64,000 nt of DNA from Rhabdaerophilum calidifontis (GTDB lineage Bacteria; Pseudomonadota; Alphaproteobacteria; Rhizobiales; Beijerinckiaceae): the NCBI RefSeq assembly GCF_008641065.1, contig NZ_VTRS01000001.1:620001-684000 (forward strand). The letters are read 5' to 3'. Below the pieces are notes generated by a model. It made no database searches, was not told where the DNA came from, and saw only the letters and a program-made list of their open reading frames with translations. Below, one piece after another: positions 1 to 64,000 of this stretch. The translations under genes and the position numbers were made by a program. Positions within the stretch are counted from its first letter, which is position 1, and the number at the start of each line of letters is the position of its first letter.

Positions 1-125
1 TGGCTCATGCCGGCCGTCGCCTGGTTGAGCACCTGGCCGACCACGGCCCCGATCTGCCCGAGGCCCGACGCGCCTCCGGATCCCGACTGGACGAGCATGT
101 CGAGCAGCTTGCGCGCGTCAAACAT
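1..125 (-). CDS. DUF533 / TerB-like family protein, N-terminal fragment
   Basis: The reverse strand from the ATG at 125 reads 41 codons and runs off the left edge of the window. The protein opens MFDARKLLDML, followed by a Gly/Ser-rich stretch. This opening is typical of the DUF533 family (YebE-like, distantly related to tellurite-resistance TerB), whose biochemical role is unknown. An AAGGGTG Shine-Dalgarno-like sequence lies just upstream of the ATG on the reverse strand. It follows dapD on the same strand, 91 bases downstream. Only the N-terminus is visible, so the assignment rests on that opening. Confidence 0.6.
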   Translation of the reverse strand, partial: MFDARKLLDMLVQSGSGGASGLGQIGAVVGQVLNQATAGMS

Positions 126-216
126 CGAGTTCACCCTTTCGTTTCAATTCCGCTGACGGGATCTGGGGTGACGAAGCGCGATGGCAAGATGATGACGGTG
201 CGGAACCGGCGCGGCG

Positions 217-1065
<849 letters not shown>

Positions 1066-1123
1066 GGCGGCTCCTTCAAGGTCTCCGGTTCGGCGGTTCT
1101 GGTCCGGGATCGGGATGTGGTTG

Positions 1124-1864
1124 TCAAGCGGGGCGACGGGGCAGCGCCGCGGCGAGCAGATCGAGGAAGCGCGGCAGGTCCGCGGTGATCGCATCGAAGA
1201 TCGGGCGCGGCGCGGCCACGCCCAGGCGCTCCCAATCCTCCTTGTGGTCGCCGCGCGCATCCGGCACCACCAGCACGGTGCGCATGCCGAGCTGTACCGG
1301 CACGTCGAGATTGCGCGGGATATCCTCGAACATCGCCGCCGCGGCCGGGGCGATCGCATGCGTCGCGAGGAAGCGTTCATAGGTCTCGCGCGCCGGCTTC
1401 GGCGTGAAGCGCGAGGCGACGATGTCGAACACGTCGGCGAAGAGATGGTCGATGCCGAGCTGACGCATCGTCTCCTCGGCATGGCGGCGCGAGCCGTTGG
1501 TGAACACGAATTTCCGTCCCGGCAGCCGCGCGATGGCATCGGCGAGGCGCGCATCGGCCGGCAGGTTCGAACGGTCGATGTCGTGCACGAAATCGAGGAA
1601 ATCGTGCGGGTCGATCGCGTGCTCGCGCATCAATCCGTTCAGCGTCGTGCCATGGGCCTGGTAATAATATTTCTGGAGGGCGCGCGCCGTCAGCCCGTCG
1701 ACCCCGAGCAGGTTCGAGACATAGGCCGTGATCTTCTGGTCCACCTTCGGCCAGAGATCGGCATGGGGCGGATAGAGCGTGTTGTCGAGATCGAAGATCC
1801 AGCTCTCGACCGCGGTGAAACGCTGCGCGAGTGCGGGATCGGCCGGGTTTTGTTGAACAGCCAT
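1124..1864 (-). CDS. HAD-family pyrimidine 5'-nucleotidase
   Basis: This 246-residue HAD-superfamily phosphatase carries motif [10 protein letters not shown] (nucleophile and acid/base Asp at about 25 and 27), motif II FVFTNGS, a conserved Lys in FTPKPA and motif [10 protein letters not shown]. The cap insertion and overall pattern match the SDT1-like pyrimidine 5'-nucleotidase branch (TIGR01993), which dephosphorylates pyrimidine nucleoside monophosphates. Substrate choice within this family is hard to read from sequence, so the nucleotidase call is family-level. It lies between recR and dapD on the same strand, a common alphaproteobacterial neighbourhood. Confidence 0.85.
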
Positions 1865-1873
1865 GGCGGGCGC

Positions 1874-2479
1874 TCAGATCCCGGTCCGGCTCAGCAGCGC
1901 GGCCGAGAGCGTGCCCTCGTCGAGATAATCGAGTTCCCCGCCCACCGGCACGCCATGGGCCAGCCGCGTCACCGTCACTCCGGCCTCGCCGAGCAGGTCG
2001 GTGATGTAATGCGCCGTTGTCTGGCCCTCGACCGTGGCGTTGAGCGCGAGGATCACCTCCCGCACCTCCGGCCGGGTGGCGCGCTCGACAAGACGCGGCA
2101 GCGCGAGATCCTCGGGGCCGATGGCGTCGAAGGGCGAGAGCGTCGCGCCGAGCACGTGGTAATCCGCCCGCAGCGCCCCGGCGCGCTCCAGCGCCCAGAG
2201 ATCGCCGACGCTTTCCACCACCACGATGATCGAGCGGTCGCGGCGCGGGTCGCGGCAGAGCGTGCAGGGATCGGCGGTGTCGAGATTGCCGCAGGTCGAG
2301 CAGGTGACGATCCGCTCCGCGGCAACGCGCATCGCCTCCGCCAGCGGGGCGAGCAGTTCCTCGCGCTTGCGCATCAGGTGCAGCACCGCGCGCCGCGCCG
2401 AGCGCGGGCCGAGGCCGGGCAGGCGCGCGAGAAGCTGGATCAGCCGTTCGATTTCGGGGCCGGCGAGGGATTGGGCCAT
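1874..2479 (-). CDS. recR: Recombination mediator RecR
   Basis: RecR acts with RecO (and RecF) to load RecA at single-strand gaps. The protein is 201 residues, the standard length. It has an N-terminal helix-hairpin-helix ([16 protein letters not shown], about 20-36), a four-cysteine zinc finger (Cys60, 63, 72, 75) and a Toprim domain with [15 protein letters not shown]. The C-terminal [16 protein letters not shown] is the usual Walker-like element. It follows ybaB by 44 bases, forming the conserved dnaX-ybaB-recR unit. Confidence 0.97.
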
Positions 2480-2523
2480 GCGGGTTTCGGGTCGTTTATC
2501 CGTCGCGCCGGGGCGCGCACTGG

Positions 2524-2847
2524 TCAGAAGGGCAGCTTGAAGCCGGGCGGCAGCGGCAGCCCGCCCATCAGCCCCTGTGTCTTTTCGGCGATGACGCTCT
2601 CCATCCTGGTTCGCGCATCGGCATGGGCCGCGACGATCAGATCCTCGAGGATCTCCTTCTCCTCCGCCTTCATCAGTGTGGGGTCGATCGAAACCGCGCG
2701 CAGCGCGCCCTTGGCCGTGAGCGTCACCATGACCAGCCCGGCCCCGGCTCGCCCTTCGACAAGGGTAGCGTCAAGCTCGGCCTGCATCGCCTCCATCTTG
2801 GCCTTGAGCCCGGCCATTTCCTTCATCATGCCCATCAGGTCGCGCAT
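2524..2847 (-). CDS. ybaB: YbaB/EbfC family nucleoid-associated protein
   Basis: A 107-residue protein of the YbaB/EbfC family, small dimeric DNA-binding proteins. It begins [19 protein letters not shown], a typical N-terminal coiled helix, and contains [18 protein letters not shown] in the beta-sheet region. It ends [13 protein letters not shown], the family's GLPP-type tail. The start at 2847 leaves 22 bases after the dnaX stop. Its position between dnaX and recR is one of the most conserved gene orders in bacteria and supports the call. Confidence 0.95.
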
Positions 2848-2869
2848 GGCGGTTGCAGTCTCCCTTTCA

Positions 2870-4693
2870 TCAGAGATCGTCCTCGGTGAACGTGGCGGCA
2901 TCCTCGCCGGCGGGCGCATCGTCGGGCGCCGCGAGGTGGTCGGCGGCGGCCGGCTCGCGCACGGCGGTGATCTCGGCACCGGGGAACCGGTCGAGCACCG
3001 CGCGCACCGCCGGGTTGTTCTGCACGCCGGCGCGTCCGGCCTGGCGTTCGGCTTCCCGCGCCTCGCGCAGGGTAGGTACGCGGGAATCGGGGGCGGGCTC
3101 GCGCGCGATCGAGATGCCCCAGCGGGTTCCCGTCCAGTCGAGCAGCGCCTTGGCGAGGCGGTTCGGGAGATCGGCCTCGGCGGCCGGAAGCAGCGCGATC
3201 TCGATCCGGCCGGGCTCGAAGGCGACGACGCGGATATCGCGTTCGAGCGCGGTCTGGAGGCGGATGTCGCGATGGCGCTCGGCCAAGGCGACGATCTCGG
3301 GCAGCGAGCCCGGCAGCGCCGGGGCGGGCAGGGTTGCCTCGGCGCGGGCGAGAGGTTCGGCATGGGCGGGCGCCTCGACGCGCATGGCGCCGCGATCCGA
3401 GACCAGCCGGGGCGGCGTGGCGCCGGCCTGCTGCTGCGGTGCCATGCCGCGGGGCTCGCCGGCCGAAGGAACGGGCGCCCGCGACGTGGCGGAGGCAGCA
3501 GCCCCGCCCTTCAGTTCGCGGATCACCTCCGCCGGGCTCGGCAGCTCGGCCGCATAGGCGAGGCGCACGAGCACCATCTCGGCGGCGATTCGCGGCCGCG
3601 CCGCGGCCTGCACCTCGCCGATGCCCTTGAGCAGGATCTGCCAGGCCATGGTCAGCGCGCGGATCGGGAGCGCTTTCGCGAATTCGCCACCGCGTCGCCG
3701 CTCCGTCTCGCTGAGCGCAGGATCCCTCGCGGCGTCCGGCACGAGCTTGAGCCGCGTCACGACATGCACGAATTCCGCAAGATCGGTGATGATCGCGGCC
3801 GGGTCGGCGCCGGAATCGTATTGGCTTGCGAATTCCTCGAGCGCAGCGGCGATCTCGCCCCGCATCAGCGCCTCGAACAGATCGATGACCCGGGCGCGAT
3901 CGGCGAGGCCCAACGCGGCGCGGACCTCCTCGGCGCGCACCGCGCCGCCGCCATGCGCGATCACCTGATCGAGCAGGGAGAGCGCGTCGCGCATCGAGCC
4001 TTCCGAGGCCCGCGCGATGAGGGCCATCGCCTCCGGCTCGACCCGGACGGCCTCGGCTTCCGCGATGCGGTCGAGATAGGCGATCATCGCCGGCATCTCG
4101 ATGCGGCGCAGGTCGAAGCGCTGGCAGCGCGAGAGCACCGTCACCGGCACCTTGCGGATCTCGGTGGTGGCGAACAGGAACTTCACATGCGGAGGCGGTT
4201 CCTCGAGCGTCTTGAGCAGGCCGTTGAAGGCCGCCTTCGACAGCATGTGAACCTCGTCGATAATGTAGACCTTGGTGCGCGCCGAGACCGGCTTGTAGCG
4301 CGCCGCCTCGATGATCTCGCGCACATTGTCGATCGAGGTGTTGGAGGCCGCGTCCATCTCGATCACGTCGACATGCCGGCTTTCCATGATCGCCTGGCAA
4401 TGCAGGCCCGGCTCGGGCATGTCGATCGCAGGCTGGCGGATCGTCTCGGTTTCGTAGTTGAGCGCGCGGGCGAGGATCCGCGCGGTCGTCGTCTTGCCGA
4501 CGCCGCGGACGCCGGTGAAGATATAGGCCTGATGGATGCGGCCGGTGGCGAAGGCGTTGCGGAGCGTCCGCACCATCGGCTCCTGGCCGATCAGATCCAT
4601 GAAGCTCTGCGGGCGGTATTTGCGCGCCAGCACGCGATAGGCGCCCGCTGCGGCGGCCGGGCCAGGATCGAGGGAGATATCGTCGGCTGCCAT
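2870..4693 (-). CDS. dnaX: DNA polymerase III subunit gamma/tau
   Basis: The clamp-loader ATPase of the replicative polymerase, 607 residues. The AAA+ core has Walker A GVRGVGKTTTAR (about 61-72), Walker B VYIIDEVHML and the sensor region FLFATTE. The ALNYETETIRQP segment retains only one cysteine of the four that bind zinc in E. coli DnaX, as I recall for other alphaproteobacterial DnaX proteins. The C-terminal tau-specific part, rich in Ala/Pro/Arg, is present. I saw no obvious slippery A6G-type frameshift site in the G+C-rich coding strand. The SRP RNA gene lies immediately upstream on the same strand. Confidence 0.97.
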   Translation of the reverse strand: MAADDISLDPGPAAAAGAYRVLARKYRPQSFMDLIGQEPMVRTLRNAFATGRIHQAYIFTGVRGVGKTTTARILARALNYETETIRQPAIDMPEPGLHCQAIMESRHVDVIEMDAASNTSIDNVREIIEAARYKPVSARTKVYIIDEVHMLSKAAFNGLLKTLEEPPPHVKFLFATTEIRKVPVTVLSRCQRFDLRRIEMPAMIAYLDRIAEAEAVRVEPEAMALIARASEGSMRDALSLLDQVIAHGGGAVRAEEVRAALGLADRARVIDLFEALMRGEIAAALEEFASQYDSGADPAAIITDLAEFVHVVTRLKLVPDAARDPALSETERRRGGEFAKALPIRALTMAWQILLKGIGEVQAAARPRIAAEMVLVRLAYAAELPSPAEVIRELKGGAAASATSRAPVPSAGEPRGMAPQQQAGATPPRLVSDRGAMRVEAPAHAEPLARAEATLPAPALPGSLPEIVALAERHRDIRLQTALERDIRVVAFEPGRIEIALLPAAEADLPNRLAKALLDWTGTRWGISIAREPAPDSRVPTLREAREAERQAGRAGVQNNPAVRAVLDRFPGAEITAVREPAAADHLAAPDDAPAGEDAATFTEDDL

Positions 4694-4750
4694 CCGGCTG
4701 CGGCCTCACCCATCAAGACGGCCAGCGGGGGCGCGCGAGGCAAAAGCGAG

Positions 4751-4849
4751 GTGGGAGGCTGGAACAATGACCCGCCCGGTCTCGTTAGGGCTGCTTCCTT
4801 CCGGACCTGACCCGGTTGGCGAGGGATGCGTCCATCGCCAACCTCCCAC
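4751..4849 (-). ncRNA. ffs: Signal recognition particle RNA (bacterial small type, 4.5S)
   Basis: The reverse strand contains GGTCAGGTCCGGAAGGAAGC, the nearly invariant symmetric-loop and GGAA-tetraloop core of bacterial SRP RNA. The ends pair: GUGGGAGG at 4849-4842 with CCUCCCAC at 4758-4751, closing a hairpin of about 99 nucleotides, the expected size. The RNA binds Ffh and targets nascent membrane proteins. Placement just upstream of dnaX is typical of alphaproteobacteria. The exact 5' and 3' ends are inferred from the closing helix. Confidence 0.95.
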
Positions 4850-4853
4850 GCGC

Positions 4854-4882
4854 TATATCGGCGATCCGGCGCGTGAAAACAA
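4854..4882 (-). promoter_or_regulatory. Predicted sigma70-type promoter of the SRP RNA gene
   Basis: On the reverse strand a -35 box TTGTTT (4882-4877) and a -10 box GATATA (4859-4854) are separated by 17 bases. Initiation would fall at about 4849-4847, exactly where the folded SRP RNA begins. The dnaX-ybaB-recR genes could be read through from it. Confidence 0.65.
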
Positions 4883-4956
4883 GTGCCGGCTGGGGATGGC
4901 GGAGCGCTGCGCGCTTCGCTAGAAGATGGAGCCCCAAGCCCCGCGCAGGAACGCCC

Positions 4957-5373
4957 ATGCCGGAAACCGGTTTCGTCCTCGACCCGCGCCTCGACGAGGT
5001 GGGGATCGCGCTTCACGATCTGCCGCTCTCGACAATCTTCCTGTTCGACGATGCGCGCTTCCCCTGGCTCATGCTCGTGCCGCGCCGTGCCGGGATCACC
5101 GAGATCCTCGATCTTGCGGAGGCGGATCGTCGCCAGCTCTTCGACGAGACCCTGCGCGCCGCTGCGGCCTTGCGCGCGGTCTCGGCGCCGGACAAGCTCA
5201 ATATCGGCGCGCTCGGCAATATAGTCCGGCAGCTCCATGTCCATGTCGTCGGCCGCTTCCAGTCCGATCCCGCCTGGCCCGGCCCGGTCTGGGGGCATGG
5301 CGAGCGCCGGCCCTATCCGCCGCACATGGCCGGCCCGCTGATCGACCGGCTGAGCGAGGCGCTCGCGCGATGA
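4957..5373 (+). CDS. HIT-family protein
   Basis: A 138-residue histidine-triad superfamily protein; members hydrolyse or transfer nucleotidyl groups. The triad-like motif reads RQLHVHVVGRF near the middle (H-V-H-V-V-G), lacking the third His of the classical HxHxHxx, as is usual in this alphaproteobacterial subgroup. I chose the ATG at 4957, with AGGA seven bases upstream; an upstream extension to 4816 would cross the SRP RNA gene and its promoter. The stop overlaps the nudC start (ATGA), so the two are translationally coupled. Confidence 0.88.
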   Translation: MPETGFVLDPRLDEVGIALHDLPLSTIFLFDDARFPWLMLVPRRAGITEILDLAEADRRQLFDETLRAAAALRAVSAPDKLNIGALGNIVRQLHVHVVGRFQSDPAWPGPVWGHGERRPYPPHMAGPLIDRLSEALAR

Positions 5374-6323
5374 ATGGCGCGGCGCCTCTGCTGTTCCGGC
5401 CGCTGATGGAGACGGGTGCGCCGGAAGGGCTCGGCTTCGCCCATGGCGCGCTCGACCGCTCGGCCCAGTTCCGCGCCCGGCCGGAGATCGTCGAAGCCCT
5501 GCTCGGCCGCCCGGAGACGCGGTTCTACGCCTTCTGCGGCGATCATGCCGTGCTGCGGAGCGAGGGATACGCGCCGCTCTTCACCCGGCCGGCGCTGCCG
5601 CTGCCGGATCATCATGCCGAGACGCTCTTCCTCGGGCGGGACGGCGAGGCGGCGCGCTTCGCCGTGGCGATCGATCCGGGGCAGGCGGAGATGCTCAAGG
5701 CCGATCCGGCGCTGACGCTGGTCGGCCTGCGGGCGCTGGCGATCGAGGCCCGCCTCGCCCCGGCCGATCTCGGCGCGATCGCGCAGGGCAAGGCGATGCT
5801 GCACTGGCATGCCCGGCACCGGTTCTGCGCCAATTGCGGTGCGCCGACGCGGATCGCCGAAGCCGGCTGGAAACGCGTGTGCGACTCCTGCTCGGCGGAG
5901 CATTTCCCGCGCACGGACCCGGTGGTCATCATGCTGACGATCGACGGCGAGAACTGCCTGCTCGGCCGCTCGCCGCGCTTTCCGCCGGGCATGTATTCCT
6001 GCCTCGCGGGCTTCGTCGAGCCCGGCGAGACGATCGAGGATGCGGTGCGCCGCGAGACCTTCGAGGAGGCCGGGATCCTCGGCGGGCGCGTCACCATCCT
6101 TGCGAACCAGCCCTGGCCCTTCCCGATGAGCCTGATGATCGGCGCCTTCGTGGAGGCCCGCTCGACCAGGATCGCCGTCGATCTCGACGAACTCGAGGAT
6201 TGCCGCTGGTTCTCGCGCGATGCGGTGAAGCTGATGATCGAAGGACGGCATCCCGAGGGGATCACCGTGCCGGTCGGGATGGCGATCGCGAATCATCTCA
6301 TCCGGCATTTCGCGGGGGCGTGA
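5370..6323 (+). CDS. nudC: NAD(+) diphosphatase / RNA decapping Nudix hydrolase
   Basis: This 317-residue NudC-type enzyme hydrolyses NADH/NAD to NMN(H) and AMP and removes NAD caps from RNA. A four-cysteine zinc ribbon is visible (Cys153, 156, 171, 174; RFCANCG and VCDSCS). It is followed by the Nudix box GFVEPGETIEDAVRRETFEEAG (about 214-235, split here by its key Glu residues). The downstream NQPWPFPMSLMIGAF segment is the NudC-specific SQPWPFPxS motif, distinguishing it from generic Nudix enzymes. The start overlaps the stop of the HIT gene by four bases. Confidence 0.95.
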   Translation: MNGAAPLLFRPLMETGAPEGLGFAHGALDRSAQFRARPEIVEALLGRPETRFYAFCGDHAVLRSEGYAPLFTRPALPLPDHHAETLFLGRDGEAARFAVAIDPGQAEMLKADPALTLVGLRALAIEARLAPADLGAIAQGKAMLHWHARHRFCANCGAPTRIAEAGWKRVCDSCSAEHFPRTDPVVIMLTIDGENCLLGRSPRFPPGMYSCLAGFVEPGETIEDAVRRETFEEAGILGGRVTILANQPWPFPMSLMIGAFVEARSTRIAVDLDELEDCRWFSRDAVKLMIEGRHPEGITVPVGMAIANHLIRHFAGA

Positions 6324-6358
6324 GGGGCGGCCGTTCCGGGCTCCCGCGCCGGCGCGCG

Positions 6359-7213
6359 TCATTCCGCCGGCGGGGCGATCTGCGCGCGGTAGGGATGCGC
6401 GGGATAGGTGCCGAGCACCTTCAATTCCTTCGAGAAGAACTGCAATTCCTCGAGCGCGAGGCGGAGCGGCCGCGCCTCGGGGTGGCCCTCGACCTCGGCA
6501 TAGAACTGCGTCGCCGAGAACTGGCCCTCGATCATGTAGCTCTCGAGCTTGGTCATGTTGACGCCGTTGGTCGCGAAGCCGCCCATCGCCTTGTAGAGCG
6601 CCGCCGGCACGTTGCGCACCCGGAAGACGAAGCTCGTCATCACTGGGCCGGAATCAGCCGGCGCGTCGCGGCGCTCGCGCGCGAGAATGACGAAGCGGGT
6701 GGTGTTGTGGTTCTCGTCCTGGATGTCCTCGGCGAGGATTTCGAGGCCGTAGACCGTGGCGGCGAGGCGGGGTGCAATCGCGGCGCGGGTCACGTCGCCC
6801 GCTTCCGCGACCTGCCGTGCCGAGCCCGCCGTATCCGCCGCCACCACGGGCTTCAGGCCGAGCTTCCGCAAGGTGCGGCGGCACTGGCCGAGCGCCATGA
6901 TATGGCTCTGCGCCTCGCGGATTGTTGCGAGCGTCGCGCCCTTCGGCGCCATCAGGTGGAAATGGATCGGCAGGAAATGCTCGCCGATGATGTGGAAGCC
7001 CGAGCCCGGCAGCAGGTGATGGATATCGGCCACGCGGCCGGCGATCGAATTGTCGATCGGGATCATCGCGAGATCGGCGCTGCGGTCGCCGAGCGCGGCG
7101 AAGGCATCCTCGAAGGTCGCGCAGGGCAGCGCCTCCCAATCGGGATAGACCTCGTTGCAGGCGATCTCGGAATTGGCGCCCCGCTCGCCCTGGAACGCGA
7201 TGACCTTCGGCAT
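6359..7213 (-). CDS. pheA: Prephenate dehydratase
   Basis: This monofunctional 284-residue enzyme converts prephenate to phenylpyruvate in phenylalanine synthesis. The catalytic periplasmic-binding-like domain (about 1-180) begins KVIAFQGERGANSE and contains NTTRFVIL, the conserved TRF signature. A C-terminal ACT regulatory domain (about 195-275) contains ALYKAMGGFATNGVNMTKLES, as expected for phenylalanine feedback control. There is no chorismate mutase domain. It is followed 35 bases away by the convergent nudC stop and preceded by kdsB on the same strand. Confidence 0.96.
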   Translation of the reverse strand: MPKVIAFQGERGANSEIACNEVYPDWEALPCATFEDAFAALGDRSADLAMIPIDNSIAGRVADIHHLLPGSGFHIIGEHFLPIHFHLMAPKGATLATIREAQSHIMALGQCRRTLRKLGLKPVVAADTAGSARQVAEAGDVTRAAIAPRLAATVYGLEILAEDIQDENHNTTRFVILARERRDAPADSGPVMTSFVFRVRNVPAALYKAMGGFATNGVNMTKLESYMIEGQFSATQFYAEVEGHPEARPLRLALEELQFFSKELKVLGTYPAHPYRAQIAPPAE

Positions 7214-7225
7214 GGATGCTCCTGT

Positions 7226-7963
7226 CTAGCTGGCGGGCGCGAGCATGGTGCGGGCGCGCGCGAGGTCGTCCGGGGTGTCGACCCCGAGCGGCACGGTCTC
7301 GACCGTGACGATGTCGATCCGCATCCCCGCTTCCAGCGCGCGGAGCTGCTCGAGCTTCTCCCGCATCTCGAGCGGGGAGGGCGGCAGCGCCACGAAGCGG
7401 CGCAGCGCCGCCCGGCGATAGGCATAGAGGCCGATATGGTGAAGCAGATCGCCCTCGCCCCACGGCGCGGTGGCGCGCGTGAAATAGAGCGCGCGCAGCC
7501 GGCGGGTTCCGATCGGCGTGCCGATCGCCTTCACGACATGGCTCGCCGTGCGCTCCTCCTCGCGGCGGATGATCGCGGCGAGCGTCGCGATCTCGACGGC
7601 GGGATCGGCGAGCGGCAGGAGCGAATCGGCGATGATCCGCGGGTCGATCGTCGGCAGGTCGCCCTGGACATTGACGACGACGTCGTGCCGGCCCTCGGGG
7701 TCGAAACGCTCGACCGCCTCATGGATGCGGTCCGAGCCGGACGGATGGTCGGCGCGGGTCATCACCGCTTCGCCGCCGGCCTGCCGGACCGCGCGGGCGA
7801 TCTCGTCCGAATCGGTCGCGACGATCACCGGGCCGATCCCGGCCTCGCCGGCCCGGCGCCAGACATGCACGATCATAGGGAGGCCGTTGATGTCGGCCAT
7901 CGGCTTGCCGGGAAGCCGCAGCGCGGCCATGCGGGCGGGGATGACGATGATCGGATCGGACAT
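7226..7963 (-). CDS. kdsB: 3-deoxy-manno-octulosonate cytidylyltransferase
   Basis: KdsB activates Kdo to CMP-Kdo for lipid A/LPS core synthesis. The 245-residue protein has the nucleotidyltransferase start [19 protein letters not shown], the [11 protein letters not shown] metal and CTP-binding segment, and [17 protein letters not shown] prefer the ATG at 7963 ([11 protein letters not shown]), which matches the family start; an in-frame ATG at 7975 would add only four residues. It sits 12 bases upstream of pheA and diverges from the cytochrome c gene, a classic alphaproteobacterial trio. Confidence 0.95.
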
Positions 7964-8120
7964 GGCGGAACGCACGGGAGGTCAGCTTCGGCCGGAGTGG
8001 CGGAACGTAGCAACAAGGACGCGCTTATACGGGTTGCAATCCGCCATTGAAAGCGGGTAATCAGCCAAGGTTTCGCGAAGCGTTCCGGCTCCTCCGCGCC
8101 GGGGCCACGGGGTTGCAGGC

Positions 8121-8675
8121 ATGGATTCGAACGAAGTCAACAAGATCGCCGGGGCCATCCTCGGCACGCTGACGCTGGCGATGGGCATCGGGTTCTTCTC
8201 CAGCGCGCTGGTGGCGCCGAAAGCCATGCAGAAGGCGGGCTACGAATTGCCCGACAACACCGCCGCCGGCGGCGGACAGGGCGCGGCGCCGGCGGCTGCG
8301 GCGGCCGAGGAGCCGATCGCCAAGCGGCTCGCGAGCGCGGATGTCGGCAAGGGCGAGGCTGCGGCCAAGAAATGCGCCTCCTGCCACCAGTTCGTGAAGG
8401 ACGGCAAGAACGGCCAGGGACCGGCGCTCTGGGGCGTGGTCGCCAATGCCAAGGGCGCCAAGGCGGGGTTCAACTATTCCGCCGCGCTTAAGGAGCGTGC
8501 CGGCAAGGGCGAGAAATGGGATTACGAGGCGCTCGACGCCTTCATCAAGAACCCGAAGGGCTACATCTCCGGCACCTCGATGGGGTTTGCCGGCGTCGCG
8601 CGGCCGGATGAGCGCGCGAATATCATCGCCTATCTGCGCAGCCTCGCGGACCAGCCGGCGCCGCTGCCGCAATAA
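8121..8675 (+). CDS. cycM: Membrane-anchored class I cytochrome c (CycM type)
   Basis: A 184-residue cytochrome c with one uncleaved N-terminal membrane anchor (about 8-31), an Ala/Gly/Pro-rich linker (about 46-65) and one haem domain. The CASCH haem-binding motif gives Cys85, Cys88 and axial His89; GTSMGFAG supplies the axial Met154. This matches the CycM/cytochrome c552 proteins that carry electrons from the bc1 complex to aa3 oxidase in alphaproteobacteria. It diverges from kdsB and is followed by a clear terminator, so it is probably monocistronic. Confidence 0.92.
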   Translation: MDSNEVNKIAGAILGTLTLAMGIGFFSSALVAPKAMQKAGYELPDNTAAGGGQGAAPAAAAAEEPIAKRLASADVGKGEAAAKKCASCHQFVKDGKNGQGPALWGVVANAKGAKAGFNYSAALKERAGKGEKWDYEALDAFIKNPKGYISGTSMGFAGVARPDERANIIAYLRSLADQPAPLPQ

Positions 8676-8695
8676 GCGCGCGTCTCGCGCACGGG

Positions 8696-8720
8696 AAAGG
8701 GCCGGTTCCGGCCCTTTTTT
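8696..8720 (+). terminator. Rho-independent terminator after cycM
   Basis: An inverted repeat AAAGGGCCGG / CCGGCCCTTT with a minimal central TT forms a strong G+C hairpin and ends in six T residues (8715-8720), 21 bases after the cycM stop. Confidence 0.88.
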
Positions 8721-8838
8721 GTTGTTATGCGGAGGGGGCGCGCAGCGGGCTGGCCATGCCGCACCGGTGCGGCATATTCTCGGCCTGACCCGCTGCACCG
8801 ATTCGGTGGGGAAGGCGGGTCCGGCCCGAGGAGACGGC

Positions 8839-10767
8839 ATGGCGGAATGGAACGGCCCCCCGCGGCACGCGCGCCCGGCGATGACGCGCCGCGCAGCGCT
8901 CCGCTTCGGTGCCCATATCGGGGTTGCGACGATCCTGCCGCGTCTGCCCGCGGCCGCGCAGCCCGCGGAACCGGAATTCGGCCCCGAACGCCATGGCATG
9001 TCGATCTTCGGCGATCTCCGCTATCCGCCGGATTTCCGGCATTTCGATTATGTGAATCCGAACGCGCCGAAAGGTGGCGAGATCGCGCTCCAGGTCGGCA
9101 GCACCGGCGGGAACCAGAACTTCCTCACCTTCGACACGCTCAACATCTATTCCCAGAAGGGCAATGGCGCGGCCGGGATGGGGCTGATCTTCGACAGCCT
9201 GATGGCCGGCTCGGCTGACGAACCGGATTCGCTCTACGGGCTTGTCGCGAAATCGGTGCGGGCCAGCGCCGACGGGCTCCGCTATCGTTTTGCGCTGCGG
9301 CCCGAGGCGCGGTTTCATGATGGCTCGCCGCTGCGTGCCGAGGATGTCGTCTTTACGCTCGAAACGCTGAAGGGCGAGAAGGCCTACCCCACCTACCGGC
9401 AATTGCTGCGGCGTGTCGCCGAGGCGCGCGCGCTCGATCCCCTCACGGTCGAGTTCCGGTTCGAGGCGGGCCGCTCGCGCGAATTGCCGCTGATCGTCGC
9501 CGGCCTGCCGATCCTGTCGAAAGCCTATTACGCCAGCCGCGATTTCGAGGCGGCGACGCTCGAGAGCCCGCTCGGTTCCGGGGCCTACAGGGTCGAGCGG
9601 ATCGATCAGGGCCGGACGATCGTCTTCCGTCGGGTCGAGGATTACTGGGCGAAGGATCTTCCGGTTTCGGTCGGGCAGGGCAATTTCGACCGCATCCGCT
9701 ACGAATATTTCCGCGATCGCGAGGCGGCGTTTCAGGCCTTCACCGCCGGCACCTTCACCTTCCGCGAGGAGTTCACCTCGATCATCTGGGCGACGCGCTA
9801 CGATTTTCCCGCGGCGCGGGACGGGCGCGTGAAGCGCGAGGTGGTGGCGGATGGCCGTCCCTCCGGCACGCAGGGTTGGTTCATCAACACGCGCCGGCCG
9901 CAATTCAAGGATCCCCGCGTGCGCGAGGCGATCGCGCTCTGCTTCGACTTCGAGTGGACCAACAAGAACCTGATGTACGGGCTCTTCAAGCGGACGAATT
10001 CCTATTTCGAGAATTCGCCGCTCAAGGCGGCGGGCAAGCCCTCGCCGCAGGAACTGGCGCTCCTCGAACCCTTACGCGGCAAGGTTCCGGACGAGGTGTT
10101 CGGCGAGCCCTATTCGGCACCGGTGACGGATGGTTCGGGGCAGGACCGCGCGGTGCTGCGCAAGGCGGCGCAGCTTCTCGCCGAGGCCGGGTGCCGGCGC
10201 GGGCAGGACGGCAAGATGCGCCTGCCCGACGGCAAGCCGATCACGATCGAGTTCCTCGAGGATGACAATGCGCTCAACCGCCACACGACCGGCTTCGTCA
10301 ATGGGCTGCGCGCGATCGGCATCGAGGCGAATATCCGGGTGATCGATCCCGCCCAGTTCCAGCGCCGGGTGCAGGATTTCGATTTCGACCTGGTGATGCG
10401 CCGCTACGCGATGTCCATGACGCCGGGCGATTCACTCAAGCTGATCTTCGGCTCCGAATTCGCGAATGTGCCGGGCGCGCGCAACCTCTCCGGCATCGCC
10501 GATCCGGCCATCGATGCGATCCTCGAGCGGATCGTCGCAGCCGGGACGCGCGAAGACCTCACGATCGCCACCCGCGTGCTCGACCGGCTGCTCCGCGCCG
10601 GGCGCTACTGGGTTTCGGCCTGGTATTCCGGCGACCGGCGGCTCGCCTATTGGGACCTGTTCGGCAAGCCCGAGCCCTTTCCGGCGCTCGCCTCCGGAAC
10701 GGCGGACAGCGTGGCGGCCGGCATCTGGTGGTATGACGCCGAGAAGGCGCGGAAGCTCGGGAAATAG
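8839..10767 (+). CDS. yejA: Peptide ABC transporter substrate-binding protein YejA
   Basis: A 642-residue periplasmic binding protein of SBP family 5, YejA branch (oligopeptide/microcin C-like). The N-terminus carries a Tat-like TRRAALRF followed by a hydrophobic stretch and an AAAQPA cleavage region. The mature part has the family pattern HGMSIFGDLRYPPDF, the YVNPNAPKGG motif and LNHTT-like NRHTTGFVNGLR. I prefer the ATG at 8839, preceded by GAGGAGA at 8828-8834, over the internal ATG at 8881. It is the first gene of a complete yejABEF operon, six bases from yejB. Confidence 0.94.
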   Translation: MAEWNGPPRHARPAMTRRAALRFGAHIGVATILPRLPAAAQPAEPEFGPERHGMSIFGDLRYPPDFRHFDYVNPNAPKGGEIALQVGSTGGNQNFLTFDTLNIYSQKGNGAAGMGLIFDSLMAGSADEPDSLYGLVAKSVRASADGLRYRFALRPEARFHDGSPLRAEDVVFTLETLKGEKAYPTYRQLLRRVAEARALDPLTVEFRFEAGRSRELPLIVAGLPILSKAYYASRDFEAATLESPLGSGAYRVERIDQGRTIVFRRVEDYWAKDLPVSVGQGNFDRIRYEYFRDREAAFQAFTAGTFTFREEFTSIIWATRYDFPAARDGRVKREVVADGRPSGTQGWFINTRRPQFKDPRVREAIALCFDFEWTNKNLMYGLFKRTNSYFENSPLKAAGKPSPQELALLEPLRGKVPDEVFGEPYSAPVTDGSGQDRAVLRKAAQLLAEAGCRRGQDGKMRLPDGKPITIEFLEDDNALNRHTTGFVNGLRAIGIEANIRVIDPAQFQRRVQDFDFDLVMRRYAMSMTPGDSLKLIFGSEFANVPGARNLSGIADPAIDAILERIVAAGTREDLTIATRVLDRLLRAGRYWVSAWYSGDRRLAYWDLFGKPEPFPALASGTADSVAAGIWWYDAEKARKLGK

Positions 10768-10773
10768 GCCGCC

Positions 10774-11865
10774 ATGCTCGCCTATATCCTCCGTCGCCTG
10801 GCGCTGATGATTCCCACCCTGCTCGGGATCCTGGCCCTGTCCTTCGTCATCATCCAGTTCGCGCCCGGCGGGCCGGTCGAGCGGATCATCGCCCAGATCC
10901 AGGGGCAGGATTCCGCCCAGAGCCGGCTCGGCGGGGGGGCGGGTGATATCGGCGCCAACGCGGTCCAGGCCGATGCGGGCTCGGCCTATCGCGGCGCGCA
11001 GGGGCTCGACCCGGCCTTCATCAAGGAGCTGGAGCGCCAGTTCGGCTTCGACAAGCCGGCGCATGAGCGCTTCCTCAAGATGGTCGGCGATTACGCGCGC
11101 TTCGATTTCGGCCGCTCCTTCTTCCGCGATGCGAGCGTGATCGACCTGATCAAGGAGAAGCTCCCGGTCTCGATCTCGCTCGGCTTGTGGATGACGCTGA
11201 TCTCCTACGCGATCTCGATCCCGCTCGGCATCGCCAAGGCGCGGCGCGACGGCACGGCCTTCGATGTCTGGACGAGCGCGGTGATCGTGATCGGCTACGC
11301 GATCCCGAGCTTCCTTTTCGCGGTGCTGCTGGTGGTTCTGTTCGCGGGCGGATCGTTCTGGCAGATCTTCCCGCTGCGCGGGCTCACTTCGGCCAATTTC
11401 GCGGACTTGTCGCCGCTCGGCAAGGTGGCGGATTATGCCTGGCACATCGCCCTGCCGGTAACGGCGATGGTGATCTCGCAATTCGCGACCCTGACGCTGC
11501 TGACCAAGAATTCCTTCCTCGACGAGATCCGCAAGCAATATGTCCTGACCGCGCGGATGAAGGGGCTGACCGAGCGCCGCGTGCTCTATGGCCATGTCTT
11601 CCGCAACGCGATGCTGATCGTCATCGCCGGGTTTCCCGGCGCGTTCATCCATGCCTTTTTCACCGGGGCGCTGCTGATCGAGACGATCTTCTCGCTCGAC
11701 GGGCTCGGCTATCTCTCGTTCCAGTCGACGCTCGACCGCGATTACCCGGTCGTGTTCGCGACGCTCTATATCTTCGCGCTGATGGGGCTCGTCATCACGC
11801 TGATCACCGATCTCACCTACACGCTGATCGATCCCCGCATCGATTTCGAGGCGCGCGATGTCTGA
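10774..11865 (+). CDS. yejB: Microcin C/peptide ABC transporter permease YejB
   Basis: A 363-residue inner-membrane permease of the DppB/OppB class. It starts [19 protein letters not shown], the classic first membrane helix, and has a periplasmic loop (residues 20-120) longer than in DppB, as YejB does. The EAA-like coupling motif [20 protein letters not shown] is present, and the C-terminus ends with [15 protein letters not shown]. Its stop overlaps the yejE start by eight bases, indicating coupled translation. Confidence 0.95.
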
Positions 11866-13066
11866 GCCGGTGGAACGGGGCGCGGAGACCGGCGCAGCGG
11901 GCGGGCTCAGCGCGGCGGCGCGGGTGCCGGAGGCGCCGCCGCTGCCGCCGATGGGCGGCGTTCTCGGCCGCTTCATCCGCCTCTCGCCGCTCAACCGCCG
12001 CCGGCTTCAGAATTTCCGTGCCAACCGGCGCGGCTACTGGGCCTTCTGGCTGTTTCTCGTGCTGTTCGTGCTGACGCTGTTCGCCGAGTTCATCGCCAAT
12101 GATCGGCCCATCATCGGCCGTTACAAGGGCGAATGGCTGTTTCCGGTGCTCATCGATTACCCGGAGGAGAAATTCGGCGGCTTCCTCGCGGTGACGGATT
12201 ACCGCGACCCGGTGATCGCCGACGAGATCCGCGCCCATGGCTTCCTCGTCTTTCCGCCGATCCGCTTCCATCATCAGACGATCCAGCGCGATCTGCCGAC
12301 GCCCGCGCCCTCGCCGCCAACCTGGTGGCTGACGGAGGCGCAATGCGCGCCCATCGCGGCAAAGCGCGGCGGCAGCGGCTGCCAGGATCTCGAATGGAAC
12401 TGGCTCGGCACCGATGATCGCGGCCGCGATGTCGCGGCGCGGCTCATCTACGGGTTCCGCATCTCGGTGCTATTCGGGCTGGTCCTGGCGCTGGTCTCGT
12501 CGGTGATCGGCGTCGCTGCGGGGGCGGTGCAGGGCTATTTCGGCGGCTGGATCGATCTCATTGGGCAGCGGATCATCGAGATCTGGACCTCGATGCCGCA
12601 GCTCTACCTGCTGATCATCCTCTCGGCGGTGATCACGCCGAGCTTCCTGATCCTGCTCGGCATCCTGCTCCTGTTCAAATGGACGACGCTGGTCGGCATC
12701 GTGCGGGCGGAGTTCTTTCGCGCGCGCAATTTCGAATATGTCAACGCCGCCCGTGCCTTGGGACTTTCCGACCGGCAGATCATGGTCCGCCACATGCTGC
12801 CCAACGCGATGGTGGCGACGCTGACCTATCTGCCCTTCGTGGTCAACGCTTCCATCACCACGCTGACCTCGCTCGATTATCTCGGCTTCGGGCTGCCGCC
12901 GGGCTCGCCCTCGCTCGGGGAGTTGCTCCAGCAGGGAAAGTCGAACCTCCAGGCGCCCTGGCTCGGCATTTCCGGCTTCGTTGTGATCGCGACGATGCTT
13001 TCGCTGCTGGTCTTCATCGGCGAGGCGGTGCGGGATGCCTTCGATCCGCGGAAGAGCTTCGGATGA
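11858..13066 (+). CDS. yejE: Microcin C/peptide ABC transporter permease YejE
   Basis: A 402-residue DppC-type permease partner of YejB. An N-terminal cytoplasmic extension with Pro/Ala-rich sequence (1-40) leads to [20 protein letters not shown] and the first membrane helix (about 65-85). Family features include [19 protein letters not shown] and the coupling region [21 protein letters not shown]. It ends [21 protein letters not shown], typical of YejE. The stop overlaps the yejF start as ATGA. Confidence 0.95.
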
Positions 13067-14712
13067 GCGCCGCGCCGCTTCTCTCCGTCCGGGATCTCTC
13101 CGTCGCCTTCCGGCATGGCAAGGCGGAAACGCTCGCGGTCGATCGCGTCTCGTTCGAGATCGACCGCGGCGAGACGCTGGCGATCGTCGGCGAATCCGGG
13201 TCCGGGAAATCGGTCTCGGCATTGTCGATCGTGCGGCTGCTCAATTACCCCGCGGCCTCGCATCCTTCGGGCGAGATCCTGTTCCGGCCGCGCAGCGGCG
13301 CGGTGCTTGATCTGCTCTCGGCCGACGAGGAGCGGCTCCGGGCCGTGCGCGGCAACGCGATCTCGATGATGTTCCAGGAACCGATGACCTCGCTCAACCC
13401 GCTCCACACGATCGAGCGGCAGATCGGCGAGATTCTCGCCGTGCATCGCGGGCTTTCGGGCGAGGCGGCGCGCGCCCAGGTGCTCGACTTGCTGGCGAAG
13501 GTCGGCATCCGGGATCCCGCGACCCGACTCGGCGCCTATCCGCACCAGCTCTCCGGCGGCCAGCGCCAGCGGGTGATGATCGCGATGGCGCTCGCCAACG
13601 CGCCGGACCTCCTGATCGCCGACGAACCGACGACCGCGCTCGACGTGACCGTGCAGGCGAAGATCCTCGACCTGCTGCGCGATCTCCAGCGCGAGACGGG
13701 CATGGCGATGCTGTTCATCACCCATGATCTCGGTCTCGTGCGCCGGGTCGCGCATCGCGTCATGGTGATGAAGCAGGGCGCGGTGGTGGAGCATGGTCCC
13801 GTCGGGGCGGTCTTCGCCGGGCCGCGCCATTCCTATACCCGCGCGCTTCTCGCGGCCGAGCCCAAGGGCGAACCCGCCCTGCCGCATGCCGGGGCGCCGG
13901 TTGTCGTCGAGGCGCGCGACATCAAGGTGCATTTCCCGGTGCGCGGCGGCCTCCTTCGGCGCGTGACCGGCCATGTCAAGGCCGTGGACGGGATCTCCCT
14001 CACCGTCCGCGCCGGCGAGACGCTGGGGATCGTCGGCGAGTCCGGGTCCGGCAAGACGACGCTCGGCCAGGCGATCCTGCGGCTCATCCGCTCCGAGGGG
14101 CGGATTGCCGTTCTGGGGCGCGATATCCACGCGCTCGGCAGCCGGGCTTTGCGGCCGCTGCGCAAGGACATGCAGATCGTCTTCCAGGACCCCTACGGCT
14201 CGCTCTCGCCGCGCATGTCCGTGGCGGAGATCGTCGCGGAAGGGCTTTACATCCAGGAGCCCGGCCTGCGGAGCGCGCAGGCACGGACGATCGTCGCGCG
14301 CGCGCTCGACGATGTCGGGCTCGATCCGGCGGCGATGGACCGCTATCCGCACGAATTCTCGGGCGGCCAGCGCCAGCGCATCGCCATCGCGCGAGCCATG
14401 GCGCTCGACCCGAAATTCGTCGTTCTCGACGAGCCGACCTCGGCGCTCGACATGAGCGTTCAGGCGCAGATCGTCGATCTGCTGCGCACGCTCCAGATCC
14501 GCCGGCAGCTCGCCTATCTGTTCATCAGCCACGATCTCAAGGTGGTGCGGGCGCTGGCGAGCCATGTGATCGTCATGCGCAACGGGCGCGTGGTCGAGCA
14601 GGGGCCGGCGGCGGCATTGTTCGCGGCGCCGCGCGAGGATTATACGCGCGACCTGTTCCGCGCGGCGTTCAGCCTCGCGGATGCCGCGCCGCCCGCGCCC
14701 CGGCAGGGTTAG
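13063..14712 (+). CDS. yejF: Peptide ABC transporter ATP-binding protein YejF (two fused ATPase domains)
   Basis: A 549-residue protein holding two complete nucleotide-binding domains. The first has Walker A GESGSGKS, signature LSGGQRQRV and Walker B LLIADEPT. The second has Walker A GESGSGKT, signature FSGGQRQRI and VVLDEPT. It energises uptake through YejBE. The start at 13063 overlaps the yejE stop (ATGA). No terminator with a clear T tract was found in the bases after 14712. Confidence 0.96.
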
Positions 14713-14857
14713 CACCGACCTAACCGGATCGCCGCGTTTCGGAGGGGTGGCCGGGACGGTTTGGTAGCGCCATGGCGCTATGCTGCGCGTCATCGGGCGC
14801 GGGAACGGATCGCACGGCATCGCGCCCGAGGCCATGCGGGGATCAGGATTCGCGGCG

Positions 14858-15373
14858 ATGGGCAGGATTGTCGGATTGGCGCTGGTGCTGGCCGCGTTCT
14901 TCGCCGGGGCGGGGCTCGTTCTCGGCGACAGGCTCGCGGAGCCCGGGACGGTGCCGGCTGCCGGGACGGTTGTGCAGGCTTCCGCGCCGGTCGTCGCCGG
15001 GTCGCGCGTCGTCGCGCTCCGGGGCGACAATCGCGGACATTTCCAGACGGATGCGCAGATCAACGGTCGCTTCGTGCGGGTGCTTGTCGATACCGGCGCC
15101 TCGATCGTGGTGCTCTCGGCGGAGGATGCGCGCGCCGCCGGGCTGGAAGCGCCGCGCGACGCCTATACCGCGCGGATGCAGACCGCGAACGGCGAGGTGC
15201 GGGCCGCACGGGTGCGGATCGCCGAATTGCGGCTGCAATCGATCGTCGTCCGCGATGTCGAGGCGGCGATCCTGCCGCCGGGGGCGCTGAAGGGCACGCT
15301 GCTCGGCATGAGCTTCCTCAAGCGGCTCGCCGGGTTCGAGATGCAGGGCGGCACGCTGGTTCTGAAACAATAG
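14858..15373 (+). CDS. Membrane-anchored retropepsin-like aspartic protease (TIGR02281 family)
   Basis: A 171-residue protein of clan AA. A membrane anchor (about 4-25, IVGLALVLAAFFAGAGLVLG) is followed by one retropepsin-like domain with the catalytic motif VLVDTGASIVVLS and the later GTLLGMSFLKRL, the paired hydrophobic-hydrophobic-Gly element. Single-domain proteases of this family are thought to work as dimers; substrates are not known to me. I chose the ATG at 14858 because CAGGA lies nine bases upstream; in-frame ATGs at 14834 and 14780 would lengthen the cytoplasmic end. Confidence 0.8.
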   Translation: MGRIVGLALVLAAFFAGAGLVLGDRLAEPGTVPAAGTVVQASAPVVAGSRVVALRGDNRGHFQTDAQINGRFVRVLVDTGASIVVLSAEDARAAGLEAPRDAYTARMQTANGEVRAARVRIAELRLQSIVVRDVEAAILPPGALKGTLLGMSFLKRLAGFEMQGGTLVLKQ

Positions 15374-15449
15374 CCCGTGCGGGACGATTTTCGCCGTATC
15401 GGCGCGCGATGTTGTCGAATGTTCATGCCTTGCGCGCTATTCGGCGTGC

Positions 15450-17000
15450 ATGTTCAACCGAACGGATCCCCCCATGACCGCCTTTCCGACGCCGCTCCCC
15501 GCGATCGCCCCCAACACGCGCGCCTTCGAGACCATTCCGCTCGTGAAGCCGACCGGCTTCCGCGAATACGATGCGCGCTGGTGGTTCGGGCATCCCGGCT
15601 CCGACAAGGCGCCCGAGATCAACCTGATGGGCATCCAGGCGCTCGGCATCGGCCTCGGCACCTTCCTCAAGGAGCGCGGTATCGAGCGGCGCGTCGTCGT
15701 CGGGCACGATTTCCGCGGCTATTCGGCCTCGATCAAGCTGGCGCTCGTCGCCGGGCTGATGGCATCCGGCTGCCAGGTGGTCGATATCGGGCTCGCGCTG
15801 TCGCCGATGGCCTATTTCGCGCAGTTCGCGCTCGACGTGCCGGCGGTGGCGATGGTTACGGCCTCGCATAACGACAATGGCTGGACCGGCGTGAAGATGG
15901 GCTGCCAGCGGCCGGTGACCTTCGGGCCGGACGAGATGGGCCGCCTCAAGGAGATCGTGCTCTCCGGCGCCTTCGCGCTCGATGGCGGCGGCGGATATAC
16001 CTTCGTGGACAATCTCTATGACCTCTATTTCAAGGACCTGACCAACCGGCCGCGCATCACCCGCAAGCTCAAGGTGATCGCGGCCTGCGGCAACGGCACC
16101 GCCGGCGCCTTCGCGCCGCAGATCCTCGAGGCGCTGGGCTGCGAGGTGATCCCGCTCGATGTCGAACTCGATCACACCTTCCCGCGCTACAACCCGAACC
16201 CCGAGGACATGAAGATGCTCCATGCCATCGCCGAGGCGGTGAAGGCGCATGGCGCGGATGTCGGTCTCGGCTTCGACGGCGACGGTGATCGCTGCGGTGT
16301 GGTGGACAACGAGGGCAACGAGATCTTCGCCGACAAGATCGGCGTGATGCTCGCGCGCGATCTCTCGACGCTGCATCCCGGCTCGACCTTCGTGGTGGAC
16401 GTGAAATCGACCGGATTGTTCGCGACCGATCCCGAGCTGATCCGCCTCGGCGCCCGGACCGATTTCTGGAAGACCGGCCATTCCTACATCAAGAAGCGGG
16501 TGAGCGAACTCAACGCGCTCGCCGGCTTCGAGAAGAGCGGCCATTTCTTCTTCAACGCCCCGGTCGGCCGCGGCTATGACGACGGGATCGTCACCGCCAT
16601 CGCGGTGATCGACATGCTCGACCGCAACCCCGGCCGTTCGATGGCCGATCTCTATCGGGCCGTGCCGAAGACCTGGGGCTCGCCGACCATGAGTCCGCAT
16701 TGTGATGACGAGATCAAATACGAGGTCGTTGCGCGGGTTGTGAAGCGCATCACCGACATGGCTGCGGCCGGCGAAACCATTACCGGGCAGCCGATCCGCG
16801 ATGTCGTGACGGTGAACGGCGTGCGCGTCACCGCCGAGGACGGCACCTGGGGGCTCGTTCGCGCGTCCTCGAACAAGCCGGAACTCGTGGTCGTGGTCGA
16901 GAGCCCGGTCTCCGAGGCGCGCATGCGGGAGATGTTCGCGGCGATCGACGCCATCCTGCGCGAGAACCGCGAGGTCGGCGCCTATAACCAGACGATCTGA
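15450..17000 (+). CDS. Phosphomannomutase/phosphoglucomutase
   Basis: A 516-residue member of the alpha-D-phosphohexomutase superfamily, AlgC/PMM-PGM type. The catalytic phosphoserine loop reads VTASHNDNGWTG (Ser139) and the Mg-binding loop is GFDGDGDRCG. The sugar-binding loop is FEKSGHFFFNAP, and the phosphate-binding C-terminal domain has RASSNKPELVV. It would interconvert hexose 1- and 6-phosphates for polysaccharide precursors. ATG 15450 and ATG 15474 (MTAFPTP) are both possible starts; neither has a strong Shine-Dalgarno. A glycine-rich small-protein gene follows five bases later. Confidence 0.88.
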   Translation: MFNRTDPPMTAFPTPLPAIAPNTRAFETIPLVKPTGFREYDARWWFGHPGSDKAPEINLMGIQALGIGLGTFLKERGIERRVVVGHDFRGYSASIKLALVAGLMASGCQVVDIGLALSPMAYFAQFALDVPAVAMVTASHNDNGWTGVKMGCQRPVTFGPDEMGRLKEIVLSGAFALDGGGGYTFVDNLYDLYFKDLTNRPRITRKLKVIAACGNGTAGAFAPQILEALGCEVIPLDVELDHTFPRYNPNPEDMKMLHAIAEAVKAHGADVGLGFDGDGDRCGVVDNEGNEIFADKIGVMLARDLSTLHPGSTFVVDVKSTGLFATDPELIRLGARTDFWKTGHSYIKKRVSELNALAGFEKSGHFFFNAPVGRGYDDGIVTAIAVIDMLDRNPGRSMADLYRAVPKTWGSPTMSPHCDDEIKYEVVARVVKRITDMAAAGETITGQPIRDVVTVNGVRVTAEDGTWGLVRASSNKPELVVVVESPVSEARMREMFAAIDAILRENREVGAYNQTI

Positions 17001-17005
17001 GCGCC

Positions 17006-17314
17006 ATGCGCGGCTTCCGCCTTCTCGGCCGGATCCTGCGGCGCGGACCGTTTTACGCGATGCTCCTGCTCGCCGCCGGCCTCGGTCTCGCGTTTCTCGG
17101 CCTTTCGGCGGGTGCGACGGCGTTCGTCTTCCTCGCTTGCGGACTGGGGATCGCCGGCGGCGTGGTCGCCGCGCTGCGCGGTTCCCTGCCGGAGAATCCG
17201 GCCGAAGGGTCCTGGCTCGCGGATCTCGTCGAGGGGCTGGCCGCGTCCGATTCGGGTGACGGCAGTGGCGGCGATGGCGGCGGGGGTGATGGCGGCGGCG
17301 GGGGCGGCGATTAG
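17006..17314 (+). CDS. Small two-helix membrane protein with glycine-rich tail
   Basis: A 102-residue protein I do not recognise. It has a basic N-terminus (RGFRLLGRILRRG), two hydrophobic segments at about 16-36 and 38-57, then an acidic, extremely Gly/Asp-rich tail ending DGGGGGGD. The start is only five bases after the phosphohexomutase stop, suggesting co-transcription. The stop overlaps the convergent HAD gene's stop by three bases. A repetitive codon run (GGC GGC GGG GGT) makes the tail prone to length variation. It could be a genuine small membrane protein; function is unknown. Confidence 0.5.
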   Translation: MRGFRLLGRILRRGPFYAMLLLAAGLGLAFLGLSAGATAFVFLACGLGIAGGVVAALRGSLPENPAEGSWLADLVEGLAASDSGDGSGGDGGGGDGGGGGGD

Positions 17315-17916
17315 ACCCGGAAGCCGTACGCCCGCACTTCGGCTGCGAGGTCGGTTTCCGGCATGACGAGGATCGTCGCGAATCCCAATGCCGCTGCGGC
17401 CGCGACATTGGCGGCGCTGTCGTCCATGAACAGGCATTCCTCGGCGCGGCGGCCATAGCGGTCGAGAAAGAGCGTGAAGATCGCCGGATCCGGCTTGAGG
17501 AGTTGCTCGGCGGCGGAGACGACGATGCCGTCGAACGCGGTCAGGAACGGAAACCGCTCCTGCGTCTCCGCGAAGGTGTCGGCCGCGAAATTGGTGATCG
17601 CGTAGCAGGGGATGCCCTTCTCCCGCGCCGTTTCCAGCAGGCGGACATTGCGGTCCAGCGCGTGCGGAACCATGTCGTGCCATTCGGCGCGGAAGGCACG
17701 GATCAGCTCGGCCTTCTCGGGAAACAATGCGATGCGCTCGGCCTCGGCCTCGGCCCAGGGGCGTCCGCGATCCTGCTCGCGGTTCCAGTCCGGCGGCAAG
17801 ATGTCGCGAAAGAAGGCCGCGCGTGCGGCAGGATCGGGGATCAGCCGGCGATAGAGCAGGTCCGGATCCCAATGGATCAGCACGTTGCCGACATCAAAAA
17901 CCAGCGTGGAGAGCAT
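17311..17916 (-). CDS. HAD-IA family hydrolase
   Basis: A 201-residue haloacid-dehalogenase-like hydrolase. Motif I is FDVGNVLIHWD, in which the second Asp of DxD is replaced by Gly (D-V-G-N), as in the YihX/EPHX2-N alpha-D-glucose-1-phosphatase-like subfamily. Motif II is AITNFA, the conserved Lys is in LLKPDPAIF and motif IV is LFMDDSAANV. Members dephosphorylate sugar phosphates; the exact substrate is not readable. The ATG at 17916 is the family start. Confidence 0.8.
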   Translation of the reverse strand: MLSTLVFDVGNVLIHWDPDLLYRRLIPDPAARAAFFRDILPPDWNREQDRGRPWAEAEAERIALFPEKAELIRAFRAEWHDMVPHALDRNVRLLETAREKGIPCYAITNFAADTFAETQERFPFLTAFDGIVVSAAEQLLKPDPAIFTLFLDRYGRRAEECLFMDDSAANVAAAAALGFATILVMPETDLAAEVRAYGFRV

Positions 17917-18232
17917 CGCGGCGAACCCTTCTCTGTCCCGAATCGAGGCGCAAGCCTTGTTCCCGAATGACACAAACGCATGACGGAGAGGGGCGGAATT
18001 CCGCCAAGAGACGGATATTCGCATGCGTGAATACACTTTATGATTGTATTTCAATATCTTGCTGGTTGCGATCAGGGTGATTCCACCCCATGATGGTTGT
18101 ATGGCACGAGGATTGTCTGGTGAGAGTTCCGACAACGCTCCGAGAACGATGGGAGAACACAATTCCCGTGGGTGGCCCCGACAATCAGGACTCGTCGCGG
18201 TCGCCTGTTGCTGCCTGCTGAGGTGATCCTCC
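17917..18232. other. Intergenic region between HAD hydrolase and LuxR-type regulator
   Basis: A 316-base gap between divergent genes. The part around 18015-18060 is clearly more A+T-rich than its surroundings and is a plausible promoter zone, but I could not assign convincing -35/-10 pairs. Short open frames across it lack ribosome sites and recognisable composition. Confidence 0.4.
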
Positions 18233-18943
18233 GTGCTGCCAGACCGCCCCTTCATCGAAATCATCCACCAGGATCTCCTCACGCGCGCGGAGTGCCAGAT
18301 CGCGCTCGAGGTTTCCAGGCTCGCCGGCGGGATCCGGGTGGCCGAGGATTTCGCGCCAGGGCCGACGGAGCGCGGCGCGCCGGCGCCGGACATGGTGATC
18401 GCCGGGATCAGCGCCGATCCGCCGCGCCTGATCCGGGCACTCAAGCGTGAATTGCGCGCGCGGCCGGAGCGGCGGGCCATCGTGCTGCTGACGCTCGATG
18501 AGCTCGGCGTGCTGCCGCTGCTGGTGCGGGCAGGGGTGCGGGGGTTCGTGCTCGACGATCACGCCGCCGCCGATATCGTGCCGGCGGTGCGTGCCGTCGC
18601 GAGCGGCGGCGCCTTCCTCACCGCGCGCCTGCTCCAGGCTTGCGCGGGTGCGCCGGGGCGCGAGCGGCGCGGGCAGGGCGAATTGGCGCTGACCCTGCGC
18701 GAGCAGGAGGTGCTCGGCCTGATCGCGGCCGGGCTCAGCAGCAAGGCCATCGCCCGCCGGCTCGATCTCAGCGTGCGCACGATCGAGACGCACCGGCTCA
18801 ACATCCGCAAGAAGACCGGTGCGCGCGACCGGCGCGACCTTGTCCGCATTGCCGGGCGGTTTGGCCTGGCCGTGCGGTTCGGAAGGCAGGACGGCTTCCC
18901 GTTGCCCGAGAGCCCGGCGTCGCCCGGCTTCCACGAGGAATAA
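18233..18943 (+). CDS. LuxR-family transcriptional regulator with degenerate receiver domain
   Basis: A 236-residue regulator in NarL/FixJ architecture. The C-terminal helix-turn-helix (about 153-208) reads LTLREQEVLGLIAAGLSSKAIA then LDLSVRTIETHRLNI, with the invariant Glu, Gly and Val positions. The N-terminal part (about 8-135) folds like a receiver, but the phosphoacceptor position of the canonical PDxxLLD motif is Gly58 (PDMVIAGI), so phosphorylation is unlikely. The GTG start has AGGTGAT five bases upstream. No histidine kinase is adjacent. Its regulon is not apparent. Confidence 0.75.
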   Translation: MLPDRPFIEIIHQDLLTRAECQIALEVSRLAGGIRVAEDFAPGPTERGAPAPDMVIAGISADPPRLIRALKRELRARPERRAIVLLTLDELGVLPLLVRAGVRGFVLDDHAAADIVPAVRAVASGGAFLTARLLQACAGAPGRERRGQGELALTLREQEVLGLIAAGLSSKAIARRLDLSVRTIETHRLNIRKKTGARDRRDLVRIAGRFGLAVRFGRQDGFPLPESPASPGFHEE

Positions 18944-19018
18944 CCGCGCCGGGTTTCAGCATTTCTGAAGCTCTTCATGCCATGCTCGGGCGTTTTTCGG
19001 GTTCCGGATGGATCAGTC

Positions 19019-19294
19019 ATGCGTCGCGCCACCGGGTTTCGTCTGTTACCGGGCCTTCTGCCGCTCTTCGTGGCCCTATCGGCCGCCATGCCGGTTGCGG
19101 CCGCGGGGCCGGCGGTCGGCGCGATCGATCCCGAGCCGGGCTCGGCGCTGCTCGGTGATCTCCTCGACCGCGAGGACGCTGCACGGCGCCAGCCTGCATC
19201 CGCCGCGCCGCCGCGCGCTGTCCGCACCGAGCCGCGCATCCCGCGCGGCGCGACCATTGTTCTGCTGCCGGGCCGGCGGCTGCGTCTGCGCTGA
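19019..19294 (+). CDS. Small secreted hypothetical protein
   Basis: A 91-residue unrecognised protein. It starts with two arginines, a hydrophobic run (about 7-24) and an A-M-P-V-A-A-A cleavage-like site, consistent with export. The remaining roughly 60 residues are Ala/Pro/Arg-rich and end RGATIVLLPGRRLRLR. The downstream NADPH:quinone reductase stop is three bases from this stop, convergent. Codon usage is like the neighbours, but homology cannot be judged here. Confidence 0.4.
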   Translation: MRRATGFRLLPGLLPLFVALSAAMPVAAAGPAVGAIDPEPGSALLGDLLDREDAARRQPASAAPPRAVRTEPRIPRGATIVLLPGRRLRLR

Positions 19295-19297
19295 AGC

Positions 19298-20299
19298 TCA
19301 ACCGCCTGCCATCGCGAGCATGATCTTGCCCATATGCCGCGAGGATTCCATGCGCTCATGCGCGGCGCGCGCCTCGGCGAGCGGGAAGACCCGGTCGATG
19401 CGCGGCCGGACCGCGCCGGCCGCGACGAGGGGCCAGACATCGCGCCGCACCGCATCGGCCACGGCCTGCTTCTCGGCGAGCGTGCGCGGGCGCAATGTCG
19501 AGCCGGTGATCGTCTGACGCCGGACCATCAGGAAACGGAAATCGATCTCGGCCACGGATCCGCGCAGGAAGGCGATCTGCACGAGGCGGCCCTCGATGGC
19601 GAGGCAGCGGAGATTGCGGGCGATGTAATCGCCGCCCACCATGTCGAGGATGAGGTCGGCGCCGCGCCCCCCGGTCTCGGCCCGCACCACGGCGACGAAA
19701 TCCTCGCCGTTGTAATCGATCGCGCGGTCGGCGCCGAGATCGCGGCAGAACCCGGTCTTGCCGGCGCTGGCGGTGGCCAGCACCCGCGCGCCCAGCGCTT
19801 TCGCGAGCTGGATGGCGATGGAGCCGATGCCGCTCGCGCCGCCATGGATCAGGATGGTCTCGCCCCGCGCGAGGCGGCCGCGCGTGACGATGTTGTCATA
19901 CACGGTCAGCACGTTCTCGGGCAGGGCGGCCGCCTCGAGCAGCCCGAGTCCTTCGGGAATGGGCATCGCGAGCGGCGCCTCGACGAGGCAGAATTCGGCA
20001 TAGCCGCCGCCGGCGACGAGCGCGGTCAACCGGTCGCCCGGGCGCCAGCCCTCCACCCCGTCGCCGAGCGCGGCGACGGTTCCCGCGACCTCCAGGCCGG
20101 GGATTTCCGGCGCGCCGGGCGGTGGCGGATAGGCGCCGGCGCGTTGCAGGCAATCCGGCCGGTTGACCCCGGCATAGGCGACCTTCAGCAGGATCTGCCC
20201 CGGCCCCGGTCGGGGGACGGGCGCGCTCCCGAGGGCGATGACCTCCGGGCCGCCCGGCGCGGTGAAGCGGATCTGCTGCATCAGGGCGGGGAGAGGCAT
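19298..20299 (-). CDS. NAD(P)H:quinone oxidoreductase, PIG3/zeta-crystallin family
   Basis: A 333-residue medium-chain dehydrogenase/reductase lacking zinc ligands, of the quinone oxidoreductase (TIGR02824, PIG3) type. It has the GVNRPDCLQRAGAYPPPPGAP substrate-side motif (split here), GLEVAGTV, and the NADPH-binding ILIHGGASGIGSIAIQLAK. It probably reduces quinones or enones with NADPH. The ATG at 20299 has GGAG upstream. It diverges from the FAD oxidase gene across 94 bases. Confidence 0.9.
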   Translation of the reverse strand: MPLPALMQQIRFTAPGGPEVIALGSAPVPRPGPGQILLKVAYAGVNRPDCLQRAGAYPPPPGAPEIPGLEVAGTVAALGDGVEGWRPGDRLTALVAGGGYAEFCLVEAPLAMPIPEGLGLLEAAALPENVLTVYDNIVTRGRLARGETILIHGGASGIGSIAIQLAKALGARVLATASAGKTGFCRDLGADRAIDYNGEDFVAVVRAETGGRGADLILDMVGGDYIARNLRCLAIEGRLVQIAFLRGSVAEIDFRFLMVRRQTITGSTLRPRTLAEKQAVADAVRRDVWPLVAAGAVRPRIDRVFPLAEARAAHERMESSRHMGKIMLAMAGG

Positions 20300-20393
20300 C
20301 GGGAACTCCGCTTCCGGGGCCGGCATCGATTGCCGAAATGGCAGCAAGCTGGAATAGGATGCGACCCCGGCAAGGTCAAACGGGATCGCGCGG

Positions 20394-21896
20394 ATGAACG
20401 GCAGGATGGCGGATGAGATGCAGGCGGCGGGGCGGCTCCCCTCCGGGTTTCTCGATGCGGCGCGGGCGATCCTGCCCGAGGATGGCATGCTTACGACGCC
20501 GGATCGTATCCGCCCCTATCTCGTCGAGGCACGCGGGCTGATCGAGGGCGAGGCCGGGGCGGTGTTCCGGCCCCGCAACACGGATGAGGTGGCGGCGCTG
20601 ATGCGGCTCGCGCGGGCGCATCGCGTTCCGGTCGTCGCACTCGGCGGCCGCACGGGGCTCACGGGCGGCGGCGTGCCCTTCGGCGGCATCGTGCTCTCGC
20701 TCGAACGGATGAACCGGATCGGGGTGGTCGACGCGGCCAACGCGACGCTGCGGGTCGAGGCCGGCGCAGTGCTCCAGAACGTGCAGGAGGCGGCACGGGC
20801 GGCGGGCTTCCTGTTCCCGCTCTCGCTCGCCTCGGAAGGCTCGTGCACGATCGGCGGCAATATCGCCACCAATGCCGGCGGGACGGCGGTGCTGCGCTAC
20901 GGCAATATGCGCGACCTGGTGCTGGGCATCGAGGCGGTCTTGCCGGACGGGCAGGTTCTCGACGTGCTTTCGGGGCTCCGCAAGGACAATGCCGGCTATG
21001 ATCTCAAGCATCTCTTCATCGGTTCGGAGGGCACGCTCGGCATCGTCACGGCGGCGGTGCTGAAGCTGTTCCCGCTGCCGCGCGCCCGCGCGACGGCCTT
21101 CATCGCGGCGGCGGATCCCGGCGCGGTGGTGGCGCTGTTCGAGCGGCTGCGCGCAGCGGCGGGCGAAAGGCTGACCACGTTCGAGATCCTGCCGCGCTTC
21201 GCACTCGAGATCGTGCTCCGGCACGCGCCCGGCAGCCGCGATCCGCTCGGCGCGCCCGCGCCCTGGTATGCGCTCGCGGAGTTGACCTCACCGGAGGCCG
21301 GGGCGATACTCGACGAGCAACTGACCGAGGTGCTCGGCGCGGCGCTGGAGGCGGGGCTGGTGCTCGATGCTGCGCTCGCGGCGAGCCAGCGCGAGGCGGG
21401 GGATTTCTGGCGCATCCGCGAGGCGGTGTCGGAATGCCAGCGCCATGAGGGCGGCTCGATCAAGCATGACGTCTCGGTGCCGATCTCGCGCGTTGCCGAT
21501 TTCATGGTCGAGACGATCGCCGCCTGCGAAGCGGCGATGCCGGGCATCCGCCCTTGCGCCTTCGGTCATATCGGCGACGGCAATATCCATTTCAATCTCA
21601 GCCAGCCGCCGGGCATGGACAAGGCGGCCTTCCTCGCCGAATGGCATCGCTTCAACCGGATCGTCCATGACGCGGTGCATGCGCGCGGCGGCTCCATCGC
21701 GGCCGAACACGGCGTTGGGCTGATCAAGCGCGATGAATTGCCGCGCTACAAGGACCCTGCGGCACTGGCCCTGATGGCGGTGATCAAGCGGGCGGTCGAC
21801 CCGCTCAACCTGCTCAATCCGGGCAAGGTGGTGCGGATCGATGCGGGAAGCCCGGTTTTCGATCCCGCCGCGGGCGGCGCGGGAAATTCGGGCTGA
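20394..21896 (+). CDS. FAD-linked oxidase, GlcD/D-2-hydroxyacid dehydrogenase type
   Basis: A 500-residue VAO/PCMH-fold flavoprotein. The FAD-binding half contains VVALGGRTGLTGGGVP, ASEGSCTIGGNIATNAGG and GYDLKHLFIGSEGTLGI. The C-terminal half has the metal-site HIGDGNIHFNLSQP and AAEHGVGLIKRDEL, as in D-lactate, glycolate and D-2-hydroxyglutarate dehydrogenases. The substrate is therefore some D-2-hydroxyacid. It lies 120 bases before an orphan binding protein and near a sulfolactate gene set, which makes a sulfonated hydroxyacid conceivable, but this is only context. Confidence 0.85.
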   Translation: MNGRMADEMQAAGRLPSGFLDAARAILPEDGMLTTPDRIRPYLVEARGLIEGEAGAVFRPRNTDEVAALMRLARAHRVPVVALGGRTGLTGGGVPFGGIVLSLERMNRIGVVDAANATLRVEAGAVLQNVQEAARAAGFLFPLSLASEGSCTIGGNIATNAGGTAVLRYGNMRDLVLGIEAVLPDGQVLDVLSGLRKDNAGYDLKHLFIGSEGTLGIVTAAVLKLFPLPRARATAFIAAADPGAVVALFERLRAAAGERLTTFEILPRFALEIVLRHAPGSRDPLGAPAPWYALAELTSPEAGAILDEQLTEVLGAALEAGLVLDAALAASQREAGDFWRIREAVSECQRHEGGSIKHDVSVPISRVADFMVETIAACEAAMPGIRPCAFGHIGDGNIHFNLSQPPGMDKAAFLAEWHRFNRIVHDAVHARGGSIAAEHGVGLIKRDELPRYKDPAALALMAVIKRAVDPLNLLNPGKVVRIDAGSPVFDPAAGGAGNSG

Positions 21897-22015
21897 AATG
21901 ACCGCTACCCGTTCAGGGTGCTTGCGGGTTTCGATCGCTTCCGGGACACTTGCGCCGGCTCTGCCCAGGCGGGGCGCGAAAGACAAGACGGGATGCGGAT
22001 ATCCGGGAGGATTGG

Positions 22016-23014
22016 ATGAGCGGCGTGGAGATTTTCAGGCATATCCGGCGGCGCGCGGCGCTGGCGCTGGGCGCGGCGGCGCTGGTTCTCGCAGGCACGG
22101 GAGCGGCCGGGGCCTTCCCCACCAAACCGGTCACGATCATCGTGCCCTTCGCGGCCGGGGGGCCGAGCGACACGATCGCGCGGCTTTTCGCCGCCTCCAT
22201 GGGGCAGACATTGGGCGGGCAGGTCATCGTCGAGAATGTCGCCGGCGCCGGCTCGACGATCGGCATCGGCCGGGTGGCGAAGGCCGCGCCGGACGGGCAT
22301 ACCCTTCTCGTCTCGCATATCAGCCACGCCACGACCGCGAGCCTCTACAAGACGCTGACCTACGATCCGGTCGGCGATTTCGCGCCGGTGGGCATGATGA
22401 CCGACGGCGCCTTCGTCCTGGTTTCGCGGAAGGATTTCCCGGCCGGCTCGGTGGCGGAGCTGTTCCAGAAGATCAAGGCCGGTGGCGAGAAGATCTCCTA
22501 TGCCCATGCCGGGGTCGGCTCCGGCTCGCATCTCTGCGGGCTGATGATCCAGAACGCGCTCGGCGCCCGGATGAACGAGATCCCCTATCGCGGCACCGGC
22601 CCGGCGCTCAGCGATATCGTGTCCGGGAAGGTCGATCTCCTCTGCGATCAGATCACCTCGGCGCTGCCGCAGATCCAGGGTGGCTCGGTCAAGGCCCATG
22701 CCGTGACCTCGAAAGCCCCGGTCGCGGCGCTGAAGCTGCCGACGGTCGCGGAATCCGGAATCAAGGATTTCGAGATCACCATCTGGCACGGGCTCTATGC
22801 GCCGAAGGGCACGCCGGCGGATGTGATCGCCAAGCTCAACGGTGCGCTCAAGGCCGCGCTCAAGGATCCGACGATCCTCAAGCGCCTCGACACGCTCTCC
22901 ACCATCGCCGCCACCGAGAAGCAGGCGAACCCGGATTTCCTCCGCCAGCGGCTCGTCGCGGAGATCGCGAACTGGAAGGGCATCATCGAGAAGGCCGGCA
23001 TCAAGGCCGAATAA
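22016..23014 (+). CDS. Bug-family (tripartite tricarboxylate transporter type) substrate-binding protein
   Basis: A 332-residue periplasmic binding protein. A basic N-terminus and hydrophobic stretch end in TGAAGAFPTKP. The mature start PVTIIVPFAAGGPSDTIAR and VENVAGAGSTIGIGRVAKAAPDGHTLL are the hallmark Bug/TctC motifs. The ATG at 22016 has GGGAGG five bases upstream. No TctA or TctB membrane genes are present, as is common for orphan Bug proteins. It is followed by a strong hairpin at 23029-23060. Confidence 0.92.
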   Translation: MSGVEIFRHIRRRAALALGAAALVLAGTGAAGAFPTKPVTIIVPFAAGGPSDTIARLFAASMGQTLGGQVIVENVAGAGSTIGIGRVAKAAPDGHTLLVSHISHATTASLYKTLTYDPVGDFAPVGMMTDGAFVLVSRKDFPAGSVAELFQKIKAGGEKISYAHAGVGSGSHLCGLMIQNALGARMNEIPYRGTGPALSDIVSGKVDLLCDQITSALPQIQGGSVKAHAVTSKAPVAALKLPTVAESGIKDFEITIWHGLYAPKGTPADVIAKLNGALKAALKDPTILKRLDTLSTIAATEKQANPDFLRQRLVAEIANWKGIIEKAGIKAE

Positions 23015-23028
23015 CGCGCCTTGCGCTG

Positions 23029-23060
23029 GAACCGGGCGGGCCGTTCGGCCTGCCCGGTTC
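23029..23060 (+). terminator. Strong hairpin between convergent genes, possible terminator
   Basis: GAACCGGGCGGGCC and GGCCTGCCCGGTTC can form a 14-base-pair stem (one G-T pair) with a GTTC loop, starting 15 bases after the Bug-protein stop. There is no T tract on either side, so it may act with Rho, or protect transcript ends, rather than as an intrinsic terminator. Confidence 0.5.
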
Positions 23061-23061
23061 A

Positions 23062-23092
23062 GGTCAGGACATGCCCGGGTCAGGACATGCCC
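23062..23092. repeat. Tandem 15-base direct repeat at the YitT stop codon
   Basis: GGTCAGGACATGCCC occurs at 23062-23076 and again at 23078-23092. The second copy contains the YitT stop codon (TCA at 23080-23082) and its last codons; the first copy lies just beyond. This looks like a short tandem duplication with no coding consequence. Confidence 0.7.
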
Positions 23093-23706
23093 ATGTAGCG
23101 GCCGGGGCGGTGGTTGATCGCCAGGGTGAGGTTGACCACCGCCGCGCCGAGAACCGAGAGCAGGATGTTCCGCGGTTCGAGCAGGAAGAAGGCGCCGGCG
23201 AAGATCGCGAGGTCGAGCCCGAGCTGGAAATAGCCGGCGCGGATGCCCCAGCGCTCCTGGAGATGCATCGCGACGATATTGACGGCGCCGAGTGCGGTGC
23301 GGTGCCGGAACAGCATCAGCAGCCCGACCCCCATCAGCCCGCCGCCGACCAGCGTCGCGAAGAGCGGGTCGAGCCGCGCGAACGCGACCCAGCGCGGCAC
23401 CAGCGCCGTGAATACCGCCACGAGGCTCACCGCTGCGAAGGTGCGCAGGGCGAAGCCGATCCCCATCCGATGCGCGGCCAGCAGGTAGAAGGGCAGGTTC
23501 AGGGCCGAGAAAACCAGCCAGAACCCCGTTCCGGTCGCGTGGTGGAGGAGGAGCGCCAGGCCGGCGGTGCCGCCCGTGACAAGCACCGCCTCCGTATACA
23601 TCACCAGCCCGAACGCAACGAAGAGCGTGGCCATCAGGATGGCCAGCGCATCCTCGTAGAGCGCGTGCCGGACGACGTCGCCGGCCCGGGACGCGGCCTC
23701 GCTCAC
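23080..23706 (-). CDS. YitT-family integral membrane protein
   Basis: A 208-residue protein with about five to six hydrophobic segments, matching the YitT/DUF161 family (EAVLVTGGTAGLALLLHHATG, HRMGIGFALRT, and GGGLMGVGLLMLFRHRTALG near the middle). The C-terminal DUF2179 domain of longer YitT proteins is absent. The GTG start overlaps the stop of the upstream semialdehyde dehydrogenase gene (GTGA), so it is the last, translationally coupled gene of the sulfolactate operon. Family function is unknown; given the operon, an export role for a sulfonate, sulfite or related anion is a hypothesis only. Confidence 0.75.
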   Translation of the reverse strand: MSEAASRAGDVVRHALYEDALAILMATLFVAFGLVMYTEAVLVTGGTAGLALLLHHATGTGFWLVFSALNLPFYLLAAHRMGIGFALRTFAAVSLVAVFTALVPRWVAFARLDPLFATLVGGGLMGVGLLMLFRHRTALGAVNIVAMHLQERWGIRAGYFQLGLDLAIFAGAFFLLEPRNILLSVLGAAVVNLTLAINHRPGRYMGMS

Positions 23707-25154
23707 GCGATGCCGCCCAGGCAGACGTATTTCACGTCCATGTAATCGTCGAGGCCGTAGCGCGAGCCCTCGCGGCCGATGCCCGATTCCTTGACGCCGC
23801 CGAAGGGCGCGACCTCGGTGGTGATTAGCCCCTCGTTGACGCCGACCATGCCGTATTTCAGCGCCTCGGCGACGCGGAAGGCGCGGGCGAGGTCGCGGGT
23901 GTAGAAATAGGCGGCGAGGCCGTATTCGGTGGCGTTCGCCCAGCCGACGACCTCCTCCTCGGTCTCGAAGCGGAAGATCGGCGCCAGCGGTCCGAAGGTC
24001 TCCTCGGTGGCAACGCGCATCGTCTGCGTCACGCCCTTGACGACCGTCGGCTCGAAGAAATTGCCGCCGAGCGCGTGGCGGCCGCCGCCGGTGACGATCG
24101 TCGCGCCCTTGCCGGTGGCGTCGGCGAGATGGGCCTCGACCTTGGCAAGGGCGCGCTGATCGATCAGCGGGCCGAGCTGGACGCCGGCCTCGAACCCGTT
24201 GCCGACCTTCACGGTCGCCACTGCCGCCGCCAGCCGCTCGGCGAAGGTGTCATGGATGCCGGCCTGCACGTAGAACCGGTTGGTGCACACGCAGGTCTGG
24301 CCGGCATTGCGGTATTTGGCGAGCATCGCCCCCTCGACCGCGCGGTCGAGATCGGCGTCGTCGAACACGATGAAGGGCGCGTTGCCGCCGAGTTCCATCG
24401 AGACGCGCTTCATCGTCGGCGCGCTCTGCGCCGCGAGCAGCTTGCCGACCGGGGTGGAGCCGGTAAAGGTGATCTTGCGCACCAGCGGGTTGCCGGTCAG
24501 CTCTGCGCCGATCGCCGGCGCCTCGCCGGTGACGATGTTGACCACGCCGGCCGGGATGCCGGCCTTCTCGCAGAGCAGGCCCCAGGCCAGGCCCGAATAG
24601 GGCGTCAGATCCGCCGGCTTGACGACGATCGTGCAGCCGGCCGCGAGCGCGGCGCCGAGCTTGCGCGCGATCATCGAGGACGGGAAGTTCCAGGGCGTGA
24701 TCGCGCCGACGACCCCGACCGGCTCCTTGGTCACGAGGATGCGCCGGTCGCCCCAGGGCGAGGGGATCACGTCGCCATAGGCGCGGCGGGCCTCCTCCGC
24801 GAACCATTGGACATAGGCGGCCGAGCCGCCGACCTCGCCGCGCGCCTCCGCGAGCGGCTTGCCCTGTTCCATCGTCAGAAGCGTGGCGAGCGCCTCGGTA
24901 TTGTCGCGGATGAGTTGCGCGAGCTTCATGAGCAGCGCGCTCCGCTCGGCGGCGGTCTTCTTCCGCCAGGCAGGGAAGGCGGCATGGGCGGCCTCGATGG
25001 CGCGCCGCGTCTCGGCGGCGCCGCAATTCGGCACGGTGCCGAGCACGTCGCCGGTTGCCGGATCGGTGACACGGATCGTGCCGCCGCCATCGGCCGCGAC
25101 CCATTCGCCGCCGATGAAATTCTTCTCCTGCCTGAATTCGAGCTTGGTCAGCAT
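23703..25154 (-). CDS. NAD(P)-dependent semialdehyde dehydrogenase, candidate sulfolactaldehyde dehydrogenase
   Basis: A 483-residue aldehyde dehydrogenase closest in pattern to GabD succinate-semialdehyde dehydrogenase. Visible motifs are ITPWNFPSSMIARKL, the general-base ELGGNAPFIVFDDADLD, the nucleophile-bearing RNAGQTCVCTNRFYV, and ETFGPLAPIFRF. No gamma-aminobutyrate genes are nearby. It is encoded downstream of suyAB-slcC-comC on the same strand and coupled to YitT. As known from sulfoglycolysis, GabD-like enzymes (sulfolactaldehyde dehydrogenase) oxidise sulfolactaldehyde to (S)-sulfolactate, which fits this neighbourhood. Family identity is certain; the sulfonated substrate is inferred from context. 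The ATG at 25154 is preferred over 25169. Confidence 0.85.
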   Translation of the reverse strand: MLTKLEFRQEKNFIGGEWVAADGGGTIRVTDPATGDVLGTVPNCGAAETRRAIEAAHAAFPAWRKKTAAERSALLMKLAQLIRDNTEALATLLTMEQGKPLAEARGEVGGSAAYVQWFAEEARRAYGDVIPSPWGDRRILVTKEPVGVVGAITPWNFPSSMIARKLGAALAAGCTIVVKPADLTPYSGLAWGLLCEKAGIPAGVVNIVTGEAPAIGAELTGNPLVRKITFTGSTPVGKLLAAQSAPTMKRVSMELGGNAPFIVFDDADLDRAVEGAMLAKYRNAGQTCVCTNRFYVQAGIHDTFAERLAAAVATVKVGNGFEAGVQLGPLIDQRALAKVEAHLADATGKGATIVTGGGRHALGGNFFEPTVVKGVTQTMRVATEETFGPLAPIFRFETEEEVVGWANATEYGLAAYFYTRDLARAFRVAEALKYGMVGVNEGLITTEVAPFGGVKESGIGREGSRYGLDDYMDVKYVCLGGIA

Positions 25155-25299
25155 GGCATACTCCAGCATGGGGCGACCGGCCGGGCCGGCGCCGTTTTGC
25201 TCCCCTGCCGGTTGCTATCGCATATCGCGATCCGCAGGGCAGCAGGGCGCGGCAAATATTTCGGTTACCCGGAGGTGCCGATCTCGGGGCGTCCCGCGC

Positions 25300-26298
25300 T
25301 CAGAGCGCCTCGATCTCGGCGCGCAGGGCCGGCGCGATCGCGAGCCCCTCGGCCTTTGCCTTCGCCCGCAGCGCGATCCGCCGTGCGCCGGGCAGGCGGG
25401 CACCCTCCTGGCTTCGGATCTGCTCGGCGAGGCGCCGGAAATGCTGCAATGCACCCTTGCCGCCGATCATCGCGGGATCGAGGGCAATGAGCAGCTGGCC
25501 GGTGCCGGGGGGTGCCCCTCGATCGTCGAGGAAGGAGGAGGCGTCGGCGGCGTAATTGGCGCCGGTGAGGCCCGCCGCGAGCAATTCGACCATCAGCGCG
25601 AGCGCCGTGCCCTTGGCGTCCCCCAGCGGGAGCATCGTGCCGGCGAGTGCGGCGGCCGCGTCGGTGGTGGGGCGGCCGTCGCGGTCGAGCGCCCAGCCCT
25701 CGGGGATCGCCTCGCCCTTCTGCCGGGCGGCGAGGATATTGCCGCGCGCGACCTTCGACAGCGAGAGATCGACGACGATCGGCGCCTCGTCCGGCAGCGG
25801 GCAGGCGAAGGCGATCGGGTTGGTGCCGAACACCCCGGTCCGTCCGCCCCAGGGCGCCATGGCGGCCGGGGTATTGGCAAAGAGCAGCGCGACGAGCCCC
25901 CTATCGGCCAGCCGTTCCACGGGATGGCCGGCGACGCCGCAATGATGCGAGCGCGTGATCGCCGCGCAGGCGATGCCCATGATCGGCGCGGCCTCGGCCA
26001 GGGCGGCCTCGGCGGCGGCGAGGGCGGGATAGGCAAACCCGTGGCGGGCATCGATCCGCGCCAGGGCCGGGCTCACATGCGTGACCGAGGGTTCGGCGAA
26101 GCCGTCGATCTTGCCGGCCCGCGCCTGCGCGGCGTAGCTCGTGACGCGCGAGAAACCGTGTCCGCGGAGCCCGTCCGCCTCGGCGGCGACGAGCGCCCGC
26201 GCGACCAGGGCGGCGTTGGCCGGGCTCGTCCGGCACCGTTCGAGCGCGCCGGCAACCAGCGCCTCGGCCTCGGCGAGGGAGAGCGTGTTGGCGGACAT
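25300..26298 (-). CDS. comC: Ldh/MDH2-family dehydrogenase, candidate (R)-sulfolactate dehydrogenase
   Basis: A 332-residue member of the malate/L-lactate (ComC, YlbC) dehydrogenase family. It shows the family segments ADGLRGHGFSRVTSYA, a catalytic SHHCGVAGHPVERLA, FANTPAAMAPWGG and FGTNPIAFACP. In sulfolactate degraders, ComC is the NAD(P)-dependent (R)-sulfolactate dehydrogenase. Paired with SlcC, it racemises sulfolactate through sulfopyruvate. The gene starts two bases after slcC, in the same operon as suyAB. The gene symbol is given from context; without it, malate or another 2-hydroxyacid would be possible. Confidence 0.8.
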   Translation of the reverse strand: MSANTLSLAEAEALVAGALERCRTSPANAALVARALVAAEADGLRGHGFSRVTSYAAQARAGKIDGFAEPSVTHVSPALARIDARHGFAYPALAAAEAALAEAAPIMGIACAAITRSHHCGVAGHPVERLADRGLVALLFANTPAAMAPWGGRTGVFGTNPIAFACPLPDEAPIVVDLSLSKVARGNILAARQKGEAIPEGWALDRDGRPTTDAAAALAGTMLPLGDAKGTALALMVELLAAGLTGANYAADASSFLDDRGAPPGTGQLLIALDPAMIGGKGALQHFRRLAEQIRSQEGARLPGARRIALRAKAKAEGLAIAPALRAEIEAL

Positions 26299-26300
26299 GC

Positions 26301-27233
26301 TCAGTGCCCTCCGTCGAGGGCGGCGAGAACCTTGTCCGCGATCAGCGTCGAGACGCGGATATTCGATTCCGCCGTCACGCCGGCGATATGCGGGGTCAGG
26401 ATCAGGTTGGGGCAATCCCGGAAGATCGCCGCCCGCGCCGCCGTCAGCGGCTCCTCCTCGAACACATCGAGCGCCGCGCCGGCGAGCCGGCCGTCCTTTA
26501 GCGCCAGGGCCAGAGCCGCCTCGTCGACGATGCCGCCGCGCGCGGCGTTGAGCAGCACCGCATCCTTCCGCATGCGCCGCAGCCGCAGATCGTCGATCAG
26601 ATGGCGGGTGCCGTCGGTGAGCGGCACATGGAGCGACACGACATCCGCCTCGCGCAGCAGGGGTTCGAGCCCGTGCGGGCGGGCGAGCGCCCAGGCGGGG
26701 TCGCCATCCTTCACGAATGGATCATGCGCCATCACGTCCATGCCGAGAGCGCGGGCGCGCCGGGCCACCTCGCGGGCGATGGCGCCGAAGCCGACGAGCC
26801 CCATCACGCGGCCGGAGAGTTCGCGGCCCATCAGGCGGTTGCGCGGCCATTCGCCGGCGATCACCGCATCGGTCGCGTGATAGGCGCCGCGCAGCAGCAG
26901 CAGCGCCGAGGTGATCACCCATTCGGCGACGGAAAGATCGTTCGCGCCGGTGGCCGGAACGACCGGTAGCCGCCGTGCCGCGCAGGCGTCCGTGTCGATA
27001 TTGTCGAGCCCGACGCCGAGCCGGCCGACGATTTCCAGCCGTGCGCCGGCTGCCAGAACCGCTCCGCGCACCTGGGTGCGGTTGCGCACGATCAGCGCCC
27101 GCGCCTCCGGCAGCAGCGCCAGCAGGCGGGGCATATCGTCCACGAGCCGGGGATCATAGAGCGTGTCGTGCCGGGCCGCGAGGCGCGCCACCGCGGCCTC
27201 GTCCATGAATTCGGTGATGATGATCGCGGGCAT
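26301..27233 (-). CDS. slcC: D-2-hydroxyacid dehydrogenase, candidate (S)-sulfolactate dehydrogenase
   Basis: A 310-residue phosphoglycerate-dehydrogenase-like enzyme. The nucleotide-binding site is GLVGFGAIAREVARRA. The catalytic Arg lies in LLNAARGGIVDEAAL, the Glu in LDVFEEEPL and the His in LILTPHIAGVT. The short form without an ACT domain matches SlcC, the NAD-dependent (S)-sulfolactate dehydrogenase known from Chromohalobacter. It sits between comC and the exporter gene, in an operon with suyAB, which is the known arrangement for sulfolactate racemisation. Another 2-hydroxyacid cannot be excluded by sequence alone. Confidence 0.8.
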   Translation of the reverse strand: MPAIIITEFMDEAAVARLAARHDTLYDPRLVDDMPRLLALLPEARALIVRNRTQVRGAVLAAGARLEIVGRLGVGLDNIDTDACAARRLPVVPATGANDLSVAEWVITSALLLLRGAYHATDAVIAGEWPRNRLMGRELSGRVMGLVGFGAIAREVARRARALGMDVMAHDPFVKDGDPAWALARPHGLEPLLREADVVSLHVPLTDGTRHLIDDLRLRRMRKDAVLLNAARGGIVDEAALALALKDGRLAGAALDVFEEEPLTAARAAIFRDCPNLILTPHIAGVTAESNIRVSTLIADKVLAALDGGH

Positions 27234-27254
27234 GGCGCCCTCCTCCGGATGGGG

Positions 27255-28304
27255 TCAGCGCAGCAGGATCAGCCCGCCGGTGCCGACGACGAGAATGAGC
27301 AGGGCGCCGCCAAGGAAGACCGCGACATGGCGCCAGCCGATCGCCAGGATCTGGCCGATCGAGGTGCCGAGCCCGAGCGCCGCGATGGCGATCAGCAGGC
27401 CCCAATGCGAGGCCTGGCCGAGAATGGCCTTGATCGCGGCATAGGGCGCGGCGAGCGGCGTCGCGGGCAGCACGGAATTGACGAGGCAGAGCCCGAGGAA
27501 CACGATCGCGAAGATTGGTGCCGGCACCTTGGCCGTACCCGTCGTCTCGCCCTGCCGTGTGAACCACCAGCCGATGGCCAGCACCGCCGGCAGCAGCAGG
27601 AAGACCCGGAACAGCTTCACCACCACCGCCGCGTTGCCGACCGGCTCCGAGACGGCATAGCCCGCGCCGACGACCTGGGCCATGTCCTGGATGGTGATGC
27701 CGAGCATCAGCCCTGTGGCGGCATCGTCGAAGCCGAGCCAGCGGCAAAGCGGCGGATAGGCCAGCATCACGACGGTCGAAATGGCGTTGGCCATCACCAC
27801 CGTGAAGGCGATATCCGCGCCCTTGCCCCGGTATTCCGGCACGACGGTGGCCGTGGCGAGCGTGGCCGAGGCGCCGCAGACCGCGTTTGCCGCGCCGGCC
27901 AGCGCGCCGAACCCGCTCTCGCGGCCGAGCAGGCGCGCGATGAGCACCGTTCCGGCGATCGTCGCCGCCATCGCCCCCACCACCAGCACCACCGTGCCGG
28001 CGCCGAGCGCGAGGATGTCGCCGAGCGCGATCCGCAGGCCGAGCAGCGCGATGGCGTAGCGCAGGAGCTTCTTCACGGCATAGGCGATGCCGGGCTCGAA
28101 GCCCGGCCGCACCGCGAATCCGTGCAGCAGGATGCCGATCACCAGCGCCACGACCATGGCGGGCAGGGCGAGCCGTCCGCCGGTCGCGGATTTCAGCAGC
28201 GGCGCCGCCCCCTCGGCGGCGAGCGCCACCGCGAAGGCCAGGAGCAATCCGGGAGCCAGGGCGCGCAGCGCCCCTCCGGCTCCGATGGAGGCGCCGCCCG
28301 CCAT
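27255..28304 (-). CDS. YeiH-type putative sulfate/sulfite exporter
   Basis: A 349-residue membrane protein with about ten hydrophobic segments, of the PF03601 (Cons_hypoth698, YeiH) family, annotated as putative sulfate exporters. Characteristic stretches include KKLLRYAIALLGLRIALGD, AAGAANAVCGASATLATATV (in its own variant), and MLGITIQDMAQVVGAGYAVS. Lying four bases after suyB, it is well placed to export sulfite released by sulfolactate sulfo-lyase, the role proposed for SuyZ-like exporters. I leave the symbol blank because exporters from several families share that name. Confidence 0.85.
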   Translation of the reverse strand: MAGGASIGAGGALRALAPGLLLAFAVALAAEGAAPLLKSATGGRLALPAMVVALVIGILLHGFAVRPGFEPGIAYAVKKLLRYAIALLGLRIALGDILALGAGTVVLVVGAMAATIAGTVLIARLLGRESGFGALAGAANAVCGASATLATATVVPEYRGKGADIAFTVVMANAISTVVMLAYPPLCRWLGFDDAATGLMLGITIQDMAQVVGAGYAVSEPVGNAAVVVKLFRVFLLLPAVLAIGWWFTRQGETTGTAKVPAPIFAIVFLGLCLVNSVLPATPLAAPYAAIKAILGQASHWGLLIAIAALGLGTSIGQILAIGWRHVAVFLGGALLILVVGTGGLILLR

Positions 28305-28308
28305 GGGT

Positions 28309-29595
28309 TCAGGCCGAGCGGTAGAGCTTCGTCATCACGAATTCGCGGTGGCCGAGCGCTTCCGCGGCGGTGAGGCGGCCATTCGCCGTGCGGATAACGG
28401 TCTCGATCAGCGCGTCGCCCGCCTCGGGGATGGTCATGTCGCGGCGCAGGATGCCGGACACGTCGAGATCGATATGCTCGGGCATGGTACGCATCGTCTT
28501 CGGATTGCCGGTGATCTTGATCACGGGCACGATCGGGTTGCCGATCACGTTGCCCTGGCCGGTTGGGAAGGTGTGGACGACATAGCCGCCCGCCGCCATC
28601 AGCGTCACGCATTCGGCCGCCGCCGAAGAGGTGTCCATGAAATAGAGCCCCGGCCCCTTCGCCGGCGTTTCGGCGGGTTCGAGGATGTCGATATACCGAC
28701 ATTCCCGGCCGATCTTCTCGAGATTGCCCAGCGCCTTTTCCTCGATCGTCGTCAGCCCGCCGGCGATATTGCCCTTTGTGGGCTGGCTGTCCGAGAGGTC
28801 GGAAGTCTTGTGCGCCTCGATCACCTCGTCCTGGTAGGCCTTCCACATCCTGTACCAGCGTTCGCCAAGCTCTGGCGTGGCGGCGCGGGCCTTGCACAGA
28901 TGCTCGGCGCCGGTGATCTCGGAGGTTTCTCCGAACACGCCGTAAATGCCCTTGGGGATCAGCTTGTCATACATGTTGCCCACGGTCGGGCAGGAGGAGA
29001 GACCCGTGGTCGTGTCGCTCTCGCCGCATTTGGTCGAGACCCAGAGATCGGAGATCGGGCATTTCTCGCGCCGCAATTCGGAGGCCCATTGGACGAATTC
29101 CTTCGCGACATAGGAGGCTTTCGCGATCACTGCGATGTCGCCATGCCCCTCGATCCCGAAGCCGACCACGGGCTTTCCGGTCCTGGCGATGCCATCCACC
29201 ACGATCTTCGTCCAGGCGTCCTCGATGCCGATCACCACCACGGCAGCGACATTGGGGTTCGAGCCGATGCCGATCAATGTGCGGAAATGCAGATCGAGAT
29301 CGGCGCCGAATTGCAGCCGGCCATAGGCATGCGGCAAGGCCAGCGTGCCCTTGATGTTGTTGGCGACGGCTTCGCAGGCCGCGTTGGAGAGATCGTCGAG
29401 CGGCAGCAGCACGACATGATTGCGCACGCCGACGCGGCCGTTCTCGCGGCGCCAGCCCAGGAAGGACTCGGTGCCTCCGCGGGCCTTCTTCGCCAGCGGG
29501 GCCTTGAAGGCGGGCGCCTCGATGCGGCGGCCCTTCACATGCTTCAGGCGGTTGGTGTTGAGGTCGAAATTGGCGACGATCGGAGCGCTGGCCAT
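28309..29595 (-). CDS. suyB: (2R)-sulfolactate sulfo-lyase, large subunit
   Basis: A 428-residue protein of the UxaA/altronate dehydratase large-subunit superfamily. It contains [38 protein letters not shown] and [21 protein letters not shown], which are conserved in this iron-dependent lyase family. With SuyA it cleaves (R)-3-sulfolactate to pyruvate and sulfite (EC 4.4.1.24). Sugar-acid dehydratases of the same superfamily are an alternative. However, the separately encoded SAF-domain small subunit, exporter and two hydroxyacid dehydrogenases in one operon favour SuyB. ATG 29595 begins the conserved region; an extension to 29661 would overlap suyA. Confidence 0.88.
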
Positions 29596-29657
29596 GGTCA
29601 ATTGCCTCGCGAGGGGTGAAAGGGGCGGATGATGGAGGGGCAGGGGCGGCGCGGCGC

Positions 29658-29945
29658 TCACCAGCGCTTGGTCTTCACGTTGTGAACGTGAACATGCTCG
29701 CCCTTGGCGATATCGGCCTTGGCAATGCCGATGTCCTGGCCGTATTTCCAGATCGTGTCGCCCTTCTTGATGTCCGTGAGCGCAACCTTGTGGCCGATCG
29801 GGATATCGGCCTTGGCGGTGATGCGGAAATCCTTGTTGTCATGCGTCACGACCGCCAGCATGTCCGTGCCGGCCTTGAGATTCTCGACGACGACGACGCC
29901 AACGGTATCCTTGTGCTCATGCACGAGCAGATGGGGTGCGGACAT
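29658..29945 (-). CDS. suyA: (2R)-sulfolactate sulfo-lyase, small subunit
   Basis: A 95-residue SAF-domain protein, homologous to the N-terminal domain of UxaA-type altronate dehydratases. It reads [19 protein letters not shown] near the start and [16 protein letters not shown] near the middle, the latter being the family's glycine-His-Lys-Val-Ala motif. It pairs with SuyB. As the first gene of the operon, it is separated by 86 bases from the divergent GntR regulator, with a perfect palindrome in that gap. Confidence 0.9.
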
Positions 29946-30015
29946 GCTTCATTCCTCGGCTGTGGACGAAGGCGGACGGCGGAGGCGATGCCCTCTCGAC
30001 GTCGCGCGATAATGT

Positions 30016-30029
30016 GTCTTATATAAGAC
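30016..30029. promoter_or_regulatory. Perfect 14-base palindrome, predicted GntR operator
   Basis: GTCTTATATAAGAC is a perfect inverted repeat placed two bases before the regulator's ATG and 71 bases from the divergent suyA start. It can be read as two overlapping GTCTTATA half-sites. The location suggests autoregulation and control of the sulfolactate operon. The same half-site recurs at 35329-35349. Confidence 0.7.
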
Positions 30030-30031
30030 CT

Positions 30032-30793
30032 ATGATTTCAGACAAGCCGGAATCGTGCCCAGATGCGACAAATCCCGCGGTGGCGCCGGTCGGATTCCGG
30101 CCGCTCTACCGGCAGGTGAAGGATGCCTTCATCAAGCGCATGGCCGACGGACTCTGGCCGCCCGGCTTCCTGCTGCCGAGCGAGAGTGTCCTGGCTGGCG
30201 AGATCGGGGTCAGTCAGGGGACGGTGCGCAAGGCGCTCGACGAACTGGCGGCGGAGAACCTCGTCGTCCGCCAACAGGGCAAGGGCACCTTCGTCGCGCA
30301 GCACGACGAGAAGCGGATCCTGTTCCAGTTCTTCAAGCTGGTGCGCGATGACGGGATCCCGCGCTTTCCGGAGAGCCAGGTGCTCGCGGCGGAGGTCGCC
30401 GAGGCCAGCGCGGCTGAATGCGCGGGGCTCGACATCGAACCCGGCGCGCGGGTTGCGCGCGTGCGCCGGGTTCGCTTCATCGACGGCGATCCGCTGATCG
30501 TCGAGACGCTGTCCCTGCCCGACGCGATCTTTCCCGGCATCACCGAGGGCGAGGTGCCGAATTCGCTCTATGCCTATTATTCGTCGCGCTACGGCGTGAC
30601 GATCGCGTTCGCACGCGAGAAGCTCAAGGCCATCGTGCTGTCGCCGGAGGATGCCGCGATCCTCGGGCGGCCGGCGGGCCATCCGGCGCTGCAGGTGAGC
30701 CGCGTGGCGCTCGCGCTCGACGGGCGCGCGGTCGAATGGCGCGTCAGCCTGTGCCTGACGGATGACGCGCATTATTCCGCCTCTATGCGGTGA
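30032..30793 (+). CDS. GntR-family (HutC/UTRA) transcriptional regulator
   Basis: A 253-residue regulator. The winged helix-turn-helix (about 18-85) contains PPGFLLPSESVLAGEIGVSQ then TVRKALDELAAENLVVRQQGKGTFV (given in two parts), the standard GntR pattern. The UTRA effector domain (about 105-245) has ARVRRVRFIDGDPLIVETL and YGVTIAFAREKLKAI. Effectors of such proteins are often the phosphorylated sugar or acid of the controlled pathway. It is divergent from suyA and convergent with the second operon, so it probably controls both. The ATG at 30032 abuts the palindrome and lacks a Shine-Dalgarno, suggesting a leaderless message or a later start. Confidence 0.9.
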   Translation: MISDKPESCPDATNPAVAPVGFRPLYRQVKDAFIKRMADGLWPPGFLLPSESVLAGEIGVSQGTVRKALDELAAENLVVRQQGKGTFVAQHDEKRILFQFFKLVRDDGIPRFPESQVLAAEVAEASAAECAGLDIEPGARVARVRRVRFIDGDPLIVETLSLPDAIFPGITEGEVPNSLYAYYSSRYGVTIAFAREKLKAIVLSPEDAAILGRPAGHPALQVSRVALALDGRAVEWRVSLCLTDDAHYSASMR

Positions 30794-30801
30794 TGTGCCG
30801 G

Positions 30802-31908
30802 CTATAGATCGATCGCCCGTCCCTCGCGCGCCGATTGTTCCGCCGCGAGCCCGATCCGCACGGCGGCGATCCCGTCCGCAAGGGTGACATCCACCTTGCC
30901 CCCGTCGAGCATCGCAGCCCGGAAGCCGAGATGCTGGAAATAGGTCGAGCCGTGGTGATCTCCCGCCCGCAGCACCTGCTCGTCGACATGGATCTTGCGG
31001 CGGACCGGCCCTTTCGGCGCGCGCGGCGAGACGACGATCTCGCTCTCGCGCTCGGTGCCGCCCGGCCAGAAGCGCGCGGGGCCGGGGATCAGCGCCTCGA
31101 TCCGGGCGGCATCGCCGGTCGCGGCGATCTCCTCCTGGAAATAGGCGCCTTCCGCGAACATGCAGAGATCGAGCGCCGCGCGCAAGCCATTGGCGAAATC
31201 GACGATCACGAAGGCGTTGTCGAGGATATCCGGCACTCGGCCGGCGTAGCGCTCGTCGCGGTGGTTCACATCGGCGGCGCCGGAGGCATAGACGCGCACC
31301 GGCTCGGCGCCGACCACAAGTCGCATCAGATCGAAGAAATGGCAGCATTTCTCGACCAGCGTGCCGCCGGTGCGTTCCGCGAAGCGGTTCCAGTCACCGA
31401 CCTTCTCCAGGAAGGGGAAGCGATGCTCGCGGATGGCGAACATGCGCAGGGTGCCGATCTCGCCGGCGCGCACCGCCCGGCGCAACTCCGCCACGGGCGG
31501 CATGTAGCGGTATTCCATCGCCACCCAGATCGGCGCGCGATGGGTTGCCGCCGCGGCTTCGAGCGCCGCGCAATCCGCCTCGCATGTCGCGACGGGCTTC
31601 TCGCAGAGGATGCCGAGCATCGGCGCCATGCGGAAGATGTCGTGCAGGATCTCGACATGGGTGTCGTTGGGGCTCGCGATCACCACGGCATCGCAGAGCC
31701 CGCTTTCCAGGAGGTCGCGATGGTTCGCGAAGGCGCGCGGTGCCTGGCCGAGCACCCGCTCAGCCTCGGCGACGGAGAGCGCGATCTGCGCATTGGTGGG
31801 GTCGGAGATCGCGGTCAGCGCCGAGCCGGGGATGAGCGCGAGATTGCGGATATGTTCCCGGCCCATCATGCCGGCGCCGATCAGGCCATAGCGGAGGGTT
31901 CTGGTCAT
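30802..31908 (-). CDS. Gfo/Idh/MocA-family NAD(P)-dependent protein, candidate NAD+-dependent sulfoquinovosidase
   Basis: A 368-residue protein with an N-terminal Rossmann domain (GLIGAGMMG, about 9-16) and the family's EKP motif in ILCEKPVA (about 101-108). The C-terminal alpha/beta domain includes [19 protein letters not shown]. It is the last gene of the kinase-aldolase-isomerase operon. The family includes sugar dehydrogenases and, as reported, NAD+-dependent glycosidases acting on sulfoquinovosides (GH188). No conventional GH31 sulfoquinovosidase is seen in the window, so this protein is a reasonable candidate for glycoside cleavage. That role is inferred, and simple sugar oxidation remains possible. 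The start at 31908 follows the isomerase gene by five bases. Confidence 0.8.
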
Positions 31909-31913
31909 GGGGT

Positions 31914-33320
31914 TCACGCGGTGAGATCGAGAACGGGCAGGCCGCGATGGCCGGCCCAGGCTTCGAGAAGATCGCGCTGGTCGCCGTAGGTGATGGCGAG
32001 ATGGTGCTCGATCCCCTCGTCCACGAGGGTCGCGAGCGCGGGGGCGATGCCCCCCTTCAGCGACACGACCGCCGAGGTGCCGGTGAAGCTCTTCGGCGCG
32101 CGCAGCACCTCGCCGGAGCCCAGCACCAGGAGCGGACGGTTGCGCGCCTGCGAAACGCGGGCGAGCGTGATCCGGCCGGGCTTGAGCGGGAATTCGGCGA
32201 GCAGCGGCATGCGGCGGTTGGAATGGATCTGCGCGCGCGCGGCCGCCTCGGGGTCTCGCATCGAGAGCGGCGCCGAGCCACAATGCCAGAGCACGGCGGT
32301 GTCGCTCGCGGTGTCCATATCGACGATGTCGACCAGCCAGGCGGGGCTGCCGGCGGCCTCCTGCATCAGCAGCGCGGTCAGCGCGCCATAGACATCCGCC
32401 TCGCAGGCGCAGGGCGTGCCCGCCTCCGTCAGCATGCCGAGCGGCCCGCAGACGGCGCAGCCGAATTCGGTGAAGGTCTCGGGCCAGCAGCGCATCGCCA
32501 GGGCATCGAGGCCCCGTTCCCGTGCAATATCCTCGAGTGCCGCGTGGAGCGCCAGCGAGCGGCCGAGCTGTGCGGGATCGACCGAATCGAGGCCTTCATA
32601 ATCCCGTGCCGCCTTCAGGCGCCGCGCGGCGATGGCGGTGTCCGGCACGGCGCGGGCGCGCGCGAAGGTCTCGTCGAGCGGGATCGGCGCGACGGCGATT
32701 CCCGCGAGGGCGACCAGAGCCTCGGGCTCGTAGCGGCAGGTGTCGAACCCCACCGGATGCTCGCCGATCAGCCCGATCCGGCGGCCGCCGAGCCGGGCGT
32801 CGATCCGTTCGGCCGCTGCCTTCACCGTGTCGTCGAGCGGCCGGGCGAGACGCTGGCGCGAGCGTCGCGCCTGGTTCGGCACTGCGAGATCGCGCAGGAA
32901 CTCGACGATATGCGAGGCTTCCGGCAGCGCATAGAGCCAGCCATGCGCGATCCCCGCGCGCTGGAGCGCGTGCGCGGCGAGATTGAGGCCGCAGAAGGCA
33001 TTGAGCCGCAGCCGCCCGCCGAGCCGCGGTTCGGGAAAGGCCCAGATCGCGATCGGGGTTCCGGCGAAGGCGCGCGCGATCTCGACCGTCATCGTCGCGT
33101 CGGTGAAGGTTGCCTGGATCAGCAGGACCCCGCTCACCGAAGCCGGATCAATCCCCGCGATGGCGGCGCGGGCGGAATCGGCGTCGAACAGCAATTCGCG
33201 CGGGCCGATCGTCGGCAGCCCCGTCCGGTCGGCGGCGGCGAAGGCACGCTGGGCGAGATCCTCCGCGAAGGGGACGTCGAAGGTCGCCCGGGCAAGCGCG
33301 AGGGTCAGGACCGGCTTCAT
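31914..33320 (-). CDS. L-fucose-isomerase-like protein, candidate sulfoquinovose isomerase
   Basis: A 468-residue protein of the L-fucose/L-arabinose isomerase superfamily. The core segment [20 protein letters not shown] (about 276-295) leads to [12 protein letters not shown], with Glu307 as probable metal ligand. An Asp in LVDIVDMD (about 329-336) and His346 in VLWHCGS complete a plausible metal site. Its start overlaps the aldolase stop (ATGA). Between a YihV-like kinase and a sulfonate operon, it is best read as the isomerase converting sulfoquinovose to sulfofructose. As I recall, such FucI-type isomerases replace YihS in a variant sulfo-EMP route. Family is clear; the substrate is inferred. 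Confidence 0.82.
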
Positions 33321-34345
33321 CGCGCGGCCTCCCCGAAGCCGGGATAGGCGTGGCGGAAGCCGGCATCGGCATGCGCCATGTCCGCGCCGCCCCAGGCATG
33401 CCACCACGGATGCGCCTGATGATCCGTCAGGCGGTTGATGTCGCGCATATAGGACACGCCGCCCTGCTGGAGACCACGGCGGATGCCGTCCCAATCCGGG
33501 AAGGCCTTGAACGCCTCGGACCAGATCGCGCGGCCCGCGAGATAGCCGGAGGCGCCGGCGGCATAGGCATGGCCCAGCACGTTGCGGAACTCGGCCATGC
33601 CGGCCCCGGCCGAGAGCATCACCCAGGGGCGGCCGGCAAGCCGGCCCATCTCGTCGAACAGCGCCTGCACCCCGGCCGACCCGTCGCAATCGCGCGCGGG
33701 GACGGGGCTTTCGAGCTTGAACACGTCGATCGCGTATTCCGGTTTCGCGAATTCGCGCACGCTTTCAAGCACGAGCTCGCTCTTCTTCTCCGCCATCTCG
33801 ATATATTGCGTCGTCTGGTTCTTCTCGCCGGGCAGCGGGTAGACGAGCAGTTCGAAGAGATAGGGGATGTCGTAGCGCAGGCAGGCCTCCCCGATCCTCC
33901 GCGCGAAATCGCGCTGATGGCGGTTGACGGCTTCCGGTGCGTCCGGCCGATACCAGGCGAGCACCTTCACCGCGTCGGCGCCGGCGCGCTTGATCTTCTC
34001 GACCGACCAATCGTCGATCTCCGCGGAGAGCCGCCCCTCGCCGGTCTCGCGGAAGGCGGAATCCTCGAGCGTCATGATCAGCCCGAGGCGCGGGTCGAGC
34101 CGGGTCACCGCCATCGGATAGGCGTAGTTCGGGTCGAGCAGCATGGCGGTCGATTCGCCCTGCAATTCCTCGACGAGCATGGTCTTGAACCGCGCGACAT
34201 CGCCCCATGGCGCCGTTCCGCCGCGCGCGGCGGCGATCGGGTTGACGATCGGCGGGCGCTGATCCACCGCCGTCATCTTGAAGCGGCCGGCGGCATCGGC
34301 CATACGCCGCAGGCCCCTGAGCTTGCCCGCGCTCAGACTTTTCAT
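33317..34345 (-). CDS. LacD/YihT-type class I aldolase, candidate sulfofructosephosphate aldolase
   Basis: A 342-residue TIM-barrel protein of the tagatose-1,6-bisphosphate aldolase (LacD) family. It has AVDQRPPI (about 26-33), LLDPNYAYP (about 69-77), a Lys in ADAVKVLAWY (Lys127) and the probable Schiff-base Lys210 in VFKLESPVPA. Members cleave ketose phosphates to dihydroxyacetone phosphate plus an aldehyde; YihT and SqiA do this with sulfofructose-1-phosphate, giving sulfolactaldehyde. The kinase gene precedes it by 11 bases and the isomerase follows with ATGA overlap. The start at 34345 has GAAGGAGAG upstream. Confidence 0.85.
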   Translation of the reverse strand: MKSLSAGKLRGLRRMADAAGRFKMTAVDQRPPIVNPIAAARGGTAPWGDVARFKTMLVEELQGESTAMLLDPNYAYPMAVTRLDPRLGLIMTLEDSAFRETGEGRLSAEIDDWSVEKIKRAGADAVKVLAWYRPDAPEAVNRHQRDFARRIGEACLRYDIPYLFELLVYPLPGEKNQTTQYIEMAEKKSELVLESVREFAKPEYAIDVFKLESPVPARDCDGSAGVQALFDEMGRLAGRPWVMLSAGAGMAEFRNVLGHAYAAGASGYLAGRAIWSEAFKAFPDWDGIRRGLQQGGVSYMRDINRLTDHQAHPWWHAWGGADMAHADAGFRHAYPGFGEAAR

Positions 34346-34356
34346 GTCGCTCTCCT

Positions 34357-35253
34357 TCAGAACCCCTGCCCGGCGAGAAGGCGCATCACCTCCTCGCGTG
34401 ACGGTGTGCCGGCGGAACCGCCCGGCCGCGTGCACTTGATCGCGGCGGTGGCACTCGCGAAGCGGATCGCCGCGTCAAGCGGCATCGCCTCGGCCAGCGC
34501 CAGCGCGAAGGCGCCGTGCCAGACATCGCCCGCCCCGAGCGTATCGACCGGGGTTACCGGAAAGGCCGGGTGATGCCGGACCGTGCCGTTCTCCACCGCG
34601 AACACCCCCCTGCCGCCGTCGGTGGCGGCGATGAAGGTCGAGCGGCCGGCGGCGATCCGCAGCAGGGCGGCGGCGAGGTCGTCGGTTCCGGCGAGTTCGC
34701 GCGCGCCGCGCGCCGAGAACACGACATGGCTTGCGATTTCGAGCAGCGCGGGGTCCTGCGGGGCGCGGTCGCCGTCGAACAGCGACGGGATGCCGGCGGC
34801 CCGCGCCAGCGTGAAAACATGGCGGCTTCCGGCTTCCCAGCGCGTATCGCCCAGCACGGCGCGCGTGCCCTCCGGCAGACGGGCGGGCAGCCATTCCGGC
34901 AGATCGGGCAGGTCGGGATCGAGATAATTGACGATCGTCCGGTCGCCATTGGGCTCGATCACGATCGCGGAACGCGAGGAGGCGCTGCCGGAACAGGCGC
35001 GCGACAGGCTCGCGTCGATACCCAGATCGGCAAGCCGGGCGCGGATCGTGCCGGCGGCGGGATCGTCGCCGAACCGCGTCACGAGGAAGGGTTCGCCGCC
35101 AAGCCGCGCGATCGCCAAGGCGGCGTTCACGGCATTGCCGCCGATCACCGTGCGCACCGCGCTCGCGCGGTGCTTCTCGCCGGGTCGCAATGGCACGGGC
35201 ACGACGAAAATCTCGTCGAGCACGGCGATTCCGATTGCGAGAAGGCGGGGCAT
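34357..35253 (-). CDS. PfkB-family kinase resembling sulfofructose kinase YihV
   Basis: A 298-residue ribokinase/PfkB-fold sugar kinase. The N-terminal glycine pair is in TVIGGNAVNAALA and the catalytic DTLGAGD motif is near residue 245. From memory, the E. coli sulfofructose kinase YihV shares unusual segments: TRWEAGSRHVFTLARAAG resembles its VRWHDGAKKAFTLARQAG, and IKCTRPGGSAG resembles its LKCTRPGGRAG. This is closer than generic ribokinases and is the strongest single clue to sulfoglycolysis. The enzyme would make sulfofructose-1-phosphate with ATP. It heads the operon; the in-frame ATG at 35259 is an alternative start. Confidence 0.88.
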   Translation of the reverse strand: MPRLLAIGIAVLDEIFVVPVPLRPGEKHRASAVRTVIGGNAVNAALAIARLGGEPFLVTRFGDDPAAGTIRARLADLGIDASLSRACSGSASSRSAIVIEPNGDRTIVNYLDPDLPDLPEWLPARLPEGTRAVLGDTRWEAGSRHVFTLARAAGIPSLFDGDRAPQDPALLEIASHVVFSARGARELAGTDDLAAALLRIAAGRSTFIAATDGGRGVFAVENGTVRHHPAFPVTPVDTLGAGDVWHGAFALALAEAMPLDAAIRFASATAAIKCTRPGGSAGTPSREEVMRLLAGQGF

Positions 35254-35328
35254 GCGCATCCTGTTGACGCCGGGCGGCCGGGCGGGTTGAACCGCAGCGG
35301 CGGCGGATTGGCAAGAGCATGCTATCAA

Positions 35329-35349
35329 GTCTTATATCTTTTACAAGAC
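35329..35349. promoter_or_regulatory. Inverted repeat sharing the GTCTTATA half-site, predicted operator
   Basis: GTCTTATA (35329-35336), a five-base spacer and TACAAGAC (35342-35349) form an inverted repeat of GTCTTRTA. It sits in the divergent region between the kinase operon and the binding-protein gene, inside an A+T-rich patch. The half-site equals that of the palindrome beside the GntR gene, though the spacing differs (half-sites overlap there), so shared binding is suggestive rather than proven. Confidence 0.6.
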
Positions 35350-35456
35350 ACCGAATGCGAACTGCGCGAAGCCGGCGCGCAACGCAAACGCACTTGCTCC
35401 AAGGCGAGGATGGGGGCTTCGTCCGCACCGGGCACGGCCGGATTCGGATCTGTCGG

Positions 35457-36692
35457 ATGCGGATCGCCGCCGCCTTGCTGGTGCTCAGCGGCATCCTCGC
35501 CGGGACCGGTGACGCCGGGGCGCAGACGGTGCTCCGGATCTTTTCCGGCCAGGCCCTGCCCGCCGAGATGCTGCGCCCGGTGCTCGAAGGCTACATGGCC
35601 GCCCATCCCTCGGTGCGCGTCGAGATCGAGAGCGGCGGCGCGACGCCGGAGGAGCGGCAGGCCTATCTCAACCGCGTCCTCGCGACGCGGGATCCCGGGC
35701 CGGATCTCTTCCTGCTCGACATGCTCCGCCCGGCGCAATTCGCTGCCGCGCAATGGGTCGAGCCGCTCGATTCCCATCTCGGCGCCGAGCGGGATTCGGT
35801 GCTCGCGGGCTATTTCCCGGTCTGGCGCGAGGCGGGGATCGTCGGCGGCAAGCTGGTCGCGCTGCCGATGCTGGCGGATGCGCAGTTCCTCTACTACCGC
35901 AGCGACCTGCTGCAGAAATACGGCCTCGCCCCGCCGACGAGCTGGGATGAGCTGAAGGCGGCGGCGCGGGTGGTCCTCGCCGGCGAGAATAACCCGGCCC
36001 TGCGCGGGTTCGAGACGGTGGGCGCGCCGGTCGAGAGCGCGGTCTGCTCGTATCTGGCGCCGCTCTGGAGCCTCGGTGAGGAGCTGCTGAAGGAGGGTCG
36101 GCTCGCGCTGCCCGGCGAGGCGGCGCGCAGGCCGTTCGATCTCTGGCTGGATCTCAAGGCTGCGGGGATCGCACCGGCCAATCTCGCCGAGATCCATACG
36201 GACCGCGTCCGGCTCAACATGCAGGCGGGGGAGCTGATCTTCGCCATCGGCTGGGGCTATGCCCGCGCGCGGTTCGAGGAGGATGCGGAATCCACGATGC
36301 ACGGACGGGTCGGCATCGCGCCGCTTCCGGGGGCCGGCTGCGCGGGCGGCTGGCTTGTCGCGGTCAGCGCCTTCTCGCGCCAGAAGCCGGAGGCGGTGCG
36401 GCTTGCCCGGTATCTCGCCGGGCCGGCGGCGGGGCGCCAATTCGCGCGGGAAGCGGGGCTGATGCCGGTCTTCCCGGCGCTTTACGGAGAGGTGGACCTG
36501 CTGGGCGCGCGTCCATGGCTCGCCGCCGTTCTGCCGGTCATCGGAAGCGCAAGGGCGCGGCCGGCGACGCCGCGCTACGGCGAGGTGTCGGAGATCATCC
36601 GGGGCAATCTTCATGCCGTGCTCGCCGGCGGCAAGACGGTGGAAGCCGCGCTGGCCGACATGACGACCCGCCTCGGCATGATCTTCCGCTGA
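35457..36692 (+). CDS. Family 1 (sugar-type) extracellular solute-binding protein
   Basis: A 411-residue periplasmic binding protein of the ABC carbohydrate class. A signal peptide (MRIAAALLVLSGILAGTG, cleavage near GAQT at about 21-24) precedes LRIFSGQALPAEML. Later features are PDLFLLDMLRPAQFA, GKLVALPMLADAQFLYYR and YGLAPPTSWDELKAAA, typical of maltose-type binding proteins. It is divergent from the kinase operon across a shared predicted operator, so sulfoquinovose or a glycoside of it is a likely ligand. No permease or ATPase genes accompany it. The ATG at 35457 begins the signal peptide; an earlier ATG would give a long hydrophilic N-terminus. Confidence 0.82.
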   Translation: MRIAAALLVLSGILAGTGDAGAQTVLRIFSGQALPAEMLRPVLEGYMAAHPSVRVEIESGGATPEERQAYLNRVLATRDPGPDLFLLDMLRPAQFAAAQWVEPLDSHLGAERDSVLAGYFPVWREAGIVGGKLVALPMLADAQFLYYRSDLLQKYGLAPPTSWDELKAAARVVLAGENNPALRGFETVGAPVESAVCSYLAPLWSLGEELLKEGRLALPGEAARRPFDLWLDLKAAGIAPANLAEIHTDRVRLNMQAGELIFAIGWGYARARFEEDAESTMHGRVGIAPLPGAGCAGGWLVAVSAFSRQKPEAVRLARYLAGPAAGRQFAREAGLMPVFPALYGEVDLLGARPWLAAVLPVIGSARARPATPRYGEVSEIIRGNLHAVLAGGKTVEAALADMTTRLGMIFR

Positions 36693-36696
36693 ACGT

Positions 36697-37785
36697 TCAG
36701 GCCGCCGGGCCGAAGCGGAATTCCGTCACCTGCCGGTAGAGTTCGCCGGGCCGGAGCACGGTCGTGGGGAAATGCGCATGGTTGGGGCTGTCCGGCGCGT
36801 GCTGCGGTTCGAGGCACAGCCCGGCATTGGGGCCGTAATGCGTGCCGTCAAGCCCGCTGACCGGCAGGTTCAGCTTGAAGCCGTCGTAGAATTGCAGGCA
36901 GGGCTCGGTGGTCCAGACCTCCATCGTGAGGCCGGAGCGGGCACTCGCCAGCGTGGCCGCGTGCGCCAGTTCCACGCCATGGAGCGGGGGTTCGCGTTTC
37001 TCGCGGCGCAGCACGAAATTATGGTCGTACCAGAACCGCGTGCCGTCCTCGTCCAGATGCCGGATGGGACGCGGCCGGCGGAAGTCGAAGGGCGTGCCGG
37101 CGACCGGGGCGATCGCGCCGTCGGGGATCAGGTCGGAATCGACGGGCGTCATCATCGGCGCGCGCAGCATGAGATCATGGTCGAGGATGTCCGGGCCGCC
37201 GTCGAGGTTGAAATAGGAATGATGGCAGAGATTGACGATGGTCGGCGCGTCGGTGAAGGCGGACAGTTCGACACGCAGGACGCTGCGCGGCGGGGCTTCA
37301 GGGTTCTGTGCGGCGTCGATCGCGGGCAGCGTGCCGAGCAGGTAGCGGCAGGTCACGGCCAGCGTGCCGGGATAGTTCGCATCGCCGTCCGGCGAGACGA
37401 GGCCGAGCGTCGCCGCGCCGGGCTCGGCATGGAGCAGGGTCCAGGCGCGCTTGCCGAAGCCGTGGCCGCCGCCATGCAGCGAATGGCGGTTCTCCTGGTT
37501 GAGCGGCAATTGGTAGGCCCTTCCGTCGAGCAGGAACCGGCCCTGGCCGATGCGGTTGGCATAGCGGCCGGCAATGGCGCCGAAATGCGGGGAATGGTTG
37601 CGGTAATCCTCGAGCGTCTCCAGCCCCAGAACCACGCGCTGCGTGCCGCCGCCCGGCTTCGGCACCACGAGATCGCGCAGAACTGCGCCATGAGTGATGA
37701 TCTTCGCGACGGCGCCGGCGGCGTTGCCGAGTTCGATCTCGGCGATTGTCTCGTCGCCTGTCCGGCCGAATTCGCGTATCTGCAT
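36697..37785 (-). CDS. Aldose 1-epimerase (mutarotase), candidate sulfoquinovose mutarotase
   Basis: A 362-residue GalM-family protein. Conserved segments are GRYANRIGQGRF, NRHSLHGGGHGFGKRAW, the catalytic-His VNLCHHSYFNLDG and LCLEPQHAPDSPNH with the catalytic Glu. It interconverts alpha and beta anomers of an aldose. The sulfoquinovose operon of E. coli contains a homologous mutarotase (YihR), so a role on sulfoquinovose fits the setting. It is convergent with the binding-protein gene (4 bases apart) and follows a hydroxypyruvate-isomerase-like gene by 15 bases. Confidence 0.88.
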   Translation of the reverse strand: MQIREFGRTGDETIAEIELGNAAGAVAKIITHGAVLRDLVVPKPGGGTQRVVLGLETLEDYRNHSPHFGAIAGRYANRIGQGRFLLDGRAYQLPLNQENRHSLHGGGHGFGKRAWTLLHAEPGAATLGLVSPDGDANYPGTLAVTCRYLLGTLPAIDAAQNPEAPPRSVLRVELSAFTDAPTIVNLCHHSYFNLDGGPDILDHDLMLRAPMMTPVDSDLIPDGAIAPVAGTPFDFRRPRPIRHLDEDGTRFWYDHNFVLRREKREPPLHGVELAHAATLASARSGLTMEVWTTEPCLQFYDGFKLNLPVSGLDGTHYGPNAGLCLEPQHAPDSPNHAHFPTTVLRPGELYRQVTEFRFGPAA

Positions 37786-37800
37786 GAGGATCTCCGGGTC

Positions 37801-38592
37801 TCAGGCCCCCGGGCTTCCGGGGGCGGCATAGGGCGCGAACCAGCCGAGGCCGGCGCGTGTCTCGCCGCGCGGGCGGTATTCGCAGCCGACGAAGCCGGCA
37901 TAGCCCAATCGATCGAGTTCGTCGAAAAGGAAGCGATCGTTCAGTTCCTCGCTCATCGGCTCGTGGCGGGAGGGAATGCTCGCCACCTGAATATGGCCGA
38001 TGAGCGGCAAAAACCGGCGCAGCCGCGTGGTGATGTCGCCGTGCAGGATCTGGCAATGGTAGAGATCGAACTGGAGCCGGACATTCGGAAGCCCGAGCCC
38101 GGTGATCAGCTCGGCGGCGAAATCGTAATCGTCGAGCATGTAGCCCGGCATGTCGCGGCGGTTGAGCGGTTCGAGCAGGATCTCCACCCCCATGGGGCCG
38201 AAGGCCTCGGCCGCGCGGGTGATCGCGTCGCGGTAGCGGCGCAGGGCGGCGGCATCGGCGCGGTTGCCGTGGCCGGCCATCAGGTGCAGCCGTTTCACGC
38301 CGGTCGCCTCGACATAGGGGCGGGCCTCGACGAGACTCGCGGCGAATTCCGCCTCGCGGCCGGCAAGGCTCGCAAGCCCGCGCTCGCCCCGCTCCCAATC
38401 TCCGGGAGGCAGGTTGAACAGCGCCTGCTCGAGCCCCAGCGCCGCGAGCCGCGCGCCGATCGCCGTGGCCGGGAACGCATAGGGGAACAGGAATTCCACC
38501 GCCCGGAACCCGGCCTGCGCCGCCGCCTCGAAACGGTCCAGGAACGGCATTTCGGTGAACATCATCGTCAGGTTGGCGGCGAAACGCGGCAT
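37801..38592 (-). CDS. Hydroxypyruvate isomerase / OtnI-family sugar isomerase
   Basis: A 263-residue xylose-isomerase-like TIM barrel. Diagnostic stretches are PRFAANLTMMFTEMPFLDRF, ILLEPLNRRDMPGYML with a metal-binding Glu, LQFDLYHCQ with Asp and His, and GCEYRPRG with Glu. This pattern is standard for hydroxypyruvate isomerase (Hyi) and 2-oxo-tetronate isomerase (OtnI). Which substrate applies is not readable. No glyoxylate carboligase or tartronate-semialdehyde reductase is adjacent. It appears to be first gene of a two-gene unit with the epimerase and is divergent from the ThDP enzyme gene. Confidence 0.85.
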   Translation of the reverse strand: MPRFAANLTMMFTEMPFLDRFEAAAQAGFRAVEFLFPYAFPATAIGARLAALGLEQALFNLPPGDWERGERGLASLAGREAEFAASLVEARPYVEATGVKRLHLMAGHGNRADAAALRRYRDAITRAAEAFGPMGVEILLEPLNRRDMPGYMLDDYDFAAELITGLGLPNVRLQFDLYHCQILHGDITTRLRRFLPLIGHIQVASIPSRHEPMSEELNDRFLFDELDRLGYAGFVGCEYRPRGETRAGLGWFAPYAAPGSPGA

Positions 38593-38707
38593 GGCGGAGC
38601 CTGGCGGAGAAAGGGCGGGATTCCGCTTTTCCCGCTTTCGCGACGATCACGCAATTGCGAAATGCGCTTGTCCCGGCGATCGGGCAGGAAGGCCGAGAGG
38701 AGACGAA

Positions 38708-40327
38708 ATGCCCAGCGGAGCGGCGATCATCGCGGAGCGTCTGGCGGCCGAAGGGTGCCGTATCGCCTTCGGCATGCCCGGCGGCGAGGTTCTCGCCCTG
38801 ATCGACGGGCTCGCCCAAGCCGGTATACGCTTCGTGCTGACCAAGCACGAGAACGCGGCAGGCTTCATGGCGGAGGGATTCTGGCACCGCCAGGCCGAGA
38901 GCGGCGTGCGGGCGCCGGGCATCCTTGTCGCGACGCTCGGGCCGGGCGCGGCCAACGCGGTCAATGTGGTCGCGAACGCGTATCAGGACCGCGTGCCGCT
39001 GATCGTGCTGACGGGACGCGTCGATGCCGCTGATGCGGAAAGCTACACGCATCAGGTTTTCGACCATCAGGCGCTGTTCCGGCCCGTTACCAAAGCAACG
39101 TTGAGCGCGAGCCGCGGCGCCGTCGCCCGCGTGATCGACCGGGCGGTGCGGATCGCGCTCGACGGGCAGCCGGGGCCGGTTCATGTTGATGTGCCGATCT
39201 CGGTTGCGGAAGGGGCGGAGCCGGCGCATGCCTTTGCGCGACCGGCACCGATGCGCCCCGCGCCTGCACCAGCGGGCTTGTCGGAAATCGGGGCGCTGCT
39301 CCGCGCGAGCCGCAACCCCGTGATGATCGCGGGCGTCGATGCGGTGAATGACGGGGCCGGTCCCGCCCTGCAGGCCTTCGCCGCGGATCTCGGCGTGCCG
39401 GTGCTCACCACCTACAAGGCAAAGGGGCTGATCGCCGAGGATTCCGAACTGGCGCTCGGCGGAATCGGCCTCTCGCCCAGGGCGGACAGCCTCGTCCTGC
39501 CCTTTCTCGCCGAGGCCGATTGCATCCTTCTCGCGGGGTATGATCCGATCGAGATGCGCGCGAACTGGCGCGACCCGTTTCCGCCCGGCGTGCCGGCGAT
39601 CAAGATCGCTTCGACCCTGCCGACCCACCAGATGCATCGGGCGGATCACCTGCTGATCGGCGATATCGGCGCGATGCTGGCGGCGCTGCACGCGGCCGTC
39701 GGGCGCCGGAGCCAGCCCCGATCCGCGGCGATCGCAAGGCTCCGGCACGATCTCGCATCGGCGTTCGCACCGGAGCCGGAATGGGGGCCGGGCGTGGTGT
39801 TCGATACCATCCGCCGCCTCGCGCCGCGCGCGGCGCTCGCGAGCGCCGATTCCGGCGCGCACCGCATCCTGCTCAGCCAGATGTGGACGACCTGCGCGCC
39901 GCGCGGGCTGATGCAATCCTCCGCGCTCTGCACCATGGGCTGCGCGCTGCCGCTCGCGCTCGGCGCCCAGCTCGCGGCGCCGGAGGCGGTGGTGATCGCC
40001 TTCGTCGGTGATGCCGGGCTCGAAATGGGCATCGGCGAGCTGGCGACGGCGCGCGATCTCGGCCTGCCGGTGATCATCGTGGTGCTTCAGGATGAGAGGC
40101 TGGCGCTGATCGACCTCAAGCAGCGTGCGCTGGGCCATGTCGAGTGCGGCGTGCGCTTCGGCGGCACGGATTTCGCGGCCGTCGCGACGGCCTTCGGCGG
40201 CGCCGGCGTCAATGTCTCGGATCGGGGTGGGCTTGCGGCCGCTTTCGCCGCCGCGCTCGCCCGGCGCGACCGGTTTTCGCTGATCGCGGCGCGGATCGCA
40301 CCCGACGCCTATGCGGGGCGGCTGTGA
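38708..40327 (+). CDS. Thiamine-diphosphate-dependent enzyme of the acetolactate synthase group
   Basis: A 539-residue ThDP enzyme with the three-domain layout. The catalytic Glu48 lies in VLTKHENAAGFMAEG. A central domain (about 190-320) carries LRASRNPVMIAGVDAVND. The C-terminal Mg/ThDP domain has SALCTMGCALPLALGAQLA and FVGDAGLEMGIGEL. The usual GDG is GDA and the partner Asn-Asn is replaced by QDE, so substrate and metal handling may be atypical. The retained Glu48 argues against glyoxylate carboligase. Reaction unknown; sulfopyruvate decarboxylase or another 2-oxoacid decarboxylase/carboligase is possible by context. GAGGAGA precedes the ATG at 38708. Confidence 0.75.
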   Translation: MPSGAAIIAERLAAEGCRIAFGMPGGEVLALIDGLAQAGIRFVLTKHENAAGFMAEGFWHRQAESGVRAPGILVATLGPGAANAVNVVANAYQDRVPLIVLTGRVDAADAESYTHQVFDHQALFRPVTKATLSASRGAVARVIDRAVRIALDGQPGPVHVDVPISVAEGAEPAHAFARPAPMRPAPAPAGLSEIGALLRASRNPVMIAGVDAVNDGAGPALQAFAADLGVPVLTTYKAKGLIAEDSELALGGIGLSPRADSLVLPFLAEADCILLAGYDPIEMRANWRDPFPPGVPAIKIASTLPTHQMHRADHLLIGDIGAMLAALHAAVGRRSQPRSAAIARLRHDLASAFAPEPEWGPGVVFDTIRRLAPRAALASADSGAHRILLSQMWTTCAPRGLMQSSALCTMGCALPLALGAQLAAPEAVVIAFVGDAGLEMGIGELATARDLGLPVIIVVLQDERLALIDLKQRALGHVECGVRFGGTDFAAVATAFGGAGVNVSDRGGLAAAFAAALARRDRFSLIAARIAPDAYAGRL

Positions 40328-41532
40328 TGGCGCCGGAACCCGCCTTTTCCGGTCCCGCCGCGCCGCAGGCCGGCGGTTCCCGGCGCGATGTGCGGCTCGA
40401 TTTCTTCCGCGGCCTCGCGATGTTCGTCATCTTCATCGCGCATCTGCCGGGCAATTCCTGGTTCGATTTCATTCCCGCGCGGTTCGGCTTCTCCTCGGCG
40501 GCGGAATTGTTCGTCTTCTGCTCCGGACTCGCCTCGGCCTTCGCCTTCGGCCGGGTCTTCACCCGAGAGGGCTGGCGCGCCGGCACACGCCGCATCCTGC
40601 ATCGCATCTGGCAGGTCTATTGGGCGCATATCGGGCTTGCGCTGGCGCTGATGGCCCTGAGCGTTGCCGCGCTGCGGCTGACGGGCATCGATTATCCGGG
40701 ACGGCTCGGGCTCGACTGGTTCCTCTCCCATGCCGGGGAGGGGCTCCTCGCGCTGATGACGCTCGGCTTCATGCCCGCCTTCCTCGATATCCTGCCGATG
40801 TATCTCGTCCTGCTGGCGATGGTGCCGCTGGTGATGGGTGCGGCGGCGCTGACGCCGCTGCTGCCGCTGGCGTTGCTGCCGGTGCTCTGGCTTTCGGTGC
40901 AGATTTACGGGTTCAACCTGCCGGGCGGACCGGCGCCGGGCGGCGTCTGGTTCTTCAATCCCTTCGCCTGGCAGCTCGTGTTCTTCAGCGGATTCGCCTT
41001 CGGCATGGGCTGGCTGCCGCGCCCCGCCCTGCGGCGTGGCGGGCTGTTCTGGTGCTGCGCCGCGCTGCTCGTCCTGTCGGTCCCGGTGAATTTCTGGGCC
41101 TTCACCGATGCCTTTCCCGCATTGGCGGCGATCCATGACCGCTTCGTGCCGGAAGGGGGGAAGACCGACCTTGCACCCGCGCTTTACCTGCATTTTCTGG
41201 CGAGCGCCTATGTCGTGCTGACCCTGGTGGAGCCGGTCCGGGCACGGCTCGCCACGATCCGCCCGGTGGTGCTGGTCGGCCAGCAGGCGCTCGCCACCTT
41301 CATGGCCTCGATCCTGCTCGCCTGGGCGGGCGGCATGCTGCTCGATGCGCTCGGCCGCGCGCAGGGCGTGATCGCGCTCGTCAATCTCGCCGGCTTCGCC
41401 GGGCTGGTGCTCGTCGCGGTGCTCGCGCGCGATTACAAGGGCGGCGGCAAACCCGGTTCCGCGCCGCGATCCCGCCCCGAAGCGGCGTCGAACGGCGGCG
41501 ATGCCGTGCCCCGCGCCGCGCCGGCGGAATGA
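40327..41532 (+). CDS. opgC: OpgC-family membrane acyltransferase
   Basis: A 401-residue integral membrane protein with about ten hydrophobic segments. RDVRLDFFRGLAMFVIFIAH at the N-terminus and FSSAAELFVFCSGLASAFAFG are the OpgC/acyltransferase 3-like signature. OpgC adds succinyl groups to osmoregulated periplasmic glucans; the family also contains proteins of unknown acceptors. The ATG overlaps the ThDP-enzyme stop (TGATG), so the two are co-translated, an odd pairing. The C-terminal 30 residues are hydrophilic and Arg/Ala/Pro-rich. Confidence 0.82.
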   Translation: MAPEPAFSGPAAPQAGGSRRDVRLDFFRGLAMFVIFIAHLPGNSWFDFIPARFGFSSAAELFVFCSGLASAFAFGRVFTREGWRAGTRRILHRIWQVYWAHIGLALALMALSVAALRLTGIDYPGRLGLDWFLSHAGEGLLALMTLGFMPAFLDILPMYLVLLAMVPLVMGAAALTPLLPLALLPVLWLSVQIYGFNLPGGPAPGGVWFFNPFAWQLVFFSGFAFGMGWLPRPALRRGGLFWCCAALLVLSVPVNFWAFTDAFPALAAIHDRFVPEGGKTDLAPALYLHFLASAYVVLTLVEPVRARLATIRPVVLVGQQALATFMASILLAWAGGMLLDALGRAQGVIALVNLAGFAGLVLVAVLARDYKGGGKPGSAPRSRPEAASNGGDAVPRAAPAE

Positions 41533-42702
41533 TCAATCGAGCCGGAAAACCGGGCGCAGGCGCACGCCGATGATGTTTCCGGCGAAGGCAAACACCAGCC
41601 AGACCCAGCCATGCAGGCTGCCGGAGACGGTGCCCGAGAAGAAGGCGCCGATATTGCACCCCGTGCCCAGCCGGGCGCCGATCCCCAGCAGCAGGCCGCC
41701 GAGCATCGCCGCAGCCAGCGAGCGGGCGGGAATCGCAAGGCTCGGCCGGAACTTCCCGGCCGCGCGGGCGGCAAGCAGCGCGCCGAGCATGATCCCGAAA
41801 TCGGTGACGCTCGTCGGATCGGCGAGGATCGGCGCCGCGAGAACCGCCTCCTGGCCGCGCCAATAGGCCCATTGCGCTGGCGCGAAGCCGATCAGCGCCG
41901 CGAGTTTCGATCCCCAGAGCGCGAAGGCCGAGGTGATGCCCCAGGGCCAGCCCTGCACCAGCAGCACCGCGACATTCACGCCCGCGAGCGCGAGGGCCCC
42001 GGCGGCGAGCGACCACGGCCCGGTGAGCCAGCGCGTCTCCAGGCGGTGGATCGGCGTGATATCACCATGGCGCGCGCGCTCGGCGGCGCGGACGAGGGCG
42101 AAGAGCAGTGCGAGCGCGGCCAGCATCGCGCCGAGCGCCGCCGGCCAGCCGAACCACGCGATGAACGACAGGGGCGGAAGATCCGGCCAGGCGAGCCAAT
42201 GATCCGATGTGGCGGTGGCCAAGGTCGAGCCGAGGATGAAGAAGGCGAGCGTCACCACCATGCGCGCCGAGCCGCCGCCGACCGTGAACAGGGTGCCGGA
42301 GCCGCATCCGCCGCCGAGCTGCATGCCGATGCCGAACAGGAAGGCGCCGAGCAGCAGCGCCCAGCCGATCGGGAAGACGAACCCGCCCAGCGGCCGACCG
42401 AACAGCTCGCCCATGCCCAGCAGCGGGAAGAAGGCGAGGCTCGTCACGCCAAGCAGCAGGATCTGCGCCCGCAGGCCGGCGCCGCGCCGCTCGAGAATGA
42501 AGCGGCGCCATGCGGCGGTGAAGCCGAAGCTCGCATGGTAGAGCGCCACGCCTGCCATCAGGCCGATCAGGGCCAGCAGGGCGAGGCGCGGCCCGCCCAT
42601 GGCACCGGCAAGCGCCGCGAGCAGCGCGAATCCGGCCAAAGCGGGGAGGGTTCGCGCAAGGGCGGCGCGCGGATGAGGTAGAGCCCGATCGAGATCGCGC
42701 AT
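41533..42702 (-). CDS. YeeE/YedE-family sulfur (thiosulfate) transporter
   Basis: A 389-residue membrane protein with two repeats, each containing the family's Gly/Cys motif: MQLGGGCGSGTLFTVGGGS and ARLGTGCNIGAFFSGTVSG. Cysteines in these motifs relay thiosulfate in the characterised homologue TsuA. About nine hydrophobic segments are visible. A TusA gene lies on the same strand 1.6 kb upstream, interrupted by an opposite-strand TPR gene. The stop directly abuts the convergent opgC stop. Confidence 0.88.
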   Translation of the reverse strand: MRDLDRALPHPRAALARTLPALAGFALLAALAGAMGGPRLALLALIGLMAGVALYHASFGFTAAWRRFILERRGAGLRAQILLLGVTSLAFFPLLGMGELFGRPLGGFVFPIGWALLLGAFLFGIGMQLGGGCGSGTLFTVGGGSARMVVTLAFFILGSTLATATSDHWLAWPDLPPLSFIAWFGWPAALGAMLAALALLFALVRAAERARHGDITPIHRLETRWLTGPWSLAAGALALAGVNVAVLLVQGWPWGITSAFALWGSKLAALIGFAPAQWAYWRGQEAVLAAPILADPTSVTDFGIMLGALLAARAAGKFRPSLAIPARSLAAAMLGGLLLGIGARLGTGCNIGAFFSGTVSGSLHGWVWLVFAFAGNIIGVRLRPVFRLD

Positions 42703-42906
42703 GGCAACTCCGGCGGTCCGGCAGGACCTGTTCTGTCAAGCCTTACGATCGTCCGGTTTGCAGAACAAGCCGGGATGCGTTTTCGCCAGGTCTCACAAAG
42801 CCTTGATCGTGGCGCGAGCGCTTGTGCGTTCCTTGCGCGGTCGCCCTCGCGCAGAATGCGGAGCAGGCGGAACCGGGTTCCGCGACCGCCCTTCAGCGAG
42901 GATTCC

Positions 42907-44304
42907 ATGACCCATGATCCGGGGCTCCGGCAGCCTTCCGAACGCGGCGCGTCCGCGCCCATCCATGCCGAACCGGATGGCCAGCGGCTGGCCGGGGCGT
43001 TTCTCGCGCATAGCCGGGAAACGCCCGCGCTGCTCCAGGCGGCGCTCGATGCGGCGCCGGAAAGTGCGCGGCTCCATGCGACCAAGGCCTTGATGCTGGT
43101 GCTGCTTGCGCGCGGCGAACTGGTTGGCGCGGCACGGGAAAGCGCCGCGCATGCGGCGCGATGCCTCGATGCCGGGGCTGGCCCCGGCGAAAAGGCCTTT
43201 GTCGCGGCGGCGGGTGCGGCCGCCCACGGCGCCTGGCGGGTGGCGATCGACCAGATCGAGGCCGCGCTTGCGGATGATCCGAGCGATTCGCTTTCGGTGA
43301 AGATGAGCCACGCGCTGCGCTTCATGCTGGGCGACAAGGCCGGGATGCTACGCTCCATCACGCGCGCGCGGCGCCGCCTCCCGGCCGGCCATGCCCATGC
43401 CGGGTTTCTCGCCGGCTGCCACGCCTTCGCGCTGGAGGAGAACGGCCTCTACGCCGAGGCGGAGGCGGCGGGCCGCCACGCCGTGGCGCTCGAGCCGCGC
43501 GATGCCTGGGGGCTGCACGCGGTGAGCCATGTCCACGAGATGACCGGCCGGCACGCGGAGGGCATCCGCTGGATCGAGGCCGGGGCCGACAGTTTCCGGC
43601 ATTGCAACAATTTCGGCGGACATCTCTTCTGGCATCTCGCGCTGTTCAAGCTCGAAAGCGGTGCTATTGCAGAGGTTTTCGACCTCTATGACCGTCGCAT
43701 CCGTGCCGAGGAGAGCGATGATTTCCGCGATATCGCCAACGGCGCCTCGTTGCTGACGCGGCTCGAACTCGACGGCCACGATGTCGGGGCGCGCTGGGAG
43801 GAACTTGCGGACAAGGCGGAGGCCCGTCTGGCCGACCGCAGCCTGGTCTTCGCCGATCTCCATTACCTGCTGGCGCTCATCGGCGCGGGGCGCAATGCCG
43901 CCGCGCTGACGCTTGCGCGTTCGATCGGCCGCGCCGAGCCGCGCCATGCCGCGCAGGTGCCGGTCGTCGAGCGCACCGGCCGGGCGCTGGCCGAGGGGCT
44001 CGTGCATTTCGCCGATGGCGACATGGACCGCGCGCTCGAGCGCCTGCTGGCAGCGCGTGGCGAGCGCGTGCTGATCGGCGGTTCGGATGCGCAGCGCGAC
44101 GTGTTCGAGCAGGTGCTGGTCGAGGCGGCGCTGCGCGCCGGTGCCGGCGACATCGCCCGTGCGCTGCTGACGGAGCGGCTGAGGACGCGCCGCCGCAACC
44201 GCTTCGCCGAGGAGCGTCTGCGCCGGCTCGTCGCGCCCGGCGGCAGGCGCAAGGGCATGATCGGGCTCGCGGCGGCGCTCGCCTTCGCGGCGCCGGCGCA
44301 TTAG
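42907..44304 (+). CDS. Tetratricopeptide-repeat protein of the TTC38 family
   Basis: A 465-residue soluble helical-repeat protein resembling tetratricopeptide repeat protein 38. Pairs of helices carry Ala/Leu-rich TPR-like patterns, for example CHAFALEENGLYAEAEAAGR followed by HAVALEPRDAWGLHAVSHVH, then EMTGRHAEGIRWIEAG. The His-rich GLHAVSHVHEMTGR and FGGHLFWHLALFKLE segments are family-specific and could include a metal or active site. Molecular function is unknown. The ATG at 42907 has AGCGAGG upstream; the earlier in-frame start at 42775 lacks one. Confidence 0.82.
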   Translation: MTHDPGLRQPSERGASAPIHAEPDGQRLAGAFLAHSRETPALLQAALDAAPESARLHATKALMLVLLARGELVGAARESAAHAARCLDAGAGPGEKAFVAAAGAAAHGAWRVAIDQIEAALADDPSDSLSVKMSHALRFMLGDKAGMLRSITRARRRLPAGHAHAGFLAGCHAFALEENGLYAEAEAAGRHAVALEPRDAWGLHAVSHVHEMTGRHAEGIRWIEAGADSFRHCNNFGGHLFWHLALFKLESGAIAEVFDLYDRRIRAEESDDFRDIANGASLLTRLELDGHDVGARWEELADKAEARLADRSLVFADLHYLLALIGAGRNAAALTLARSIGRAEPRHAAQVPVVERTGRALAEGLVHFADGDMDRALERLLAARGERVLIGGSDAQRDVFEQVLVEAALRAGAGDIARALLTERLRTRRRNRFAEERLRRLVAPGGRRKGMIGLAAALAFAAPAH

Positions 44305-44320
44305 TGGCTCCGGCTGGATT

Positions 44321-44545
44321 TCAGCGCTTCTCGATCTCGAAGACGAGGCGCGCCTCCTCGCGATGCGCCGCGAGCAGGTAATCGCCGGTCTCGCGGAGGA
44401 GATTGGGGATGTCGATTGCGGCCATCGGGTCCGAACAGGTGACGACAAGACGCTCGCCCGGTTGCAACCCCTTGAGCGCCTTGCGGGTCTTGAGCGCCGG
44501 CAGGGGACATTTCAAACCTAAAAGATCGAGTGTTCGGGGGGGCAT
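44321..44545 (-). CDS. tusA: Sulfur carrier protein TusA
   Basis: A 74-residue TusA/SirA-family protein. The signature LDLLGLKCPLPALKTRKALK carries the persulfide-bearing Cys13 in a CPxP motif. TusA proteins relay sulfane sulfur for tRNA thiolation, Moco maturation or sulfur oxidation. Here possible partners are the YeeE/YedE transporter on the same strand (YeeD-YeeE style) and the Moco-dependent formate dehydrogenase further along. It is convergent with the TPR gene, 16 bases away. Confidence 0.94.
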   Translation of the reverse strand: MPPRTLDLLGLKCPLPALKTRKALKGLQPGERLVVTCSDPMAAIDIPNLLRETGDYLLAAHREEARLVFEIEKR

Positions 44546-44645
44546 CGGGGTCGCGCTGCTCCGGAAAAGCTGCGGCGATCCGGGGGCTTCCCGTCACCGC
44601 GCCGGTCGCCATATGCTGCGCCATTCGCCTGTTGTCGAGCCCGCC

Positions 44646-45941
44646 ATGCCATTTCGCGCCCGCTGCCTCATCGTCGTCCTTGCCGTCGGCGCGTTCGTCC
44701 TCGGCCTGTTTGGCGCTGGAGCGGGCTCCGTTGCCGCGCGCGACCTGCGCGGCCATGGCGGGCCGGTGCGGGCCATCCTGGTCAGCCCCGGAGAGATCGC
44801 GACAGCGGGGTTCGATACGCATGTGATCCGCTGGGATCCCGCGCGCGGCACGGCGCGCGATGTCCTCCGCTTCCATGACGGCGTGGTCAATGCGCTGGCC
44901 GCGTTGCCCGGCGGCGGGATCGCCAGCGCCGGCGAGGACCGGCGGATCGCGCTTTGGAATTCCGACGCGGCTGCCCCGGTGCGGGTTCTCGAAGGCCACG
45001 AGGCACCGATCGCGGCGCTGGCGCTCGCGCCAGACGGCGCGTCGCTTGCCTCGGCGGGCTGGGACGGGACGGCCCGGATCTGGGATCTCGCAACCGGACG
45101 CGCGCGGGTGATCGAAGGGCATCGCGGGCAGGTCAATGCGGTGCTGTTCCTGCCCGACGGCCGGCTCGCGACCGCCGGTTATGACGGCACGCTGCGCCTC
45201 CACCCGTCGGCGGGGGCGCCGACCATCCTCGAACTCGGCGTGCCACTCAACGCGCTTGCGCTCGCCGGCGGCGAGATCGTCGCCGCGGGGGCAGACGGCA
45301 TGCTCCGCTTCATCGATCAGACGGGACGCGTCGCGGCCGGGATCGAGATCGCGGAGACCCCGATCGTCGCGCTCGCGGTGAGCCCGGATGGCGGAATGAT
45401 CGCCGCGGCCGGGTTCCGCGGCGCGCTCGCAATCATCGACCGGCACAGCCGCGGCATCGTCCGGCGCCTCGCCGGGCCGGCATTTCCCGTCTGGTCGCTG
45501 GCCTTCTCCCCGGATGGCGCGGAGATCCTCACCGGCGGCGCGGACCGGCTCGTCCGGCGCTGGACGCTCGCCACCGGCGAGCCGGTGAATCCGATCCTGG
45601 CCGAGGCCACGGAGGCGCGGCTCCAAGCCTTCGCCGACCATCCGGGCGCTGAGGTGTTCCGGGCCTGCATCGCCTGCCATACCCTGTCCGAGGATGACGG
45701 CAACCGCGCCGGGCCGAGCCTGCACCGGATCATGGGGCGCCGGATCGCCACCGCCCCCGGCTATGCCTTTTCCCCGGCGCTGACGGGGATGGATATCGTC
45801 TGGACGCGCGAGACCGTCGCGCGGCTGTTCGAGATCGGCCCCAATGCCTATACTCCGGGAACCAAGATGCCGGAGCAGATCATCACCGGCGCCGCGGACC
45901 GCGAGGCGCTGGTGGATTTCCTCGACAAGGCAAGTCGCTGA
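44646..45941 (+). CDS. WD40-repeat protein fused to a cytochrome c domain
   Basis: A 431-residue exported protein. A signal peptide (MPFRARCLIVVLAVGAFVLG, cleavage near SVAARD) leads to about seven WD40-like blades (residues 30-330), for example AILVSPGEIATAGFDTHVIRW, GGIASAGEDRRIALWNS and ASLASAGWDGTARIWDL. A class I cytochrome c domain follows: CIACH (Cys341, Cys344, His345) and the axial Met408 in PGTKMPEQ. The propeller-haem combination implies a periplasmic redox or sensing/docking function, but no partner is obvious. The start at 44646 is the one that gives a clean signal peptide; an ATG further upstream adds a short hydrophilic lead. Confidence 0.85.
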   Translation: MPFRARCLIVVLAVGAFVLGLFGAGAGSVAARDLRGHGGPVRAILVSPGEIATAGFDTHVIRWDPARGTARDVLRFHDGVVNALAALPGGGIASAGEDRRIALWNSDAAAPVRVLEGHEAPIAALALAPDGASLASAGWDGTARIWDLATGRARVIEGHRGQVNAVLFLPDGRLATAGYDGTLRLHPSAGAPTILELGVPLNALALAGGEIVAAGADGMLRFIDQTGRVAAGIEIAETPIVALAVSPDGGMIAAAGFRGALAIIDRHSRGIVRRLAGPAFPVWSLAFSPDGAEILTGGADRLVRRWTLATGEPVNPILAEATEARLQAFADHPGAEVFRACIACHTLSEDDGNRAGPSLHRIMGRRIATAPGYAFSPALTGMDIVWTRETVARLFEIGPNAYTPGTKMPEQIITGAADREALVDFLDKASR

Positions 45942-45980
45942 AATCCACGGCAGGTTTGCTTATATTCCTATATTCTGGCA

Positions 45981-46004
45981 TCCTCCTCCAATACGGGGGG
46001 AGGA
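45981..46004 (+). promoter_or_regulatory. RNA hairpin enclosing the ribosome binding site
   Basis: TCCTCCTCC (45981-45989) can pair with GGGGGAGGA (45996-46004), nine pairs with one G-U, leaving an AATACG loop. The 3' arm contains the Shine-Dalgarno GGAGGA, eight bases before the ATG at 46013. Translation would be held off unless the hairpin opens. Whether this is a sensor is unknown. Confidence 0.5.
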
Positions 46005-46012
46005 ATACTTTC

Positions 46013-46987
46013 ATGGCTAAGAAAACCAGAAAGACGCCGAAGAAACCGCTCGTTGATGTCGTCGCCGTCGAAAACGACAATCTGGGCAAGATCGTCTTCA
46101 ACGATTTCCTGACCCCGGAACAGCGGGGAAGCGACAAGTTTCTCGATCTCGTGACGTGGAACATCAAATGGTTCAACGTCAAGGATCCGAAGCGGGTCGA
46201 TCTGATTGCCCAAATCATGGCCGAGATCAACGCGGATGTCTTCGTGCTCCAGGAGATCGAGGATCAATCCATGGAGCCGGTCATCCGGAAGCTGTTCGAA
46301 TACGGCGCGGGCTCCTACAAGAGCTATTACGGTTCGCTCGGCGGCGATCAGCGCGTAACCCTGCTCTACGATACCGCCTTCGTGCGCGCGACCTCGAATC
46401 CGACGGAGCTGTTCTCGCCCGATCTCGTCATTCCCGGCACGCGCAAGCGGGTCTTTCCGCGCCTGCCGGTGCAGGTCGGACTCACGGTCCTCGCCCGCGA
46501 GCCGAGCGGGGAGCTCTCGCCGTTCGATTTCGAATTGGTCGGCCTGCATCTGAAGAGCCAGCGCCCGGATGCGTCGGGCGATGACGGAACCGCCCAGCGC
46601 GAGGAAGCGGCCAGGAAGCTCGCCGAATGGATCGAGGGCGATGCCACCGATTCCGACCTCATCATGGCCGGCGATTGGAACACGCTGGCCGAGCGCCCGG
46701 AATTCGCGCCGATCCGCGCACTGGAGGAGAAGGGCGAGGTGGCGTTCGAATCCTACAACCCAAAGAACGAGGCGAGCCATCTCTTCAAGAATGGCAAGAA
46801 ATCGCGGCTCGATTACATCATGCTCTCGGCCGGCGCGAGCAAGGCCACATCGGCCGCGCATACCAAGGCCGAAGTCCTGCAATGGACGAAGCTCGACGGC
46901 AGCCGCAAGGCGCTCGAATGGATCGTCGACAACGTGAGTGACCATCTGCCGGTGATCGGCCGCTTCTATTTCTTCGACGAGGACTGA
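46013..46987 (+). CDS. Endonuclease/exonuclease/phosphatase-family protein
   Basis: A 324-residue EEP-superfamily hydrolase (DNase I-like fold) without signal peptide. Active-site motifs are VTWNIKWFN, FVLQEIED (metal Glu), LVGLHLKSQ (His), IMAGDWNT (Asp, Asn), RLDYIML and NVSDHLPVIG (catalytic Asp-His). It may cleave DNA, phosphoinositide-like or nucleotide substrates. A Lys-rich N-terminus (MAKKTRKTPKKP) could bind nucleic acid. The A+T-richer upstream region and Lys-rich codons look unlike neighbouring genes and hint at transfer. The ATG at 46013 has GGAGGA eight bases upstream. Confidence 0.85.
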   Translation: MAKKTRKTPKKPLVDVVAVENDNLGKIVFNDFLTPEQRGSDKFLDLVTWNIKWFNVKDPKRVDLIAQIMAEINADVFVLQEIEDQSMEPVIRKLFEYGAGSYKSYYGSLGGDQRVTLLYDTAFVRATSNPTELFSPDLVIPGTRKRVFPRLPVQVGLTVLAREPSGELSPFDFELVGLHLKSQRPDASGDDGTAQREEAARKLAEWIEGDATDSDLIMAGDWNTLAERPEFAPIRALEEKGEVAFESYNPKNEASHLFKNGKKSRLDYIMLSAGASKATSAAHTKAEVLQWTKLDGSRKALEWIVDNVSDHLPVIGRFYFFDED

Positions 46988-47024
46988 ACCCGGCGGAGGG
47001 CGGGAGGTTCTGTCGCCCAATCCG

Positions 47025-49097
47025 TCAGTTGTGTTCCCCATCCGCCGCGGCGTCATGGTTTGTGCGCGGATAATCCTCGTTGGTCCGGACCAGCGGCCGC
47101 GCCGGTCCCCCATAGGGATCGAACCCGGCCAAGGCGGCGGTCTCGATCCGGCAATCGTCGCAATAGCCGACGAGGCTCAGGCGGTCGGCATTGGGGCCGG
47201 AATACATCCAGTGCTGGCCGGCGAGCTTGGCCTTGATCCGTTCGATTGTCGCCTTCGTGCCGAAGGGCTTGCCACAGCGGTCGCAAGGGTAGGGCTCCTC
47301 CTGCTTCAGCGTCAGCGGCGGCGCGGTGATGCGGGTGAAGTCGAGACGGGGTTCCAGCGTCATCACGTCTTCTGGGCAGGTCGCGACGCAGAGCCCGCAT
47401 TGAACGCAGAGATCCTCCTGGAAGCGCAGTTCCGGCCGGTCGGGATTGGCGGAAAGCGCCGCGGCCGGGCAGGCGGAGACGCAGGAGAGGCAGAGCGTGC
47501 AGCCCTCCGCTTCGATCGTCACGCGGCCGAAGGGGGCGCCCGGCGGCAGCGCCACCCGCTCCGGTCGCGCCGGGGCATGCGCGTGCCATTCGCGCAGGGC
47601 GAGCATCGTCAGCGCCCGCCCGGCCCCGCGCGGCTGAAAGGTCGCGGGCGGCGTCGCGCCGCCGCGGGGCAGGGCGCGGAGCCGCGCGAGCAGCGCATCG
47701 GGATCGTCGGTCTGGATCACGGCGAGTGCCTCGGCCGCGTGGCCCATCGCCGGCATGAGCGCGCCCGCGAGCGCCGCGAGCCGGCTGAGCGGCGCCAGAT
47801 CGTGCTTGGGCTTCTCCGGTACGAGGAAGGCGATCCCCGCCGCGCCATACGCAAAGGCGGCGGCGATCTCGCCGATGCCGAGTTGTGTGACTTCATTGAG
47901 CGCAAGCGGGAGGACGCGTGCCGGCAGCCCCTCGCCATGGCGGGCGAGCGCCGCGATCAGCGGGGCGCCGTGCGGCGTGTCATGGACGAGGAGCACCGCG
48001 TCGCGCCCGCCGGCTGCGGCATGGGTGGCGAGCAGCGTGCGCAGGCGCCGCATCGTCTCCTCGGCCGAAGGCAGCGCATAGGCGGCGGCGCCGGTCGGGC
48101 AGACGGACGCGCAGCCGCCGCAGCCGGCGCAGATATGCGGATCGATGGCGACATGATCCCCGGCGGGGGTGATCGCTCCGGTCGGGCAGATTTCGAGGCA
48201 GCGCGCGCAGCCGGTGATCCGGTTGCGGGAATGCGCGCAGAGCTCGGCGTGAAAATCGACGTATTTCGGCTTGTCGAAGGTGCCGACGAGATCACGCGCG
48301 CGGGCGATCGCGGCCGCAACCGCCGCCGGGCTGTTCGGATCGGCGCGCAGATAGCCGTCTCGCAGCGCGCCGGCCGCGAAGAGCGGCGTTTCGCCGGCAA
48401 GATCGAGGATAAGGTCGCAGCGCGAGACGGCACCGGATTTCGGCGGGCCGAATTCGAGGCGCGCACGCGAGGAGGGCCGCGCGGCCGCGACCTCGTCGCA
48501 GGTCAGCTCGAAATTGCCGAGCCAGCCCTTCGCCTGGCGGATGCGGCCGCGCAGGATCGGGAAATCGCGCGCGACCGGCGGGATGATATCGCCCGGGGCG
48601 TTCAGCATCACCGTGACGTCGAGGCTCTCGGCGAGCTGACGCCCGGCCTCGATGGCGGTCTCGTCCCGGCCATAGACGAGGATCACGCCCTGGCTCTCGA
48701 GCGTCACGAAGGGCAGGGCGGGCGGCGCGAGGCGCGCGGCGGCGATGAGTGCCGCCATTTTCGCGCCGGCTGCCGCGCCCTCGCGCGACCAGCCGGCCGA
48801 ATCGCGAATATCGACATAGGTCTGCGTGCCTTCGAAGCCGAGATCGTCGAGGGCGGCGCGCAATCCCGCCTCCTCCTGGCGGCAGGCGATGGTGACGGCG
48901 CTGCCGCGCGCAGCCTCGGCGAGCCGGTCGCGCTCGGGCCCGCAGAGATGCTCGCAGGCGCGCAACACGACGTCGCTCCCGGCGATCGTCTGGCCGATCG
49001 CCGCAAGATCCGGTGTGAAGCTGCCTTCGCAGGAGCAGACGAACAGCGTTTCCCGCGGCGATTCCGGCGATTCCGGGCGTGCGATCGCGTCGGTCAT
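47025..49097 (-). CDS. Multi-cluster 4Fe-4S protein of the formate dehydrogenase locus
   Basis: A 690-residue cytoplasmic protein with no signal peptide. It holds two pairs of ferredoxin-type motifs: Cys287/297/300/304 with Cys323/326/329/333, and Cys533/536/539/543 with Cys564/567/570/574. Two more cysteine pairs lie at 605/608 and 646/649, and an N-terminal CSCEGSF (21-23) lies in a Cys-rich region. This protein is a regular companion of membrane formate dehydrogenases in Hyphomicrobiales, with a presumed electron-transfer or maturation role that I do not know to be demonstrated. It is divergent from the ligase-like gene across 162 bases. The start at 49097 is chosen because the longer reading adds an Arg-rich, unsupported lead. 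Confidence 0.82.
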   Translation of the reverse strand: MTDAIARPESPESPRETLFVCSCEGSFTPDLAAIGQTIAGSDVVLRACEHLCGPERDRLAEAARGSAVTIACRQEEAGLRAALDDLGFEGTQTYVDIRDSAGWSREGAAAGAKMAALIAAARLAPPALPFVTLESQGVILVYGRDETAIEAGRQLAESLDVTVMLNAPGDIIPPVARDFPILRGRIRQAKGWLGNFELTCDEVAAARPSSRARLEFGPPKSGAVSRCDLILDLAGETPLFAAGALRDGYLRADPNSPAAVAAAIARARDLVGTFDKPKYVDFHAELCAHSRNRITGCARCLEICPTGAITPAGDHVAIDPHICAGCGGCASVCPTGAAAYALPSAEETMRRLRTLLATHAAAGGRDAVLLVHDTPHGAPLIAALARHGEGLPARVLPLALNEVTQLGIGEIAAAFAYGAAGIAFLVPEKPKHDLAPLSRLAALAGALMPAMGHAAEALAVIQTDDPDALLARLRALPRGGATPPATFQPRGAGRALTMLALREWHAHAPARPERVALPPGAPFGRVTIEAEGCTLCLSCVSACPAAALSANPDRPELRFQEDLCVQCGLCVATCPEDVMTLEPRLDFTRITAPPLTLKQEEPYPCDRCGKPFGTKATIERIKAKLAGQHWMYSGPNADRLSLVGYCDDCRIETAALAGFDPYGGPARPLVRTNEDYPRTNHDAAADGEHN

Positions 49098-49259
49098 GGC
49101 GGGTCGGTTCTCCCTCGGCGGCAGGCGGCGCAATCTCGCTTCGCCCTTGTCTTTTTTGGAATCCCTACAAATAACGTTGCGTTCCGGGAGACAAGGGGCG
49201 TGCGGAAAATGCGTTCAAATCCCGTATCGGAGCCCGGATGGACAGGATGACCGCGCCGT

Positions 49260-50012
49260 ATGGACCTGCCTGCGCTTGAGGATGCCGATTTCCCGCCGCT
49301 GATCGCGCCCTTCCGGCTTCGTGAGCGCGAGGACGCCTTCGCGACGGCGCTCGCGGCGGCGCAGGCTTCCGGGGAGGCGTATCGCGGCGCCGGGAGCCTG
49401 CATTATGTCGGCCGCTTCGAGCTGATCGAGTTTGCGATCACCCTCGAACCGCAGGAACCGCTGCGGATCGCGCGGAAGATCCTGTTTGCCGGCATGAACG
49501 CGCTCGCCGAGGCGCTGGCCCTGCTCGCGCCGCCGGAGAAGCCGATCGGCTTCCATTATCCCGGCGCGCTCCATTTCGACGGCGCGCTGATCGGCGGCGG
49601 CCGGATCGCCTGGCCGGACGGTTGCAGCGCGGATGAGACGCCCGATTGGCTGATCTTCGGCGCCATGGTCCGGGCCGGCGGGGTCCGGGATCAGGGGATG
49701 GGGCTCGGCCCCGGCATCACCACGCTCGACGATGAGGGCTTCATGGCCTGGAACCCCGCCGGCGTCTCGGCCTCCTTCTCCCGGCAATTCCTGGTCGAGG
49801 TCGACAATTGGTCGGAGAAGGGCATGCGCGAGATCGGCCCGCGCTATCTGTCCCGCCTCGAGACGGGGCGCGGCGCGAAGCGGCGGGGCATCGACGAGAA
49901 CGGCGACCTGCTCATCGACGAAGGCGGCGGCGCCCCGCGCCGCCTCCCCTTCCCGGAGGGGGGCGCGGCGCCGGAATGGCGCGATCCCGAAACCGGCGAG
50001 CCGCGGGGCTGA
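49260..50012 (+). CDS. Biotin/lipoate-protein ligase-like protein
   Basis: A 250-residue protein with the biotin/lipoate A/B ligase fold core, including LAEALALLAPPEKPIGFHYPG, IGGGRIAWPD and PDWLIFGAMVRAG, and a small C-terminal domain (DUF4444-like). A canonical catalytic Lys motif is not obvious, so ligase activity is uncertain. Homologues are routinely the first gene of FDH operons in Hyphomicrobiales. The next gene begins two bases after its stop. Confidence 0.8.
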   Translation: MDLPALEDADFPPLIAPFRLREREDAFATALAAAQASGEAYRGAGSLHYVGRFELIEFAITLEPQEPLRIARKILFAGMNALAEALALLAPPEKPIGFHYPGALHFDGALIGGGRIAWPDGCSADETPDWLIFGAMVRAGGVRDQGMGLGPGITTLDDEGFMAWNPAGVSASFSRQFLVEVDNWSEKGMREIGPRYLSRLETGRGAKRRGIDENGDLLIDEGGGAPRRLPFPEGGAAPEWRDPETGEPRG

Positions 50013-50013
50013 C

Positions 50014-50556
50014 ATGGCGAGGCTGCTGCGCACGATCCGGCTCGATCCGTCGGATGCCTTCGTCTTCACCCGTGCGGCGGAGCCGGGCGAATGGGCGGTG
50101 CCCGGCACCTTCCTGTTCTGGGAGCGGCCGGTCGAAACGCTGATCGGCAAGGAGCGGGCGGCGTTCCGGTCCGGGCTGCTCGGGGTTTCGAGCTTCGGCT
50201 GGTCGACGCTGGTGACGATCGTCGAGGCGGATGCGGGGGAGCGTGCGGGCCTTGTCGACGCACTCGCCGCGCGGCTTCTCGCCGAATGCGGCGCCCCGGA
50301 CGCCTCGGCCGCGCGGGCGGCGGCCGAGGCCGAGATCGCCTATGCCGAGGAACTCGCCGAGCCGCCGGTGGGGACGCTTGTCGCGATCCATCGCAGCGTC
50401 GAGAATGGCGAGATCGTCGAGCGCTTCCGCACGCTGCTGCCGGGCACCGACGAGCGGCATTCGCGCGCCTTCACCTTCGTCGAGATCGCGGACGAGCCGG
50501 ATGTCGAGGAGCGGGTCGATCTGGCGGGGCTTGCGATAGGGAAGGAAGCGTCATGA
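50014..50556 (+). CDS. DUF6505-family protein
   Basis: A 180-residue uncharacterised protein. It starts ARLLRTIRLDPSDAFVFTRA, followed by EWAVPGTFLFW, and contains an Ala/Glu-rich helical centre (about 80-115, AARAAAEAEIAYAEELAEPP). It is one of a set of small conserved proteins encoded just ahead of formate dehydrogenase genes, likely in assembly or regulation. Its stop overlaps the next start (ATGA). No signal peptide or metal motif is seen. Confidence 0.78.
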   Translation: MARLLRTIRLDPSDAFVFTRAAEPGEWAVPGTFLFWERPVETLIGKERAAFRSGLLGVSSFGWSTLVTIVEADAGERAGLVDALAARLLAECGAPDASAARAAAEAEIAYAEELAEPPVGTLVAIHRSVENGEIVERFRTLLPGTDERHSRAFTFVEIADEPDVEERVDLAGLAIGKEAS

Positions 50557-51614
50557 CGGGAGCGGCCGAGGGGATGGCGGAGGCGCCGGCCGAGCCGCGG
50601 GATGCCGGCGCGCCGGATTTCTGGGTCGCAAGCGGGCATCATCTCGTCGATCGCGCCGATCATGGCGGGCTTGTCGTCACCGACGAATTCCTCAAGGCCT
50701 ATCTCGCCCGGCCAGAACTGATGCCGCCGGCGGAGGCCTGCCCGGTGGAGCGGGGGCTACATGCGCGCCTCCTGGCCGCGCCGCGTGCCGCCATCCCGCC
50801 CGACGAGATCGCGCTGATCGCCGATGCCGATGCGCGCGAGAATTTCGGGCTCTTCCTCGCCTTCCGCGACCATCTGCTCGCGCATGCGACGCTGGAGGCG
50901 GCCTACCTCGCGCTTCTGCGCGGGGGGATGGGTCGGATCCCGCCGCTCTTCGTGCAGCATCTGACGCATCTCGTCGCGCGCAATGCGTTCGACGGCATCC
51001 GCGACGCGCATGTGCTGCGGGCGGCGGAATGCTTCTTCCGCCCCCAGCGCGTCACGGTGCATGAAGGCTCGCTCCTGCTCGCGGACGAGGAAGCCATCGC
51101 GCTGCACGAGCATGACCGGCAGCATTCGCCGCTGCTCAACATGCTCGGCGGGCCGGCCGTCACCGAGCTTGAAGTGCTCAAGCCGGCGAATGCCGGAGGC
51201 TATGCGGCGCGCTCGGATGCGCATGACCTGGTGTTCGATCTCACCGATCCCGAGCACGGGCGCCCCGCGCTCGCCCGCGCCATGGCGATCTGGACCCGGC
51301 ACCTGCTCGGCTTCACGCCGGAATTCCGACCGGTCGAGGGTTTCGAGAACGCGCGCTTCACGTGGTTCTTGGCGCTCGATGCCGAAGCCACGGCGATCGG
51401 CAACCGCCTCTGGCGGGGCGAGGCGCTGGCGGAAGAGGCCCGTGCGCGGGTGCTCGCGCTGTTCACCTTTACGCTGCCCGATCATCCGCGCATCCTCAGC
51501 GCGCAGCGCGGCGGGCAGGGCTTCGCGATCCTCGCCATGGATCCGGACCGGCTGATGCGGATCAAGCCGCAGAATCTCGTCGCCGGCCTGCCGCTGGCGC
51601 CGGATCAGGGCTGA
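50553..51614 (+). CDS. DUF6352-family protein
   Basis: A 353-residue uncharacterised protein. Recognisable segments are APDFWVASGHHLVDR, VTDEFLKAYLARPEL, VQHLTHLVARNAFDGI, LLADEEAIALHEHDRQHSPL and GQGFAILAMDPDRLMRI. The many His residues around 135-215 might bind metal, but this is a guess. The start overlaps the stop of the previous gene by four bases, indicating coupled translation within the FDH accessory operon. Confidence 0.78.
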   Translation: MTGAAEGMAEAPAEPRDAGAPDFWVASGHHLVDRADHGGLVVTDEFLKAYLARPELMPPAEACPVERGLHARLLAAPRAAIPPDEIALIADADARENFGLFLAFRDHLLAHATLEAAYLALLRGGMGRIPPLFVQHLTHLVARNAFDGIRDAHVLRAAECFFRPQRVTVHEGSLLLADEEAIALHEHDRQHSPLLNMLGGPAVTELEVLKPANAGGYAARSDAHDLVFDLTDPEHGRPALARAMAIWTRHLLGFTPEFRPVEGFENARFTWFLALDAEATAIGNRLWRGEALAEEARARVLALFTFTLPDHPRILSAQRGGQGFAILAMDPDRLMRIKPQNLVAGLPLAPDQG

Positions 51615-51623
51615 GGAGGCGGC

Positions 51624-52133
51624 ATGCCGGAAATGTCGATCCCCGTCGGCGTCATCGCCGAGAAGCGCAAGGCGGCAAGCCCCTGGATCGACCATACCTG
51701 GTCGGTCGAGGCGGTGCTGACGGGGATTCCGGCTGCGGCCCGCATGACCCTGATCGCGCGGGACGAGACGGGCGAGCGCTATTATGTCGGCGCGGAAAAC
51801 CTCGTCTTCTCCTCGGTCGAGACGGCGCGCTATCGCGACAATCTCCTCAGCGGCGCGCCGAAGCTCTGGGTGGTGATGCGGGAGGATGCGCTCGATGCGA
51901 CGCTGACGCTCGTCACCGTCACGGCCGATCCCGCGGAAGGCGAGGCGCATGCCGAATCCGAGGCCAATCTTGTCGGCACCGTGCCGATGGCGCCGGAAAT
52001 CGCCGCCGCGCTCGCCGCTTTCGTCGACGAACATCATGTCGAGCGGGATTTCTTCAAGCGCAAGCGTGACCGCGCCGATCCCGACGGACTCGGCCGCCGC
52101 CGGCCGGGACGGGGAGGCGATCATGGCGGATGA
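51624..52133 (+). CDS. DUF3305-family protein
   Basis: A 169-residue uncharacterised protein with the family start SIPVGVIAEKRKAASPWIDH and WSVEAVLTG; a central segment ERYYVGAENLVFSSVETARY; and an Asp/Ala helix near the end leading to FFKRKRDRADP. Family members are encoded with DUF3306 proteins next to formate dehydrogenase genes. Its C-terminal codons overlap the start of the next gene by 11 bases. Confidence 0.85.
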   Translation: MPEMSIPVGVIAEKRKAASPWIDHTWSVEAVLTGIPAAARMTLIARDETGERYYVGAENLVFSSVETARYRDNLLSGAPKLWVVMREDALDATLTLVTVTADPAEGEAHAESEANLVGTVPMAPEIAAALAAFVDEHHVERDFFKRKRDRADPDGLGRRRPGRGGDHGG

Positions 52134-52773
52134 GGGCGGCTTTCTCGGGCGCTGGTCGCGCCGCAAGCGCGCCGCGGCGCGGCCGGAGGCGGTGGAGCCA
52201 GCCCTGCCCGCGGCCGTGGACGCACCCGCGCCGGCGGACGGGATGGAAGCCGAGGCGGAGCCCTTCGACCCCGCCAGCCTGCCGCCGGTCGAGAGCCTGA
52301 CCGCCGAAAGCGATATCCGCGATTTCCTGCGCAAGGAGGTGCCGGACGCGCTGCGCAACGCCGCGCTGAGGCGGATCTGGAGTGAGGATCCCTTCATCCG
52401 CAGCTATATCGGACCGGCCGATTACGCCTGGGACTTCAACGATCCCGCCGCGATCCCGGGCTTTGGGGCCCTGGAGACCGGGTTCGATCTGCCGTCTCAT
52501 CTCAGCCGGATGACCGGCGCCGCCCCCCCGCCCGCACCGGCTGGGATGGAAGGGGTGATCGAACAGGAATCGGTCTTATCAGGAGAGGCCGTGACGCCGG
52601 CCGTTCCGGACATGTCGGGCGATCCGCCGCCCGCCGAGCCGGCGCTTCCGGTGTCCTCAAGGCCGGAGGACGCACCGCGCGAACCGGATCCGGACGCACC
52701 GGAGCTGGAAATTCGCAAGGAAAATCAACGTCAACCTGTCCGGCGGCGACATGGTGGCGCAGTTCCGGTCTGA
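52123..52773 (+). CDS. DUF3306-family protein
   Basis: A 216-residue uncharacterised protein. The conserved front GGFLGRWSRRKRAA and the DLRxFxR-like SDIRDFLRKEVPDALRNAAL are diagnostic, followed by WDFNDPAAIPGFGAL. The C-terminal third is Pro/Glu/Asp-rich, probably disordered. The stop lies within a weak terminator hairpin. It is the last gene before the promoter of the torD-fdh genes, so the accessory and structural genes appear to be separate transcription units. Confidence 0.85.
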   Translation: MADEGGFLGRWSRRKRAAARPEAVEPALPAAVDAPAPADGMEAEAEPFDPASLPPVESLTAESDIRDFLRKEVPDALRNAALRRIWSEDPFIRSYIGPADYAWDFNDPAAIPGFGALETGFDLPSHLSRMTGAAPPPAPAGMEGVIEQESVLSGEAVTPAVPDMSGDPPPAEPALPVSSRPEDAPREPDPDAPELEIRKENQRQPVRRRHGGAVPV

Positions 52774-52784
52774 CCGGCGTTTTT
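52765..52784 (+). terminator. Weak terminator-like hairpin at the DUF3306 stop
   Basis: CCGG (52765-52768) and CCGG (52774-52777) flank TCTGA, extendable to CCGGTC/GACCGG, and are followed by CG and five T residues. The stem is short, so termination would be partial. Confidence 0.4.
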
Positions 52785-52787
52785 CCC

Positions 52788-52815
52788 TTGCCGTGGCATA
52801 GGTTCCGCCTATAAT
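52788..52815 (+). promoter_or_regulatory. Predicted sigma70-type promoter of the torD-fdh operon
   Basis: TTGCCG (52788-52793), a 16-base spacer and a perfect TATAAT (52810-52815) lie in an A+T-rich patch. Initiation near 52822 would leave about 48 bases of leader before the ATG at 52870. Confidence 0.65.
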
Positions 52816-52869
52816 TTTGAATGATTGTATTTCCAAAAGACGGCCTTCAACGCCGCAGCAAGGGTGGAA

Positions 52870-53703
52870 ATGAGAGATCAGGGATTGCAGCTGGCGATCC
52901 GCGCCGCAGGCGGCGTTTCCGCTCTCGCTCGCCGCATCGGCGTTGCACAGCCCTCGGTTTCAAGCTGGACAAAGGTTCCCGCCGAGCGGGTGGTTGCCGT
53001 CGAGGGCGTGACGTCGGTGCCGCGCTCGCTCTTGCGGCCGGATCTCTATCCTGAGCCGACTTCCGATCTTCAGGCGCCGGATGCGATCGACGAGGCGCGG
53101 GCCCGGCTCTACCTGCTGCTCGCCAATCTCATCCACCATGTTCCGGACGAGACCATCGTCGCGGAGCTTTCCGGTCTTGCGGGCGTGGCGGATGAGAGCG
53201 CCCTCGGCCCGGCGCTCGCGGCGCTGGGGCAGGCGGCCGGGGAGGTCGATGCCGGGCGGGTCGCGCGCGAGCATTTCGACCTGTTCATCGGCATCGGGCG
53301 CGGCGAATTGCTGCCCTATGCCTCCTATTATCTCACCGGTTTTCTCTACGAGCGGCCGCTCGTCCGGGTGCGGAGCGACATGAAGCGCCTTGGAATCGCG
53401 CGCGGCGAGGGCATGAGCGAGCCCGAGGACCATATCGGCTACCTCCTTGAAACCATGGCCGGGCTTGCGGGGCGGCGCTTCGCCGCCGAGGCCGGGGAGG
53501 AGCGCCGGTTCTTCTCGCGCCATCTCGCCCCCTGGGCGGAGCGGTTCTTCGAAGATCTCGCTAGGGCCGAGGCTGCGCGGTTCTACCGCGCCGTCGGGCG
53601 GCTGGGCGCCGCATTCATCCGTCTGGAGTGCGAGGCTTTCGCGCTCGACGATCATCAGGATGGCCCGGTCGAGACCGGAACGATTGAGGGAGCACGGACA
53701 TGA
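52870..53703 (+). CDS. Helix-turn-helix domain fused to TorD/DmsD-type chaperone
   Basis: A 277-residue protein. Residues 1-60 form a Cro/YdaS-like helix-turn-helix: LAIRAAGGVSALARRIGV then AQPSVSSWTKVPAERVVAV, ending RSLLRPDLY. Residues 72-260 form a TorD-family helical domain with YLLLANLIHH, EHFDLFIGIGRGELLPYASYY and FFSRHLAPWAERFFEDL. TorD chaperones bind the Tat signal and apo-form of molybdoenzymes; here the client would be the FdhA below. The DNA-binding domain suggests assembly-coupled gene control. The stop overlaps the next start (ATGA). The ATG at 52870 is preferred over an upstream TTG. Confidence 0.85.
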   Translation: MRDQGLQLAIRAAGGVSALARRIGVAQPSVSSWTKVPAERVVAVEGVTSVPRSLLRPDLYPEPTSDLQAPDAIDEARARLYLLLANLIHHVPDETIVAELSGLAGVADESALGPALAALGQAAGEVDAGRVAREHFDLFIGIGRGELLPYASYYLTGFLYERPLVRVRSDMKRLGIARGEGMSEPEDHIGYLLETMAGLAGRRFAAEAGEERRFFSRHLAPWAERFFEDLARAEAARFYRAVGRLGAAFIRLECEAFALDDHQDGPVETGTIEGART

Positions 53704-53909
53704 GCAGGACGAAGGACGAAGGCCGGGAGATCGTGGACCGCTCGCGCCGCGGTTTCCTCGGTGCGGGGCTCCTCGGCGCGACGGCCGCTGCCGGCGGGGT
53801 CGCGGTCGGGGAGGCGGCCAGGGCTTCCGAAAACGACGGCGAGAAGAAGAAGGCGCGGTACAAGGAAACGGACCACGTCAAGAAATATTACGCGACCAAC
53901 CGTTACTGA
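53700..53909 (+). CDS. Formate dehydrogenase region Tat-target small protein
   Basis: A 69-residue protein with a Tat-type signal (SRRGFLGAGLLGATAAAGG, about 14-32) and a short charged mature part ending YKETDHVKKYYATNRY. It matches the small Tat-target peptides (TIGR02811) found immediately upstream of formate dehydrogenase alpha genes. They have no cofactor motifs; a role in export or assembly is assumed. The start overlaps the TorD gene stop and the FdhA start follows after ten bases. Confidence 0.85.
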   Translation: MSRTKDEGREIVDRSRRGFLGAGLLGATAAAGGVAVGEAARASENDGEKKKARYKETDHVKKYYATNRY

Positions 53910-53919
53910 GGGAAACGCC

Positions 53920-56889
53920 ATGCTGATCAAGCGCAAGGATGCGTCTGCCGCCCGCAGTTCGTTCGCCGCGTCGCTCGCGGCCACCGGTGCCGAGCGGCTC
54001 GATCGCCGCACCTTCCTGCGGCGTTCCGGCATCGCGGCCGGCGGGCTTGCAGCGCTCGGGTCGATCGGGTTCGGCTCGGTGCGCGAGGCCCGGGCCTCGA
54101 TGCCGAAGCCGGGCAAGCCGGTCGAGATCCGGACCAATATGTGCACGCATTGCTCGGTGGGCTGCACGGTCAAGGCCGAGGTGCAGGAGGGGGTCTGGGT
54201 CGGCCAGGAGCCGGCCTGGGACAGCCCGATCAACCGCGGCACGCATTGCGCCAAGGGCGCGGCGGTGCGCGAACTCGTCAAGGGTGAGCGGCGGCTGAAA
54301 TATCCGCTCAAACTCGTCAACGGCGAGTGGCAGCGCATCTCCTGGGATGTCGCCTACGACGAAATCTCGAAGAAGATGCTTGAGATACGCGAGAAATCCG
54401 GGCCGGAATCGGTCTGGTTCCTCGGGTCGGCGAAATTCACCAACGAGGCCGCCTACCTCTTCCGCAAATTCGCGGCCTATTGGGGCACGAACAACGTCGA
54501 TCATCAGGCGCGCATCTGCCACTCGACGACCGTTGCCGGTGTTGCGAATACCTGGGGTTACGGCGCGCAGACCAATTCCTACAACGATATCCGCAACGCC
54601 AAGACCATCATCTTCATGGGGTCGAATGCGGCGGAGGCGCATCCGGTCTCGATGCAGCATATCCTGACCGGCAAGGAAACGAACCGCGCCAATGTGATCG
54701 TCATCGATCCGCGCATGACCCGCACGGCGGCGCATGCGACGGAATATGTCCGCTTCCGTTCAGGCACCGACATTCCGGTGATCTGGGGCATGCTGTACCA
54801 CATCTTCAAGAACGGCTGGGAGGACAAGCAGTTCATCGCCCAGCGCGTCTACGGCATGGATATGGTGCGCAAGGAGGTCGAGAAATGGACGCCGGACGAG
54901 GTGGAGCGCGTCACCGGCATCCCCGGCGCGCAGCTTGAGAAGGTCGCCAAGGCCTTCGCAACCGAGAAGCCCTCGACCTTCATCTGGTGCATGGGCGCGA
55001 CGCAGCACACGGTCGGCACCGCCAATGTCCGCGCCTTCTGCATCCTGCTGCTCGCCACCGGCAATGTCGGCGGGCAGGGCGTCGGCGCCAATATCTTCCG
55101 CGGCCACACCAATGTGCAGGGCGCGACCGATCTCGGCCTCGATGTGACGACGCTGCCGCTCTATTACGGCCTCGACGATGCGGCCTGGCGCCATTGGGCC
55201 CGCGTCTGGGAAACGGATTTCGAGTGGTTCAAGAGCCGCTTCGACGTGACCAAGGCGCCGGACGGCAAGGAAACGTCGATGATGAATGTCCCTGGCATTC
55301 CCTCGACTCGCTGGTTCGACGCGGTGACGATGCCGAAGGACCAGGTTCAGCAGCGCGATACGCTCAAGGGCGTGTTCGTCATGGGCCATGGCGGCAACAC
55401 CATCCCGCGCATGCCGGAAATGGTGAAGGGGCTCGAGGCGCTGGATCTGATGGTCATCGTCGATCCGCATCCGACGACCTTCGCGCATATCTCGGGCCGC
55501 AAGAACGGCACCTATCTCCTGCCGGCCTGCACGAGCTTCGAGTGCGACGGCTCGCGCACGGCCTCGAACCGGTCGATTCAATGGGGCGAGAAGATCGTCG
55601 ACCCGATCTTCGAAAGCGCGAACGATTACTGGGTCATCTACAAGTTCGCCGAGAAGCTCGGCTTCGCCGACCGGATGTTCAAGAACATCACGATGGTGAA
55701 GGGCAAATACGGCATGGAGCCCGAAGCCGAATCCATCCTTCGCGAGATCAATCGCGGCGGCTGGTCCACCGGCTATTGCGGCCAGTCGCCGGAGCGGCTC
55801 AAGGCGCATATGAAGCACCAGGACAAGTTCGACATCGTGACGCTCCGGGCGCCCAAGGACGCACCGCCCGAGATCGCCGGCGATTATTACGGTCTGCCCT
55901 GGCCGTGCTGGGGCACGCCGGAATACCGTCATCCCGGCACGCATCACCTCTACAACACCAACCTGCACGTCAAGGATGGCGGCGGCACCTTCCGCGCCCG
56001 TTTCGGCGTCGAATACGAGGAGCCGCAGCCGGACGGCAGCAAGAAGAAGGTCAACCTGCTTGCCGAAGGGTCCTATTCCAAGGATTCCGAGATCAAGGAC
56101 GGCTACCCGCAATTCACGCTCGGCGTGCTCAAGAAGCTCGGCTGGGACAAGGACCTCACCGAGAGCGAACTCGCCACGATCAACCGGATCGGCGGCAACA
56201 ACCCCGATGCCGTCTCCTGGGCGATCGACCTCTCGGGCGGCATCCAGCGCGTTGCGCTGGAGCATGGCTGCATTCCGTTCGGAAACGGCAAGGCCCGCGC
56301 CAATGCCTGGAACCTGCCGGATCCGATCCCCGTCCATCGCGAGCCGATCTATTCGCCCCGCACCGAACTGGTCGCCAAATACCCGACCCGGGCCGATTAC
56401 CGGCATTTCCGCATGCCGAATATCGGGTTCACGGTGCAGAAGGCGGCGTTGGACAAGGGAATTGCCAAGGAATTCCCGCTGATCCTCTCCTCGGGGCGGC
56501 TCGTCGAATATGAAGGCGGCGGCGAGGAGACGCGCTCCAACCCGTGGCTCGCCGAACTCCAGCAGGACATGTTCGTCGAGATCAACCCGGCGGATGCAGC
56601 TGATCGCGGCATCCGCGATGGCGCCTGGGTCTGGGTGTTCGGGCCCGAGAGCAATTCGAAGGCGCGTGTCAAGGCGCTCGTCACCGAACGCGTCGGCAAG
56701 GGCGTCGCCTGGATGCCGTTCCATTTCGGCGGCTATTTCCAGGGGGTGGACCAGCGCTCGAAATATCCGAAGGGGGCCGATCCGGTCGTTCTCGGCGAGA
56801 GCGTCAATACCGTGACCACCTACGGCTATGATCCGGTGACGGGCATGCACGAAGGCAAGACCACGCTCTGCCAGATCCGCGCGGCATAA
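53920..56889 (+). CDS. fdhA: Membrane-bound formate dehydrogenase, molybdopterin catalytic (alpha) subunit
   Basis: A 989-residue periplasm-exported Mo/W-bis-MGD enzyme oxidising formate to CO2. The Tat signal is DRRTFLRRSG (about 28-37). A 4Fe-4S site is given by Cys75, 78, 82 and 110. The catalytic residue is Cys200 with adjacent His201 in HQARICHSTTVAG, a cysteine in the place of the selenocysteine of E. coli FdnG; the reading frame has no in-frame TGA. MopB-type motifs such as GSNAAEAHPVSMQH and ATGNVGGQGVGANIFRGHTN (cut) follow. It is 15 bases before the beta subunit gene. Confidence 0.97.
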   Translation: MLIKRKDASAARSSFAASLAATGAERLDRRTFLRRSGIAAGGLAALGSIGFGSVREARASMPKPGKPVEIRTNMCTHCSVGCTVKAEVQEGVWVGQEPAWDSPINRGTHCAKGAAVRELVKGERRLKYPLKLVNGEWQRISWDVAYDEISKKMLEIREKSGPESVWFLGSAKFTNEAAYLFRKFAAYWGTNNVDHQARICHSTTVAGVANTWGYGAQTNSYNDIRNAKTIIFMGSNAAEAHPVSMQHILTGKETNRANVIVIDPRMTRTAAHATEYVRFRSGTDIPVIWGMLYHIFKNGWEDKQFIAQRVYGMDMVRKEVEKWTPDEVERVTGIPGAQLEKVAKAFATEKPSTFIWCMGATQHTVGTANVRAFCILLLATGNVGGQGVGANIFRGHTNVQGATDLGLDVTTLPLYYGLDDAAWRHWARVWETDFEWFKSRFDVTKAPDGKETSMMNVPGIPSTRWFDAVTMPKDQVQQRDTLKGVFVMGHGGNTIPRMPEMVKGLEALDLMVIVDPHPTTFAHISGRKNGTYLLPACTSFECDGSRTASNRSIQWGEKIVDPIFESANDYWVIYKFAEKLGFADRMFKNITMVKGKYGMEPEAESILREINRGGWSTGYCGQSPERLKAHMKHQDKFDIVTLRAPKDAPPEIAGDYYGLPWPCWGTPEYRHPGTHHLYNTNLHVKDGGGTFRARFGVEYEEPQPDGSKKKVNLLAEGSYSKDSEIKDGYPQFTLGVLKKLGWDKDLTESELATINRIGGNNPDAVSWAIDLSGGIQRVALEHGCIPFGNGKARANAWNLPDPIPVHREPIYSPRTELVAKYPTRADYRHFRMPNIGFTVQKAALDKGIAKEFPLILSSGRLVEYEGGGEETRSNPWLAELQQDMFVEINPADAADRGIRDGAWVWVFGPESNSKARVKALVTERVGKGVAWMPFHFGGYFQGVDQRSKYPKGADPVVLGESVNTVTTYGYDPVTGMHEGKTTLCQIRAA

Positions 56890-56903
56890 GGAGGGAATGA
56901 AAC

Positions 56904-57500
56904 ATGGCCCGCATGAAATTTCTCTGCGACGCGGATCGCTGCATCGAATGCAATGCCTGCGTCACCGCCTGCAAGAACGAGCACGAGGTGCCCTGGGGCA
57001 TCAACCGGCGCCGCGTCGTGACGCTGAATGACGGCAAACCCGGCGAGCGCTCCGTCTCGATGGCCTGCATGCATTGCACGGATGCGCCCTGCGCCTCCGT
57101 CTGCCCGGTCAATTGCTTCTACACCACGGCCGATGCGGTGGTGCTGCACTCGAAGGATCTGTGCATCGGCTGCGGCTATTGCTTCTACGCCTGTCCGTTC
57201 GGCGCGCCGCAATATCCCAAGACCGCGAATTTCGGCTCGCGCGGCAAGATGGACAAATGCACCTATTGCGCCGGCGGCCCGGAGGCCGACGGTTCGCCCG
57301 CAGAACTTGAAAAATACGGCCGAAACCGCCTCGCGGAGGGGAAGCTGCCGCTCTGCGCGGAAATGTGCTCGACCAAGGCGCTGCTCGCCGGCGACGGCGA
57401 CATCATCGCCCAGATCTACAAGGAGCGGGTGGCCAAGCGCGGCTATGGTTCCGGCGCCTGGGGTTGGAAGGTCGCCTACAAGGAGACGATCGCGATCTAA
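56904..57500 (+). CDS. fdhB: Formate dehydrogenase iron-sulfur (beta) subunit
   Basis: A 198-residue protein with four ferredoxin-type clusters' worth of cysteines: Cys13/16/19/23, Cys55/58/63/67, Cys87/90/93/97 and Cys119/122/151/155. It carries electrons from the catalytic subunit to the membrane cytochrome b. It lacks both its own signal and the C-terminal membrane anchor of E. coli FdnH, as expected for the FDH3 type that is co-exported with the alpha subunit. The segment ADRCIECNACVTACKNEHEV is characteristic. Confidence 0.96.
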   Translation: MARMKFLCDADRCIECNACVTACKNEHEVPWGINRRRVVTLNDGKPGERSVSMACMHCTDAPCASVCPVNCFYTTADAVVLHSKDLCIGCGYCFYACPFGAPQYPKTANFGSRGKMDKCTYCAGGPEADGSPAELEKYGRNRLAEGKLPLCAEMCSTKALLAGDGDIIAQIYKERVAKRGYGSGAWGWKVAYKETIAI

Positions 57501-57574
57501 GCGTGCCCAGCGGCGGCGGGCGGCGCTCAGGCCGGCCGCCTTCGAGGCAAACCTGAGAATCAGCGGAGGCTGAC

Positions 57575-58585
57575 GTGCTGAACCGGCTCTCGACTATCCT
57601 GCGCGGCGGACTGGCCGCTTTCATCCTGGCTCTGGCTCTGGCTGCTGCTCCCGAGGCGGCACGTGCTCAGGGCAGCGTCAACCCCACCGCACAATCGGTC
57701 AAGGAGCAGCAGCTTCTCGACGCACTGAAGCCCGGCGCCGCGATCACCGGCCGGGTTACGATTCCCAACGCGCAGGCGGCGAGCCTGATCCAGCCGGGGC
57801 GCGATTGGCGGGCCTTCAACCAGGAGACGCTGCCGCGCATCGGCGCGGTAGCACTGCTCGGCATGCTGGCGCTGCTCGTCGGGTTTTACATGCTGCGCGG
57901 CCGGATCCGCATCGATGCCGGCGCTTCGACGATGCGCATCCTCCGCTTCGGCTCCGTGGAGCGGGTGACGCATTGGCTCACCGCGACGAGCTTCCTGGTG
58001 CTTGCGTTGACGGGCATCAATGTCACCTTCGGCAAGACCATCCTTGCGCCGGTGATGGGCCCCGAAGCCTTCGCCGCCTGGGCCGGATTCGCCAAGCTGA
58101 CCCATAACTTCGTCGGCTTCGCATTCATGCTCGGCGTGGTGCTCACCTTTCTCGTCTGGATCAAGGACAATATCCCGGACAGCACCGATCTCGGCTGGTT
58201 CGCGGCCGGCGGTGGCCTGCTCGGCAAGGGGCATCCGCCGGCGAAGCGCTTCAATGGCGGGCAGAAGATCGTTTTCTGGAGCGTGGTCGTGGGCGGCTTC
58301 TTCCTCGCCCTTTCCGGCTGGCATCTGCTGTTCCCGACACAGGAGGGGATCGCCGATGTGCAATGGCATGCGACCATCCACGGCACCGTCGCCTATCTGA
58401 TGATGGCGCTGATCCTCGGCCATATCTATATCGGCTCGGTCGGCATGGAGGGCGCCTTCGATGCGATGGGGTCCGGCGAGGTCGATCTCAACTGGGCGAA
58501 GGAGCATCATTCGCTCTGGGTCGAGCAGGAGATGGCGCGCAAGGGCACACCGGCGATCATCGGCTCCGCGCAGCCTGCGGAGTGA
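57575..58585 (+). CDS. fdhC: Formate dehydrogenase cytochrome b556 (gamma) subunit
   Basis: A 336-residue membrane subunit that passes electrons to quinone. A cleavable or anchor-like N-terminal segment (about 10-32) is followed by a periplasmic stretch, then five hydrophobic segments in all. Probable haem b ligands are the His residues in RVTHWLTATSF, LTHNFVGF and TIHGTVAYLMMALILGHIY. The 74-base gap after fdhB has no obvious terminator. A clear terminator at 58631-58655 closes the operon. Confidence 0.94.
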   Translation: MLNRLSTILRGGLAAFILALALAAAPEAARAQGSVNPTAQSVKEQQLLDALKPGAAITGRVTIPNAQAASLIQPGRDWRAFNQETLPRIGAVALLGMLALLVGFYMLRGRIRIDAGASTMRILRFGSVERVTHWLTATSFLVLALTGINVTFGKTILAPVMGPEAFAAWAGFAKLTHNFVGFAFMLGVVLTFLVWIKDNIPDSTDLGWFAAGGGLLGKGHPPAKRFNGGQKIVFWSVVVGGFFLALSGWHLLFPTQEGIADVQWHATIHGTVAYLMMALILGHIYIGSVGMEGAFDAMGSGEVDLNWAKEHHSLWVEQEMARKGTPAIIGSAQPAE

Positions 58586-58630
58586 CACCAGTGCCATCGC
58601 TGGCGTGACAAATCGTCCGTTTGGAGCTAG

Positions 58631-58655
58631 AGGGCGCCGCTCGGCGCCCTTTTTT
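58631..58655 (+). terminator. Rho-independent terminator after the fdh genes
   Basis: AGGGCGCC and GGCGCCCT (58631-58638 and 58643-58650) form a perfect eight-pair stem with a GCTC loop, followed by five T residues. It ends 12 bases before the mobB start. Confidence 0.88.
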
Positions 58656-58667
58656 CTGGAAAAACGC

Positions 58668-59180
58668 ATGCGGATCATCGGCCTCGCGGGCTGGAGCGGC
58701 TCGGGCAAGACCACCCTCCTGGCGCGCCTCATTCCCGTCCTCGTCGGGCGCGGTGCGCGCGTCTCGACCCTCAAGCACGCGCATCACCGTTTCGATGTCG
58801 ATCAACCCGGCAAGGATAGCCATGCCCACCGCATGGCCGGCGCCACCGAGGTTCTGGTGAGTTCCGCCAAGCGGATCGCGCTGATGCGGGAATTGCGCGA
58901 CGAGCCGGAATGGACGCTCGGTCGGCTGCTCAAGCGCATGGCGCCGGTCGATTACGTGATCATCGAAGGGTTCAAGCGCGAGCGGCATCCGAAGATCGAG
59001 GTGTTCCGGGCTGCGAACGGCAAGCCGCCGCTGTACCCGCAGGATCCGGCGATCCGCGCGATCGCGACCGATGCGCCCTTCCCGGATGTGGCCCTGCCGC
59101 AAGTCGCCCTTGACGATGCGGAGACGCTGGCCAATCTCGTCATCAATCTCGCGGTGCCACCGGGCATGATTTTCGATTGA
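58668..59180 (+). CDS. mobB: Molybdopterin-guanine dinucleotide biosynthesis adaptor MobB
   Basis: A 170-residue GTP-binding protein assisting conversion of molybdopterin to the MGD form. The P-loop is [14 protein letters not shown] (about 5-18); VSTLKHAHHRFDVDQPGKD with DSHAHRMAGA and YVIIEGFKRERHPKIEV are MobB signatures. It lies just after the fdh terminator and before moeA, so transcription may depend on readthrough or a local promoter. Its presence fits the bis-MGD requirement of FdhA. Confidence 0.95.
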   Translation: MRIIGLAGWSGSGKTTLLARLIPVLVGRGARVSTLKHAHHRFDVDQPGKDSHAHRMAGATEVLVSSAKRIALMRELRDEPEWTLGRLLKRMAPVDYVIIEGFKRERHPKIEVFRAANGKPPLYPQDPAIRAIATDAPFPDVALPQVALDDAETLANLVINLAVPPGMIFD

Positions 59181-59209
59181 GGCCCTGCGGCGCAGGCGGA
59201 GGCAGGCAG

Positions 59210-60469
59210 GTGGCGCAGCTCAGTTCGGATTGTTTTTCGGCCGGCATGGCCCTGCTGCGGCTTGATGCCGCGCTCGACGATCTCGCGGCCCGTCTCGGCG
59301 CCGTCGCTGCGCCGGAGGAGGTCGCGCTCGGCGCGGCCTGCGGGCGGGTGCTCGCGGATGATGTCGTCGCGCCCGCCGCCGTGCCCGGTTTCGACAATTC
59401 CGCGGTTGACGGCTACGCTGTCCGGCATGCGGATCTCGCCGGCGCGGGGGAGACGCGGCTGCCGATCTCGGTGCGAATTCCAGCTGGCACGCGCGGTGTC
59501 GCGCCGCTCGCGCCCGGCAGCGCGGCGCGGATCTTTACCGGTGCGATGATGCCGCCCGGCGCCGATACCGTGTTCATGCAGGAGGATGTGCGCGTCGAGG
59601 GCGATCATGTCCGGCTGCCGCCGGGGTTGGCGCCCGGCGCCAACCGCCGCTTCGCCGGGGAGGATTTCGCCGCCGGTGCCGTGGCGCTCCGCGCCGGAAC
59701 GCGCCTGCGTCCGCAGCACGTGGCGGCGCTGGCGGCTTTGGGGCTCGGCCGGGTCCGCGTACGCCGGCCATTGCGTGTCGGCCTGTTCTCCACCGGCGAC
59801 GAGGTGGTCGAGCCCGGTTCGGGCCCGCTGCCGCCGGGCGCGCAGTTCGATTCCAACCGGCCGATGCTCGCGGGTCTGCTCGCCGCGCGCGGCATGGAGC
59901 CCGTCGATCTCGGCATCCTGCCCGATAACCGCGACGCGATCGCCCGCGCGCTCGCCGCCGCAGCAGAGCGCTGCGAGGCGCTCGTCACCAGCGGCGGGGT
60001 CTCGACCGGGGAGGAGGATCACGTCAAGGCGGCGGTCGAGGCCGCGGGACGGCTCAATTTCTGGCGGCTGGCGATCAAGCCCGGCCGGCCCATCGCCATG
60101 GGAACGATCGCCGGCCGGCCCTTTCTCGGCATGCCCGGCAATCCGGCGGCGGTTTTCGTGACCTTCACGCGCTTCGTGGGGCCGGTGCTCGACCTGCTCG
60201 CCGGCGCGGCCCCCGTCCGGCCGATGCCGGTGCCGGCCGTGGCCGGTTTTGCCTATCGCAAGAAGGCGGAGCGGCGGGAATATGTCCGCGTCTCGCTGGT
60301 GCGCGACGCTGAGAGAGGCGTCATCGCCCGCCTCTTCCCGCGCGACGGCGCCGCGCTCGTCTCATCGCTGACCGAATCGGATGGTTTCGTCGAACTCGGG
60401 GAGGAATGCCTCGCCGTTGCCCCCGGCGATGCGGTCGGCTACCTGCCCTTCGCGGCGCTCCTCGCCTGA
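59210..60469 (+). CDS. moeA: Molybdopterin molybdenumtransferase MoeA
   Basis: A 419-residue MoeA that inserts molybdate into adenylylated molybdopterin. Recognised motifs include VPGFDNSAVDGYAVRHADL, RIFTGAMMPPGADTVFMQED, STGDEVVEPG, ALVTSGGVSTGEEDHVK and GMPGNPAAVFVTF. I prefer the GTG at 59210 with GGAGG seven bases upstream; a TTG at 59177 overlapping the mobB end would add 11 residues. The convergent small gene's stop lies four bases beyond its own stop. Confidence 0.95.
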   Translation: MAQLSSDCFSAGMALLRLDAALDDLAARLGAVAAPEEVALGAACGRVLADDVVAPAAVPGFDNSAVDGYAVRHADLAGAGETRLPISVRIPAGTRGVAPLAPGSAARIFTGAMMPPGADTVFMQEDVRVEGDHVRLPPGLAPGANRRFAGEDFAAGAVALRAGTRLRPQHVAALAALGLGRVRVRRPLRVGLFSTGDEVVEPGSGPLPPGAQFDSNRPMLAGLLAARGMEPVDLGILPDNRDAIARALAAAAERCEALVTSGGVSTGEEDHVKAAVEAAGRLNFWRLAIKPGRPIAMGTIAGRPFLGMPGNPAAVFVTFTRFVGPVLDLLAGAAPVRPMPVPAVAGFAYRKKAERREYVRVSLVRDAERGVIARLFPRDGAALVSSLTESDGFVELGEECLAVAPGDAVGYLPFAALLA

Positions 60470-60473
60470 AACC

Positions 60474-60611
60474 TCAATGCGCGCGATCGATCCGCGCGCC
60501 GGAGGTCGTGTAGGCCTCGTCCGCCGATTTCTGGAATTGGCTGTTGAGCACGACCGAGGCCCCGGCCGCGACCGCGACCATCACGATGAGCGACACAATA
60601 AAAGCCTTCAT
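60474..60611 (-). CDS. 45-residue single-helix membrane protein
   Basis: A short open frame beginning MKAFIVSLIVMVAVAAGASV (one hydrophobic helix, about 3-22) followed by LNSQFQKSADEAYTTSGARI, which looks like a conserved extracytoplasmic tail. Similar small proteins, as I recall, occur near the formate dehydrogenase/Moco genes of other Hyphomicrobiales. A GGAG-like ribosome site precedes the ATG at 60611. Function is unknown; a small accessory subunit is possible. Confidence 0.6.
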   Translation of the reverse strand: MKAFIVSLIVMVAVAAGASVVLNSQFQKSADEAYTTSGARIDRAH

Positions 60612-60749
60612 GCTCTCCTCCAGCGGTTCTCCGGGCGGGACGCCCGATTTTATACTTATTCTAGAGCATTTCACGCGCCGGTGGCTACCGGTCGATCACA
60701 GAAAATGCCCCGGAACCATATCCGGGACGGCAGGCCCTGTCCGGGCTCC

Positions 60750-61372
60750 TCAGCCGGAGCTGCCTTGCCCGAGATGCACGGCGACCGCCTCGGCGCGCGC
60801 GAGGTCCTCCGGGGTGTTGACATTGAAGAACGGGTCGACCGGCTCGACCGGCCATTCTGCGGTGGCGCAGCCATGGCGGGCGGTGAACCGATCGATCTTG
60901 CGCTCGCCGGCTGCCAGCGCGGCCCGCAGATCCTCGCGCAGCGCGAGCGGCCAGAGCCCGATCACGGGATGCGTCCAGCCGCCCGAGCCCGCGCAGGCGA
61001 ACGGCGTTCCGGCCGCGCGCCGCGCCGCCTCCAGCCGCTCGGCGAGATCGGGGGGCAGGAAGGGGCAATCGCCCGGCACGGAGAGAAGGTCACGCGTGCG
61101 TGTATGGGCGGCGGCCCAGTCGAGCCCGGCGAGGATGCCGGCGAGCGGGCCGGGATAATCGCCCGTCGCATCCGCCACGACGGGCAGGCCGAACGCGGCG
61201 AAACGGCCGGGATCGGCATTGGCGTTGAGCACGAGCGCGCGCCCCGGCCCGGTGGTCGCGGCGATGGCGCGTGCGAGAATGGGCTGGCCACCGACCGTGA
61301 GCAGCGGCTTGTCGCCGCCGCCCATGCGCGTCGCGCGCCCGCCGGCGAGGAGAACGACGGCAAGTTCCGCGC

Positions 61373-61376
<4 letters not shown>
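60750..61376 (-). CDS. mobA: Molybdenum cofactor guanylyltransferase MobA
   Basis: A 208-residue nucleotidyltransferase that attaches GMP to molybdopterin to form MGD. The N-terminal VVLLAGGRATRMGGGDKPLL is the GTP-binding signature. The metal-binding SVPGDCPFLPPDL and the later FFNVNTPEDLARAE complete the family pattern. Its start overlaps the fdhD stop (ATGA), so it is translated after fdhD. Confidence 0.96.
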
Positions 61377-63414
<2,038 letters not shown>

Positions 63415-63417
63415 GGA

Positions 63418-63951
63418 TCAGGCGTCGAGGCGGATGAGCCGCGCGGAGATGGCGCGTGCGAGCACCAGCGTCGGCACCGAGACCATGGCATCCGCACTGC
63501 CGGCGGGAACCCAGATGCGCGCGAAGCGGGTGACGGCGGAATCCATCATGATCGGCACGCGGTTCAGCAGCGCCACCGGCGGGATCGCTTCGAGCGGGAA
63601 GCCGGTGATGCGCAGCGCCGATTCGGCATCGGCGCGGGCGAGATTTTCGCCCACTGTGGCGCCGAGCAGCTTCTCGCTGATCGGCGAAGTTGCTGAATGC
63701 AGCAGCAGATAGGGCTTCTTGGTCGCCTTGCCGCGGAACATCGCGCTGAGCACGATGAAGGGCAGTTCGCAATCGCAGGCGGCCGCCATGCTCTCGGGGG
63801 TGTTGGCCTCCGGCGGCAGCAGCTTCAGCGTATAGGGGATCGCATCGCGATAGAGCGCGGCGAGCACGCGGCGCGTCGCGGGCGAGGCGCCGGGAACATC
63901 GCCGTCCGGCGGGTTGATTTCGTCCTGCTCGACCTGCTGGGCAACCGACAC
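63418..63951 (-). CDS. YbaK/aminoacyl-tRNA deacylase-domain protein
   Basis: A 177-residue protein of the YbaK/ProX superfamily, whose members hydrolyse mischarged tRNAs or lack activity. KATKKPYLLLHSATSPIS contains the substrate-pocket Lys region, and ADAESALRITGFPLEAIPP matches the conserved VTGFxxGxVPP turn. RIWVPAGSADAMVSVPTLVL fits the last strand-helix. The tRNA specificity cannot be read here. The start at 63951 is close to the right edge; the last 49 bases show no feature I can name. Confidence 0.75.
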   Translation of the reverse strand: MSVAQQVEQDEINPPDGDVPGASPATRRVLAALYRDAIPYTLKLLPPEANTPESMAAACDCELPFIVLSAMFRGKATKKPYLLLHSATSPISEKLLGATVGENLARADAESALRITGFPLEAIPPVALLNRVPIMMDSAVTRFARIWVPAGSADAMVSVPTLVLARAISARLIRLDA

Positions 63952-64000
63952 GGCTCGCGCCTTCTGCTGAGAGAATGCTCGGATTATGCCGTCATCTTGG

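Follow-up and report, generated by a model that had tools for sequence, protein, structure and literature searches.

Does the sulfosugar locus of Rhabdaerophilum calidifontis stop at an excreted C3 sulfonate, or does it equip one cell to carry sulfoquinovose to sulfite? Few organosulfur compounds are as abundant as the plant sugar sulfoquinovose, and the usual account of sulfoglycolysis has it end in C3 sulfonates that are excreted and left to other organisms. The window that we analysed is a 64,000-nt stretch of DNA (NZ_VTRS01000001.1, positions 620,001 to 684,000), and the locus lies at window positions 23080 to 37785. We think it quite likely that it encodes the tandem catabolism of sulfoquinovose to sulfite under one regulator. 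Gene identities by similarity, conserved gene order, and a shared operator sequence were seen directly; from there we infer the substrates, the stereochemistry, the GntR protein as operator binder, and the uptake.

Pfam, NCBIfam, and PDB matches recovered every gene type named by the initial annotation. The two minus-strand operons that it described were found as well, but gntR (29936 to 30793) and the binding-protein gene (35319 to 36692) are both on the plus strand, each divergent from one operon. The head operon holds a YihV-type kinase, an aldolase, an SqvD/SftI-like isomerase, and a GH188 protein, which make up a hybrid sulfo-EMP set. The tail operon holds suyAB, an exporter gene, slcC, comC, and the gene of a GabD-like dehydrogenase. 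Its last gene (23080 to 23706, minus strand) encodes a YitT-family membrane protein (PF02588, 98 bits) and has the same position in the related loci L023 and L120 to L123. Two frames needed later starts, at 33320 for the FucI-like protein and at 31908 for the Gfo/Idh/MocA protein.

The Gfo/Idh/MocA protein (30802 to 31908, minus strand) had been placed in the right family, but its identity as a GH188 NAD+-dependent sulfoquinovosidase (sqgA) had been missed. It is nearest to the characterised GH188 enzymes (PDB 8qc2, 486 bits; 8qc3, 475; 8zn9, 389) and not to other Gfo/Idh/MocA proteins, which reached at most 71 bits. Catalytic as well as sulfonate-binding residues are retained. In the PDB alignment, where positions were counted manually and the chain and paper numbers differ by 13, the sulfonate-binding residues R166, L170, and K172 are identical here, as are the contacts K107, Y136, E189, H193, and H321. 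The roles of all of these residues are those given in the accessible text of PMC10755693. Glu163 fell one place off in the hand count, and a neighbouring Glu is kept.

The isomerase (31914 to 33320, minus strand) had a single NCBIfam match, the sulfoquinovose isomerase model NF048012, at 246 bits (cut-off, 700); six homologues from the same order scored 90 to 111 bits against this model. Fucose_iso_C reached 21 bits, below its Pfam cut-off of 29. A sequence search of the PDB gave no match for this protein, and its predicted model (pLDDT, 92.9) has the arabinose/fucose isomerase fold (TM, 0.51 to 0.59). It resembles the SqvD/SftI isomerases of sulfo-EMP2 and the arabinose/fucose isomerases, and it is not of the YihS type of sulfo-EMP. 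The aldolase (33317 to 34345, minus strand) scored 334 bits with the sulfohexulose-1-phosphate aldolase 8tnf, versus 129 with LacD and 63 with YihT. It is a class I enzyme of the DeoC/LacD kind, not the class II SqiA of sulfo-EMP2, and probably acts on sulfohexulose or sulfofructose 1-phosphate. It keeps the lysine aligned with that of YihT, which we take to be the Schiff-base catalytic lysine. The kinase (34357 to 35259, minus strand), a PfkB protein by Pfam, matched the YihV sulfofructose kinase 7ag6 best of 42 entries, with 210 bits versus 153 for the next. It has K27, N109, and R138 of YihV, presumably sites with functional roles in sulfofructose kinase; among the kinases of 66 relatives, K27 and R138 are present in all 66 and N109 in 56. 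By sequence comparison, enzymes of the tagatose or ribose type are more distant from the kinase and the aldolase than sulfosugar enzymes are. Insofar as it could be tested, the kinase, aldolase, and isomerase did not group with tagatose or fucose enzymes, a possibility that the initial annotation had itself raised.

The tail begins with suyA (29658 to 29945, minus strand), the small subunit with a SAF domain (PF08666, 31 bits), which overlaps suyB by 4 bases. The large subunit of the putative (R)-sulfolactate sulfo-lyase, suyB (28309 to 29661, minus strand), carries GD_AH domains (PF20629/PF04295). SuyB is 61 to 87% identical to 13 of 26 plasmid copies; one of these 13, beside hpsN and hpsO in Cupriavidus pinatubonensis, is 68.6% identical. 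With 12 further listed copies the identity is 37 to 39% (1 of the 26 is not listed), and this gap disfavours an altronate dehydratase. SuyAB, with separate SAF and large subunits, thus appears to group by identity with the copies in sulfonate clusters. The next gene (27255 to 28304, minus strand) encodes a YeiH-like protein proposed to export sulfite or sulfate (PF03601 [Cons_hypoth698], 195 bits; TIGR00698, 94 bits, below the cut-off of 233). The putative (S)-sulfolactate dehydrogenase gene, slcC (26301 to 27233, minus strand; PF02826/PF00389), was assigned by synteny with suyAB and comC; the best NCBIfam match of this D-2-hydroxyacid-type protein was PGDH, at 266 bits (cut-off, 454). The frame of comC (25300 to 26415, minus strand) overlaps slcC, and its start is uncertain. 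Its product, a candidate (R)-sulfolactate dehydrogenase of the Ldh_2 family (PF02615, 327 bits), matched the L-sulfolactate dehydrogenase model NF040650 best of 5, at 196 bits, short of the cut-off of 500.

For the GabD-like protein (23703 to 25169, minus strand; PF00171), the initial annotation had named sulfolactaldehyde oxidation, but the sequence favours a succinate-semialdehyde dehydrogenase (SSADH). It scored 692 bits with the SSADH model TIGR01780 (cut-off, 646), 684 bits with the SSADH 4v6h, and 611 bits with the Rhizobium leguminosarum enzyme 8c54. R171 and R289, proposed as sulfonate arginines, are kept, as is the WNF motif, but the SSADH entries have all of these too. Family models, PDB comparison, and the residue check failed to separate sulfolactaldehyde dehydrogenase from SSADH. 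We propose that the enzyme is the sulfolactaldehyde dehydrogenase SlaB, an assignment that rests on gene context. The genome has one other match at an E value of ≤1e-80, which is 40% identical. A TPP enzyme at about 38600 to 40327 was also considered as Xsc, without support; the best 25 of its 51 matches were mainly acetolactate synthase models, and none exceeded its cut-off.

Uptake is a gap in the pathway at this locus, because no permease or ATPase gene stands beside that of the binding protein. The initial annotation's complete mineralising chain in one organism is supported in part; both uptake and the sulfolactaldehyde dehydrogenase step count against completeness. The orphan binding protein (35319 to 36692, plus strand) is like the sulfoquinovosyl-glycerol binding protein SmoF (PDB 7nbz, 328 bits; next, 160), and its signal peptide probably begins at 35457. 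It occurs here alone, and not with the two permeases and ATPase of a SmoF-type importer; both permeases are kept in all 11 related head loci that have the binding protein. The nearest homologues in the genome of one permease and the ATPase lie together at another place and are 36% and 57% identical, which does not support importer genes elsewhere. The binding protein is 58 to 59% identical to its relatives. We do not read this divergence as decay, because the kinase (56%), GntR (55%), and isomerase (64%) are about equally far from their counterparts in L023. An aldose 1-epimerase, possibly a sulfoquinovose mutarotase, is encoded at 36697 to 37785 (minus strand; PF01263, 237 bits), and 41 of 80 related loci have a homologue.

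In the pathway that we propose, the GH188 enzyme would hydrolyse sulfoquinovosyl glycosides to sulfoquinovose, which the epimerase perhaps helps to enter isomerisation. The SqvD-like isomerase would convert sulfoquinovose to sulfofructose, the YihV-type kinase would phosphorylate it, and the class I aldolase would split the product into DHAP and (S)-sulfolactaldehyde. The GabD-like enzyme would then yield (S)-sulfolactate, which SlcC and ComC would invert via sulfopyruvate to (R)-sulfolactate, the presumed substrate of SuyAB for cleavage to pyruvate and sulfite. YeiH may export sulfite or sulfate. Oxidation of the sulfite may fall to a sulfite dehydrogenase of the SoxC type that is encoded elsewhere in the genome.

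Control of this chain probably falls to the GntR/UTRA protein (29936 to 30793, plus strand; PF00392 and PF07702). Its domain begins at residue 57, and the in-frame starts 30032 and 30080 are likelier than 29936. A perfect palindrome, GTCTTATATAAGAC, lies between suyA and gntR (30016 to 30029), and ATCTTTTACAAGAC lies between the kinase and binding-protein genes (35336 to 35349). Both match exactly the pattern RTCTTNTANAAGAY, which was defined after the two sites had been seen, and the 3.09-Mb genome has no other exact site; each of the two lies in a divergent promoter of the locus. Only exact sites carry weight, because with one mismatch allowed the pattern is no commoner genome-wide than the control (9 versus 10 sites). 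Exact sites numbered 42 in 80 head loci and 16 in 20 tail loci, versus 0 for the backwards pattern in each set. With up to one mismatch, the operator stands at both promoters in 12 of 18 linked loci and in 9 of 20 genomes where the two modules are unlinked. It was found upstream of suyA in 16/19 linked and 17/19 detached loci (shuffles, 0/760). Head promoters were without it in 18 of the 41 loci lacking a DeoR gene and in 30 of the 33 having one, and it was not found in L023, a close relative with both modules. Since both promoters share the operator, here and in relatives, the two operons most likely belong to one regulon. We suggest that the GntR/UTRA protein binds RTCTTNTANAAGAY at each of the divergent promoters and would thereby let the two operons switch on together.

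The association of genes at the locus goes beyond chance. The isomerase was found in 336 relatives, and the 80 best isomerase loci contained the aldolase in 75, the kinase in 68, GH188 in 63 (62 at ≥45% identity), and SuyB in 19; these counts are lower bounds because 22 of these loci span less than 15 kb. The order kinase-aldolase-isomerase-GH188 recurs in relatives. SuyB was encoded in 52 of 68 relative genomes examined, from which 12 genomes with ComD were left out, and of 49 genomes searched for it outside the head locus, 33 had suyB elsewhere. In four relative genomes the kinase gene lies within the tail locus, beside gntR-suyAB. Where no kinase gene adjoined the head, a homologue 41 to 59% identical was present elsewhere in 12/12 genomes (two with a stop inside the match and one cut by a contig end), so a kinase-free route is not needed. 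A search of 11 further genomes from its genus and family did not find the isomerase. Named relatives include Rhabdaerophilum sp. SD176, Nitratireductor arenosus, and Stappia albiluteola. Of these, SD176 carries its head in L026 and its tail in L121, whereas N. arenosus has the two modules linked (L057). We do not count a GH31 protein in locus L029 as a sulfoquinovosidase, because an alpha-xylosidase model fits it better than does PRK10426, which we take to be YihQ.

Taken by their bare Pfam and NCBIfam names (tagatose 1,6-diphosphate aldolase, Fucose_iso_C, GD_AH, SSADH, GalM), these genes could be those of ordinary fucose, tagatose, or altronate-type catabolism. We consider such a misreading very remote: each of the four enzymes of the head prefers a sulfosugar relative, as does the binding protein, the nearest solved relatives (8tnf, 8qc2, and 7ag6) disfavour a tagatose or fucose head, and SuyB sides with sulfonate clusters. 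The same tandem pathway might instead serve sulfofucose, or both C4 epimers, if the FucI-type isomerase made sulfotagatose and the LacD-type aldolase cleaved sulfotagatose-1-phosphate; (S)-sulfolactaldehyde and the tail would be unchanged. LacD aldolases are tolerant at C4, which counts for this version. The nearest solved aldolase, 8tnf, is listed from Paracoccus strain Merri, a sulfofucose grower, and the accessible text of PMC12421959 suggests that the Merri kinase/aldolase pair might act on sulfotagatose. However, the same text reports no increase on sulfofucose for that kinase or for the aldolase, which is presumably 8tnf. The GH188 enzyme with its reported sulfoquinovose contacts and the SmoF-like protein point to sulfoquinovose, and the kinase is nearest to sulfofructose kinase. 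We therefore find sulfofucose an improbable substrate.

It is also rather unlikely that two separate systems merely adjoin here, a sugar operon excreting sulfolactate and an operon scavenging external sulfolactate. Head and tail are indeed apart in many relatives (the 33/49 above), the operator is missing from most head promoters in DeoR-gene loci (30/33), and a TctC-type receptor adjoins the tail. However, this genome has the exact operator nowhere but at these two promoters, the kinase gene sits inside the tail locus of four relatives, and the genome's only close GabD-like gene is in the tail operon.

If one regulon joins the two tiers within a cell, sulfur should return as sulfite or sulfate with no sharing of an intermediate, and RTCTTNTANAAGAY offers a cheap genomic marker for organisms with both tiers. 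On a broader proposition we are evenly divided: many Alphaproteobacteria may be complete sulfoquinovose mineralisers, with one GntR regulon linking the SlcC-ComC-SuyAB tail to the hybrid sulfo-EMP head whether or not the two adjoin, and in Rhodobacterales this head would also have another tail, SlcC-ComDE-Xsc. If so, the two-organism picture would not be the rule for this head.

The initial annotation held that head and tail are normally split between organisms, but single-organism cases from other lineages are already in print, as the accessible parts of PMC11465081, PMC9594981, and PMC12421959 show. The idea itself has thus been published before, for extended sulfo-TAL, for an actinobacterial GH188 cluster, and for tandem sulfofucolysis. 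As far as these sources could be consulted, the extended sulfo-TAL clusters of Thermotogae and Chloroflexi (Wei 2022 review, PMC9594981) likewise join sulfoglycolysis to SuyAB, with proposed full carbon use in one organism, but a transaldolase splits sulfofructose, whereas here a kinase and a class I aldolase would do so. The pathway of Paracoccus wurundjeri Merri (Stewart 2025, PMC12421959), with reported sulfite release, has in one bacterium the SlcC, ComC, and SuyAB tail that is predicted here; its head is an Entner-Doudoroff route for sulfofucose, whereas ours is EMP-type with GH188. Arthrobacter sulfo-EMP, in what PMC8873060 and PMC10755693 make accessible, shares the YihV-type kinase, class I aldolase, and GH188, and has a sulfolactaldehyde dehydrogenase where our locus has a candidate one, but has a YihS-type isomerase and sulfolactate excretion. 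Hybrid sulfo-EMP/EMP2 clusters also mix EMP-set enzymes, in one case with SqvD, but the examples in the available text of PMC9594981, PMC12890257, and PMC13372026 use the class II SqiA aldolase. The GH188 "Y160" cluster of Actinobacteria bacterium IMCC26103 (Backlund and Higgins 2024, PMC11465081, as far as accessible) gathers, as here, GH188, a fucose isomerase, SF kinase, SFP aldolase (isomerase and aldolase likened by name), SLA dehydrogenase (a candidate in our locus), a phosphoglycerate-dehydrogenase-like gene, both sulfolactate sulfo-lyase subunits, and a regulator. That cluster has ABC transporters, whereas our locus, which is without ABC permeases, has the usual leucine in the sulfonate site of its GH188 protein, also holds comC, the YeiH exporter, and the epimerase, and belongs to an alphaproteobacterium. 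The accessible text treats the IMCC26103 cluster from its genes and leaves function and regulation untouched. Relative to this earlier literature on head-and-tail clusters, the shared operator is the new contribution made here.

The window lies in a genome of 3.09 Mb on 19 contigs. The initial annotation had read positions 23080 to 37785 as a locus for full mineralisation of sulfoquinovose to pyruvate, DHAP, and sulfite, and the gene types it named were all borne out by reading frames and Pfam. A minus-strand sulfosugar operon, here called the head, encodes a kinase (34357-35259), an aldolase (33317-34345), an isomerase (31914-33320), and a GH188 protein (30802-31908), with neighbours separated or overlapping by 4 to 11 bases. 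The tail operon, also on the minus strand, comprises suyA, suyB, YeiH, slcC, comC, a GabD-like dehydrogenase gene, and YitT. Two plus-strand genes diverge from these operons: gntR from suyA, and a binding-protein gene, with an epimerase gene next, from the kinase gene.

A perfect palindrome, GTCTTATATAAGAC (30016-30029), lies between suyA and gntR, and ATCTTTTACAAGAC (35336-35349) lies in the gap between the kinase and binding-protein genes. The pattern RTCTTNTANAAGAY was drawn up after sight of both sites and of relatives. Its only two exact matches in the whole genome are in these two gaps. Seven more sites have one mismatch, and the backward pattern gave 10 matches with at most one mismatch; therefore, only exact sites are meaningful genome-wide. 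Within the window, three matches with at most one mismatch were found versus 0.03 expected, and the backward control gave none.

A contig scan found 336 isomerase relatives, of which the best 80 were used for locus comparison. By record title, these are mostly Alphaproteobacteria with some Gammaproteobacteria. Because 22 of the 80 head loci are shorter than 15 kb, gene counts are lower bounds: at least 75 of these loci encode the aldolase, 68 the kinase, 63 GH188, 45 SlcC, 29 a protein like the sulfolactaldehyde (SLA) dehydrogenase SlaB, 19 SuyB, 16 ComC, and 12 ComD. SuyB was missing from 61 loci, and whole genomes were searched for 49 of them; suyB lay elsewhere in 33; in four of these a stop interrupts the match, and one of the four matches is also partial. 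The head isomerase and suyB occurred together in 52 of the 68 genomes examined out of the 80. A kinase homologue was present elsewhere in all 12 genomes searched whose locus gave no kinase match. In four of these (L120 to L123), it adjoins gntR-suyAB in the tail locus, and a fifth genome (L137) has a 42% kinase match no more than about 5 kb from suyA. The L120 to L123 tail loci pair the kinase with an orphan SmoF-like binding protein in the gene order of the window; the aldolase, isomerase, and GH188 genes are absent there and are located in a separate locus. In a sample of 297 genomes of the order, 38 matched the isomerase at E ≤ 1e-10, and none of the 11 other members of its own genus (1) and family (10) in that sample was among them. 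Therefore, its distribution is patchy.

Across the 80 head loci, which span 1.43 Mb, there were 42 exact RTCTTNTANAAGAY sites, and across 20 tail loci 16, versus 0 backward in each set. Within 400 bases upstream of suyA and with at most two mismatches, 16 of 19 loci where head and tail are linked contain the palindrome, as do 17 of the 19 detached tail loci that could be assessed; none of 760 shuffles gave it. For the detached loci, 20 of the 33 genomes whose suyB lies elsewhere were used, one tail promoter being lost at a contig end. The palindrome also preceded the kinase gene in 17 of 66 cases and, where the locus gave no kinase match, the aldolase gene in 4 of 8. Control genes gave GalM 0/40, SlcC 0/45, GH188 0/63, SqvD 0/79, PermF (permease) 0/14, ComC 0/16, YeiH 0/7, SlaB 2/28, and TRAP receptor 2/39, a weak control because their upstream stretches are mostly coding DNA. 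The degenerate pattern (at most one mismatch) was present at both promoters in 12 of the 18 linked loci and in 9 of the 20 genomes with a detached tail. Head promoters had the pattern in 23 of 41 loci without a DeoR gene versus 3 of 33 with one; random windows of the same loci, true sites included, gave 92 of 4000. Therefore, GntR coupling of head and tail is common without being universal, and another regulator may act on the DeoR loci. We infer from position only that the GntR protein binds the operator.

The best relative of the kinase is E. coli sulfofructose kinase (210 bits versus 153 for the next entry). YihV residues K27, N109, and R138, which we take to be sulfonate contacts, are all retained in the kinase of this locus; among 66 kinase relatives, K27 and R138 are retained in 66 and N109 in 56. 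For the aldolase, the best match is 8tnf (334 bits; LacD 129, YihT 63), titled sulfohexulose-1-phosphate aldolase of Paracoccus onubensis strain Merri in two rows of the isomerase fold search. The aldolase of this locus retains a lysine aligned with that of YihT, presumably the Schiff base residue. The only NCBIfam match of the isomerase is the sulfoquinovose isomerase model, at 246 bits, far under the cut-off of 700; four relatives of its clade score 250 to 279, versus 90 to 111 for six homologues of 27 to 33% identity in the same order. These scores place the predicted isomerase nearest to that family, but distant from it. It had zero matches to PDB sequences at E 0.01. Its predicted model (mean pLDDT 92.9) has the L-arabinose/L-fucose isomerase fold (TM 0.51 to 0.59), the same as published modelling gave for the sulfoquinovose isomerase SqvD (PMC9594981, excerpts). 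Judged by sequence, the Gfo/Idh/MocA protein is a GH188 enzyme: it scores 486 bits to 8qc2, with the first entry beyond the top three at only 71, and retains the sulfonate-binding and contact residues described in excerpts of PMC10755693 (positions hand-counted).

The binding protein resembles SmoF (328 bits, versus 160 for the next entry). In a close relative carrying head and tail (L023), it is flanked by an ATPase and two permeases, and both permeases are kept in 11 of 11 loci having this binding protein among the best 80 of 336. No transporter gene stands beside the binding-protein gene in the window, and its end is 4 bases from the epimerase gene. The best homologues in the genome (permease 36%, ATPase 57% identical) share one region of contig C11, near 50000-53000. 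In L120 to L123, the kinase adjoins an orphan binding protein of a second kind, 44 to 46% identical. Uptake may occur via another transporter.

SuyB matched 26 plasmid records, of which 13 are 61 to 87% identical, 12 listed ones are 37 to 39% identical, and one is unlisted. The Cupriavidus pinatubonensis copy (68.6%) adjoins hpsN and hpsO, a sulfonate cluster. ComC scores 196 bits with the L-sulfolactate dehydrogenase model (under the cut-off of 500), above 150 for ureidoglycolate dehydrogenase. The GabD-like enzyme passes the succinate-semialdehyde dehydrogenase (SSADH) cut-off, and SSADH entries are closer to it than is the SLA dehydrogenase of R. leguminosarum (8c54). It has both of the arginines that are proposed to bind sulfonate, but so does SSADH; the SLA dehydrogenase role therefore rests on context. 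The gene has a single other match in the genome at E ≤ 1e-80, 40% identical. A SoxC-type sulfite dehydrogenase on another contig (632 bits versus a cut-off of 420) may oxidise the sulfite. Its soxC-type gene, in locus L118 of the same genome (contig C14 near 48485), is followed by what we take to be a cytochrome c frame and preceded by a presumed SoxB frame, so the organism may be able to oxidise thiosulfate and sulfite. The proposed stereochemistry, in which SLA is oxidised to (S)-sulfolactate, racemised by SlcC and ComC, and cleaved by SuyAB in the (R)-form, agrees with the literature as excerpted (PMC12421959, PMC9594981).

Several neighbours accompany the locus. An FAD-linked oxidase and a TctC-type receptor lie at 20394-23014, with TctA/TctB not in view; L023, L086, and L120 to L123 also have a TctC gene close to the tail. 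Adjoining the epimerase gene, at 37801-40327, are a 2-oxo-tetronate isomerase-like gene and a gene for a TPP enzyme near acetolactate synthase, and the TPP gene likewise flanks the epimerase in L023. A YeeE/YedE-type sulfur transport protein is encoded at 41533-42702. The region 47025-56889, with a molybdopterin oxidoreductase, a ferredoxin-type protein, DUF6352, DUF3306, and a nitrate-reductase-delta-type chaperone, resembles a formate dehydrogenase operon.

Other clusters vary the scheme. In Rhodobacterales (by record title), L045 (13464-16900) has the same head with slcC and the sulfopyruvate decarboxylase gene comD, as do 11 more loci (L043, L052, L067, L070, L077, L078, L084, L090, L091, L092, and L096). 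TIGR03845 is above cut-off for comD in L045, and the other 11 were assigned by similarity to it. Xsc, sought anywhere in the genome and without a background rate for the group, was above cut-off in 11 of the 12 comD genomes and in 3 of another 7 genomes with SlcC that were searched. This suggests a second desulfonation tail on the same head in Rhodobacterales. Zymomonas mobilis plasmid pZZM402 (L154, 128-4636) carries consecutive genes for a class II aldolase, an aldose epimerase, a SqvD-like isomerase (36% identical), and a Gfo/Idh/MocA protein; on this small plasmid they resemble a sulfo-EMP2-type cluster.

Titles and abstract openings in the openly accessible literature gave no published account of the hybrid head with SuyAB in Alphaproteobacteria, nor of an operator common to head and tail. 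In the accessible portions of related papers, extended sulfo-TAL is combined with SuyAB (Wei 2022, PMC9594981), and a tandem sulfofucose pathway is shown, coexistence in one bacterium being termed unusual (Stewart 2025, PMC12421959). As excerpted, a 2026 review places further-degradation genes in some sulfoglycolytic bacteria, and a 2026 labelling study, in which a selection of genomes was screened for SuyAB, SlcC, and ComC, favours cross-feeding. The actinobacterial GH188 cluster of Backlund and Higgins 2024 (PMC11465081, excerpts) has nearly the same gene set as the window. Therefore, the general kind of system was already known, and what is new is the evidence for a regulon, together with how broadly the system is distributed.
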